From positions 1 to 32,174 of the IMG/VR virus record IMGVR_UViG_3300035698_004831: a stretch of DNA of 32,174 nucleotides. One strand, written 5' to 3'. Below the pieces are notes generated by a model that worked only from the letters and a program-made list of their open reading frames with translations, ran no database searches and was not told the DNA's origin. Made by a program: the position numbers and the translations under genes. This document shows positions 1-32,174 of the stretch, piece by piece; positions within the stretch are counted from its first letter, which is position 1; each line of letters begins with the position of its first letter. This stretch comes from a virus.

Positions 1-95
1 GCTAGATATGCACCCACACCAAATGATAATAAATAACCCAATACTTTTAGGTCTTTCTTTAATACTTCACTTAATACTATTTTTTTCTTTGTCAT
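1..95 (-). CDS. Partial small membrane protein (lysis region)
   Basis: The gene enters at its ATG (position 95) and runs off the left edge after 31 codons. Its ATG overlaps the TGA of the C39 peptidase gene (ATGA), so the two are probably translationally coupled. The visible part has a lysine-rich start (MTKKKIVLSEVLKKDLKVLG) followed by a hydrophobic stretch (YLLSFGVGAYLA) that looks like the first membrane helix. Next to a holin-like gene and a cell-wall peptidase, a second holin or another lysis membrane protein is possible. The fragment is too short to assign a family. Confidence 0.6.
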   Translation of the reverse strand, partial: MTKKKIVLSEVLKKDLKVLGYLLSFGVGAYL

Positions 96-997
96 GAACT
101 CTCACCCACTTTCGTAAAATACTTTAATTTTATAAATTCCCATAGTCCATAATCAAGCAAATTCTTAGCCTGTGAGGCTTTTAGGTCACTTCTGAGGGCT
201 TTCTCGGTGACTTTGGCTATGTCTACCTTGTTTTTCAACGAAGCCACCTCCTCAGCCAACGTTTTATTCTTCGCTTCAAAGGTATCGGCCCTCCAAGCTG
301 CCTTATCCCTCTCACCTCTTGCCTCAAGTAACTGTTTAGCAAGATCCGAGTTGTCCCGCTCTTGTGTTTCAAGGTCCACTCTAAGTCCAGCGACTTCTTC
401 AGCCTTTTTAGACAAGTCTGTATTACAACTCTTGAGAGAGTCGTTAAGGTCTGAAATTTTGTCTTCTTGTGATACTTCATTTTTAGGTTCTCCTGAATAA
501 AGCCTTAATCCATAAATATATCTTGCTGGCTCACCATACTTGGCGTGGAAGAAATATGTTTCTCCAGTCCAAGGGTCGTTTATTAAGTAATGCCCATCGT
601 CTGATTTACCTATTATTAGAACGAAGTGTGTTTGCACCCCTGCTGTGGGTGAGAAGTCTACCATTGCTATTACCGGTTTTTTCTCGTTCAAATACTTATC
701 TATCTTTGTTAAATCGCAAGGTAAGTCGTAACAATTATAAAATTCGTCTGCGGTTATATCTCCAAATACGTTGGCTGCTGCAAAGAAATTGACCATGTTT
801 TTTTGGTCAAATACGTTCTTATCTTTGTATACTTCGTTTAGTACATCTGGTAAAAACTCATGTCCGTAATAACTTAACAACATTGCGTGGCAAGTTAAAA
901 GGCATCCTTTGTTCGATATTGTGCTAGTGCCAGTTCCTAGTTTTTTTCTTGACCATCTAACGTCCTTTTGCGATAATGGATTTATCGGGAGTTTAAT
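92..997 (-). CDS. C39-like cysteine peptidase with C-terminal coiled coil, ATT start (putative endolysin)
   Basis: The first ATG (883) lies inside the catalytic domain. Reading upstream, the frame stays open to a stop at 1016-1018 and adds the missing N-terminus: LPINPLSQKDVRW, then the catalytic-Cys motif GCLLTCHAM (C32). The partner His is in QTHFVLI (H124) and the Asp/Asn in INDPW (about 140-141), so the C39/papain-like triad is complete only with this extension. No ATG, GTG, TTG or CTG occurs in it. AAAGGAGG lies four to five bases before ATT at 997, which aligns with the ATG of a duplicated 5' end at 1667. Residues about 170-280 form a Glu/Lys/Ala-rich coiled coil. Its place beside a holin-like gene suggests peptide cleavage in the cell wall. 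Whether the substrate is peptidoglycan is inferred. The peptidase fold is well supported; the ATT start is strongly suggested but unproven. Confidence 0.8.
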   Translation of the reverse strand: MKLPINPLSQKDVRWSRKKLGTGTSTISNKGCLLTCHAMLLSYYGHEFLPDVLNEVYKDKNVFDQKNMVNFFAAANVFGDITADEFYNCYDLPCDLTKIDKYLNEKKPVIAMVDFSPTAGVQTHFVLIIGKSDDGHYLINDPWTGETYFFHAKYGEPARYIYGLRLYSGEPKNEVSQEDKISDLNDSLKSCNTDLSKKAEEVAGLRVDLETQERDNSDLAKQLLEARGERDKAAWRADTFEAKNKTLAEEVASLKNKVDIAKVTEKALRSDLKASQAKNLLDYGLWEFIKLKYFTKVGESS

Positions 998-1608
998 ATT
1001 TCCTCCTTTAGTTTTCTATTTTCTTTTCTTAACTTTCTGATTACTTTTTCCATAATGGTATAGATATTATGTTCCTTCGGTTTAACTAACATCAAATTTT
1101 CGATAGCATTATTTTCTGGGTTGTTGTCAATATGATGGACTTGTTCCCATGAGTTGAGTCTTCTGCCGAGCTCTTGTTCCATAATGTATCGATGTTCCCA
1201 AACATTTCCTCTACCTCTAATGTAAATTTTGATATATTTTCCACCAGAAACTTTTTTCCTTTTACCAGCTGTTTTTTCGTAAAAACACTCCGAAGAACAG
1301 TATTTACGCTTTTTTGCTTGAGACTCCGTATGAACCAAGAAACTCTTTCCACAAGTTTTACAAACCTTTTTTTCTTTATAACCAATACCAGTTCTTGCTT
1401 TAACAGAACACTCTTTACTACAATATCTTTGAATTTTTCCAATGCCCTGGTTTTTGGGATAGAAACTTTTCTTGCAGATAGGGCAGTTAGCCACTCTTCG
1501 TCTTTCTCTCCTCGCTTCCCCCCAACATCCTCTTGAGCAATATTTATATGGTTTATTGCCAGGCCGATGAAACTTTTCCTTACAAACCTCGCAGATATAA
1601 TTTGCCAT
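982..1608 (-). CDS. HNH homing endonuclease with three zinc-ribbon repeats
   Basis: This 208-residue protein begins with three similar zinc-binding repeats of the form CxxC...CSxxC (CEVCKEKF/CSRGC, CPICKKSF/CSKEC, CKTCGKSF/CSSEC). An HNH_3-type nuclease core follows: EHRYIMEQELGRRLNSWEQ, then VHHIDNNPENNAIENL, which has the paired His and the Asn-rich loop of the family. The C-terminus is a basic helix (KVIRKLRKENRKLKEE). It is a mobile gene, not a phage core function: it separates a remnant of the C39 5' end (1620-1667) from the working peptidase, and its last codons overlap the new peptidase start. Its own extended -10 box (TGGTATAAT, 1614-1622) lies five bases before the ATG, with no Shine-Dalgarno site. 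Confidence 0.9.
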   Translation of the reverse strand: MANYICEVCKEKFHRPGNKPYKYCSRGCWGEARRERRRVANCPICKKSFYPKNQGIGKIQRYCSKECSVKARTGIGYKEKKVCKTCGKSFLVHTESQAKKRKYCSSECFYEKTAGKRKKVSGGKYIKIYIRGRGNVWEHRYIMEQELGRRLNSWEQVHHIDNNPENNAIENLMLVKPKEHNIYTIMEKVIRKLRKENRKLKEEILNSR

Positions 1609-1613
1609 AGCTC

Positions 1614-1622
1614 ATTATACCA
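1614..1622 (-). promoter_or_regulatory. Extended -10 promoter of the HNH gene
   Basis: TGGTATAAT lies on the minus strand with five bases (GAGCT) between the box and the ATG at 1608. No -35 hexamer is evident. Transcription would start at or next to the ATG, giving a leaderless mRNA. The same nine bases precede the other HNH gene at 5455. Confidence 0.5.
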
Positions 1623-1667
1623 TACTTTAATGTCTTTTTGGTTCAATGGTATTATTGGTAATTTCAT
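1620..1667 (-). pseudogene. Detached 5' end of the C39 peptidase gene
   Basis: ATG at 1667 follows directly on the TAG of the holin-like gene and encodes MKLPIIPLNQKDIKVW. This aligns with IKLPINPLSQKDVRW, the N-terminus of the peptidase read from the ATT at 997. After about 16 codons the similarity ends, exactly where the promoter and ATG of the HNH gene begin. The frame stays open through the HNH gene but in the wrong phase and encodes nothing recognisable. The two copies differ at many third positions (for example TTA CCA against CTC CCG), so this is not a fresh duplication. I read it as the original start of the peptidase gene, cut off by the endonuclease insertion. Confidence 0.7.
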
Positions 1668-1877
1668 CTAAGCTGTTATCTTTTTCCAAACCCAGTTAAT
1701 CCCACCAGTTATAAGAGCGCTCGTTATAATAGCCATACCCATTATTTTTCCCTTGAAGTCTTCAAGTACATCAACTCTGTTTTCTATTTTACCCATACGC
1801 TTATCCATTTTGCCTTCCATAGCAGAAACGATTGCATGGGTATCCTTCAACAAATCATAACTTGTTGGTTTTGCCAT
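1668..1877 (-). CDS. Holin-like protein (XhlA-type layout)
   Basis: This 69-residue protein has a charged N-terminal helix (residues about 8-42; EGKMDKRMGKIENRVDVLED), a hydrophobic segment (about 44-64; GMAIITSALITGGINWVW) and a short basic tail (KKITA). This order, an amphipathic or coiled segment followed by one C-terminal membrane helix, is that of XhlA-like lysis proteins. It lies directly upstream of the cell-wall peptidase, and its TAG abuts the ATG of the old peptidase start. An extended -10 box (TGCTATAAT) is seven bases before the ATG and no Shine-Dalgarno site is visible. Assignment as a holin or holin partner rests on layout and position, not on a diagnostic motif. Confidence 0.75.
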   Translation of the reverse strand: MAKPTSYDLLKDTHAIVSAMEGKMDKRMGKIENRVDVLEDFKGKIMGMAIITSALITGGINWVWKKITA

Positions 1878-1884
1878 TGCTTTA

Positions 1885-1893
1885 ATTATAGCA
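1885..1893 (-). promoter_or_regulatory. Extended -10 promoter of the holin-like gene
   Basis: TGCTATAAT on the minus strand, seven bases before the ATG at 1877. It faces away from the plus-strand TGCTAAAAT box at 1906-1914. The two -10 hexamers are separated by only 18 bp, so their upstream contacts would overlap and the two directions may compete. Confidence 0.5.
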
Positions 1894-1905
1894 GAAGAGA
1901 AGATG

Positions 1906-1914
1906 TGCTAAAAT
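1906..1914 (+). promoter_or_regulatory. Extended -10 promoter of the plus-strand gene at 1920
   Basis: TGCTAAAAT on the plus strand, five bases (AAACC) before the ATG at 1920, with no Shine-Dalgarno site. The match in motif and spacing to the minus-strand late promoters supports a real plus-strand gene here. Confidence 0.45.
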
Positions 1915-1919
1915 AAACC

Positions 1920-2231
1920 ATGGACCCAAATACAGGAAGTTTCGGAGCTGCAGCAGGAGGGCAGGGAAACGCCATTGCCCAAGCTATGCAACGAAGAGGC
2001 ATGGGAGAAGCTACATCTGAACAAATCACACCAGGAGCGCCCACAGCGCTTGAGAGGGGCGTACCGCAAAGTGTAGGAGCTAACCCTCCACAGGCTATCC
2101 CAGGCCAAGCACCACGCCAACAGGGACTTGGGGCGCCACCTACAACAGCAGAGAGCGAAATCATTGTGAAAGCATTAGATTCTAGATTAAAGACTCTAGG
2201 TAAACTTCAAGAAGCCGGAATACAGGTATAG
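1920..2231 (+). CDS. Gly/Pro/Gln-rich hypothetical protein on the opposite strand
   Basis: This 103-residue protein is rich in Gly, Ala, Pro and Gln up to about residue 78 and ends in a charged helix (ESEIIVKALDSRLKTLGKLQ). It is one of only two plus-strand genes seen. The overlapping minus-strand frame gives a Cys/Pro/Trp-rich product without protein character, whereas this frame has a low-complexity linker plus a normal helix. A promoter-like TGCTAAAAT lies five bases upstream. Its composition resembles small hypothetical phage proteins, but I know of no function. It and the next small gene form a divergent island between the lysis and tail genes. Confidence 0.65.
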   Translation: MDPNTGSFGAAAGGQGNAIAQAMQRRGMGEATSEQITPGAPTALERGVPQSVGANPPQAIPGQAPRQQGLGAPPTTAESEIIVKALDSRLKTLGKLQEAGIQV

Positions 2232-2251
2232 ATATAAACAGCCACATATAC

Positions 2252-2257
2252 TATAAT
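2252..2257 (+). promoter_or_regulatory. Possible -10 box before the 32-residue plus-strand gene
   Basis: TATAAT on the plus strand, nine bases before the ATG at 2267. No -35 and no TG extension is visible. The only ribosome-binding candidate is a weak AAGAGA. Confidence 0.3.
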
Positions 2258-2266
2258 TAAGAGAAC

Positions 2267-2365
2267 ATGATCTGGTTAGGAATGTTTATTGTGGTAATTC
2301 TTCTTTCTAGTTCCTTTTGGGGTCTTCTTGTTTTACTGATTCACAGAATAGACGAAAAATTATAA
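2267..2365 (+). CDS. Tiny single-pass membrane protein
   Basis: This 32-residue frame encodes one long hydrophobic helix (MIWLGMFIVVILLSSSFWGL, then LVLLIH) and ends with the charged RIDEKL. It follows the 103-residue plus-strand gene and converges on the minus-strand gene ending at 2360, so the two stop codons overlap by a few bases. A TATAAT lies nine bases before the ATG. The clean helix-plus-charged-tail pattern favours a real gene, perhaps a lysis or membrane accessory protein, but a frame this short could be chance. Confidence 0.45.
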   Translation: MIWLGMFIVVILLSSSFWGLLVLLIHRIDEKL

Positions 2366-4009
2366 TCCTCCTAGTGTGGCTCTTCCTAGGGTTGCCCTCC
2401 ATAGTCCTTTAGCAATCGTCTTTGGTAGCTTTATAGTAAATCTCAATAATGCTCTGTTCTGATACACTTCAGGTGCTGATATCTTTAGTACATTTATGGC
2501 TTCCTTGTACATAGTTTTTAATAATTTAGGGTTTAGTCCTTTACCTGTCTTTGATGATTGATTAAAAGCATCGCCTAAGAAATCTAGAACTTGTAATAAA
2601 TCTTCTGGGTTCTTGGCTCCTGCTATTAATTTTCTGTACTTCGCCATCGTATTTTCAAGAGCTGGTACCTTCTTAACCATAGCTTCACCGGCCTCAAGAA
2701 TAGGTTTGGTGTTAATTTTTACATTAGATAGTTTCTTCGCTGCTTCCTTCTGTGCATTGCTAAGTATTTTGCCCGGTGCTTTACTTTCTATCTTTTCTCC
2801 AATCTTAACTACCTTGCTCTTAAATCCACCTTTTGCTGTTTGCTCTACTACCTCTTCAGCAACTTCCTGACCACCCTTTTTAAGTAGCCTTTCTCCACCC
2901 TTTCTAATCAAATTTGCGCCACCTTTAACTAATGCTGGTAATTCTGCTGCAGCTGCTATTTCAGTTGCAACGCTGCCTGCACGTAGTATGGCTGGATCGT
3001 CAATTGATTTGCTAAATAGATCTTCTATGTTTTGTGCATTAATACCAACCTGATTAAGTGTATCCTCGGAGACTTGTAATAACCTCTCCCTCTGTTCTGG
3101 GTCGTCTACCTCCATGGCCTTATCAAAGGCTTTATTAGCCATTTTTATCGCATCTTCTTGCGATTTTACAAAATCATCTCCTGTTTCTCCTTTTAGTCCC
3201 AAACTTGCACCAATGTCTTGTGATAAATCAAGAGACGCTCCAAAGAAGAACTCTGTAATAGGATTTCGCTTCTTTTCCAAGTCTGGCGGGGTGTCTGCAA
3301 GACCAGGATCCTCATCAAGGCCGGGCTTTTCCGTCAACTCATCAACACCAATGCCTTGAGACCTAGCCACTGTGCCTATTTCTAGTTTTAATTTATCTAG
3401 TTTCGCTTGGCGAGTTTTTGGACCATCGAGAACACCAGGAAGCAACTTTTTAAATCTCTTTTCTTCATCTTTGTTTATAGCTGCACCACTTCTTAAACGA
3501 CCAATAATATCGGAAAGGTTCTCCTTCTCAAATTTTAATTCTCTTGATAGTCCTACTTTTGTACCAGCTAGCTTTAACCCGCCTTCAAGTCCCTCTTTTT
3601 CTGGTCTAGTATCGAGTATTTCCTCAAGCCTTTTTATGCTAGATGTTCCAGATGTAACAATTCCCCTTAATCTAGCTTTTGCTGCGGCTACATCTGTATC
3701 CTCGCCTTCTTCTTCTTGTGTTTCCGCAAATCCTTCCTCTAGGTCAATAAAGCTTTGGAATTGGCTAGCAGCGGATTTATCTCCTGCAGCCAAAGCCTTA
3801 CCTTTTGCTTGATATAAATCTTCTAAAGATGCACCAAAAGGATTAGTCGAGCTGGTTGTTTTTGTAGTAGAAGGGGGTGTGGTTGACACAGGCGCTTGTC
3901 CTGCTTGTGGAGGAGCCGGAGGAGCACCAGCATTATTTAACGCTTGACTGTATTCGTCATCGTTTACTTCTATTAATTGTCCTGATTGTGTATCGTAAAT
4001 TTGTGGCAT
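2360..4009 (-). CDS. Virion protein, possible DNA-ejection (internal) protein
   Basis: The chosen start (ATG 4009, MPQIYDTQSGQLIEV) is one base after the TAA of the upstream gene. An upstream in-frame start would overlap that gene by 65 bases. The 549-residue product has a Pro/Thr-rich linker (about 25-60), long charged helices, a hydrophobic helical stretch (about 340-360; AGSVATEIAAAAELPALV) and a basic Lys/Gly-rich C-terminal half. Large, helical, partly hydrophobic proteins late in a podovirus tail operon are often internal or ejection proteins. No family motif was recognised, so the role is inferred. The Lys-rich part could bind DNA or membranes. Confidence 0.75.
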   Translation of the reverse strand: MPQIYDTQSGQLIEVNDDEYSQALNNAGAPPAPPQAGQAPVSTTPPSTTKTTSSTNPFGASLEDLYQAKGKALAAGDKSAASQFQSFIDLEEGFAETQEEEGEDTDVAAAKARLRGIVTSGTSSIKRLEEILDTRPEKEGLEGGLKLAGTKVGLSRELKFEKENLSDIIGRLRSGAAINKDEEKRFKKLLPGVLDGPKTRQAKLDKLKLEIGTVARSQGIGVDELTEKPGLDEDPGLADTPPDLEKKRNPITEFFFGASLDLSQDIGASLGLKGETGDDFVKSQEDAIKMANKAFDKAMEVDDPEQRERLLQVSEDTLNQVGINAQNIEDLFSKSIDDPAILRAGSVATEIAAAAELPALVKGGANLIRKGGERLLKKGGQEVAEEVVEQTAKGGFKSKVVKIGEKIESKAPGKILSNAQKEAAKKLSNVKINTKPILEAGEAMVKKVPALENTMAKYRKLIAGAKNPEDLLQVLDFLGDAFNQSSKTGKGLNPKLLKTMYKEAINVLKISAPEVYQNRALLRFTIKLPKTIAKGLWRATLGRATLGGL

Positions 4010-4010
4010 A

Positions 4011-4964
4011 TTATCTTGTTGGAACCCATTCTGTACCAGTAAAATACCAATTTCCTGATGTAGTTCCTGCTCCACTGAATGGGGTTTGATTTGGTGAACC
4101 CAAGTATTGAGTTAAGTCACCAGTTCTAGTATCGCTCTGATTTTTAATAGCAGCTGATTGCCTGATTGCCTCATCTGTACCTAGCTTGATAAGCTCAATT
4201 TGCCTTTGATATTCATTTTCTGACATCGCTAATTGATTAGCTCTATCAAGTTCTCCCTGAGTAGATTGAAAGCCTTGACTCATTTTGGTCAATATTGTCG
4301 TTAACTCATTTTGTTTATCTTGACTATAATTAGCTTGTTCTCGTGCCAATCTATCCTGAAAAAGAGGGAGTTTTGCCTTATAAAAAGGTTCTAATTCTTT
4401 CGCTTGATCGGCTACTAATAGACCCAACCTTTCGTCCAATTCACCCTCTGCAAACTGTTGTTGACTAACTGCTTCTTGTGCTACAGGAGCTATTTTGCCC
4501 TGTTCTGAGGCTATTCTTTTTTGTAAATTAGGGGCAGATATACCAACTTGCTTAGAAATCGTCCCCTGTGTGCTTGGGATGCCTTTTAAGGTCTGTGTGA
4601 GGTCAAATGCTGACTGTCTTAGGGCTGGTAGCTGTAGGTCGCCTCCTATTCGCTCTGAGGCACTAGTAAGTGTTTCTTGTCCTGCTACTCTCTCGTCTAG
4701 AGCTGACAAAAATCCTTCTTCTTCTTTCTTTTGACTAGCAGCTAAAGCTGTACCACCTGGGGAGAAATTACTTGAAATAAACTGATACTCACCGCTTCCT
4801 GGATCAGCATCTATAGAAAAAGACTGCCCTGCTGTAAGCGGGGTATTTTGATCAACACCCATAAAACTACCCAAGACATCGGATCTGAAAGCAGCGCCAG
4901 TCTCACGCTGTATGTCTCTTAACGTTTTTCCTACAAATTGTTCTGGTACTTCAAATTGGGCCAT
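4011..4964 (-). CDS. Helical virion-associated protein, unknown function
   Basis: This 317-residue protein has a short globular N-terminus (MAQFEVPEQFVGKTLRDIQR), a central Gln/Glu-rich helical region (about 80-280), and an aromatic C-terminus (GNWYFTGTEWVPTR). The helical part carries many Gln and Ser residues, as in tail-lumen or ejection proteins. It lies just upstream of the 549-residue protein and downstream of a homing endonuclease inserted in the tail operon. The upstream bases (AATAATTTTAAAC before the ATG) contain no ribosome-binding site. I recognise no catalytic motif. Confidence 0.75.
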   Translation of the reverse strand: MAQFEVPEQFVGKTLRDIQRETGAAFRSDVLGSFMGVDQNTPLTAGQSFSIDADPGSGEYQFISSNFSPGGTALAASQKKEEEGFLSALDERVAGQETLTSASERIGGDLQLPALRQSAFDLTQTLKGIPSTQGTISKQVGISAPNLQKRIASEQGKIAPVAQEAVSQQQFAEGELDERLGLLVADQAKELEPFYKAKLPLFQDRLAREQANYSQDKQNELTTILTKMSQGFQSTQGELDRANQLAMSENEYQRQIELIKLGTDEAIRQSAAIKNQSDTRTGDLTQYLGSPNQTPFSGAGTTSGNWYFTGTEWVPTR

Positions 4965-4972
4965 GTTTAAAA

Positions 4973-5455
4973 TTATTGATAAGTAAAGTCAAAATCACGA
5001 AAATGTTTTTTTGACGCCTTTTCTCGTACTCTAATTGCATCTTCCTTGTTATAAAAATTGCCAAGACCTTTATTCTTTCCATCAACTTGGATATACGCAC
5101 ACCACTTGTTTCTATCTTTGGAAAAATAAACACCCTTTTCCTTACTGTAGCTATCCTTTCTTATTTTGCTATTTATTCTGTTTTGACTTGGCGTACACCA
5201 TCGAAGATTTTTCTTTCTATTGTCTAATTTATTTCTATTGATATGGTCAACATAATAACCGCTTGAATCTCCCATAATTATTTTATGAAGTATTATTGGT
5301 TTAGTTTTCTTTGTCTCAGAGTCATAAGTAGTCGTACGAGGATATCCTGCGGGCGACAGATGCCACCGTATCTTTGAAATCCAAGCAAAATCTTCATTAT
5401 CAATTAAAAAGAATTTATTCTTTCCCAGTTTCCCACTTAATTCAATTTTTTTCAT
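4973..5455 (-). CDS. HNH homing endonuclease with AP2-type DNA-binding domain
   Basis: This 160-residue protein has the classic two-part layout of phage HNH-AP2 endonucleases. An HNH core (about 55-95) contains ILHKIIMG, VDHINRNKLDNRKKNLRWCT and QNRINSK. A C-terminal AP2-like three-strand domain (about 105-155) contains KGVYFSKDRNKWCAYIQ and LGNFYNKEDAI. It is a selfish gene placed between two tail genes. Unlike most late genes here it has both an extended -10 box (TGGTATAAT, 5474-5482) and a Shine-Dalgarno site (AAGGAG) eight bases before the ATG. Confidence 0.92.
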   Translation of the reverse strand: MKKIELSGKLGKNKFFLIDNEDFAWISKIRWHLSPAGYPRTTTYDSETKKTKPIILHKIIMGDSSGYYVDHINRNKLDNRKKNLRWCTPSQNRINSKIRKDSYSKEKGVYFSKDRNKWCAYIQVDGKNKGLGNFYNKEDAIRVREKASKKHFRDFDFTYQ

Positions 5456-5473
5456 TTAGCACTCCTTGGTTTA

Positions 5474-5482
5474 ATTATACCA
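5474..5482 (-). promoter_or_regulatory. Extended -10 promoter of the HNH-AP2 gene
   Basis: TGGTATAAT on the minus strand. The leader from the likely start point to the ATG (5455) is about 12 bases and carries AAGGAG. The motif is identical to the box before the HNH gene at 1608, which fits endonuclease genes that bring or capture their own promoter. Confidence 0.5.
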
Positions 5483-5677
5483 CTAATGTTTTCTTACCCT
5501 CACGGATTTCTTTGAAAACTTGAACTTATGGGGGTTTTCCATCAATTTATTGAGTTCCTTGTCGCCCATATCTCCTACTTCTTCTTCGATAATCGGTTTT
5601 TGTTTATTAATTCTTATACCAATACTCTTACTAACTGCAATTCTACCGTCTGGAAATTTAAGAACTTTTGTTTTCAT
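5483..5677 (-). CDS. Small basic hypothetical protein
   Basis: This 64-residue protein has a basic N-terminus (MKTKVLKFPDGRIAVSKSIG), a short acidic middle (EEEVGDMGDKELNKL) and a basic end (KKSVRVRKH). Its ATG overlaps the stop of the 150-residue gene (ATGA), so it is probably translated by coupling. The homing endonuclease gene follows it directly. No family recognised. Confidence 0.65.
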   Translation of the reverse strand: MKTKVLKFPDGRIAVSKSIGIRINKQKPIIEEEVGDMGDKELNKLMENPHKFKFSKKSVRVRKH

Positions 5678-6126
5678 ACTGTTTGTGTTGTATCGTCTTG
5701 ATTTGTTATATATCTGTCTCTAACCTTAGCTAAAATAACGGTGGCTGCACCTGCAGAGATATTCCTAATATATATATGAGTAAGAACTGCATAATATGGA
5801 ATTTCCTCATCTGCGCCTATATCTGTGAATTTTTCAACACCTGTCCACTCATTCCAAGGACCGATTATTTGAAACTCACTTGCTGTGATTGAAGCTCCAA
5901 ATGGTATTAAGTTCGCTTCTGCTACAGAGGTCTGATAAAGACTAATCTCTGGTTCAACCATTATATTTGCATCATTGTTATTAATAATCAAAATATCCAA
6001 GATTGTTTCATCACCATTATTGAGCGTAACTGAGGCTGATCCTGTACTTTGTAATTTAATTACATCGCCAAGACCTCTATTTTTAACAGCAGCGGGTTTT
6101 ATATTTCTTTGTGATACTCTGACCAT
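5674..6126 (-). CDS. Tail/virion beta-rich protein, short paralogue
   Basis: This 150-residue beta-rich protein is a paralogue of the next gene upstream. Both share a QRxxKPxAxV start, SLYxTSxxEANLIPxG, ASxxQIIGP, an IYIRN-type strand and a C-terminal RYIT-x2-DD motif. The pattern suggests a compact beta-sandwich, perhaps a tail or adhesin subunit. It lacks the middle domain of its longer relative. A TACAAT-like -10 box lies eight bases before the ATG and there is no Shine-Dalgarno site. Its function is not known to me. Confidence 0.75.
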   Translation of the reverse strand: MVRVSQRNIKPAAVKNRGLGDVIKLQSTGSASVTLNNGDETILDILIINNNDANIMVEPEISLYQTSVAEANLIPFGASITASEFQIIGPWNEWTGVEKFTDIGADEEIPYYAVLTHIYIRNISAGAATVILAKVRDRYITNQDDTTQTV

Positions 6127-6127
6127 A

Positions 6128-7108
6128 TTAAGTTATTGTAACATCGTCTCTTGTTGTTATATATCGTGTTCTGCCTCGGAAAAGAACTGTTTTTGATTCC
6201 CCTGCATCGCCCCCATAATTTACTGTCAGTTTTGCTGTTGGTTCCGATGGGGCAAAGTCATTAGAGTAAAAAATATGATATCCCGTACCGTCTGTGTCAG
6301 AACCATTATTGGGTATTAAAAAACCCATAGCATTTCCGGAACTCCAACTCCCCCTATCAACAATCTCTTGAACAACATCTGATATATCTGGCGTGGAAAA
6401 TTCTGTATCGGCTATTGTGGTTCCTAAAGTCCAATCCACATTAGCTGTTGTTTTAGTTCTCCCTGTTGGGTCATTTGTTAAAATCGCAGTATCATCCTCA
6501 TCAATACCATAAATTTTGGTTTTTGACGTATTGGTTGTGGTATCTCCAGCAGAAATCGTGATTGACAAAGTAGCTGTATTTATCGTTTCTCCCTGGGGAA
6601 TGGTTACGTTTGTAAACCTCAATCCAGCCTCATAATATCCGTCTCCGCCAACACCACCATGTCCGATTGGGATGGTGCCTCCACCAGTTATCCAATTTGG
6701 TAAACTACTCTCTCTGTAGGAACCATCATCATCATTGGCAGATACCGAAACCTCAAAATCGGTAGAGGCTGTAGCTGTGTCATTCCTAACAAAAATTTTA
6801 CTTACTATATTTTTACCATCTCCGGTACTTTGATCTCTCACTGGACCAATTATTTGATAATCAGAAGCATCTATGTTAGATCCATTTGGTATCAAATTAG
6901 CCTCGGAAATTGAAGTTTCATATAAAGAGATATCCTCTTGTACCCAAATAGGAACACCCAGTTTTGAAGAAGTTGTTAAAGTGAACGTGGTATCTTCACC
7001 TGCAGCTATTGTTGCAGAGGACTCTATGTTGTCTGTAACCTTAATAATATCTAACTTCTCTTCTACTATTGCGGTTGGTTTGAAGTCTCTTTGACCTTTC
7101 CTTGGCAT
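6128..7108 (-). CDS. Tail/virion protein, long paralogue with inserted beta-sandwich domain
   Basis: Residues 1-124 and 305-326 match the 150-residue neighbour end to end (NLIPNGSNIDASDYQIIGP; RTRYITTRDD). Between them lies an extra domain of about 180 residues: GLRFTNVTIPQGETINTATL, later DISDVVQEIVDRGSW and SGNAMGFLIPNN. The string RFxxVxIPxGxxIxxAxL is typical of carbohydrate-binding, DNRLRE-like beta-sandwich domains found in wall and virion proteins. The protein may therefore be a host-binding version of the short paralogue. The start codon overlaps the stop of the upstream gene (TAATG), with TATAAT five bases before it. Confidence 0.8.
   Translation of the reverse strand: MPRKGQRDFKPTAIVEEKLDIIKVTDNIESSATIAAGEDTTFTLTTSSKLGVPIWVQEDISLYETSISEANLIPNGSNIDASDYQIIGPVRDQSTGDGKNIVSKIFVRNDTATASTDFEVSVSANDDDGSYRESSLPNWITGGGTIPIGHGGVGGDGYYEAGLRFTNVTIPQGETINTATLSITISAGDTTTNTSKTKIYGIDEDDTAILTNDPTGRTKTTANVDWTLGTTIADTEFSTPDISDVVQEIVDRGSWSSGNAMGFLIPNNGSDTDGTGYHIFYSNDFAPSEPTAKLTVNYGGDAGESKTVLFRGRTRYITTRDDVTIT
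6197..6736 (-). other. Inserted domain within the long paralogue
   Basis: This segment encodes residues 125-304 of the 326-residue protein and is absent from the paralogue at 5674-6126, which runs straight from the IYIRN strand to the RYIT tail. The boundaries are a Gly/Ser/Asp-rich stretch (SANDDDGS) and GGDAGES, which look like linkers. It is a clean domain insertion into a surface loop. Confidence 0.65.
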
Positions 7109-8952
7109 TATTCATTATATCCTTCTTCTGCATTATCATTAAACAATACTTCGTGTTGAGTGAGTTTCGGGAAAGTTCCGCCACTGCTGGTAATGGTGAA
7201 TCCAGCCTCCAATTCCTTAAATCTTTTGTTAAATAAGTCTTTTGCCCTTCTATCTCCAACCGTACTTGCAGCAGTTCCGGCAGTAAAAGAGGCTGTTCTC
7301 TCTAGCTTGCTTTTATTTGTGATTGTTTGACCAGACGCGAGGGCTTCAAACGTAGACACTTGGTGAACAAATGTTTTGCTTTTATCTGTATCTCCGTTAT
7401 CAAAAATAAGGCTAGAATATACACCAGAGGTTGCAGCGGAGGCGCCCGGAGGGATTTTATCTACACCGTAAGTTGCGTTATCTCTCCAGCTGAAATAAAT
7501 ATCATCTCCGAAGACTTTAACCATTCCATATTTTAGAGTAGTCCCTTGCGTTGTACCAGTAGAGACAATATGTAAAAGTGTCAAAGCCTCACCAATCACT
7601 GTATTTTCCGAGCCGAAGGCATATATACCTTGTTCTAATCCAGTTGAGTCATCTGTAGACCCACTGACACCAATCAATACAATTCCGTCTAGGTTTGATA
7701 TGGCACCTGGAAAGATATTTAAAACCTTGCCTCTTGCTAGTTTGGGTATTTTCTCAAATATCTTATTGATAGGCTCTAGTCCTTCATATAATCCACCTGT
7801 ATTCCCATAAACTCCCAATATTCTGTTTCCTATATTCGTAATGGCGTTATTTGCTCCGATTGAGGATGTATCGTAGGGAATGTTAAACGAAGGTGATATT
7901 GTATCCCAAAGGAAAACTCTAGACTCTTCCGCTTCATCTACAGTTGCTCCCTTATAACAAGTTACAGCGATATATTCATCTATCTTTGCAATCGATCTTA
8001 CTTTAAATCCTCTTTCTAATAATATTTTATTTGGATCATAAGTAGCTTGATCAAAAACTGCTAAATATGAATCGTTTCCGATAATTAGCTTGTCTTCGAC
8101 TACTACCATTGGGTGAAACTCAGATGAAATCAATACACCGTACTCAACGACAAACTCTGCACCCTCTAAATCCGTATTTACATCCGTATCAACTCCACCA
8201 TCTGCTACAGTTGTTGTTACATGGAAATGGTAAGAATTGCCAATAATCAATCTTAAGGCAGTTGCAAAAGTAAATGTTATATCTGCTACCGTTACACTTG
8301 CAGCGGCTATTGTTTTAGCACCAATTAAGTTATTTTCTGCATCGTGAACCGTAACTGTCCAATCTCCGGTACCATCGTCATCAACATCAATAGTTATTTC
8401 TTTTAATGGATCAAGTGCTGCCGTGAATGTCTGCCTATGTGTGGCCCCCTCGTTTACAGCAGTTGTTGTTGTGTAATCAGTACCTCCTGTGCCTCCGCCT
8501 GTTGTTTGAATGTCTGATATAGCTGCATCCCACCACGATGTTAAATCATCATCAAAAGCAGGAGTTCCAGTAAGTCTTCCATATCTGCCAAGCTCTATAT
8601 CTAAGGCGTAATAGGCATAATCATCAAATATAGACAAACCTTCACCTGCACAGCCCGAAACTGTTCTTAGCGATGACCACACATCTGCGCTTGTTTCTCT
8701 ATAAAACTTACCCCCATCTGACAAAAAGTATTTATTAGTATCGTAAGGGCTTCCATCAACAGCCCAATATATTAAATCCGTTACGTTTGCGCCTGATACT
8801 TTAGTCGGAGCCTTAGAAAGCGTGATGTAGTCGGGGGATTCAAAGGGGTTCAGATTCTTAATAAACCTAGCAGTAAAGGGTTTGTCTTTTCTTTCTCCAA
8901 CAGTACCTATGGCACCAGATGTGTCTCTAATCGTGAGTTTTTGTTCCGTCAT
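7108..8952 (-). CDS. Beta-rich tail protein (T7 gp12-like nozzle or P22-like tail protein, putative)
   Basis: This 614-residue protein starts with a motif common to podovirus tail proteins of this type (ERKDKPFTARFIKNLNPFES) and continues with many short strands that alternate with GND/DG turns: KYFLSDGGKFYRE, DDYAYYALD, VVEDKLIIGNDSYLAVFD, KIDEYIAVTCYKG, KVFGDDIYFSWRD. Such repeats suggest a beta-propeller. An Asp/Thr-rich insert (about 155-270; TTGGGTGGTDYTTTT, ITIDVDDDGTGDWTV) looks like an added beta-sandwich. The layout fits a tail nozzle protein next to a connector-like gene. TATAAT lies five bases before the ATG. The family assignment is an inference from pattern, not from a diagnostic motif. 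Confidence 0.75.
   Translation of the reverse strand: MTEQKLTIRDTSGAIGTVGERKDKPFTARFIKNLNPFESPDYITLSKAPTKVSGANVTDLIYWAVDGSPYDTNKYFLSDGGKFYRETSADVWSSLRTVSGCAGEGLSIFDDYAYYALDIELGRYGRLTGTPAFDDDLTSWWDAAISDIQTTGGGTGGTDYTTTTAVNEGATHRQTFTAALDPLKEITIDVDDDGTGDWTVTVHDAENNLIGAKTIAAASVTVADITFTFATALRLIIGNSYHFHVTTTVADGGVDTDVNTDLEGAEFVVEYGVLISSEFHPMVVVEDKLIIGNDSYLAVFDQATYDPNKILLERGFKVRSIAKIDEYIAVTCYKGATVDEAEESRVFLWDTISPSFNIPYDTSSIGANNAITNIGNRILGVYGNTGGLYEGLEPINKIFEKIPKLARGKVLNIFPGAISNLDGIVLIGVSGSTDDSTGLEQGIYAFGSENTVIGEALTLLHIVSTGTTQGTTLKYGMVKVFGDDIYFSWRDNATYGVDKIPPGASAATSGVYSSLIFDNGDTDKSKTFVHQVSTFEALASGQTITNKSKLERTASFTAGTAASTVGDRRAKDLFNKRFKELEAGFTITSSGGTFPKLTQHEVLFNDNAEEGYNE
7114..7119 (-). promoter_or_regulatory. 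-10-like box before the 326-residue gene
   Basis: TATAAT, five bases (GAATA) before the ATG at 7108. It also encodes YN of the C-terminal GYNE of the upstream protein, so it may be partly fixed by coding. It has the same spacing as at 1608, 8952, 14174 and 16558. Confidence 0.35.
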
Positions 8953-8957
8953 AACTT

Positions 8958-8963
8958 ATTATA
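8958..8963 (-). promoter_or_regulatory. -10-like box before the tail protein gene
   Basis: TATAAT, five bases (AAGTT) before the ATG at 8952. It overlaps the stop codon of the homing endonuclease gene (GTA TAA). No ribosome-binding site is visible. Confidence 0.4.
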
Positions 8964-9390
8964 CTATGTTTGGTTTAAACCCCTTTGGTTGAATCAATTT
9001 GTTGTCATAGTCGTATTGTTTATGACACGAAGCACATAACCGTTGCCAATCATTCAAATCTCTTTTATATTTATGGTCTTTGTTTGACCAATGCATCCCC
9101 ACCTTATTGTCACTAATTTTTCCGCAAAAGTCACAAACATTTGGCGTACCCATTATTCTCTTTACCCACGAATGTATCGAGGATTGACTAGCTTTGTCAC
9201 CCTTCCACGCTGGATGTTTATCACCAGTTATTTGGGGAATCTTCTTTCCTTTATAAAAACCCCACATTTTTTTTAGTGCCTGAAGTTGTTTGGGAGTTGG
9301 CTTTCTTCCCTTACTTGCTTTACCAATTTTTTTTAGTGCTTCTTTTGTATGAATGTGTCCTTTTACAAACCTACCTTGTTTGTCTCTCAT
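8959..9390 (-). CDS. HNH homing endonuclease with NUMOD3-like N-terminus
   Basis: This 143-residue protein has a basic N-terminus with NUMOD3-type motifs (GRFVKGHIHTKEALKKIGKA, SKGRKPTPKQ), which in this group bind DNA. The nuclease part (about 65-130) has CDFCGK, HWSNKDHKYKRDLNDWQRLC and CASCHKQYDY, so two zinc-binding Cys pairs frame the HNH fold. It lies between the connector-like gene and the tail protein gene, a typical place for a free-standing homing endonuclease. TAAAAT is six bases before the ATG and no Shine-Dalgarno site is present. Confidence 0.9.
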   Translation of the reverse strand: MRDKQGRFVKGHIHTKEALKKIGKASKGRKPTPKQLQALKKMWGFYKGKKIPQITGDKHPAWKGDKASQSSIHSWVKRIMGTPNVCDFCGKISDNKVGMHWSNKDHKYKRDLNDWQRLCASCHKQYDYDNKLIQPKGFKPNIV

Positions 9391-9396
9391 CCATAT

Positions 9397-9402
9397 ATTT
9401 TA
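9397..9402 (-). promoter_or_regulatory. -10-like box before the NUMOD3-HNH gene
   Basis: TAAAAT, six bases (ATATGG) before the ATG at 9390, preceded by GTG. Weaker than the TATAAT boxes but with the same near-leaderless spacing. Confidence 0.3.
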
Positions 9403-9421
9403 CACCATCTACCCACTATTA

Positions 9422-10318
9422 TCAACTGATGGTTTTTGACCAAAGGAAACTGACATTTTGGTTGCTTCTTCTGGCCATGTTGCGTTTGATTAAGCGTTTG
9501 TCGCTACGACTTGCGTACTTCTTTATACCTCTATCCACAATTTTCTGATACATATTTTCCCACTTATCTGCAGTTACAGAGTCTTTGCGTGGTCCTCTAA
9601 AGTAATCGGAAGTTGTGCCGTGACTCAATGCCTGGTGGAGCTCTGGTGGGAGCTCAGGGGATTCTCCTAAAGTGTAAGCCTGTCCTGCACCCGTTGTACC
9701 TTGAAATTTAGAATCTAGTTCGATAATGCTTGTACTGGTAAAACTCGTAACTCTATACCAATAACCATCTGTGTCCGATTTGATGAAACGTCCCACCATT
9801 AAAGCTGTGAAGGATGTTGCAGAGTCAGTAACAGTTGCGTCATCATTCGTAAATGTAGCTGTTCCTGTTATGTCTGCGGTGGTTAAACTCCTATCTCTAT
9901 AATGAGATCCAAAGTTAATTGTATAAACAGCATCAGGTATAGGACATAATAAATAATCATCTCGTCTTGGGAAGATGTGGGTTGGATAATTACTAATGGT
10001 TACATAGTTTAAGTGGTCCCAAATTAGCTGTGAATTAACTACTTGGAGAGGAATATTTTGATCTCCAATATCAACATTTACAGCTTCGACATTAACTATT
10101 CCTGGTGGGTAATCATAATTTGCCTGATCTGCAACAGTTGACTTTGTTGTAGGAGGAGCTTCTGTTTTGTAAGTAGTAAACTGAGATAAAAGGTCTTGGT
10201 AACGTGTACCTAGATGCCTATCATGGAATGCTTTTAACGTAGTATCCGTAGAGCCTGGATTGCCAGTATTATCTCTAAAATCTGCCCAAAGATTTGTGTA
10301 GGTTAAGCGAATAGTAAT
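9422..10318 (-). CDS. Connector/adaptor-like virion protein with ATT start
   Basis: The first ATG (9799) would give only 125 residues, but the frame is open from a stop at 10331-10333. The upstream part is clearly protein: RLTYTNLWADFRDNTG, YDYPPGIVNVEAVNVD, PTHIFPRRDDYLLCPIPDA. It has no ATG, GTG, TTG or CTG codon. GAGAGGAG lies just before AAT ATT, and ATT at 10318 gives (M)TIRLTYTNL, a natural N-terminus. The 298-residue product follows the order of a common phage structural protein placed between head and tail genes, with MVGRFIKSDTDGYWYRVTS and ELPPELHQAL near the C-terminal half. A head-tail adaptor is the best guess. The coding region is well supported; the ATT start less so. Confidence 0.75.
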   Translation of the reverse strand: MTIRLTYTNLWADFRDNTGNPGSTDTTLKAFHDRHLGTRYQDLLSQFTTYKTEAPPTTKSTVADQANYDYPPGIVNVEAVNVDIGDQNIPLQVVNSQLIWDHLNYVTISNYPTHIFPRRDDYLLCPIPDAVYTINFGSHYRDRSLTTADITGTATFTNDDATVTDSATSFTALMVGRFIKSDTDGYWYRVTSFTSTSIIELDSKFQGTTGAGQAYTLGESPELPPELHQALSHGTTSDYFRGPRKDSVTADKWENMYQKIVDRGIKKYASRSDKRLIKRNMARRSNQNVSFLWSKTIS

Positions 10319-10358
10319 ATTCTCCTCTCTTTAGTAAGTTTGATGAGCCTCATACTTC

Positions 10359-10367
10359 ATTATAACA
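10359..10367 (-). promoter_or_regulatory. Extended -10 promoter of the ATT-start connector gene
   Basis: TGTTATAAT just after the stop of the LamG protein gene. The leader to the ATT at 10318 is about 34 bases and contains the strong ribosome-binding site GAGAGGAG, so unlike several neighbours this transcript would not be leaderless. Confidence 0.45.
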
Positions 10368-11141
10368 CTATGACCCCATACCTCTTAATAATCTATCTGA
10401 GGTGCCTGTAATTCCAGCAAATGGTACATCTGTACTAAATACAGGTGCTGGGTCTGCTGGAGCGCCTGTTAAATCATTATTTCCTGCTGTTTGTGAATCG
10501 GTGTAATCATTGTTAAACTTATAATAAGCAACTAAATTACCCTCACTTCCAGCAAGCTCTTGTTGATAATTGTCGGAAATTTCTGTCGGTGTTCTAATGT
10601 CAGTAAAAACCCTGCCTTCGTCAACAAGTCCGTCAAATGGGTCATCAACTTCACCTGCACTTCCTATGGCTGCGCCTACCCTAAACTCACCAGTTCCACT
10701 AAATATAGAGGTTGCAGAATCAAAAACATCAGTATTGGCTACTGGTGAACCATTAACATATAAAATTACTCCTGCTGCTCCTGCGGACACATCTGCTGTT
10801 GCCGCAACATGAATCCATACTCCAACATCATCACCGTCAAAGGCTGTGTTTGCTTGGACAAAGACAAAGTTTTCTACTGCGTGAACACCAGTATCATCAA
10901 AAGCAAAGCTCAATTTATCATCACTTTCTACCGAAAGTTTGTATGATTCGTTGGCTGTCTGCCTATTCCATTTTGAAATTATCGCAAAGTTGTTACTAAC
11001 AGATGATGGTAGTTGTTCCAATTTTATCCACGCTTCAATGGTTATGTCGCCTGTTATATCTAACCCTGTTTGGTTGGCATCAGTAATAAAAGCATATTGA
11101 CTACTACTATATTCTAAATCTAATGAATGTGTATTTGCCAT
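10368..11141 (-). CDS. LamG/concanavalin-A-like lectin-fold virion protein
   Basis: This 257-residue protein is a single LamG-type jelly roll. Strand motifs come in family order: NTHSLDLEYSSSQYAFI, ITIEAWIKLEQLP, FAIISKWN, YKLSVESDDKLSFAF, VWIHVAATADVSAG, VILYVNGSPV, FRVGAAIG, FDGLVDEGRVFTDIRTPTEI and LVAYYKFN. In phages such proteins decorate the head or tail and can bind sugars. The gene sits in the decoration block directly downstream of a small zinc-ribbon gene. The short tail (RLLRGMGS) is not part of the fold. A surface-binding role is inferred. Confidence 0.88.
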   Translation of the reverse strand: MANTHSLDLEYSSSQYAFITDANQTGLDITGDITIEAWIKLEQLPSSVSNNFAIISKWNRQTANESYKLSVESDDKLSFAFDDTGVHAVENFVFVQANTAFDGDDVGVWIHVAATADVSAGAAGVILYVNGSPVANTDVFDSATSIFSGTGEFRVGAAIGSAGEVDDPFDGLVDEGRVFTDIRTPTEISDNYQQELAGSEGNLVAYYKFNNDYTDSQTAGNNDLTGAPADPAPVFSTDVPFAGITGTSDRLLRGMGS

Positions 11142-11336
11142 CTATACCCACCCCCGCCAAGAACAAACGCCGCAAGCAGCTCTCCTAAGCTGTGGGTACT
11201 CAGGATGGTTGGTAGAAGGCTTAAGAATCATCATTTCACCTTTACACCCTTTTTCGGTACAAGCTATACCAGATTTTAGAAACTCCTTTTTAGGTGTTTT
11301 TTCCTTTTGATGTGTTTCGTATTTTTTTAATTTCAT
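11142..11336 (-). CDS. Small zinc-ribbon protein
   Basis: This 64-residue protein has a Lys-rich N-terminus and two Cys pairs, CTEKGC and CGVC, spaced like a zinc ribbon, with a closing WRGW. It lies between two structural genes with one or no spacer bases, so it is part of the late operon. Small zinc-ribbon proteins recur in this genome (23553, 28654, 31639). No function can be named. Confidence 0.7.
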   Translation of the reverse strand: MKLKKYETHQKEKTPKKEFLKSGIACTEKGCKGEMMILKPSTNHPEYPQLRRAACGVCSWRGWV

Positions 11337-11337
11337 A

Positions 11338-13020
11338 TTAGTCTGTCATTGATACATACGAGACGATTCCGTGTACGTTAATAGCTGCTGTTAGTTCCAA
11401 GTTTAACAGAGTTGCCGCAGTTCCCACAAACCAAGGTTGAGGACCAATAGGCATTACGAAACCTTCACGAGCCTGCAAAGGCTCTTGGCCAGTTTTGGCT
11501 GTTCCTCCCGCACCGTCTTCCCACCTTACATCTGTAGTTCCGTCTGAAATAATTACACATCCAAGAACAGCGATCCTTATCCCTGCTCCCTTTGCAGCTA
11601 CTATTGTGTTATCTCCACTTGTAGATGTGTTGATAGCGGCACTTTCAACTGCGTATCCATTCCAAGTAGCAATTCTTCCTTGTCTATCAAAAGCTGCATT
11701 AACTCTATCGTTATCAGCTACTTCTTCAAGAGCAGCAGTAGGCTCTTGGGCCTTACCACCTATTTTTATAGGATTTCCAGCATCTACCGCATCAGAAGCC
11801 TCATCTCCTGTTATTTGAGCAGCAGCATTTAGCATTGTTAATCCAGTAATAGCTGACAAAGTTGAAACCGTAGTAACTGTTCCTGAGCTAACAACTACAT
11901 TGTGTCCATCTGCTAACTGACCAGCTGAAGTTGCGAAACCTGATATTGGAGAACTCTCTGTTACTGTCAAAGGAGTCATGCTTGCGATACCCTGTATTGT
12001 CAAAACTGCTACATCTGCTGTGCCTGCTGTTCCAGAACCTCGTACATAGACCTCGTTACTGATAATATTGTCTATCGTTACGGCATGTCCATCTGCAAGT
12101 TGTTTTGCCGAAGTTGCAAAACCTGTTAGTGGGGTGCTTTCTGTTACTCCTATTGTTCCCTCTTGTTTAACAATTACATTTCCCTCTTTAGTAACAGCAA
12201 TTGGTGTGTAGTCTTTATCTCCTGTACTTAGATCGGCTTGGTCTTCATTCTCTACTGCTAGGGCCATTACTCCTACATCACCGGTTGAATGAGCAGCATC
12301 TTCAGCTTTACCTAAGTTGGCTGCTGCTGTTCCTGGTGTAAGAGAAGTTGTTCCTGTTAAGGTTGTTACTGTGGTAATAGTACCAGAGCTAACAACTACA
12401 TTGTGCCCATCTGCTAATTGCTTCGCAGAGGTTGCTAAACCAGCTCCATCTGCGACTATATCTACTTGCATTTGACCTGCTGCCACTGCACCAGCCACAA
12501 CTGTAGTATCTGCTAATATTGCATCTGAATTGAAATCTTGTGTCCACAAAGCACCCTCTGCGCTTGATCTCATTCTTACCCAATCTCCTGCTACTGGAGT
12601 CAAGGCTGTAATAATATCGTCTCTTTCCATTAACCCCGCCACTCCTGTTGCGGGATCAGGCGCTACTGCGTTAGTTGCATATTCAGTTCCACCACCACCA
12701 CCGGTAACATGTAAAGCACCGGTTGAATTTGTTCTTAGTGGGACAAAATCTCCATCAGCAGGCGTGAGAGCAGCTAAGGCATCGTCTCTAACAGCCAGAG
12801 TCATCGTACCTGTGTTTCCGTCAGCATAGGCCACGTTTGTGGCGTATTGTGTGCCTCCACCGAAGGTTGTTATCTGTGTTCCATCTCCATCAACAATAGA
12901 AACATCCATTGCGATAGCATTTGTAAGATTTTGCCCTGTAACAGCTCGCGTTGTTTCAGCAACATCATCCCAGATTACTAATGATGTTATATAGTTTTGT
13001 GTTCTTTTTGCTTCAGCCAT
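11338..13020 (-). CDS. Repetitive beta-rich decoration or fibre protein
   Basis: This 560-residue Ala/Thr/Gly-rich protein contains at least three copies of the segment FATSAKQLADGHNVVVSSGT or a close variant, and two or three copies of a unit with RDDxxxALTPxxGDxVxxR and a GAL(H/W) turn. Such units recur in phage decoration and fibre proteins. The C-terminal third (TSTSGDNTIVAAKGAGIRIA, WFVGTAATLLNLELTAAINV) reads like a separate beta-sandwich head domain. The ATG at 13020 is chosen; a GTG seven codons upstream would lie in a terminator-like hairpin. A TGTTATAAT promoter lies upstream of that hairpin. Confidence 0.8.
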   Translation of the reverse strand: MAEAKRTQNYITSLVIWDDVAETTRAVTGQNLTNAIAMDVSIVDGDGTQITTFGGGTQYATNVAYADGNTGTMTLAVRDDALAALTPADGDFVPLRTNSTGALHVTGGGGGTEYATNAVAPDPATGVAGLMERDDIITALTPVAGDWVRMRSSAEGALWTQDFNSDAILADTTVVAGAVAAGQMQVDIVADGAGLATSAKQLADGHNVVVSSGTITTVTTLTGTTSLTPGTAAANLGKAEDAAHSTGDVGVMALAVENEDQADLSTGDKDYTPIAVTKEGNVIVKQEGTIGVTESTPLTGFATSAKQLADGHAVTIDNIISNEVYVRGSGTAGTADVAVLTIQGIASMTPLTVTESSPISGFATSAGQLADGHNVVVSSGTVTTVSTLSAITGLTMLNAAAQITGDEASDAVDAGNPIKIGGKAQEPTAALEEVADNDRVNAAFDRQGRIATWNGYAVESAAINTSTSGDNTIVAAKGAGIRIAVLGCVIISDGTTDVRWEDGAGGTAKTGQEPLQAREGFVMPIGPQPWFVGTAATLLNLELTAAINVHGIVSYVSMTD

Positions 13021-13029
13021 GTTTTTAAC

Positions 13030-13052
13030 AAAAAAATCCACCTAATGGTGGA
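13030..13052 (-). terminator. Terminator-like hairpin directly before the repetitive decoration gene
   Basis: On the minus strand TCCACC-ATTA-GGTGGA is followed at once by seven T. It lies downstream of the 355-residue gene and ten bases before the ATG at 13020. It is also downstream of the TGTTATAAT box at 13072-13080, so it may act as an attenuator as well as a terminator. Confidence 0.7.
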
Positions 13053-13071
13053 ATATATTTTCCGTTAATTT

Positions 13072-13080
13072 ATTATAACA
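13072..13080 (-). promoter_or_regulatory. Extended -10 promoter upstream of the hairpin
   Basis: TGTTATAAT in the intergenic gap between the 355- and 560-residue genes. Transcripts from here would start near 13065 and meet the hairpin and T-run within about 35 bases. A second TATAAT lies two bases upstream of it. Confidence 0.45.
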
Positions 13081-13106
13081 TTATATTGGAAAATCCTGAT
13101 TTGTTA

Positions 13107-14174
13107 TTAGTTCTTGTTAGTATGCTCGTACCAGTCTAGATGAATTTCGTGTAAATTAGTACTTGCACCTATGTTTTGAATGAATAAACCATATTTCTTA
13201 CCAGCCTTTAACATCCACTCTTGGGATGACCTTGCTGTGCCACCAATAGCTTTTGGTCCAGCACCTGCTACTAATTGAACGTGATCAAGTAATGTTACAT
13301 AGGAAAAATTGGCGAGTGCTAGTTGTGCCTCTGTCATCCATGTTGCAGACCCAACTGTAGGAGTAGCTTGGAGGGACATAACAACACTTGTGTTCGCAGT
13401 ATTTCTATTTCTATCAAGTGCAACTACTTGAGTTCCCTCATCATCATCTATTGTTACATCTTCCACCAAAAATGCTTCTGCTGCGCTTGAAGCAGAACCC
13501 TGTATAATAAGGTGAAGCCATTTTGCTCCGCTTGGTGTTTCAAACCCTACAAAAGTCCTGTCATCATCAGAACTAAGAGTAGTGTTGTCAATGTGAACAG
13601 CAAATGAACTTCCAGCATGTATTTCGTGGTGTTCGTATTCTATTATAGTAGCAGCCTCAGTTGAAGCATCTTGTGCGTAACGGTCATATTCTCCATAAGG
13701 TGCGGTTTCACCCTGACCGCTAGTATTTATATCCCATTGGTGTCCGTCTGTATCAAATATTCCTATTGGTCTTGTAAAAATGTATCCCTCTGTAGAGCCT
13801 TGTTGTCTTATCCAAGTACCATCTGTTTTTGACATTACATAATTTTCAACGATCTTTAATGGTAAGACTTGTGAGATTGCAATACCATCATCATCAACAT
13901 CCTCAACTTCTGTACAATCAACAGGTAAGGGATGAATATCACTTGTAGCATAAATAGTATCCCCGCCGCCCTCAAACATGAGAACTCCGCCTGAAATAGT
14001 CGCATCTGTGTCTCCTTCTGTGTATTCTGCGGGTGGACCACTGGTGATAATAGCATCAACTCTCAGTCTATTAGTTGCTGCTGTTAATTCCGCTGCTAAT
14101 GGAGTCTCGCCATCTGTGGATGATACGCCAATTAAAGTAGTTATAGCGTTAGCATCATGTATTGCTCTTCCCAT
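13107..14174 (-). CDS. Head decoration-like structural protein
   Basis: This 355-residue protein has an N-terminal part with DGTWIRQQGSTEGYIFTR, which resembles the repeat of the 560-residue neighbour (GDWVRMRSSAEGALW). Its C-terminal half has EYEHHEIHAGSSFAVHIDN, VVALDRNRNTANTS, TPTVGSATW and EWMLKAGKKYGLFIQN, and ends LDWYEHTNKN. This series is familiar from phage structural proteins that form trimeric spikes or decorations near capsid genes. TGATATAAT lies five bases before the ATG without a Shine-Dalgarno site, and a terminator hairpin follows. The virion role is likely; the exact position is unknown. Confidence 0.8.
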   Translation of the reverse strand: MGRAIHDANAITTLIGVSSTDGETPLAAELTAATNRLRVDAIITSGPPAEYTEGDTDATISGGVLMFEGGGDTIYATSDIHPLPVDCTEVEDVDDDGIAISQVLPLKIVENYVMSKTDGTWIRQQGSTEGYIFTRPIGIFDTDGHQWDINTSGQGETAPYGEYDRYAQDASTEAATIIEYEHHEIHAGSSFAVHIDNTTLSSDDDRTFVGFETPSGAKWLHLIIQGSASSAAEAFLVEDVTIDDDEGTQVVALDRNRNTANTSVVMSLQATPTVGSATWMTEAQLALANFSYVTLLDHVQLVAGAGPKAIGGTARSSQEWMLKAGKKYGLFIQNIGASTNLHEIHLDWYEHTNKN

Positions 14175-14179
14175 GATTC

Positions 14180-14188
14180 ATTATATCA
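14180..14188 (-). promoter_or_regulatory. Extended -10 promoter of the 355-residue gene
   Basis: TGATATAAT on the minus strand, five bases (GAATC) before the ATG at 14174, in a 33-base gap that has no ribosome-binding site. Confidence 0.5.
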
Positions 14189-14207
14189 TCTGTGAAGTAG
14201 ACGAAAT

Positions 14208-14738
14208 CTAATCGCCTAACATCTTATTGAGCTTCTTGAGTTTCTCTAATCTCTTTGTTTCAAGTGCGTCTAACTGTATCTTTCTGTCTCTAAGTAGCTC
14301 TTTTTCCTTTTCTTGTAGCTTTCCCTTTCGCGATAAGCTGTTGGCTTTCTCGGTTAAAGCATCTTCTCGTTTTACTATCTCGTCTTCTCTATCCTGAAGC
14401 CTTCTGACCTTGTTAAGACTTTTTTGAAGTGTTGTTTGAAACTCTTTCATTTCGGTCATCTGTTCCGTAAAATCTTTCTTTTGTTTTTTTATCACGGCTG
14501 TATCTCTAGTGACTTTCTTTCTTGCTTCTACGATCCGTTCCGTTTCGGTATCTAGGGCTTTTTCCTTTTTAATACTCTCGTCTTGTTTTACTACCAAGGC
14601 GCGTTCTTTTTGCACGACTATATCATGCTGTCTTTTGATAGACTTCCCTTTATCTTCTAAGATTTCTGCTTGTTTAATGATCCCTGCAAAAGAGTCTATA
14701 ACTACCTGTGCTTGTATTTTTAGTTTTTCTGTATCCAT
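14208..14738 (-). CDS. Long coiled-coil protein
   Basis: This 176-residue protein is almost wholly alpha-helical with heptad-like Leu/Ile/Val spacing and alternating Lys and Glu (residues about 25-170; RQHDIVVQKERALVVKQDES, LQDREDEIVKREDALTEKAN). Such proteins in head-tail gene blocks can be fibre shafts, scaffolds or measuring rods, but it is far too short for a tape measure. The start overlaps the stop of the upstream gene (TAATG), so translation is probably coupled. Confidence 0.75.
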   Translation of the reverse strand: MDTEKLKIQAQVVIDSFAGIIKQAEILEDKGKSIKRQHDIVVQKERALVVKQDESIKKEKALDTETERIVEARKKVTRDTAVIKKQKKDFTEQMTEMKEFQTTLQKSLNKVRRLQDREDEIVKREDALTEKANSLSRKGKLQEKEKELLRDRKIQLDALETKRLEKLKKLNKMLGD

Positions 14739-14986
14739 TAGATTTCAACTACGATCTCTGCTAATAACTTCTTCTTTAGTTCTGGGTCTGCCTCTAGTGC
14801 TATTCCGTTCAATTGCCTATCGTTTATTATTTGGTTATATACTTTCTTTATAATATGTTCAGCATAAACATCCTTTATCTCAGTAATCTCTCCTGCCGGT
14901 AAAGAGAACGTCTTTGGATTTTTTCCATGTATATCGTACTGAATGGTGATATCTTCTAAAAGGGGATTTCTAATAAGTTTAGTCAT
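14738..14986 (-). CDS. Small hypothetical head/connector-region protein
   Basis: This 82-residue protein has the pattern of a small capsid-region protein: a short beta-rich N-terminus (ITIQYDIHGKNPKTFSLPAG), a helical middle (DVYAEHIIKKVYNQIIND), and an acidic helix at the end. The stop of the upstream gene overlaps its start by several bases and its own stop overlaps the coiled-coil start. No family recognised. Confidence 0.7.
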   Translation of the reverse strand: MTKLIRNPLLEDITIQYDIHGKNPKTFSLPAGEITEIKDVYAEHIIKKVYNQIINDRQLNGIALEADPELKKKLLAEIVVEI

Positions 14987-15149
14987 TTTCTTCCAACTCC
15001 TCTAGTCTTTTGAGAATAACAAGAAGAATTTTATGACTAACTTTGCTATTTAGTTTGTTTTCTTGATCTAATAGACGAAAGGTTTCATCCCAATCATCTT
15101 TTGCGATCTGTACCCCTAATATGTCTGATACTTGTTGTCTAATTTTCAT
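14979..15149 (-). CDS. Small helical hypothetical protein
   Basis: The start is placed at ATG 15149 (MKIRQQVSDILGVQIAKDDW), which overlaps the upstream stop by 11 bases; an earlier start would overlap much more. The 56-residue product is helical and acidic at its end (LKRLEELEEND). It is part of a chain of overlapping small genes between the head and decoration genes. Confidence 0.65.
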   Translation of the reverse strand: MKIRQQVSDILGVQIAKDDWDETFRLLDQENKLNSKVSHKILLVILKRLEELEEND

Positions 15150-15804
15150 TTTGAGATATACGATCCATAAGTACTTGTTTTTTGTCTGTTTTGCTGGTTT
15201 CAATACCCATTTCTTTAGCCACTTTTCTTAATTGGGGTTGGTTCATCTCTTCCAATGGTGTTTTTGTGGTACCATCAGTCGTTTTTTGCTCGATAGGTGC
15301 CTTAGGTTCCTCCACAGGAGCTCTCTTGCCTAGTAATTCGGTCATCATATCCTCGTGTGTGTCAGGTTTAGCCACGCTTTCTTTCTTTGATAGTTTGTCT
15401 ACTCCGTACTCTTTAACAAGTCCAACATAGAGTTTTCTATAAATCTTCATTCTTTCTTCTGGGTTGGAAATTCCTTTTTCTAGTGCAAATTTGCTTTCTA
15501 AGTTATGCTGTGCTTCACCGGTCCACTTTTCCATCTCTTTTTGACCGAGTTCCTTACGTCTCTTGTTTTCTTTTTCTATCTCTTTCTTTTGTCTTTTCCC
15601 TAATATCAAATTAGCCATTTCCTTCAGATACTTGTCTGTCTTGAAGGTAGAGAGATCGGCTGTTCCATTGGCCGGAACAATATCTACATATGAATCCCAT
15701 ACTAACTCGAAGTCCTCATCTCTGATGTTTTTAACACGATGAGTATCTTGACTACGCCTTTTCATTTCCCTGTGAATTAAGCTCTGGTCTTTTTGGGCTG
15801 CCAT
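15139..15804 (-). CDS. Charged structural-region protein with SAP-like C-terminus
   Basis: This 221-residue protein has an N-terminal globular part (DEDFELVWDSYVDIVPANG), a very charged central helix (KRQKKEIEKENKRRKELGQK), a Lys/Pro linker, and a C-terminal two-helix motif (NQPQLRKVAKEMGIETSKTD, then KKQVLMDRI) that resembles a SAP or Rho-N type nucleic-acid-binding domain. It lies in a chain of overlapping genes. A DNA-contacting head or connector role is possible, but this is inferred only from the C-terminal motif. Confidence 0.7.
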   Translation of the reverse strand: MAAQKDQSLIHREMKRRSQDTHRVKNIRDEDFELVWDSYVDIVPANGTADLSTFKTDKYLKEMANLILGKRQKKEIEKENKRRKELGQKEMEKWTGEAQHNLESKFALEKGISNPEERMKIYRKLYVGLVKEYGVDKLSKKESVAKPDTHEDMMTELLGKRAPVEEPKAPIEQKTTDGTTKTPLEEMNQPQLRKVAKEMGIETSKTDKKQVLMDRISQNEN

Positions 15805-16022
15805 TATGATGTTTTTATTTCTCCGTTGCTTCCCTTAACTGGTGACACTTTTACCCACCTAGTTGTAAACTTAGGAGGATCGATAACCAATCCACCATCT
15901 TCCATTCGTCTTACTGCTTGGGGGCTGTGCATAATTTGAAGGTCAACATTCTTTTTCTTTAAGAAATCCGTAACTTCTTTTAATTCCTTTGGAGTTATTG
16001 TTGCTGGGTTAATCTTTGACAT
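15804..16022 (-). CDS. Small hypothetical protein
   Basis: This 72-residue protein has an N-terminal helical part (TPKELKEVTDFLKKKNVDLQ) and a Trp-containing strand (FTTRWVKVSPV). The next gene starts on its stop (TAATG). It is preceded by TGTTATACT (16042-16050) at a distance of 19 bases from the ATG. No family recognised. Confidence 0.65.
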   Translation of the reverse strand: MSKINPATITPKELKEVTDFLKKKNVDLQIMHSPQAVRRMEDGGLVIDPPKFTTRWVKVSPVKGSNGEIKTS

Positions 16023-16041
16023 ATATTTGTCTTATTAAAAT

Positions 16042-16050
16042 AGTATAACA
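16042..16050 (-). promoter_or_regulatory. Extended -10-like box
   Basis: TGTTATACT on the minus strand, 19 bases before the ATG at 16022, in the short gap after the 168-residue gene. It may start the four-gene overlapping set that ends with the coiled-coil gene at 14208. Confidence 0.35.
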
Positions 16051-16051
16051 C

Positions 16052-16558
16052 TTAATTACCAGAGTCTGCAACTGATCCGTCTGAACTGATAGGATTCCAA
16101 ATCGCAAAAAAGTCAATTACACCCGAATCTGTATCGTTTCCACCTGAAACAGTTAAAATTATGTCCTGACCATTAAGAGTATATAGAGGGAGATTGCCAG
16201 TGCTATCATCTTCTTGTCCGAGAATGAAGTATGCCGCAGGAGTTGCACTGTTAAACCAAAACTCACCGGCATCTATATCCGTATCGGTAGTTTGAGCATT
16301 GTAGATTGCAGTTGCTCCGGCTATTCCTGTTTCGAGGGTAGCTCCACCTGCCAATAAAGTAGTACATACTCCCAATATGCGTGCCTGAACTACACCTGTA
16401 ACCGTAAATATAGCTCCACCATCTAAAGCCCCACCGTCATTGCCCCAAGCGTCAGCTGTGGCTCCGGCAAACGTAATGGTTTTCTTGGTAATAAGACCAA
16501 GGTTAGTAATTGGTTTATTGTTAGCGTCTAGGTAGAATGATTCTGCTATTTGTGCCAT
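16052..16558 (-). CDS. Small decoration-like capsid-region protein
   Basis: This 168-residue beta-rich protein has VTGVVQARILGVCTTLLAGG, ATLETGIAGATAIYNAQTTD, TDIDAGEFWF and DIILTVSGGNDTDSGVIDFF. These strings follow the order of a frequent phage structural protein found near capsid genes. TGTTATAAT lies five bases before the ATG, with no Shine-Dalgarno site. Its virion role is likely but not proven. Confidence 0.75.
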   Translation of the reverse strand: MAQIAESFYLDANNKPITNLGLITKKTITFAGATADAWGNDGGALDGGAIFTVTGVVQARILGVCTTLLAGGATLETGIAGATAIYNAQTTDTDIDAGEFWFNSATPAAYFILGQEDDSTGNLPLYTLNGQDIILTVSGGNDTDSGVIDFFAIWNPISSDGSVADSGN

Positions 16559-16563
16559 GACTA

Positions 16564-16572
16564 ATTATAACA
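16564..16572 (-). promoter_or_regulatory. Extended -10 promoter of the 168-residue gene
   Basis: TGTTATAAT on the minus strand, five bases (TAGTC) before the ATG at 16558. A TTGACC lies 19 bases upstream of the TATAAT, the best -35 candidate among these sites, although the spacing is long. Confidence 0.5.
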
Positions 16573-16601
16573 TAATGATTAAAATTGAGGTCAATTGAAG
16601 A

Positions 16602-17588
16602 TTAAGCTGCTGGATTTACGCCTGTTGCATAATTCGTTAATGAGGTATCATTGTTAGTTTGTCCTAATATCATTACGCCTGTTACTTCATCAGACCAGCC
16701 TGTAGAACCTACATTGATACAGTCTTTGAGTATTATAACTCCACCTTGGTCTGTTCCTACGCCACCCTTAATAACATCAGATTGAGTGGTTATGCCAGTC
16801 GTATCGGAATTGTCAATGAAGAAACAGTTGTTAAATATAGCAAACCTATTACAACCTGAATCTTCAACAAATAGATGTCGTGGTGCGTCTGCGTCTCCAG
16901 CCATCGTAAAGATACAGTTGTTAAACACATTGTTTGCATTGTTCTTGGCGGTTACAAATTCTATTGTTGCATTAGATGCTGTTCTGAGAACAGTATCAAG
17001 TCCAAATGTGCAGCTGTTGAAGGTGTTTTCACCTGAACCATTCAGTCTAATAATTCTTGCTGATGTGTCATCTCCTGCAGTAGCATTTCCCATACCTGCG
17101 AAATGAACTCCCTCGTAGTAATTGTAATCACTTGTCATTTCAACCGTAACATTAACATCTTGCATATTGCTGATAGTGAAGTTCTTGAAAATACAACTTC
17201 TCGTTGAAATTGTAAGACAAGGTGAAACTACTGCTGAACTGAAGCTCATACCTGCTCTTGGATTAAAAGCTGTAGGTGCTGTTGAACCAATTAAGTGGGT
17301 TCTTCTCTTGTTCCAATCAATTGCTGCTACTTCTGTGGTCCTTCCTGTTGAACTAGATGGTGTTATTAAAATTACATCATCATTGTCTGCTGTGGCTGCT
17401 GCCAAAGCTTCTGCTACAGTTGTAAAAGCATCATCCCTAGAAGTTCCACCACCACCGGCATCTGCACCTGGATCAACATACCAAATGTTACCAACTGAAG
17501 GTAATCCAATCATACCTTCAATATCAGCAGCATCCCATTTGAAACCGCCTTTACCTACTCCAAAAACATAATTTCTTGCTTTGCTCAT
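16602..17588 (-). CDS. Right-handed beta-helix virion protein
   Basis: This 328-residue protein has a WYVDPGADAGGGG opening and then repeated short turns with aromatic and Asn ladders: CLTISTRSCIFKNFTISNM, YYEGVHFAGMG, ENTFNSCTFG, NNVFNNCIFTM and FAIFNNCFFIDNS. This FxNCxF-type repeat is that of pectate-lyase-like parallel beta-helices, used by phages as head spikes or fibres. I see no catalytic motif for an enzyme. The gene starts on the stop of the small gene at 17585 (ATGA). It belongs to the capsid decoration block. Confidence 0.85.
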   Translation of the reverse strand: MSKARNYVFGVGKGGFKWDAADIEGMIGLPSVGNIWYVDPGADAGGGGTSRDDAFTTVAEALAAATADNDDVILITPSSSTGRTTEVAAIDWNKRRTHLIGSTAPTAFNPRAGMSFSSAVVSPCLTISTRSCIFKNFTISNMQDVNVTVEMTSDYNYYEGVHFAGMGNATAGDDTSARIIRLNGSGENTFNSCTFGLDTVLRTASNATIEFVTAKNNANNVFNNCIFTMAGDADAPRHLFVEDSGCNRFAIFNNCFFIDNSDTTGITTQSDVIKGGVGTDQGGVIILKDCINVGSTGWSDEVTGVMILGQTNNDTSLTNYATGVNPAA

Positions 17589-17740
17589 AATATTATTCCA
17601 TTCTTTTTCTCATATTCGGCAACTAAGCCAAAGTCTGGATGACTTTTTTCATTCTTTAACCACTTCATATCATAACTTTTATAATATGGTGATATTACTT
17701 TTTTCTTTTTTATCTTTTTCTTTCTCTTTAGTATTCCCAT
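17585..17740 (-). CDS. Small basic protein after the capsid genes
   Basis: This 51-residue frame (MGILKRKKKIKKKKVISPYY...) has ten Lys or Arg among its first 14 residues, then an aromatic and acidic part (YDMKWLKNEKSHPDFGL). Its TGA overlaps the ATG of the beta-helix gene, so it probably couples their translation. A terminator-like hairpin ends only a few bases before its ATG, which leaves no room for a ribosome-binding site. A nucleic-acid-contacting role is possible. No family recognised. Confidence 0.6.
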   Translation of the reverse strand: MGILKRKKKIKKKKVISPYYKSYDMKWLKNEKSHPDFGLVAEYEKKNGIIL

Positions 17741-17745
17741 TTTAT

Positions 17746-17769
17746 TAAAAAACCCTCGATTAAGAGGGT
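17746..17769 (-). terminator. Rho-independent terminator after the capsid genes
   Basis: On the minus strand ACCCTC-TTAATC-GAGGGT is followed by six T. It lies about 55 bases after the stop of the 236-residue gene and a few bases before the ATG at 17740. It probably lowers read-through from the abundant capsid message into the decoration genes. Confidence 0.75.
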
Positions 17770-17824
17770 GAGTCTTAATCAGTTTCGCAATCTCCCGATT
17801 GTTTGTTAACTCCCGTTAATCCGA

Positions 17825-18535
17825 TTAATCTAGTGTCAACCAACAAGGGTTCTGGAATGCGTCAACTGAAACTACTTGTAGTGAGTGTCCTACAACTTGG
17901 GTATTGGCTGCTACTGATATTGCAAGACATCCTTCTGTGGTTGTAGATGGTGAGAGTGATAGCAAGTCAACTGTAACATTTGCTCCGGCATCCATTAGGC
18001 AAGAGGATACTCCACCTGTGGCTAGCCATCCGTGATATGCGATCGTGATGTCAGATACCGCTAGTCCCATTACTGGTGCGATTGGTGTGGTTGCTTGAAC
18101 AACTACATCTACATAAGGATTTCTGATTATTGTAACCTTGCTTGTAGTAGCAAGTGCTGTTTCAAGACCTTGATCAAGTGTAAGGTCGATTGATTGTCCG
18201 CTTGTTCCTGTTCCGTGTTGAACAATCTTTCTCGTTTGTCCGATTCCGTCTGAGGATGAGATTACAGCGTAACCTTCGTCAAACATGTTCGCGGTAACTG
18301 TGGTTGTACCGAGAGTGATCCCGACTACAGTTTCACCGATAGGCTCTATTGCATTAACAGCCATTGATTCAAATTCGTCATCTTGCGGTGAAGATGAGTA
18401 AGCCTGACCAGCTACTGTTTCTGCAACTGCTCTAGCATATCTAAACTTCCTACCATCTCCCATTTCAGCTTTTTGCCCAAATGCGTGTAGTTTATATTGG
18501 CTGTCTTTTAATATGTCTAATTCTTTAATTATCAT
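17825..18535 (-). CDS. Capsid-associated structural protein
   Basis: This 236-residue protein has the features of a protein found just after many phage capsid genes: GRKFRYARAVAETVAGQAY, ETVVGITLGTTTVTANMFDE, GYAVISSSDGIGQTRKI, VTIIRNPYVDVVV and HGWLATGGVSSCLM. It is beta-rich with an Ala/Gly/Thr bias. The gene starts two bases after the major capsid gene and should be made with it. A head-stabilising role is likely; the exact role is unknown. Confidence 0.8.
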   Translation of the reverse strand: MIIKELDILKDSQYKLHAFGQKAEMGDGRKFRYARAVAETVAGQAYSSSPQDDEFESMAVNAIEPIGETVVGITLGTTTVTANMFDEGYAVISSSDGIGQTRKIVQHGTGTSGQSIDLTLDQGLETALATTSKVTIIRNPYVDVVVQATTPIAPVMGLAVSDITIAYHGWLATGGVSSCLMDAGANVTVDLLSLSPSTTTEGCLAISVAANTQVVGHSLQVVSVDAFQNPCWLTLD

Positions 18536-18537
18536 GT

Positions 18538-19623
18538 TTATATTCCGGTAATTGCTATTCCTTTCCCATTGTGTCTGAATGATTTTGGTACCATCTGTCC
18601 GATTATTACAAAGAATCCTGCCATTCCTAACTGATCAGGCATCATTTCTAGCGGTTTATAGAACCATCCGTTGTATTCGCTTGGTAAAGAGTCTGCTCCT
18701 ACACCTTCTGTTACTTTCGCTGTGCCTAGGTTTACTTTGTTGATCTTACCTTTATATTTGGATGGTACGGTTGTTCTACCTTGCCAGTCATAAGTATTTT
18801 CGTTAAGCATGTACCATACGCCTGAAGTACAAGCGTCATCTTTAATAACTGGTCTACCTCTGTATTCTACTGATGTGAGTCCGATTTTACCTTGCATGTC
18901 GCCTCGGCTCATTGATTCATCTCCCCTTATAGGAAGAATGTTATAGTTGTTTCGTAGTTGTGGGCTAATTAATTGTCCGAAAAGACTCCAAGCTGCTTGA
19001 GTTGTGTTGTGGATAGTAGGTTCTGATGTATTTACACCGGCTGCAGAAATTGCGTCATGAAGGGTGTCTAACTTAGCCAAGGTCATCGTACCCCAAGTTG
19101 TTCGTGTTGCGTCTAATACTGAGTATGTTCCTCTGGAATTTCCACCGATTGTGTCTAAAAGAGTACCATCGTCAACTATTGCTTCAAGTCCAAGCGGTTG
19201 ATTTGATGCTCCTAGTGAAGAGTAAATTACTGAACCGATCTCTTGTACTGCCTCTTGTGCAGCATCTTCGTAGTTAAAGTCGTCTACATCGATTGTTCCT
19301 GCGGCGCCTACATTGGCGAAGCTCTCTAACATGATCGATACGTTAGGTTGTACACCAGCTGCGTGCCTGTACTCGGATGTGATTGTCGTATCCGCTGCTG
19401 CAAAATCAATATTCTCAAGTGCTGTTATCCATTGGAATCTCTCTGAGTTAGTTACTTTCATTGTTATGTCAGAAGATTTCCCTGAAGGGAACTTTTTGGC
19501 TTTACCCATGAGGCGAGAGTAATAAGATCTGGAGTTCAATACCTGGTCAACAACTTTAGCATACAACTTTCTCTCGGTTGTACCGTCTACTCTTTGTGTG
19601 TTCTGTATTCCGTCTACTGGCAT
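18538..19623 (-). CDS. Major capsid protein (HK97-fold)
   Basis: This 361-residue protein lies directly after the scaffold gene and has the length of an HK97-fold capsid. Supporting parts are the N-terminal helix (KLYAKVVDQVLNSRSYYSRL), a long spine-helix candidate (DDFNYEDAAQEAVQEIGSVI), the region LGLEAIVDDGTLLDTIGGNS (loop after the spine), and VEYRGRPVIKDDACTSGVWY, a motif common in phage capsids. A TTGACA-N18-CATAAT promoter and a hairpin lie upstream, with no clear Shine-Dalgarno site. No protease gene is seen, so maturation may not need cleavage or may use a gene elsewhere. Confidence 0.9.
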   Translation of the reverse strand: MPVDGIQNTQRVDGTTERKLYAKVVDQVLNSRSYYSRLMGKAKKFPSGKSSDITMKVTNSERFQWITALENIDFAAADTTITSEYRHAAGVQPNVSIMLESFANVGAAGTIDVDDFNYEDAAQEAVQEIGSVIYSSLGASNQPLGLEAIVDDGTLLDTIGGNSRGTYSVLDATRTTWGTMTLAKLDTLHDAISAAGVNTSEPTIHNTTQAAWSLFGQLISPQLRNNYNILPIRGDESMSRGDMQGKIGLTSVEYRGRPVIKDDACTSGVWYMLNENTYDWQGRTTVPSKYKGKINKVNLGTAKVTEGVGADSLPSEYNGWFYKPLEMMPDQLGMAGFFVIIGQMVPKSFRHNGKGIAITGI

Positions 19624-19637
19624 TTTATTAATTCCAC

Positions 19638-19661
19638 AAAAAAACTCCCCGGATGGAGAGT
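19638..19661 (-). terminator. Terminator-like hairpin before the major capsid gene
   Basis: On the minus strand ACTCTCC-ATCC-GGGGAGT is followed by seven T. The stem has one U-G wobble that would be a C-A mismatch in plus-strand RNA, which supports function in minus-strand RNA. It lies 14 bases before the capsid ATG and downstream of the promoter at 19682-19711, so it resembles an attenuator. Confidence 0.65.
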
Positions 19662-19681
19662 ATATTCTCGTGTATGTCCTT

Positions 19682-19711
19682 ATTATGAACTCTGTCTATG
19701 GGTCGTGTCAA
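19682..19711 (-). promoter_or_regulatory. Sigma70-type promoter of the major capsid gene
   Basis: TTGACA, 18-base spacer, CATAAT. It sits in the scaffold-capsid gap, with the likely start near 19675. It is the best two-part match in the window. The leader of about 50 bases contains the hairpin and T-run, and lacks a clear ribosome-binding site. Confidence 0.6.
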
Positions 19712-19720
19712 GAAGCAAAT

Positions 19721-20551
19721 TTAGGCTCCATCTTTGATTTGATCTACAGATTTTCCGTGAATATCGTCATAGGAATAGTCGTCTTTGTCATCGCCACCAA
19801 CACCTTTTTTACCAAAGGATACTGGTGCATCAGCGCCAGCCGGTTCTTGATGTATTTCGTCTTTATGTCTGAGATAAATCAGTTCTATGGAAGTAATAGG
19901 AGCTAATCCTTTCTTCTGGCGTTCTATTCCGACTTCATGCATCTTTTTAAACAACCTAACTCTGATTTTCTTGCCGGGGTCATTAGGATCGTTTTCGTCT
20001 TTTATAGCCGGAATCAATTTAGATTCTACTAAACCTTCAACCTCACTGTCCCAATAATCGTTCCACTTTTTATCAACTTCCTTGGCTTCTTTTTCGTTAT
20101 TATCTTGAACCTTAGCGATTTCCTCATCATTCTTCTTTCTTTTCCATTCTGCTAACTCAGCAGCGTATTCGTTATTTTCCTTCCAACTCTTAGGTTTGGT
20201 CTCTCCTCTTTTCTCCCATGGAGGAGTCAATCCATCCTCTTTTATCTCTTTCTCATCCTCTTTGCTAAGTCCCAAACCTTTAGCGATACCATCCATTACA
20301 GCCTTTTTAGTTTGTGCTACTGTTTCTTTCTTAAATTCCTCAACGTCAAACTTTTCCTCTTTCTCTTCTTTTTCTTCTTTCTCTTCTGTGTCCTCTTTTT
20401 CTTCTTTTTCTTCGGACTCTTCTTTTTCTGGGGTTTCCTTTTCTTCAACAACAACTTCTTCCTTCTCTTCAACTTCCTCTGGGGTTTCCTTTTCTTCAAC
20501 AACAACCTCTTCTTCTTTTTCTCCTGTGGATTTTTCGGGGTCTTTTGCCAT
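19721..20551 (-). CDS. Scaffolding protein (putative)
   Basis: This 276-residue protein is extremely Glu/Lys-rich. Its first third contains a duplicated 17-residue unit (VVVEEKETPE twice) and runs of EEKEEKE. Helical segments follow (FDVEEFKKETVAQTKKAVM; NEYAAELAEWKRKKNDEEIA) and a short basic-acidic end. Position between the lytic transglycosylase and the major capsid gene, length, charge and helicity all fit a scaffolding protein. No family motif was recognised. The upstream gap has a weak TTGAAA-N17-TTAAGA promoter with a small inverted repeat. Confidence 0.75.
   Translation of the reverse strand: MAKDPEKSTGEKEEEVVVEEKETPEEVEEKEEVVVEEKETPEKEESEEKEEKEDTEEKEEKEEKEEKFDVEEFKKETVAQTKKAVMDGIAKGLGLSKEDEKEIKEDGLTPPWEKRGETKPKSWKENNEYAAELAEWKRKKNDEEIAKVQDNNEKEAKEVDKKWNDYWDSEVEGLVESKLIPAIKDENDPNDPGKKIRVRLFKKMHEVGIERQKKGLAPITSIELIYLRHKDEIHQEPAGADAPVSFGKKGVGGDDKDDYSYDDIHGKSVDQIKDGA
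20428..20506. repeat. 28-bp direct repeat in the scaffold gene
   Basis: The same 28 bases occur at 20428-20455 and 20479-20506, with a period of 51 bases (17 codons). They encode VVVEEKETPE twice. The exact match suggests a recent slippage or unequal-crossover event in the acidic head of the scaffold. Confidence 0.8.
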
Positions 20552-20570
20552 ATATTTAGCTTATAGAATA

Positions 20571-20599
20571 TCTTAACACACTATTTCATAGTATTTCAA
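20571..20599 (-). promoter_or_regulatory. Possible scaffold promoter with inverted repeat
   Basis: TTGAAA, 17-base spacer, TTAAGA, about 20 bases before the scaffold ATG. The spacer holds the inverted repeat ACTAT-GAA-ATAGT (20580-20592), which could be an operator. The -10 hexamer is a poor match, so this is tentative. Confidence 0.3.
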
Positions 20600-21423
20600 G
20601 TATTACTACCTAACCTGATACTTGGCCTTTCACCTTCGTTCTGATGCGGTGATTGGTCATAAAAACCCAACTTATACAATTCATTTGTGTCCCAATACTC
20701 TCCCCAAACATCCTCACTAGCATCCCACCCTCCTAACTGTCCATGCTTTATAAAGAAAGCTGCTGCGATAGCATTGCTTTCAGCATCCTTCTTATCTCTT
20801 GATGGTAATTTATTATACAAGGCAGAGTCCTTACTGTCATTAAAGGCAAGAGCTTTGTCCCATAAACCTGGTGTGAATTGAAATAGCCCTGTGGGATAAC
20901 CAGCCTTTACTCCATCAGGAGAATCATTAACCTTTTCGGGATTCAAACTGCTCTCTTGGAGTGCTATGTCATATAATAGTGCAGCGGGAACATCATACAA
21001 CTTCCCTGCTTTGCTAATAGCAGAAACAACATCCTCACTGGGACTCACCTTCTGAAACCTAGTATCTCTCCCAAACCCTCTAACTGGAGCTGGAGTAGCC
21101 ACTGGTTCTGGAGGAGCTATTATTCTCGGAGCAGGAGGTGCTATGTCTACGGGAGCAGGAGTAGGTTCGTCTTGTTTACCTGTCATTGACTTTAGCCTTT
21201 CCGATATTAAATCAGGTATGCCTGCAGCTCTTTCAAATATGTTCGGAGCAGTCTTAGTTGTCTCAGTTCTTGGAGGTTTCCCTTTTTCTATAACAATCTT
21301 CGAGTCTTTAGATCCAAACAAGCCAACAAGTATTTTTCTAAGCAAACCTTCTTCCTCTGGTTGCCTTTCGTTCATAGCCTCCATAGCTCCTGTTGGATTG
21401 ATAGAAGTGGGGTTGAATGGCAT
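20596..21423 (-). CDS. Virion lytic transglycosylase (SLT domain)
   Basis: The start is ATG 21423, one base after the portal TAA; AGGAG lies eight bases upstream. The first 115 residues are a Pro/Ala-rich, mostly disordered region. An SLT domain follows (about 130-230): VSAISKAGKLYDVPAALLYD, ALQESSLNPEKV with the catalytic Glu (E157), and GLFQFTPGLWDKA. Lytic transglycosylases cut the beta-1,4 bond of peptidoglycan between MurNAc and GlcNAc. Next to the portal, the protein is likely a virion component that opens the wall during DNA entry rather than the lysis enzyme. Catalytic domain call is firm; virion location is inferred. Confidence 0.88.
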   Translation of the reverse strand: MPFNPTSINPTGAMEAMNERQPEEEGLLRKILVGLFGSKDSKIVIEKGKPPRTETTKTAPNIFERAAGIPDLISERLKSMTGKQDEPTPAPVDIAPPAPRIIAPPEPVATPAPVRGFGRDTRFQKVSPSEDVVSAISKAGKLYDVPAALLYDIALQESSLNPEKVNDSPDGVKAGYPTGLFQFTPGLWDKALAFNDSKDSALYNKLPSRDKKDAESNAIAAAFFIKHGQLGGWDASEDVWGEYWDTNELYKLGFYDQSPHQNEGERPSIRLGSNT

Positions 21424-21424
21424 G

Positions 21425-23545
21425 TTATAAGCTCCTAGTCGAACCCTGTGGTACCTCACCGGGGTTAGTAGCTACATTAGAAGTATCCGTTGGATTGGGG
21501 TTTTGATTTGTTTTACCCTCTTGACCAAACGACTGTGACGGTGAGCCTTCCTCTTGGCCTTGAGCCTTTTCCAAGACTTGCTGTATAAATTGCTGAACTA
21601 CTTGCTGAATTTCGGGTGATAGCTGACCAAACTCAGGGCTCTGTAAGAACTGATTAAACGTATCTAAATATTCAGCTGTTGGTTTTTCCGGCATATTAGG
21701 TTGAGCACCTTGTTGCAGTTGCTGGATATCGAGTAATGCTTGTTGACCATCCTCACCGTTTAACTTATTACCCATTTGCTGACTACTTTCTAATCCCATA
21801 CCGTATTTTGCGGTGTATTCTTCAGGAGATTGTAAGAAGAGCATCAACTTTAATGTACGACCCATTGGATCACTTGCTCCGATGTCTTTATAAAAGGTAT
21901 GTGGATCGATCAGTTTCATCTTGCCCATATCCATAGCTCTGCGTTCTGCTTTAATTTTGTCTGTTCCTGAAGCAGTGGCTATAACCTGCATTCCATCATT
22001 TATCATGTCTCTTTGGAATTTATAAAAGGTAGTCTTACCATCTTCTCCTAGTACTTCAGTAAAGTCCTCTTCGTTTCTTCTGAGTTTTGTTAGTTGAAGG
22101 TCGGCTCTTACCATCTTCTCGGCAGCATATGTAATAGTTTCGTCTACAAGGTTGTCGTCTAACGCGAAGTTGCCCTCTCGTGCTATTTGGCTTGTAGTGG
22201 CTACATCAGTCTGTATCTCGCCTCTGGTTGCATTTGTGCCACCCTTGGCAAACAGTCTATCTCTAGTATCGCCATAGTCCTTGAACTCTTGTACAGTGGG
22301 AAGATCAGGTGGGATAATTCCATGCACATCCCTTACGTTCCCGTCAACCAATATGTCCTCGTCAGGATCGTTTAGGTCCATCTCTTCAATATCTTCAGCC
22401 TTTAACCCAGATTCCTTTGAAAAGACATTCTTTGTTCTATTAAGAAGCTTCTCTGCAATTATCTTTCCCCTTTGATCTAGGGTGTATTGCATTAGAATCA
22501 TCTGACCTATTCTAGATGTGGCGCTAATAGGAGCTTTACCCATTTGGTCAGAAACCATAAATATATAAGGCTTTTCTGGTTGTTTGAAATAGTTTCTGTA
22601 AACGGTTTCTTCTCTGAATCCTTCAATCTCGGTGCCATTAGTAATAGACTCTCTTACCTTTTCTTCTGTCAGCATTTCTTTGTAAGAAAACAATATCTTT
22701 TCCCCGGACCAGTCCCAATTGGGGTCTTTCATTTTATGTAATATTAATTTGTGATACTTCCAAGCAAGACCTTCAACTCTTTCCCATTTATCCCCTACTT
22801 TGTCATACCAAGTAAACCAAACCTCCCAAGGGTGAACTATTGTTGCTAACTTCTTCTCGGAGGGCTTTTGGCCTTCAGTGAATAGCAAACCATCTTTCTT
22901 TGCTTCTTTTAAAATCTTTTCTTTTTTGTCAGGGAATTTAACAATCAATGCTTTTAGTGAAACATGCAGTCTTTCACCAATTACATCCATTCCAGTTGAT
23001 TCGCTGGTTTTCGAGAAAGCATCTAAAACCATATCTTCTCCTAGTGGGTTTGTGTACTCTATATCTCCATGTCTTCCTTTTTCGGGGTTCCAAAACCATT
23101 TAATAGAACCAAAGTAATCAATGGGTTCTCTTTTGAAGGCAACCGTAAGGACTTGTCGTCTTTCTCTCGCCTTGCTTCTAGCATCTATTACTTTGCTTAT
23201 ATCATCAGCTATTTTCTGGTTATCCTCTCCTTGAATACCCGGAGTAACAATGAAGTCTGGCATCTTGGACACAGATATAGCCTTTAATTGGCGCTCTGAT
23301 TCCCAAATTACATTATCTGACCACTTACCCTCATAGTCTTTCAGCTTTTTGATGTCTACTTGTTTTCCTTCGTAGTATTTCTCGTTTCTCTCCCTATGTT
23401 CTTTTAAATTGTGTTTACTTTCGAACTCCTTTTCGTTTACATCTAGTCGATCTGTCAACATCTTCTCTAACTCTTTATCATCAATACCAATATTAAGAGC
23501 GTCTTGTTCTACTATCTCGTTTTGTTGGTCGGATTGAGTTTCCAT
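21425..23545 (-). CDS. Portal protein
   Basis: This 706-residue protein lies after the terminase and before the scaffold and capsid genes, the usual portal position. It starts with an acidic helical part, then ENLIW-type core strings (YEGKWSDNVIWESERQLKAI, DFIVTPGIQGEDNQKIADDI), the wing and stem region (SATSRIGQMILMQYTLDQRG), and a Gln/Pro-rich C-terminal tail (QQVVQQFIQQVLEK; about 620-706). Length and order are nearer to P22-type portals than to the shorter T7 type. TATAAT is six bases before the ATG and no Shine-Dalgarno site is seen. Confidence 0.9.
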   Translation of the reverse strand: METQSDQQNEIVEQDALNIGIDDKELEKMLTDRLDVNEKEFESKHNLKEHRERNEKYYEGKQVDIKKLKDYEGKWSDNVIWESERQLKAISVSKMPDFIVTPGIQGEDNQKIADDISKVIDARSKARERRQVLTVAFKREPIDYFGSIKWFWNPEKGRHGDIEYTNPLGEDMVLDAFSKTSESTGMDVIGERLHVSLKALIVKFPDKKEKILKEAKKDGLLFTEGQKPSEKKLATIVHPWEVWFTWYDKVGDKWERVEGLAWKYHKLILHKMKDPNWDWSGEKILFSYKEMLTEEKVRESITNGTEIEGFREETVYRNYFKQPEKPYIFMVSDQMGKAPISATSRIGQMILMQYTLDQRGKIIAEKLLNRTKNVFSKESGLKAEDIEEMDLNDPDEDILVDGNVRDVHGIIPPDLPTVQEFKDYGDTRDRLFAKGGTNATRGEIQTDVATTSQIAREGNFALDDNLVDETITYAAEKMVRADLQLTKLRRNEEDFTEVLGEDGKTTFYKFQRDMINDGMQVIATASGTDKIKAERRAMDMGKMKLIDPHTFYKDIGASDPMGRTLKLMLFLQSPEEYTAKYGMGLESSQQMGNKLNGEDGQQALLDIQQLQQGAQPNMPEKPTAEYLDTFNQFLQSPEFGQLSPEIQQVVQQFIQQVLEKAQGQEEGSPSQSFGQEGKTNQNPNPTDTSNVATNPGEVPQGSTRSL

Positions 23546-23551
23546 ATGTTA

Positions 23552-23557
23552 ATTATA
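23552..23557 (-). promoter_or_regulatory. -10-like box before the portal gene
   Basis: TATAAT, six bases (TAACAT) before the ATG at 23545, overlapping the stop of the zinc-ribbon gene (GTA TAA). A TG pair is directly adjacent upstream. No ribosome-binding site. Confidence 0.4.
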
Positions 23558-23810
23558 CATCAATTTGTCTTGATAGGATTCTATCGATTAAATACTTCTG
23601 TCTACAAGATGCATTGCTACATTGAATCACGACTGGAATTTCAACTGGAGCATATCCGGGAGCAATACTCACCAATCTACCCTTGTATTGAAAAACTGGG
23701 TTTCTGCACCTTGGGCAGTTAAACATAGTGAAGTCGTTAGTGTAGTTTTCAACAATAGATACCGTAACAACGTCTATATCTTTGATCACGTTTCTGATTT
23801 TTACTTTCAT
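23553..23810 (-). CDS. Small zinc-ribbon protein between terminase and portal
   Basis: This 85-residue protein has two Cys pairs, CPRC (in the middle) and CSNASC (near the end), separated by about 35 residues, which fits a zinc ribbon or rubredoxin-like knuckle. The start overlaps the terminase stop (ATGA). Genes in this position are usually packaging or portal accessory genes. No function known. Confidence 0.75.
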   Translation of the reverse strand: MKVKIRNVIKDIDVVTVSIVENYTNDFTMFNCPRCRNPVFQYKGRLVSIAPGYAPVEIPVVIQCSNASCRQKYLIDRILSRQIDV

Positions 23811-25270
23811 ACTTTCGGATATTTTCGCTTGCCTTTCTTTATCTTACCAAATGCGTCTAAATCTAGTTTTGTAATCATGGGTTGTTTTGCTTTTAGAGGC
23901 TGTTTTTGATGAATACCGCCAATCTTTGTAGAATCTACCCATTTTATCCAAGCCAAGAAATAGGAGACGTCATCAACTGCATGATCCTCGAGGTGTGTAT
24001 CTAAGTCCTCTGGTTTGTTGTCAGCTGGCATCATCATTGGAATTGTGCGAATTAGGTTGGGACAGTCCTTTGTAATCATCCAGTAAGGTAAATCATCAAT
24101 CGCAACCCTCATCCAATTCTCCATTGCTGCCCACCGTGCTACCCTATTTCGTGAACCACGTTGGAAAGATGGTCTTATACCCAATAACTCTTCAAAAGCT
24201 TTAATCATCTGGTCAGTTATGCTCATTGAGCCATCAGATAGGGGGTTCATCATTGACGGATCGGTTATGATTTTATCAACCTGATTATAATCAAAATCAC
24301 TCGTAAGGGCTTCTACTTGTTCGTGTGGTGATTTACCTGTTGAATACTCTTCTTTGAATGTTATTATCCTTTTGAATTTAACACCCTCGTATTCAATAGG
24401 GACTAATACGTGCTTGTGTGAAGAAAAGGGTGCTGTTCGGCCCCAATCCATTGAATCATAGACTGAATACTCTTTTAGTGGAATGATGCTCTTGTCTAAA
24501 CCATGTGTTGACCAGTTCCAGCGAGGGAAGAACCTACCAGAACCCTCTTCGAAAGAGGCCATATATTCTTGGTTAAACCATGAAAGCTTACCTTTCTCTT
24601 CTGCCTCGTCTCTTTTCTCGTCAATATAATCCACAAAGGTTTTCTTTTCGTGGCTACCTTCAGGCCATGCTAGATTGTCATAGCTTGAGAAATGCCAAGT
24701 CATCCAGTCTTTGTGAGACTTAATTATCTTCCCGTGATCAGGTATTATCTTTTTGTGATCACCTTTTAACGCAAAGTCGTGGAAATGATTAAGACCCTTA
24801 GGTGTTCCAATATAGAGCATTCTATGATTAGGTGAATCTGCAAGGGCTGGCTCAATAACATCAAACGCTTCTGGTTTCATATCTGCTGACTCATCCCAAC
24901 CTATAAAATCTATGCCGGACCCTCTAAGTGAATCGTAATTGTCGCTTCCTTTTAATCTAATCCAAGAGTTTGTTTGTTTGAAGAATAAGGAAAGCTCTGA
25001 TTTGTCTGCCTTACAGATACCCGACTGAACTAGAGGCATGAAATATTTTGTTATATCGGGATCAACCCAATAGATCTCCTTAGCCTGTCTATATAATGGT
25101 AGTACTATCCAACTGATCTGACCTTCTAACTGCATGGAGCGCGCAATAGCTTCGTTTAATAGGAGAGCTGACTTACCAAACCTTCTACCGGCTACTACTG
25201 TACGATATTTAGCCTCATTCTCATGGATGAGTATTTGGTTGGCGTGTGGGTTGTAAAGTTCTAAATCCAT
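23807..25270 (-). CDS. Terminase large subunit (TerL)
   Basis: This 487-residue packaging motor has the two expected domains. The ATPase has Walker A GRRFGKS (28-34) and Walker B FIGWDESAD (D126, E127). The RNase-H-like nuclease has SMDWGRTAP (first Asp), IITDPSM (second) and DHAVDDVSY (429-437; last Asp). It cuts concatemeric DNA and pumps it into the prohead through the portal. It starts directly after the TGA of the methylase-like fragment, with no spacer and no Shine-Dalgarno site. Confidence 0.95.
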   Translation of the reverse strand: MDLELYNPHANQILIHENEAKYRTVVAGRRFGKSALLLNEAIARSMQLEGQISWIVLPLYRQAKEIYWVDPDITKYFMPLVQSGICKADKSELSLFFKQTNSWIRLKGSDNYDSLRGSGIDFIGWDESADMKPEAFDVIEPALADSPNHRMLYIGTPKGLNHFHDFALKGDHKKIIPDHGKIIKSHKDWMTWHFSSYDNLAWPEGSHEKKTFVDYIDEKRDEAEEKGKLSWFNQEYMASFEEGSGRFFPRWNWSTHGLDKSIIPLKEYSVYDSMDWGRTAPFSSHKHVLVPIEYEGVKFKRIITFKEEYSTGKSPHEQVEALTSDFDYNQVDKIITDPSMMNPLSDGSMSITDQMIKAFEELLGIRPSFQRGSRNRVARWAAMENWMRVAIDDLPYWMITKDCPNLIRTIPMMMPADNKPEDLDTHLEDHAVDDVSYFLAWIKWVDSTKIGGIHQKQPLKAKQPMITKLDLDAFGKIKKGKRKYPKV

Positions 25271-25645
25271 TCATTTATTTGCTTTATAAAATGCTTCTGC
25301 GAATCCTCTTGGTGTTATTGCCCTTTTAGCTGCTTGCTTACTGCCTGTTATATCAGAAATACTTGGCAATTTCCGGTTGTTTATTTTGTTTCTTGCAACT
25401 TGGTCATCCGTCATCTCAATTGGTTTCCTTGTCGGTTCCTTGAAAAATCCCCATAGGTCTGTTTTTTTTGTATATGGATCACCAAACTCGTAAGGATTGA
25501 ATGTCATCGCTGGCTTCCCCAAAAATTGTCTTAGGAAACCTGTTGGGTTCTCTAATGCCCAAAACTTTAATGCTCCGTTCTTTGCGTATCTAGGCTTATA
25601 TCTACACTCCCATATAATATTCATGCACGCTTCTACCACTTCCAT
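25271..25645 (-). pseudogene. C-terminal fragment of a DNA-methylase-like protein
   Basis: This 124-residue frame contains FWALENPTGFLRQFLGKPAM and YEFGDPYTKKTDLWGFF. The ENP and YG-P-x2-R/K patterns resemble motifs VI and VIII of cytosine-C5 methylase-like phage proteins. The N-terminal SAM-binding loop and the PCQ motif are missing. In-frame reading continues upstream as VEKPRDFREGM (to 25675), which looks like coding sequence, but ends at a TAG with no start codon. Just there lies a 66-base copy of another gene's start (25653-25718). I read this as the tail of a gene whose front was lost by recombination. It could still be made from ATG 25645. Confidence 0.6.
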
Positions 25646-25652
25646 TCCTTCT

Positions 25653-25718
25653 CTAAAGTCTCTTGGTTTCTCTACCTAGGTCTGATTTTAATATCTCTAA
25701 TAATAGTTTTTCGTTCAT
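25653..25718 (-). pseudogene. Truncated copy of the 5' end of the gene at 28561
   Basis: This 21-residue frame, MNEKLLLEILKSDLGRETKR, matches the first 19 residues of the 90-residue protein at 28289-28561 (MNEKLLLKILESDLGRETKE). The DNA agrees at about 50 of 57 positions, then the similarity ends where the methylase-like frame begins. Its ATG overlaps the stop of the 90-residue gene at 25715 (ATGA). It is probably a recombination scar, although it may still help couple translation. Confidence 0.6.
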
Positions 25719-25987
25719 ATAGCAAAATATCCTTCTACTTTTTCAAAATTCGGATAGATATTGTAAAACCCCCATAAAACATAATAATCTTTGTAATATT
25801 TTATCAACTTTCTGGAATAACCGCTTGTCTCTATAATATAAGTCAAAAAATGATATTCTTCGGATGGTAGAAATATTTTCAATGGTAACTTCTTGTATTT
25901 AGCAGTCCAGTCACTTATCTGCCTCAACAAATTTGATATCGTAAAAACGTTATGATTGTCTCTTTTATATATAAAGTTTTCGTTCAT
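25715..25987 (-). CDS. Hypothetical aromatic-rich protein
   Basis: This 90-residue protein is rich in Tyr, Phe and Lys (ISDWTAKYKKLPLKIFLPSE, KLIKYYKDYYVLWGFYNIYP). It looks like a small alpha/beta protein. Start and stop both overlap neighbouring genes by ATGA. It lies inside the cassette bounded by the two repeated flanks described in the findings. No family recognised. Confidence 0.65.
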   Translation of the reverse strand: MNENFIYKRDNHNVFTISNLLRQISDWTAKYKKLPLKIFLPSEEYHFLTYIIETSGYSRKLIKYYKDYYVLWGFYNIYPNFEKVEGYFAI

Positions 25988-26148
25988 TTTTCTTGATGTA
26001 AAAGTAACATAATAAGTGACAACTCAAACTGGTGATTTTGTGCTATTGCGAGAATTTTAATATTGACTGGCATATTTGACAAAAGAATCCTATCGGTGCT
26101 TTCGTGTGTCGTTTTGATTAATTTCTTAACTGTTATATTTTGTTTCAT
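25984..26148 (-). CDS. Small hypothetical protein after the RNA ligase
   Basis: The start is ATG 26148, overlapping the RNA ligase stop (ATGA). The 54-residue product begins MKQNITVKKLIKTTHESTDR and ends in a hydrophobic segment (ELSLIMLLL) with a short charged tail. The start-codon region is nearly identical in DNA to that of the small gene at 28657. No function known. Confidence 0.55.
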   Translation of the reverse strand: MKQNITVKKLIKTTHESTDRILLSNMPVNIKILAIAQNHQFELSLIMLLLHQEK

Positions 26149-27167
26149 TTTGTTCTTTCTATTCCACCAGCTGGTGATATGTCTTTCCATACCTCCTTTA
26201 TTTCACTCTTTTTATATTTCTTAAACATTTTCTTGGCTTGTTCTTTTCTAGTAGGTAAATCCTTAACCTTCTCCCAATCTTTTATTGCAGTCATCTCTAG
26301 AATAGCAAATGCTTTCTCCAACCCTTCTTTTGTTTTCTCTACCCAATCAATAAATTCATCTGGTACTCGGTCCATTAATTCATCAAAACTTTCGCTATGC
26401 CTAAGCAAGTCCCAGATACTTTTTGAGTTAACGCCAGTAACCAGTCTATGAAGCCTTACGTACTCCTCATATTTCATTTTCATTCTGACTCCTGACTTAT
26501 ACCTAATAACAAATCCTTCTGCGTTATCTCGCATAACCTTAGTAATTTCATCTACGCTGTCAAAGCTAAACCTTTTAACTGTGGGTATCTTCCAAGTCTT
26601 AGCAAACGCTTCTAGCTCATCGTAGGAAAGCTCCTCGTCTTTATTTATATAGTAGCAAGCAATAAGAAACAAATCTTCAACCTCTCCATAGTTAACCACT
26701 ATCCTGTTTTGGGGGTATATGATTTCGAACAAGTATGTTTTGTCCTTGTCAAAAGGAACATCTTTATACTTTTTGCGTAAGATTTCATTTGCCTTAATTG
26801 CTTGGTCGCTAACAAAGCTACCCCTAGTGGATATGTTTGGTTGGCCTTTAGAGTCAAAGTATAAAATTCCAAGGGAGCCGTCTAGTTTGTCAAACACCTC
26901 AAATTCTTCTATGGGTAATGCTGGAAGCTTGCTGTCCTCTCCAGTATGTTCTCCATAGTTAAAAAACTTTTTAAATGGCCTAGCTTTAATGTTGCCTTCA
27001 AGGTCAGTTATTAGCCCACGAGCTATTGTGGTTTCTGGTGTCCACTCTTTGCTGAATTGCGCTTTGTGTGTGTAGCTCCAAACCAATAGGTCATCCGTAG
27101 GATGCTTTTGTACACTAATAAATTTCTGTTCTACTAGCTCATTAAATTTAGAGAGGTTAATTTTCAT
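26145..27167 (-). CDS. T4 Rnl1-like RNA ligase
   Basis: This 340-residue ATP-dependent ligase has motif I FDKLDGSLG with the nucleotidyl-accepting Lys (K94), close in position to K99 of T4 Rnl1; motif III-like YLFEIIYPQNRIV; motif IV EGFVIRY; and motif V VRMKMKYEEYVRLHR. Rnl1 enzymes seal 5'-phosphate and 3'-hydroxyl RNA ends and in T4 repair host-cleaved tRNA. The gene starts on the stop of the nucleotidyltransferase (ATGA), so the two are probably made together. The last 16 residues (VWKDISPAGGIERTK) recur in an unrelated zinc protein at 28654. No kinase-phosphatase gene is seen in this window. Confidence 0.9.
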   Translation of the reverse strand: MKINLSKFNELVEQKFISVQKHPTDDLLVWSYTHKAQFSKEWTPETTIARGLITDLEGNIKARPFKKFFNYGEHTGEDSKLPALPIEEFEVFDKLDGSLGILYFDSKGQPNISTRGSFVSDQAIKANEILRKKYKDVPFDKDKTYLFEIIYPQNRIVVNYGEVEDLFLIACYYINKDEELSYDELEAFAKTWKIPTVKRFSFDSVDEITKVMRDNAEGFVIRYKSGVRMKMKYEEYVRLHRLVTGVNSKSIWDLLRHSESFDELMDRVPDEFIDWVEKTKEGLEKAFAILEMTAIKDWEKVKDLPTRKEQAKKMFKKYKKSEIKEVWKDISPAGGIERTK

Positions 27168-27826
27168 TTCCAATTTTCCTTTCTTACCTTCAACAGAAAA
27201 TCGTTAACCTTATCCACGTTAGTAATCCTCTTGTTTGTTTTATCGTATGCTTTCTCAACCTTTAATTGCCATTCGCTTGTAACCTGAATTACCTCACCAA
27301 TAGTAAAACCACCTTCCTTGAACTTTCTAACTATCTCTCCAACTGGCGTGTCTGCAACTCTTACTGTAAACGTGCCTGTTTTTAATAGTTCGTATGCGTT
27401 ATATAAAACCCTCAGATAAGCAGCAGCGTACTTTTCCCTTCGACCATCCTTATTGTCTAAGAACTTTTTTCTTTGGTTTAATCCATATCCAATAAAGGCA
27501 TTTCTAACATCGATGCTATTCCAAACATGAGGAAATAGGCTTCTCATTTCCATGCCAATTTCATCAGAGTCGGCAATCGGAGCTAGAAAAACCTCAAGAA
27601 TTGTGGGATTGCTCTTAGTTGCCAAGAAAAGGAAGTGTCCTATTTCGTATGAAGTATCATCAACCTTTCCTTCAATCCAGCTTGTGTGTTTTTTCTTCGG
27701 GCCCAAGGCTAGAATCTCATTAGTCGGTTGCACAAAAACTCCCCGATAATCAAAATCGCTATCTTTGTTTGCTAGACCGTGAGCATGAGATCCAACAATC
27801 GTTTTTAGTATCGTTTTGTTTTTCAT
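27164..27826 (-). CDS. Pol-beta-superfamily nucleotidyltransferase
   Basis: This 220-residue protein has the signature VGSHAHGLANKDSDFDYRG: the GS of the helix turn (12-13) and the acidic D-x-D metal-binding pair (D24, D26). It then continues with the helical region typical of the COG3541-type predicted nucleotidyltransferases (YAAAYLRVLYNAYELLKTG, GEIVRKFKEGG). Its substrate is unknown. Since it is translationally coupled with an RNA ligase, RNA-end modification before ligation is a reasonable hypothesis. It abuts the small-terminase-like gene upstream (TAA ATG). Confidence 0.85.
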   Translation of the reverse strand: MKNKTILKTIVGSHAHGLANKDSDFDYRGVFVQPTNEILALGPKKKHTSWIEGKVDDTSYEIGHFLFLATKSNPTILEVFLAPIADSDEIGMEMRSLFPHVWNSIDVRNAFIGYGLNQRKKFLDNKDGRREKYAAAYLRVLYNAYELLKTGTFTVRVADTPVGEIVRKFKEGGFTIGEVIQVTSEWQLKVEKAYDKTNKRITNVDKVNDFLLKVRKENWK

Positions 27827-28108
27827 TTATTTTTGCTTTAACGATTCATGGAAGAATATATTGACTGCTCCCTGAATCTCGGTTTGTTGTTTAGGCATTC
27901 CTTCCATTCGGTTAAATAACTCTTTGATTGCTGAAACATTGCCTTTAGTACATTCTACCCAAAGTTTCTTGCTCACCGCCTCTTTAAATGATTTTTTGCT
28001 TAACGGATCTATCTGCTCACCAACTTCTTCTAACAACTCAGCCCATGCCCAACCCTTAGGTGGCCTACCTTTTCTATTTATGTTAGGATCGCCTTTCTTA
28101 AATGGCAT
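27827..28108 (-). CDS. Small-terminase-like protein (putative TerS)
   Basis: This 93-residue protein starts with a basic Asn/Gly/Arg motif (PFKKGDPNINRKGRPPKGW) like DUF5681 proteins, which often lie beside the large terminase. The rest is helical (SFKEAVSKKLWVECTKGNVS, AIKELFNRMEGMPKQ), as in small terminase proteins. TerS selects phage DNA and regulates the large subunit. About 2.5 kb of RNA-repair and cassette genes separate it from TerL here, which is unusual. Confidence 0.65.
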   Translation of the reverse strand: MPFKKGDPNINRKGRPPKGWAWAELLEEVGEQIDPLSKKSFKEAVSKKLWVECTKGNVSAIKELFNRMEGMPKQQTEIQGAVNIFFHESLKQK

Positions 28109-28115
28109 TGTTTTT

Positions 28116-28292
28116 CTATTGTTTTACAGTCTCTATTATAACCCTAAAATTAGCTGGTTGCTGAATACTCATTGTTTTTGCTATCTTCTCTCGTTCGTAT
28201 TCTCCTACTTCTAATGTGATAGTATACGAACCGTCAACTTTGGGGCCATAGACCTTGATTTTATCCGCTATTATTTCTATCTTGTCTTTCAT
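28116..28292 (-). CDS. Small hypothetical protein
   Basis: This 58-residue frame (MKDKIEIIADKIKVYGPKVD...) has alternating polar and hydrophobic residues of a small beta protein (SYTITLEVGEYEREKI, NFRVIIETVKQ). The start overlaps the stop of the 90-residue gene (ATGA) and it ends seven bases before the next gene. It fills what would otherwise be an empty gap. No family recognised. Confidence 0.65.
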   Translation of the reverse strand: MKDKIEIIADKIKVYGPKVDGSYTITLEVGEYEREKIAKTMSIQQPANFRVIIETVKQ

Positions 28293-28561
28293 TTTTCATC
28301 TTCTTTTGTAACTTCTTCTATTGTTTCCTCCATTGCTTCTTTTTCTTCTTTTGCTTTTGGATGATCTTTCAGGTAAACCTTTTCTCTACTAGGTCTTCTT
28401 ACTGAACCTACTCTGCCTTCTTTCTTTTGAATAGGGGCTTTTGCGCTAACTTCACTGTCTTCTTTGAGATTAGAAGGTAACAACCAATAAGAGAATATCT
28501 TTTCTTTGGTTTCTCTACCTAGGTCTGATTCTAGTATTTTAAGTAATAGTTTTTCGTTCAT
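28289..28561 (-). CDS. Charged hypothetical protein
   Basis: This 90-residue protein starts MNEKLLLKILESDLGRETKE and continues with a Lys/Arg/Glu-rich, probably disordered end (KEEKEAMEETIEEVTKEDEK). Its first 19 codons recur as a fragment at 25653-25718. It lies in the same operon chain, with ATGA overlap to the next gene. No family recognised. Confidence 0.65.
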   Translation of the reverse strand: MNEKLLLKILESDLGRETKEKIFSYWLLPSNLKEDSEVSAKAPIQKKEGRVGSVRRPSREKVYLKDHPKAKEEKEAMEETIEEVTKEDEK

Positions 28562-28567
28562 TTTATT

Positions 28568-28657
28568 TTAATATTGCGGGAATGGTACCAAAACAGAAAA
28601 CATCCATCCTGCTAACCATGCCCAAAACAAAAAGAATAAATGTTCACCAAGTTTCAT
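28568..28657 (-). CDS. Tiny membrane protein
   Basis: This 29-residue frame, MKLGEHLFFLFWAWLAGWMF then SVLVPFPQY, is one hydrophobic helix with four aromatic residues in the first half. The ATG overlaps the stop of the zinc protein gene (ATGA). The bases around that start agree with those at 26148. Small, but its fit into the overlap chain favours a real gene. Confidence 0.5.
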   Translation of the reverse strand: MKLGEHLFFLFWAWLAGWMFSVLVPFPQY

Positions 28658-28992
28658 TTTGTTCTTTCTATCCCCCCCATTGGGCTGATATCTCCCCATA
28701 CGTTCTTGGCGTTCTTAATCTCTTTTTTAGTATGTATTCCTTCTGTTATCATGGCTTCTGCTCTTTCCGGGTATGCTTCTATAAATTCCTTTGATAGTTG
28801 GCCGTCACGGTATTTCTGTACTGTGCTCTTGAAATGTGCTTTTCTTCCTTCTTTTATGTCATCGCTTGTGAACTCAACTTGAGTGCTCGGCTTTTTGAAA
28901 CTCTTGTGCCTATCCTGACAGGTTTTGCAAGGTAGAACACCTAACTGTGGGTTCTTTATTGCTTTGCCTGCATTACAGTTTGGACATAGCAT
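28654..28992 (-). CDS. Zinc-ribbon protein with shared C-terminal tail
   Basis: The start is ATG 28992 (MLCPNCNAGKAIKNPQLGVL), one base after the TGA of the upstream gene. CPNC and CKTC form a zinc ribbon, as in a common small phage protein of unknown role. The rest is helical and charged. The end, VWGDISPMGGIERTK, is almost identical to the end of the RNA ligase at 26145, and the DNA around both stop codons also agrees. Confidence 0.8.
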   Translation of the reverse strand: MLCPNCNAGKAIKNPQLGVLPCKTCQDRHKSFKKPSTQVEFTSDDIKEGRKAHFKSTVQKYRDGQLSKEFIEAYPERAEAMITEGIHTKKEIKNAKNVWGDISPMGGIERTK

Positions 28993-28993
28993 T

Positions 28994-29176
28994 TCATTTG
29001 ACAAAAATGTTATACAGATAAAAATATAAAAACCACATCAATATCCCATAAAGTGCTTGTGCTCTATCAGAATATTCTTCATTAAAAAATTCTCTACCTC
29101 CATGAGCCCAATATTCTATTGCTCTTGAACAAGACACCATCCCCCACCAAACTAATGTCCAAAGTATGAACTTCAT
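28994..29176 (-). CDS. Small two-helix membrane protein
   Basis: This 60-residue protein has a hydrophobic N-terminus (MKFILWTLVWWGMVSC), a charged loop (HGGREFFNEEYSDRA), and a second hydrophobic helix (LYGILMWFLYFYLYNIF). Its ribosome-binding site (GGAGG) lies within the last codons of groEL, and its ATG overlaps the groEL stop. Possible roles include superinfection exclusion or membrane stress, but none is shown by the sequence. Confidence 0.65.
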   Translation of the reverse strand: MKFILWTLVWWGMVSCSRAIEYWAHGGREFFNEEYSDRAQALYGILMWFLYFYLYNIFVK

Positions 29177-30741
29177 TTCTTTTCCTCCACTTCAAATGGG
29201 ATTATGGCTTCGCTTGTAAAAGCCTGAATTGCTACGCTTATACTATTATATATAGCTGATGTTAGTACTCCTGTGGGGTCTACAATTCCCTTATCGATCA
29301 TATTTACTAGCTCACCTGTCGTGACGTCAACACCAATATTACTATCTGTGTCTTTCAACCTCTCTTTGTATTCCCCGGCATCTAATCCTGCATTACTTAA
29401 TAGTTTTTCGAAAGGTGATTCTAGCGCGTTCTTCATAATAACTGAGGGCGCTTCTTTATCCTTAATGGTTTTTGCAATATTGAGTAGGGGTATCTCTCCA
29501 CCAGCCACGATACCGTCTCTTACAGCGGTCTTAGTGGCCTCTACTGCGTCTTCTACCCTCTCTTTTCTCTCTCCCATTTCGATTGCTGTTGCTCCTCCAA
29601 CTTTAATGACAGCTACCTTACCGGTTAGTTTAGCTAGTCTTTCTTCAAGTTTGGCTACATCAAAACCACCGTCTACATCTTCCATTTGTTTCTTTATAGA
29701 CTTAATCCTGCCTGCTATTTGTTTTTTATCTCCCTTACCGCCTGTAATTATAGTTGCGTCTTTTGTAGCTTTAATCTTTTCCGCGTATCCTAAGTGTTCA
29801 AATTTGACATCCTTCATTTTTATACCTGTGTCTTCGCTGATCATTGTTGCACCGGTAAGAATAGCTATATCATTTAGTAAATCCTTTTGAATGTTTTCAA
29901 AAAGCGGAGCCTGTACACAAAGGATGTTCAGTTTGCCATTCATTTTGTTCATTACGAAACTAGGGAGTACATTGCCCTCAAAATCCTGAGCAATTACAAA
30001 AAGTGTCTTTCCGTGGGGTATTAATTCTTCAACTATAAAAGGCTGTATCTCTTGAAAGTCGCTTAGTACCATGTCTGTTACAAGAACCCTTGCGCCTTCT
30101 AATACGGCAACTGGTTCTTCTTCGCTGGTTATAAAGTGAGGTAATCTCCAACCGTTTTCTATCTGTAGTCCTTCTTGCATGTCCACTGTTGTGTCTCTGC
30201 TGTGGCTTTCTTCTACTGTGGATATTCCATCTGCGCCTATATTATAAATAGTTTCACCTATCAACTTACCGATTTCTTTGTTTGCTGAGGATACTGTAGC
30301 CACCTGTATCATTTGTTCTACGGTTTTAACCGGAATAGATAGTTTGTGTATTTTAGCGATAACCTCGTCTCTTAACTTCTCTAGGCCGTTTCTTAGGCTC
30401 ATTGAGTTGGTTCCAGCGGCCACAATCTTGTTGGCCTCTCTTGCTATGCTGTAGGCTAGAATTGTAGAAAGGGTGGTACCATCTCCTACCTCATCAACTT
30501 GCTTTTTAGCAGCCTGTAAAATGATGTCAATACCAATCTTCTTGTACTTATCAGAAGTCTTTACACTCTCTAATACCTTCACACCATCGTGAATTACCAC
30601 TGTTTCGTACCCCTTATCAATAGCTACGTTAGCAGAACGTGGCCCTAGGGTAGAGCTTACAACCCGATCCGCAATCTCCATTCCACTCAATATGGCGCTT
30701 CTAGCCTCTTGTCCGTGAATTATTTTATGTTTGTTTTTCAT
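29173..30741 (-). CDS. groEL: Phage-encoded GroEL chaperonin
   Basis: This 522-residue group I chaperonin has VVSSTLGPRSANVAIDKG, the ATP motif VGDGTT (D87), IHDGVKV (D52), and ERVEDAVEATKTAVRDGIVAGG (D398). These three catalytic Asp residues are at the same numbers as in E. coli GroEL. The C-terminus lacks the GGM repeat tail; it ends FEVEEKK. Together with the GroES upstream it should form a folding chamber, perhaps for capsid or tail proteins that the host GroEL cannot handle. A good ribosome-binding site (AAAGGAG) precedes it. The apical region is divergent from host proteins as in other phage GroELs. Confidence 0.95.
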   Translation of the reverse strand: MKNKHKIIHGQEARSAILSGMEIADRVVSSTLGPRSANVAIDKGYETVVIHDGVKVLESVKTSDKYKKIGIDIILQAAKKQVDEVGDGTTLSTILAYSIAREANKIVAAGTNSMSLRNGLEKLRDEVIAKIHKLSIPVKTVEQMIQVATVSSANKEIGKLIGETIYNIGADGISTVEESHSRDTTVDMQEGLQIENGWRLPHFITSEEEPVAVLEGARVLVTDMVLSDFQEIQPFIVEELIPHGKTLFVIAQDFEGNVLPSFVMNKMNGKLNILCVQAPLFENIQKDLLNDIAILTGATMISEDTGIKMKDVKFEHLGYAEKIKATKDATIITGGKGDKKQIAGRIKSIKKQMEDVDGGFDVAKLEERLAKLTGKVAVIKVGGATAIEMGERKERVEDAVEATKTAVRDGIVAGGEIPLLNIAKTIKDKEAPSVIMKNALESPFEKLLSNAGLDAGEYKERLKDTDSNIGVDVTTGELVNMIDKGIVDPTGVLTSAIYNSISVAIQAFTSEAIIPFEVEEKK

Positions 30742-31019
30742 TCCGTTATATTCTCCTTTGTTTGTTTAATACAATTATTGAACACCTCATTTTGTCTATG
30801 TCTTTCTGTCGATTGGTGTGTTAAGTCCTTCGCTACATGCGGCAATACACTCAACGCATATTCTTTGCAGAGATTAGAAATATATTCAACAAAGTTTGCT
30901 AGTCTTTCTTTTTCCCAATCCTTGTGAAAACAGGCATTATTACAGTCTTCATGCTCGTCTTCAAAGAACTCTGGATAATACTGCTCCTTTATTTTCGTTT
31001 TAAGTTGCTTAGTTTTCAT
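30738..31019 (-). CDS. Hypothetical protein between groES and groEL
   Basis: This 93-residue protein has an acidic, Cys/His-containing part (EFFEDEHEDCNNACFHKDWE) and helices (LANFVEYISNLCKEYALSVL). Its Cys and His may bind a metal. It overlaps the groES stop by 11 bases and the groEL start by ATGA, so it is translated in a block with both. Placement suggests a link to the chaperonin, but nothing in the sequence proves it. Confidence 0.7.
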   Translation of the reverse strand: MKTKQLKTKIKEQYYPEFFEDEHEDCNNACFHKDWEKERLANFVEYISNLCKEYALSVLPHVAKDLTHQSTERHRQNEVFNNCIKQTKENITE

Positions 31020-31311
31020 TTTTCAATACACCCCTTATATTTTCTACGGGAACAATTTTGTAATCTATATCATTCACCTTCACATCATCTATTCCATAGG
31101 TCTTAAAGATCACAACGTCTTTTACTGCAACATTTGAGGGAAGATGTTCACCACTTTCGTGTAACTTGTTCGGTCCTATTGCAACCACAGCTCCCTTAAC
31201 AGAAGGAGCCTTGGCCTCGTCTTGGGCGATATCAACAGGAGATTCTGAAGATTCAAGTATCTCGATAAGTAGAAATCCTTGAGCTGGAGTAAAGGTCTGA
31301 TGTATAGTCAT
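31009..31311 (-). CDS. groES: Phage GroES co-chaperonin
   Basis: The start is ATG 31311 (MTIHQTFTPAQGFLLIEILE); a TTG eight codons upstream lies in the leader. The 100-residue product has the GroES roof and barrel motifs: SVKGAVVAIGPNK, VAVKDVVIFKTYG, VKVNDIDYKIVPVENIRGVL. The mobile loop (about residues 20-35, SSESPVDIAQDEAKA) differs from host GroES and includes the usual place for contact with GroEL. TTGAAA-N18-TATAAT lies just upstream, so the chaperone genes have their own promoter. Confidence 0.85.
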   Translation of the reverse strand: MTIHQTFTPAQGFLLIEILESSESPVDIAQDEAKAPSVKGAVVAIGPNKLHESGEHLPSNVAVKDVVIFKTYGIDDVKVNDIDYKIVPVENIRGVLKNEN

Positions 31312-31323
31312 CGTTATATTTAT

Positions 31324-31353
31324 ATTATACAACACTATCTCTTAGTTTTTCAA
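31324..31353 (-). promoter_or_regulatory. Promoter of the groES-groEL operon
   Basis: TTGAAA, 18-base spacer, TATAAT. The likely start is near 31317, only a few bases before the ATG at 31311. The upstream hexamer lies in the end of the HNH gene. This is one of two sites in the window with both hexamers well matched. Confidence 0.55.
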
Positions 31354-31642
31354 ATACCTCTTTTGTGAGATCGGAGTCATATTCTATTTTTTGGTGGCAG
31401 GGATTACAACTTAGAATTACCTGATCAAAACTTCCTAATAAGTCAGGTTCTGTGTTATACCAGTCTCTTTTGTGCCGGTGAGCAAATCCCAAAGCGTTGT
31501 TTATCCAGCACCCATCAAGGCGAAGTTCGCACGATGTTATATCCTTAGCCATAAACTCTTTCTTTAGCTTTGGTAATATCTTCTTCCACGCTTTAGTTTT
31601 TCTTCCTGAGTGTTCGCATATTTTCTTTTCTGTTGTTTTCAT
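31325..31642 (-). CDS. HNH-family nuclease-like protein
   Basis: This 105-residue protein has a zinc-bound HNH-like layout: CELRLDGCW, FAHRHKRDWY, and ILSCNPCHQKIEYDSDL. The His-rich core and paired Cys agree with small phage HNH proteins. It lies in the operon chain with ATGA overlap, unlike the three inserted homing genes, so it may be a regular phage function (for example DNA processing) rather than a mobile element. Confidence 0.75.
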   Translation of the reverse strand: MKTTEKKICEHSGRKTKAWKKILPKLKKEFMAKDITSCELRLDGCWINNALGFAHRHKRDWYNTEPDLLGSFDQVILSCNPCHQKIEYDSDLTKEVFEKLRDSVV

Positions 31643-31809
31643 TTGTTTTTACCTTTGTCTGATATTACACCTGTATATGTTCTGCGAAATAATTTTACAA
31701 ACTTAGCCCAACATTTGTTACAAATATCCATTTTACTACCATTAGCCACTATTTCATTAGGCTCCTTGGCAATTTGCTCTTTACAGTTATCGCAATAAAA
31801 TATTTTCAT
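31639..31809 (-). CDS. Small zinc-ribbon protein
   Basis: This 56-residue frame has CDNC near the start and CNKC in the middle (MKIFYCDNCKEQIAKEP; MDICNKCWAKFVKLF), a zinc ribbon. The leader is identical over 30 bases to that of the upstream gene, with AAAGGA as ribosome-binding site. The stop overlaps the ATG of the HNH gene. No function known. Confidence 0.7.
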   Translation of the reverse strand: MKIFYCDNCKEQIAKEPNEIVANGSKMDICNKCWAKFVKLFRRTYTGVISDKGKNK

Positions 31810-31834
31810 TTATTCTTTCCTTTGTATCTCTTTC
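31805..31834 (-). repeat. Repeated ribosome-binding leader, copy 1
   Basis: These 30 bases, including the ATG and AAAGGA, are identical to 32047-32076. They lie before two unrelated small genes. The repeat may be a mobile translation-initiation module or a trace of gene duplication. Confidence 0.75.
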
Positions 31835-32051
31835 ACTTTGTTTCAAATTTAACTGTCATAAATTTATCTTCAATACCTAGTCTTTTAATTAAGGGGTTAA
31901 TAACATTTTTTGAACACCCCGAACAAACCTCAAACCCATGATGATTCCAATGTATCAATGCAGTAGTCCTATTCTTTCTGTTTCCATAACGAATACAATG
32001 AGAAGAATACAATGCTTCCTGAACTTTTAGTACTAGATTAACTTTATTCAT
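31833..32051 (-). CDS. Small Cys/His-containing hypothetical protein
   Basis: This 72-residue protein has ALYSSHCIRYGNRKNRTTAL, an HWNHHGFEVCSGCS core and a helical end. The His and Cys pattern could bind zinc. It has the repeated 30-base leader before its ATG. No family recognised. Confidence 0.6.
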   Translation of the reverse strand: MNKVNLVLKVQEALYSSHCIRYGNRKNRTTALIHWNHHGFEVCSGCSKNVINPLIKRLGIEDKFMTVKFETK

Positions 32052-32076
32052 TTATTCTTTCCTTTGTATCTCTTTC
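32047..32076 (-). repeat. Repeated ribosome-binding leader, copy 2
   Basis: Identical to 31805-31834 over 30 bases including the start codon. It follows the UUCG hairpin at 32095-32114 by about 20 bases. Confidence 0.75.
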
Positions 32077-32094
32077 TGCGTATTAATCTTCTCT

Positions 32095-32114
32095 CCTTAG
32101 CCCGAAGGCTAAGG
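32095..32114 (-). promoter_or_regulatory. Stable UUCG stem-loop after the first gene
   Basis: On the minus strand CCTTAGCC-TTCG-GGCTAAGG forms a perfect 8-bp stem with a C(UUCG)G tetraloop. It lies ten bases after the TAG at 32123. No T-run follows, so it is not a standard terminator. It could be a processing or stabilising element for the downstream message. Confidence 0.6.
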
Positions 32115-32122
32115 GCAAAAGA

Positions 32123-32174
32123 CTAAAGTTCTTCTAGTCTACTGATGGCACTTCTTAATCTTGTGTTTACATCA
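32123..32174 (-). CDS. Partial gene, C-terminal end only
   Basis: The last 16 codons of a gene that continues off the right edge: DVNTRLRSAISRLEEL and a TAG. The end is helical and charged. Too short to identify. Confidence 0.45.
   Translation of the reverse strand, partial: DVNTRLRSAISRLEEL

Follow-up and report, generated by a model that had tools for sequence, protein, structure and literature searches.

Short boxes with the sequence of an extended -10 promoter element stand directly before the ATG of genes in the window, that is, the whole 32,174-base IMG/VR virus record analysed here, and they recur across related phages at a spacing that would set +1 at the A of the ATG. We consider it highly probable that they are promoters of the extended -10 kind, at which a holoenzyme of the sigma-A/sigma-70 type starts leaderless mRNAs without a -35; the analysis supports a shared extended -10 lacking a -35, as an earlier note on this DNA had proposed. 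The primary (sigma-A/sigma-70 type) holoenzyme would recognise the extended -10 with no -35 element, and we infer that the sigma factor is that of the host. Since 6 nt usually separate the -10 from +1, the start point is expected on the A where the -10 ends 6 nt before the ATG. Transcription that begins there, or within about 3 nt, would yield a leaderless mRNA, whose 5' AUG the ribosome would recognise directly, with no Shine-Dalgarno (SD) pairing. Each such site would open a short transcription unit of one gene or a small operon.

The leaderless architecture itself is already known from Deinococcus-Thermus and Actinobacteria. In their leaderless genes (PMC3160421, PMC12340547, PMC3898074) the -10 likewise sets +1 at the start codon, SD sites are likewise missing, the -35 is dispensable and the spacing is required. 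Leaderless genes with an ORF-adjacent -10 have been inferred widely (PMC3160421), and in Deinococcus reporters a -10 adjoining the ORF drives leaderless expression (PMC12340547). The genes described here differ in carrying a full TATAAT with TGn, in belonging to AT-rich phages and in using ATG only; moreover, orthologous genes alternate between leaderless and hairpin-leader starts.

Boxes before start codons in the window

Nearly all genes of the window lie on the minus strand. Their products include a terminase, a portal-like protein, the major capsid protein, GroEL, GroES, HNH endonucleases and an RNA ligase with an RlaP-type nucleotidyltransferase. All nine boxes that had been named 5-7 nt before an ATG were found where they had been placed. 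The TGn extension is present at five of them: TGGTATAAT (1614..1622, minus strand), 5 nt before the ATG at 1608 of an HNH endonuclease gene (982-1608); TGCTATAAT (1885..1893, minus strand), 7 nt before the ATG at 1877; TGCTAAAAT (1906..1914, plus strand), 5 nt before the ATG at 1920; TGATATAAT (14180..14188, minus strand), 5 nt before the ATG at 14174; and TGTTATAAT (16564..16572, minus strand), 5 nt before the ATG at 16558. The promoters of 1877 and 1920 diverge over a 42-bp gap. The other four boxes, all on the minus strand, lack TGn. They are TATAAT at 7114..7119 and 8958..8963, each 5 nt before an ATG (7108 and 8952), TAAAAT at 9397..9402, 6 nt before the ATG at 9390 of an HNH-like gene, and TATAAT at 23552..23557, 6 nt before the ATG at 23545 of the portal gene.

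Further TGn boxes listed in the earlier note exist, but their relation to the genes had to be revised. The box assigned to a gene at 10318, TGTTATAAT (10359..10367, minus strand), stands 5 nt before the ATG at 10353 of a 16-codon ORF, and the main long frame at about 10318 has no ATG, GTG or TTG start. Three others do not stand at leaderless spacing. TGGTATAAT (5474..5482, minus strand) lies 18 nt before the ATG at 5455 of an HNH gene, which is leadered and has an AGGAG, and TGTTATACT (16042..16050, minus strand) lies 19 nt before the ATG at 16022, leaving a short leader with no SD. The third, TGTTATAAT (13072..13080, minus strand), is the leader promoter of gene 11338-13020; it stands 52 nt before the ATG with a hairpin in between and belongs to a second class of starts (class B, below).

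The predicted enrichment over shuffled DNA was observed. TATAAT-N5-ATG matched 6 times in the window versus 0.48 expected, a count reached in 0 of 100 dinucleotide shuffles, and no shuffle among 100 equalled the 8 matches to TAWAAT-N5-ATG (1.38 expected) or the 7 to TGNTATAAT (2.07 expected), all of the latter on the minus strand. Chance, or the composition of an AT-rich genome, is an extremely improbable source of these sites. It would fit with the frequency of TATAAT (40 in the window) and with sites that fall in coding sequence, such as 7114-7119, within the final codons of the gene upstream of 7108, and a TAAAAT match at 7522-7535; it is contradicted by the shuffles and, as described below, by comparison with anagrams, with control phages and with about 40 relatives. 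For the site set as a whole chance is refuted on these grounds, while a single site in the window may still be weak, false or fortuitous, chiefly where TGn is absent (7108, 8952, 9390).

These genes had been said to lack SD sites, unlike a clearly SD-bearing early operon. The first part holds, whereas the early operon is not richer in SD. In the window, strong sites (dG <= -6) were counted at 1 of the 7 leaderless genes, at 3 of the 15 early genes and at 5 of the 20 other late ones.

The putatively leaderless class in related phages

Searching with the capsid protein retrieved about 40 related loci (81% down to about 27% identity). Many of these records are fragments, and start codons of unannotated genes were picked by rule. 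After removal of duplicates, we measured the distance from TATAAT to any ATG at the head of an ORF of 50 codons or more. The counts were 19 at 5 nt, 77 at 6 nt, 19 at 7 nt and 13 at 8 nt, 128 sites in sum that are partly kin by descent and not fully independent, versus about 4 (mostly 1-10) per position at other distances. GTG and TTG starts gave no such peak in the relatives, so the sites are ATG-only, and the control phages 80alpha, TP901-1, lambda and P23-45 had 0 TATAAT sites at 5-8 nt. The preferred spacing is 6 nt in the relatives versus 5 nt in the window, where transcription would need to start at the sixth base past the -10.

Among all 4096 hexamers, TATAAT ranked first 5-7 nt before ATG in the relatives (95 matches, versus 42 for the SD hexamer AAGGAG). 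Its anagrams mostly had 1-15 matches, with 40 for ATAATT, which is TATAAT shifted by one base. TGn directly preceded the box at 64% of the 128 leaderless sites; among 614 TATAATs with no ATG close by, the share was 11%. The -35 region of the leaderless sites gave no signal (match 2.86 of 6 versus 2.95 in shuffled sequence). SD pairing was weaker at leaderless (class A) starts than at random positions or other genes, with free energies of -1.5, -2.5 and -3.3 and strong sites at 9%, 12% and 25%, respectively. This lack of SD would also fit a reading of TATAAT not as a promoter but as an AU-rich, unstructured stretch easing ribosome loading on longer transcripts; in other bacteria, AU-rich upstream stretches do aid SD-less initiation. 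We regard it as very unlikely, since hexamer and 6-nt spacing are exact, AU anagrams are much rarer and TGn before the hexamer has no known ribosomal meaning.

Most branches of the capsid tree have the boxes, and a few lack them; strict TATAAT at 5-8 nt was not found in five relatives (L006, L009, L018, L019, L030). Among orthologous genes of the closest relatives the box stays near the start though the flanks differ. An example is the portal gene, where TATAAT lies 6 nt from the start in the window and in L003 and 9 nt in L004.

In an alternative we consider unlikely, a phage late sigma, or else a factor displacing sigma region 4, directs polymerase to these -10-only promoters and makes them late. 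Region 4 is displaced in this way by gp39 of Thermus phage P23-45 and by AsiA of T4. Such a factor would be in line with a strong TGn-10 without a -35 and with the greater site density in the structural module, and the promoters that gp39 of P23-45 spares, middle and late ones of the extended -10 class (PMC7403470), likewise are phage promoters that lack a -35. But the motif is identical to the ordinary sigma-A consensus, leaderless sites are found beyond the structural module too, and TTGACA is kept in many capsid promoters. Sigma70 regions 2 and 4 gave only weak, sub-threshold matches in 27 related records (many of them fragments), none over the cut-off, and region 2 was not found in the window. 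The phage late sigma factor suggested earlier thus finds no support. Neither does the likeness to T4 late promoters, since the plain sigma-A/70 consensus TATAAT is unlike T4 TATAAATA and no sigma match over the cut-off accompanies it in these records, many of which are fragments. Unlike the phages here, P23-45 (50 kb) gave no peak in the TATAAT-to-ATG test, and no gp39 homologue is known here. A factor of the gp39 type carries no detectable sequence signature and may yet act on these promoters.

The description of these genes as late applies as a tendency, not a rule: the 22-kb structural module (330 kb in total) has 53 leaderless sites, or 1.6 per 10 kb, and the remainder (237 kb) has 24, or 1.0 per 10 kb, the latter including GroES in relatives. 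Likewise, the proposal that late genes are transcribed singly is borne out only in part: many late genes are situated between these promoters, and their starts overlap or abut. We saw no clear enrichment of terminators ahead of the leaderless promoters (5 of 103 versus 10 of 454 controls).

A second start class with a hairpin leader

The box upstream of 13020 had been taken for an ordinary -10 site; it is there, but this reading missed a second, leadered class, to which the major capsid protein gene (18538..19623, minus strand; phrog_9953, 1.9e-18) also belongs. Class B starts consist of TATAAT, about 19 nt, a terminator-like hairpin (P2), a U-tract, 0-15 nt and the ATG. In most relatives the capsid gene has such a leader, as do 19623 and 13020 in the window. 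The leader RNA of gene 11338-13020 (13030..13067, minus strand; 35.7 bits with covariance model R1) comprises P1 (13050-13063, GGAA/TTCC), P2 (13037-13052) and T7 before the ATG at 13020. For the capsid gene, a promoter at 19682..19711 (minus strand; TTGACA 19706-19711, 18 nt, CATAAT 19682-19687) is followed by a leader RNA (19638..19674, minus strand; 23.9 bits with the covariance model) with P1 (19656-19669, GAGA/TCTC), P2 (19644-19661) and T7 before the ATG at 19623. Capsid upstream regions of the relatives are built alike, with TTGACA in many, TATAAT, a terminator-like hairpin with T-run, and the ATG mostly 0-35 nt further on.

In the whole clade, 81 of 100 terminator-like hairpins lie at most 60 nt before an ATG, mostly at most 15 nt. 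The stems of these 81 are preceded, at a distance of 15-24 nt, by the ends of 55 TATAAT boxes; the four control phages lack this pattern. P1 is a mini-hairpin of 3-5 bp (consensus GGn-AAUUUA-nnCC) upstream of P2. Its loop is AU-rich, and its 3' arm overlaps P2 in the latter's 5' arm. P1 pairing had a mean score of 8.45; swapping 5' arms between sites gave 5.44 (sd 0.36, maximum 6.76 of 1000), and with swaps confined to one genome the corresponding values were 8.34 and 6.64 (maximum 7.87); the test is decisive in this position-fixed form with swapped arms, an unconstrained P1 search being uninformative. P2 shows compensatory changes at 5 of 5 consensus pairs. Because P1 begins 5-13 nt (mostly 7-11) past the -10, the RNA would begin almost directly with this hairpin, whose start falls at about +1 to +5. 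The class B covariance model matches both window copies and copies in relatives, and none was found in the four control phages or in two distant phages; since these copies are among the sequences it was built from, the matches are a specificity check and not an independent discovery. Class B appears to be new as a start class, with no Rfam match at the gathering score in the four sources scanned (window, L003, L004, L014).

An attenuator is the most likely reading of the class B leader: between promoter and start codon stands a terminator-like hairpin followed by a U-tract, and covariation maintains an alternative hairpin exclusive of the first. In the RNA, P1 at about +1 to +5 would be followed by the overlapping terminator-like P2, the U-tract and the AUG; P1 and P2 would exclude each other, with P2 terminating. 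A promoter-proximal terminator overlapped by an exclusive hairpin is likewise found in attenuators of the RAT/LicT type and in lambda pR'-tR'-Q, from which class B differs in its size of about 39 nt, its several copies per genome and its position directly before late-gene ATGs. It is a real possibility, if not the one we favour, that the leader is instead a stabilising 5' stem-loop against 5'-end-dependent decay, the main rival, or the terminator of an upstream operon. Hairpins at the 5' end protect mRNA, and P1 starts just where they do so; yet the U-tract has no part in mere stabilisation, and P1 overlaps the P2 stem. An upstream terminator would need no -10 15-24 nt before its stem, as is seen with the 55 boxes, and would not be expected 0-15 nt before an ATG. 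In relative L019, moreover, the capsid ATG directly abuts the T-run, so the gene has no promoter of its own downstream of the hairpin and the capsid mRNA must cross it.

With the attenuator reading, we tentatively put forward a model about which considerable doubt is in order. Numerous separate promoters would drive the structural genes. They would come in two interchangeable kinds, one leaderless and the other with a pR'-tR'-like, 39-nt two-hairpin RNA that halts transcription before the ATG until some factor favours P1. If true, a Patescibacteria phage would switch its late expression through distributed antitermination. The class B leader is a compact RNA element before the capsid gene of most phages of the family, and it is testable in vitro without host culture.

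Distant relatives and the putative host

Among 50,697 phage records searched, homologues of both capsid and portal protein were found only in MG269973, the TM7 (Saccharibacteria) phage DolZOral124_53_65, and MW202566, an unassigned phage (capsid 27-28%, portal 25-27% identity to the window proteins). These matches suggest Patescibacteria, which are ultrasmall bacteria, as probable hosts of this family of uncultured phages. A 16S probe pattern, tried as a route to Patescibacteria genomes, matched no viral contig. To our knowledge, transcription and translation starts of Patescibacteria and their phages are almost wholly undescribed, and our literature search found no account of leaderless genes in Patescibacteria. 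If the host is right, its polymerase recognises plain TGnTATAAT promoters, and leaderless AUGs are starting points for its small ribosome, rules that would provide a simple, testable design for gene prediction and expression in these bacteria. Gene finders that rely on SD sites may misplace leaderless starts.

The related locus L040 sits on a contig of a Scalindua MAG. The Scalindua assembly showed no enrichment of TATAAT-N6-ATG (12+25 versus 15+25 in the reversed control); Scalindua was rejected as host on this ground, and the contig is probably misbinned.

The two phages that match in both capsid and portal are distant. They have 2 (MG269973) and 0 (MW202566) leaderless sites and no class B leaders, and further relatives amounted to one contig for one of them and none for the other. 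Both carry GroEL, as the window does.

HNH-type genes and divergent promoters

Three HNH-type genes (982-1608, 4973-5455 and 8959-9390) are interspersed among the structural genes of the window, and all three have their own -10 box close to the start. The distance from this box to the start is 5 nt at 982-1608, 6 nt at 8959-9390 and, together with a Shine-Dalgarno (SD) site, 18 nt at 4973-5455. The arrangement looks as if mobile homing endonucleases had brought along their own promoters. At 1878-1919, a stretch of only 42 bp holds two leaderless-type promoters that point in opposite, outward directions.

Hairpin leader and a possible atypical start

A conserved promoter-proximal RNA leader, in which a mini-hairpin overlaps a terminator-like hairpin with U-tract, was observed directly 5' of start codons at 19638-19711 and 13030-13085 (minus strand) and upstream of capsid genes in the related phage records L003-L040; it is strongest 5' of the major capsid gene.

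In the region 9422-10367, the frame upstream of 9799 stays open to ~10318 without ATG, GTG or TTG. TATAAT lies 5 nt 5' of an ATG at 10353, which is in a different frame. The gene may start at an ATT preceded by an SD (GAGAGGAG); alternatively, a frameshift or a mistake in the assembly could account for this. The homologue in the relative L004 has a normal start with TATAAT-N5-ATG.

Accessory genes and a Scalindua-binned relative

Adjacent genes for a T4 Rnl1-type RNA ligase and an RlaP-type nucleotidyltransferase (26145-27826) probably form a phage-borne RNA (tRNA) repair pair. GroEL and GroES are encoded divergently at 29173-31335. Within the phage collection, the closest copies of GroEL share ~39% identity with it. 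For GroES, TATAAT lies 12 nt 5' of a likely ATG at ~31311. One contig of the same phage family, L040 (JANLHC010000032.1), was binned, probably wrongly, in a Candidatus Scalindua MAG.

Follow-up and report, generated by a model that had tools for sequence, protein, structure and literature searches.

AUU as the probable start codon of a phage portal-tail adaptor gene, with AUU or ACG recurring at the homologous position in other phages

Translation of the portal-tail adaptor (connector) gene in the window, i.e., the whole IMG/VR virus record of 32,174 bases with its genes on the minus strand, likely begins at an AUU codon (position 10312, less likely 10318) behind a Shine-Dalgarno (SD) sequence. 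An endolysin-like gene of the same phage also appears to start at AUU (position 997), and AUU or ACG recur at the homologous adaptor position in other phages; for this reading as a whole, derived from sequence comparison, we estimate a probability of roughly 0.75. AUU-type start codons are normally rejected by bacterial ribosomes. AUU initiation in the adaptor gene can be regarded as well supported, and AUU use, as proposed in the initial annotation, is the best reading of both sites, with unrelated contigs having AUU or ACG at the position homologous to the adaptor start.

The adaptor gene and the position of its start

The frame 10330..9422 is open over 302 codons from a TAA (10333..10331) to the stop at 9422 (Table 1). 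That it lacks ATG, GTG, TTG and CTG over about 170 N-terminal residues, as initially annotated, was confirmed, the earliest such codon being ATG 9799, i.e., codon 177 of the open frame and 171 codons past ATT 10312. From the phage's own codon usage, the probability of 171 coding codons without ATG, GTG or TTG is about 0.004. The leader reads, in minus-strand order, TGTTATAAT, ATG 10353, TAA, GAGAGGAG, AAT, ATT 10318, ACT, ATT 10312 and CGC; hence, the ribosome-binding site claimed to precede AAT-ATT is indeed present, and close to it ATT 10318 and ATT 10312 are the only near-cognate codons. When the whole window was scanned automatically for genes combining an open upstream extension, an intergenic gap, an SD, and a near-cognate codon, exactly two were retrieved, the adaptor gene and the one at 997, both with ATT. 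An alternative genetic code was considered as well, but no sign of TGA recoding was found, as 16 of the 45 window genes end in TGA.

Table 1. Features around the two putative AUU starts of the window.
Feature	Position	Strand	Remark
Adaptor (connector) gene, from proposed AUU 10312	9422..10312	-	296 codons plus stop
Proposed start codon AUU (second ATT)	10310..10312	-	aligned with relatives' initiators; 9 nt after AGGAG
Alternative AUU (first ATT, initially annotated)	10316..10318	-	same frame; 3 nt after AGGAG
Shine-Dalgarno GAGAGGAG	10322..10329	-	direct reading
Upstream ORF MRLIKLTKERRILLFA plus stop	10303..10353	-	16 codons, out of frame; direct reading
In-frame ATG 10360, then TAA nine codons on (MKYEAHQTY, stop)	10331..10360	-	needs TAA readthrough
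Extended -10 promoter element TGTTATAAT (putative)	10359..10367	-	aligned with TGATATAAT of L034
Second AUU gene (putative), Peptidase_C39_2-like, endolysin-like	92..997	-	Pfam PF13529, E 2.3e-12
Shine-Dalgarno AAAGGAGG	1002..1009	-	4 nt before ATT 997
Gene upstream of the 997 gene	982..1608	-	overlaps the 997 gene

The product is a portal-tail adaptor like those of SU10, GP4, and N4 (PF24175), which would sit between portal and tail as a ring of about 12 copies. While IMG/VR searches with only the window protein as query gave nothing, a three-member alignment opened the family, and 27 of the 34 aligned proteins hit the Pfam model SU10_adaptor, at best with E 1.3e-22; taken by itself, the window protein scores 21.5 bits (E 3.5e-4), under the curated cut-off of 27. 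An AlphaFold2 model built from the relatives (mean pLDDT 85.5) has podovirus portal-tail adaptors as best PDB matches (A4, VP1, Pa223, GP4, SU10, and N4), with TM-scores of 0.44–0.69 depending on the target, and all 11 matches at E ≤ 0.001 stem from phage portal-tail or tail assemblies, including those of SU10, GP4, A4, and N4. Compared with the shorter PDB adaptors, the window protein likely bears an insert of about 60 residues which the former lack. In the model, the first 171 residues comprise the two N-terminal helices and the greater part of the beta domain, so that a protein from ATG 9799 would miss most of the fold; more than half of the predicted adaptor fold is thus located upstream of the first ATG, and the N-terminal part is needed for it. 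Non-AUG starts are not known to be a feature of this adaptor family. With the adaptor of the nearest relative, L034, the window protein shares 68% identity over its whole length, and the mismatches in the first 60 codons number 20, 11, and 32 at codon positions one, two, and three, respectively. This third-position bias, which begins right at the start, marks the frame as translated.

Regarding the exact position, the initial annotation favored ATT 10318, which follows AGGAG at a short spacing of 3 nt. However, the start is probably ATT 10312, six bases on, and would be AUU either way. The latter is better placed, being 9 nt after AGGAG and aligned with most initiators of the clade, namely the ATG of L012, L043, L046, L035, L154, L156, and L157, the TTG of L010, the ATT of L153, and the ACG of L158. 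Most genes of the clade start immediately before an RLTYT motif, exactly where ATT 10312 sits, giving MRLTYT (L012, L043), MRLSY (L046, L154, L156), and MKLSY (L035) as well as, from codons other than ATG, TTG-RLTYS (L010), ATT-RLTYT (L153), and ACG-RSTFT (L158). L034 begins as MSAGRQTYT at a leaderless ATG, and L033 as MSAGRLTYT. In L153, ATG-ACC occupies the place of ATT 10318, albeit in another frame, so that 10318 keeps some probability as the start. The string AATATTA, initially emphasized as common to both ATT sites of the window, does exist, but only at 997 does it coincide with the likely start. Because the adaptor start is probably at 10312 rather than 10318, the shared GGAG-AATATTA layout is probably in part coincidental, and as a signal this motif was rejected, the other AUU and ACG sites being devoid of it.

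Recurrence at the homologous position

A canonical start is absent from the homologous position in seven of about 45 related adaptor genes, and in every one of them exactly this place is taken by a near-cognate codon: ATT in the window, L153, MW202566, L028, and L031, and ACG in L029/L030 and L158. Each is preceded by an SD-like motif, the weakest being the AGGA of L031. The initial annotation would have counted ATG throughout the relatives against AUU; most of them do begin with ATG, yet not throughout. In a second clade, characterized by a WDDA motif, ATT (MW202566, L028, L031), ACG (L029, L030), and ATG (L005, L142, L143) occur side by side. In MW202566, ATT 24880 lies 8 nt after GGGAGG and ahead of the first conserved residues of the annotated frame, whose only in-frame ATG is found 14 codons upstream, before the SD; in a tblastn search of GenBank phages with L005, the match opens exactly at this ATT, paired with M1. 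The annotated start of this gene (MW202566.1:24838-25788, L003:5953), 14 codons upstream of the likely ATT 24880 and ahead of the SD, is probably wrong. Initiation at a downstream ATG yielding a shorter protein was considered instead and would be possible in L028, L029, L031, and L003, where such a codon follows after 22–29 codons, whereas the 171 codons preceding it in the window exclude this.

On a tree of 36 adaptors, which omits L153 and L158 as these were found after it had been built, the ATT label requires at least three changes, with gains and losses being indistinguishable, and the window's closest kin use ATG. From codon usage of the respective phages, the probability for the seven cases is about 2e-7 for any near-cognate codon and about 3e-10 for ATT or ACG, the cases having been found by alignment and not by a blind scan. 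A blind scan for genes whose first canonical start comes only after a long open stretch retrieved 5 of 42 adaptors compared with 21 of 414 other genes (p = 0.08), many of the 21 probably being spurious ORFs, and the combination of SD and near-cognate codon occurs in arbitrary genes at about chance frequency. With blind enrichment this weak, the case rests on exact homology of position and not on a motif. As the adaptor gene has AUU or ACG there in several other phages, a weak start seems to be a recurrent property of this gene rather than something peculiar to a single contig.

The same data bear on whether AUU has any function. Possibly, although we consider this rather doubtful, the codon is nearly neutral, a strong SD tolerating decay of AUG to AUU or ACG without a regulatory role. 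Strong SDs are indeed present, and the relatives flip between ATG, TTG, GTG, ATT, and ACG. On the other hand, it is the same gene that is affected repeatedly, and both observed codons belong to the class rejected by initiation factor IF3. Moreover, the leaders of the window's clade suggest selection limiting adaptor expression. A -10-like element 49–68 nt upstream together with a terminator-like hairpin, counted by a simple hairpin rule only, precedes 11 of 16 clade adaptors (L033, L158, L010, L154, L156, L157, L160, L046, L035, L012, and L043) versus 5 of 166 other genes. The hairpin with its T run is located just before the adaptor start, ending 5–22 nt ahead of the start codon, and might represent an attenuator or a small RNA. 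Three further adaptor genes of the clade are leaderless. Overall, this suggests that adaptor expression is limited in several ways, a weak start being one of them.

Leader region and other genes with weak starts

The leader of the window adaptor also offers canonical codons. ATG 10353 lies 5 nt after the TATAAT of a putative promoter, at the position where L034 has the adaptor's own leaderless ATG, and relative to L034 a net insertion of 32 nt separates this old start from the adaptor frame. Since 32 nt is one short of in-frame, a single missing base would put ATG 10353 in frame, and translation might accordingly start there, followed by a frameshift or with a one-base indel within 10353..10312 in the contig or the phage. 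The nearby ATG of L029 and L153 would likewise come into frame by a one-base change. This explanation is nevertheless quite unlikely: a slippery heptamer was not seen by eye at the overlap, the direction of the required shift is inconsistent across the window, L029, L031, and L003, L028, L158, and the 997 gene have no out-of-frame ATG close by that could be restored by an indel, and the N-terminal extension of such a longer protein is absent from the relatives. Very improbable is a pseudogene or a start lost by sequencing error. Although the window itself is known from one contig, the adaptor displays the pattern of purifying selection and the full-length identity to L034 described above, and the argument against sequencing error initially drawn from two ATT cases is extended by AUU or ACG at the corresponding place in six more contigs, which come from different studies. 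Readthrough of TAA 10333 from ATG 10360, which is in frame with this single stop in between, is the least probable reading, as that ATG coincides in part with the -10 element and would precede the probable transcript start, similarly laid-out relatives differ in frame, and the SD between stop and AUU would be left unexplained.

At the second site, AAAGGAGG-AAAT-ATT(997)-AAA, the ATT aligns gap-free with the ATG of L002 (45% identity) and L025 (55%), and the upstream gene runs on into this one, its stop (984..982) lying 13 nt past the first base of the ATT. Besides, in a Woesebacteria MAG contig (L009:5075, also L036 and L039) the gene after the adaptor seems to be AUA-started with AAGGAGG-N8 ahead, its homolog in L040 having an ATG two codons further on. 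In 9 of the 45 window genes, TANAAT is found 10–14 nt before the start, compared with 0–2 genes in other five-base bins (e.g., minus-strand starts 1608, 1877, 6126, 7108, 8952, 9390, 14174, 16558, and 23545), suggesting that these genes may be transcribed into leaderless mRNAs. Other genes of the window, all on the minus strand, encode an HNH/homing-endonuclease-like protein directly downstream of the adaptor gene (8959-9390), an RNA ligase of the T4 Rnl1/tail-fibre attachment type adjoining a nucleotidyltransferase (26145-27826), and a GroEL-like chaperonin with about 39% identity to that of MW202566 (29173-30741).

Initiation at AUU or ACG and its possible role

For the proposed AUU/ACG starts, the SD would recruit the 30S subunit, the initiator tRNA would mispair with AUU or ACG, and most of the resulting complexes would be rejected by IF3, so that the codon might act as a throttle giving a low, IF3-dependent adaptor yield. 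AUU might serve low, fixed copy numbers, as initially proposed; other virion genes for 12-copy proteins, e.g., the portal, begin with ATG. Terminating ribosomes of an upstream ORF may aid initiation at the weak start by coupling. The ORF from ATG 10353 spans both SD and AUU, its stop following 7 nt behind the latter. Including this case, short ORFs in another frame terminate close to the weak start, from 7 nt ahead of it to 14 nt past it, in the window, L029, L031, L153, and MW202566. Coupling of termination and re-initiation is possible, such overlap being common anyway in compact phage genomes.

IF3 destabilizes initiation complexes formed at any codon but AUG, GUG, and UUG and thereby represses non-canonical starts (PMC5472188); at high levels, it also inhibits leaderless mRNAs and SD-less re-initiation (PMC2268962; PMC9031893). 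The closest parallel is infC, the IF3 gene, with AUU, AUC, or AUA starts of the same rejected class and autoregulation by IF3 (PMC5472188). As in this class, the adaptor has a near-cognate codon and no ATG, GTG, or TTG at the likely start, as positioned by the alignment with ATG relatives, and an SD at workable spacing (AGGAG-N9 in the window adaptor, AAAGGAGG-N4 in the 997 gene). However, infC is cellular and feeds back on its own product, whereas the adaptor is a phage structural gene without IF3 feedback. Strong SDs also precede the conserved weak starts of Staphylococcus aureus cvfC1 (AUU) and ccpN (AUA), where yield is reduced, in a study also covering leader-peptide control of another gene (PMC13009471). 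These are experimentally mapped host regulators or small proteins, while the adaptor is a virion protein recognized from sequence, and its weak codon recurs without being conserved. In the case of Streptomyces sigR, IF3 repression of a non-canonical start sets the stoichiometry to the antisigma partner, and the gene had been annotated wrongly from a canonical codon further upstream (PMC5472188), which probably also applies to the MW202566 adaptor; in sigR, codon (GUC) and product (a host sigma factor) differ. In the open literature, which leaves most subscription journals outside, no precedent for AUU or ACG starts in phages was found, including recurrent ones in a structural gene.

Adaptors related to that of the window are present in MAGs of Woesebacteria and other Patescibacteria and in a phage assigned to TM7, as well as in MAGs bearing the labels Terriglobia and Scalindua, which may be misleading because of binning. 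IF3 is encoded in all four MAGs holding related adaptor genes, and of 59 genomes sampled from the Woesebacteria class, 57 have it as well, though the host of this phage may belong to neither set; some infC genes of that class themselves lack an ATG, GTG, or TTG start. It is conceivable, though unlikely, that the late program is run in part via leaderless mRNAs and IF3-rejected AUU, ACG, and AUA starts in structural and lysis genes, the start codon serving as timer and stoichiometric control. If so, a late fall in IF3 or a changed ribosome pool would release adaptor, tail, and lysis proteins together.

Gene callers accept ATG, GTG, and TTG only, and adaptor genes of this kind are therefore truncated or mis-started in annotation; the window adaptor would be called with 125 of its 296 residues. 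If AUU and ACG indeed recur in one virion gene of different phages, the choice of start codon would be a point at which a structural protein of low copy number is controlled, and this would concern viruses that are not yet culturable.
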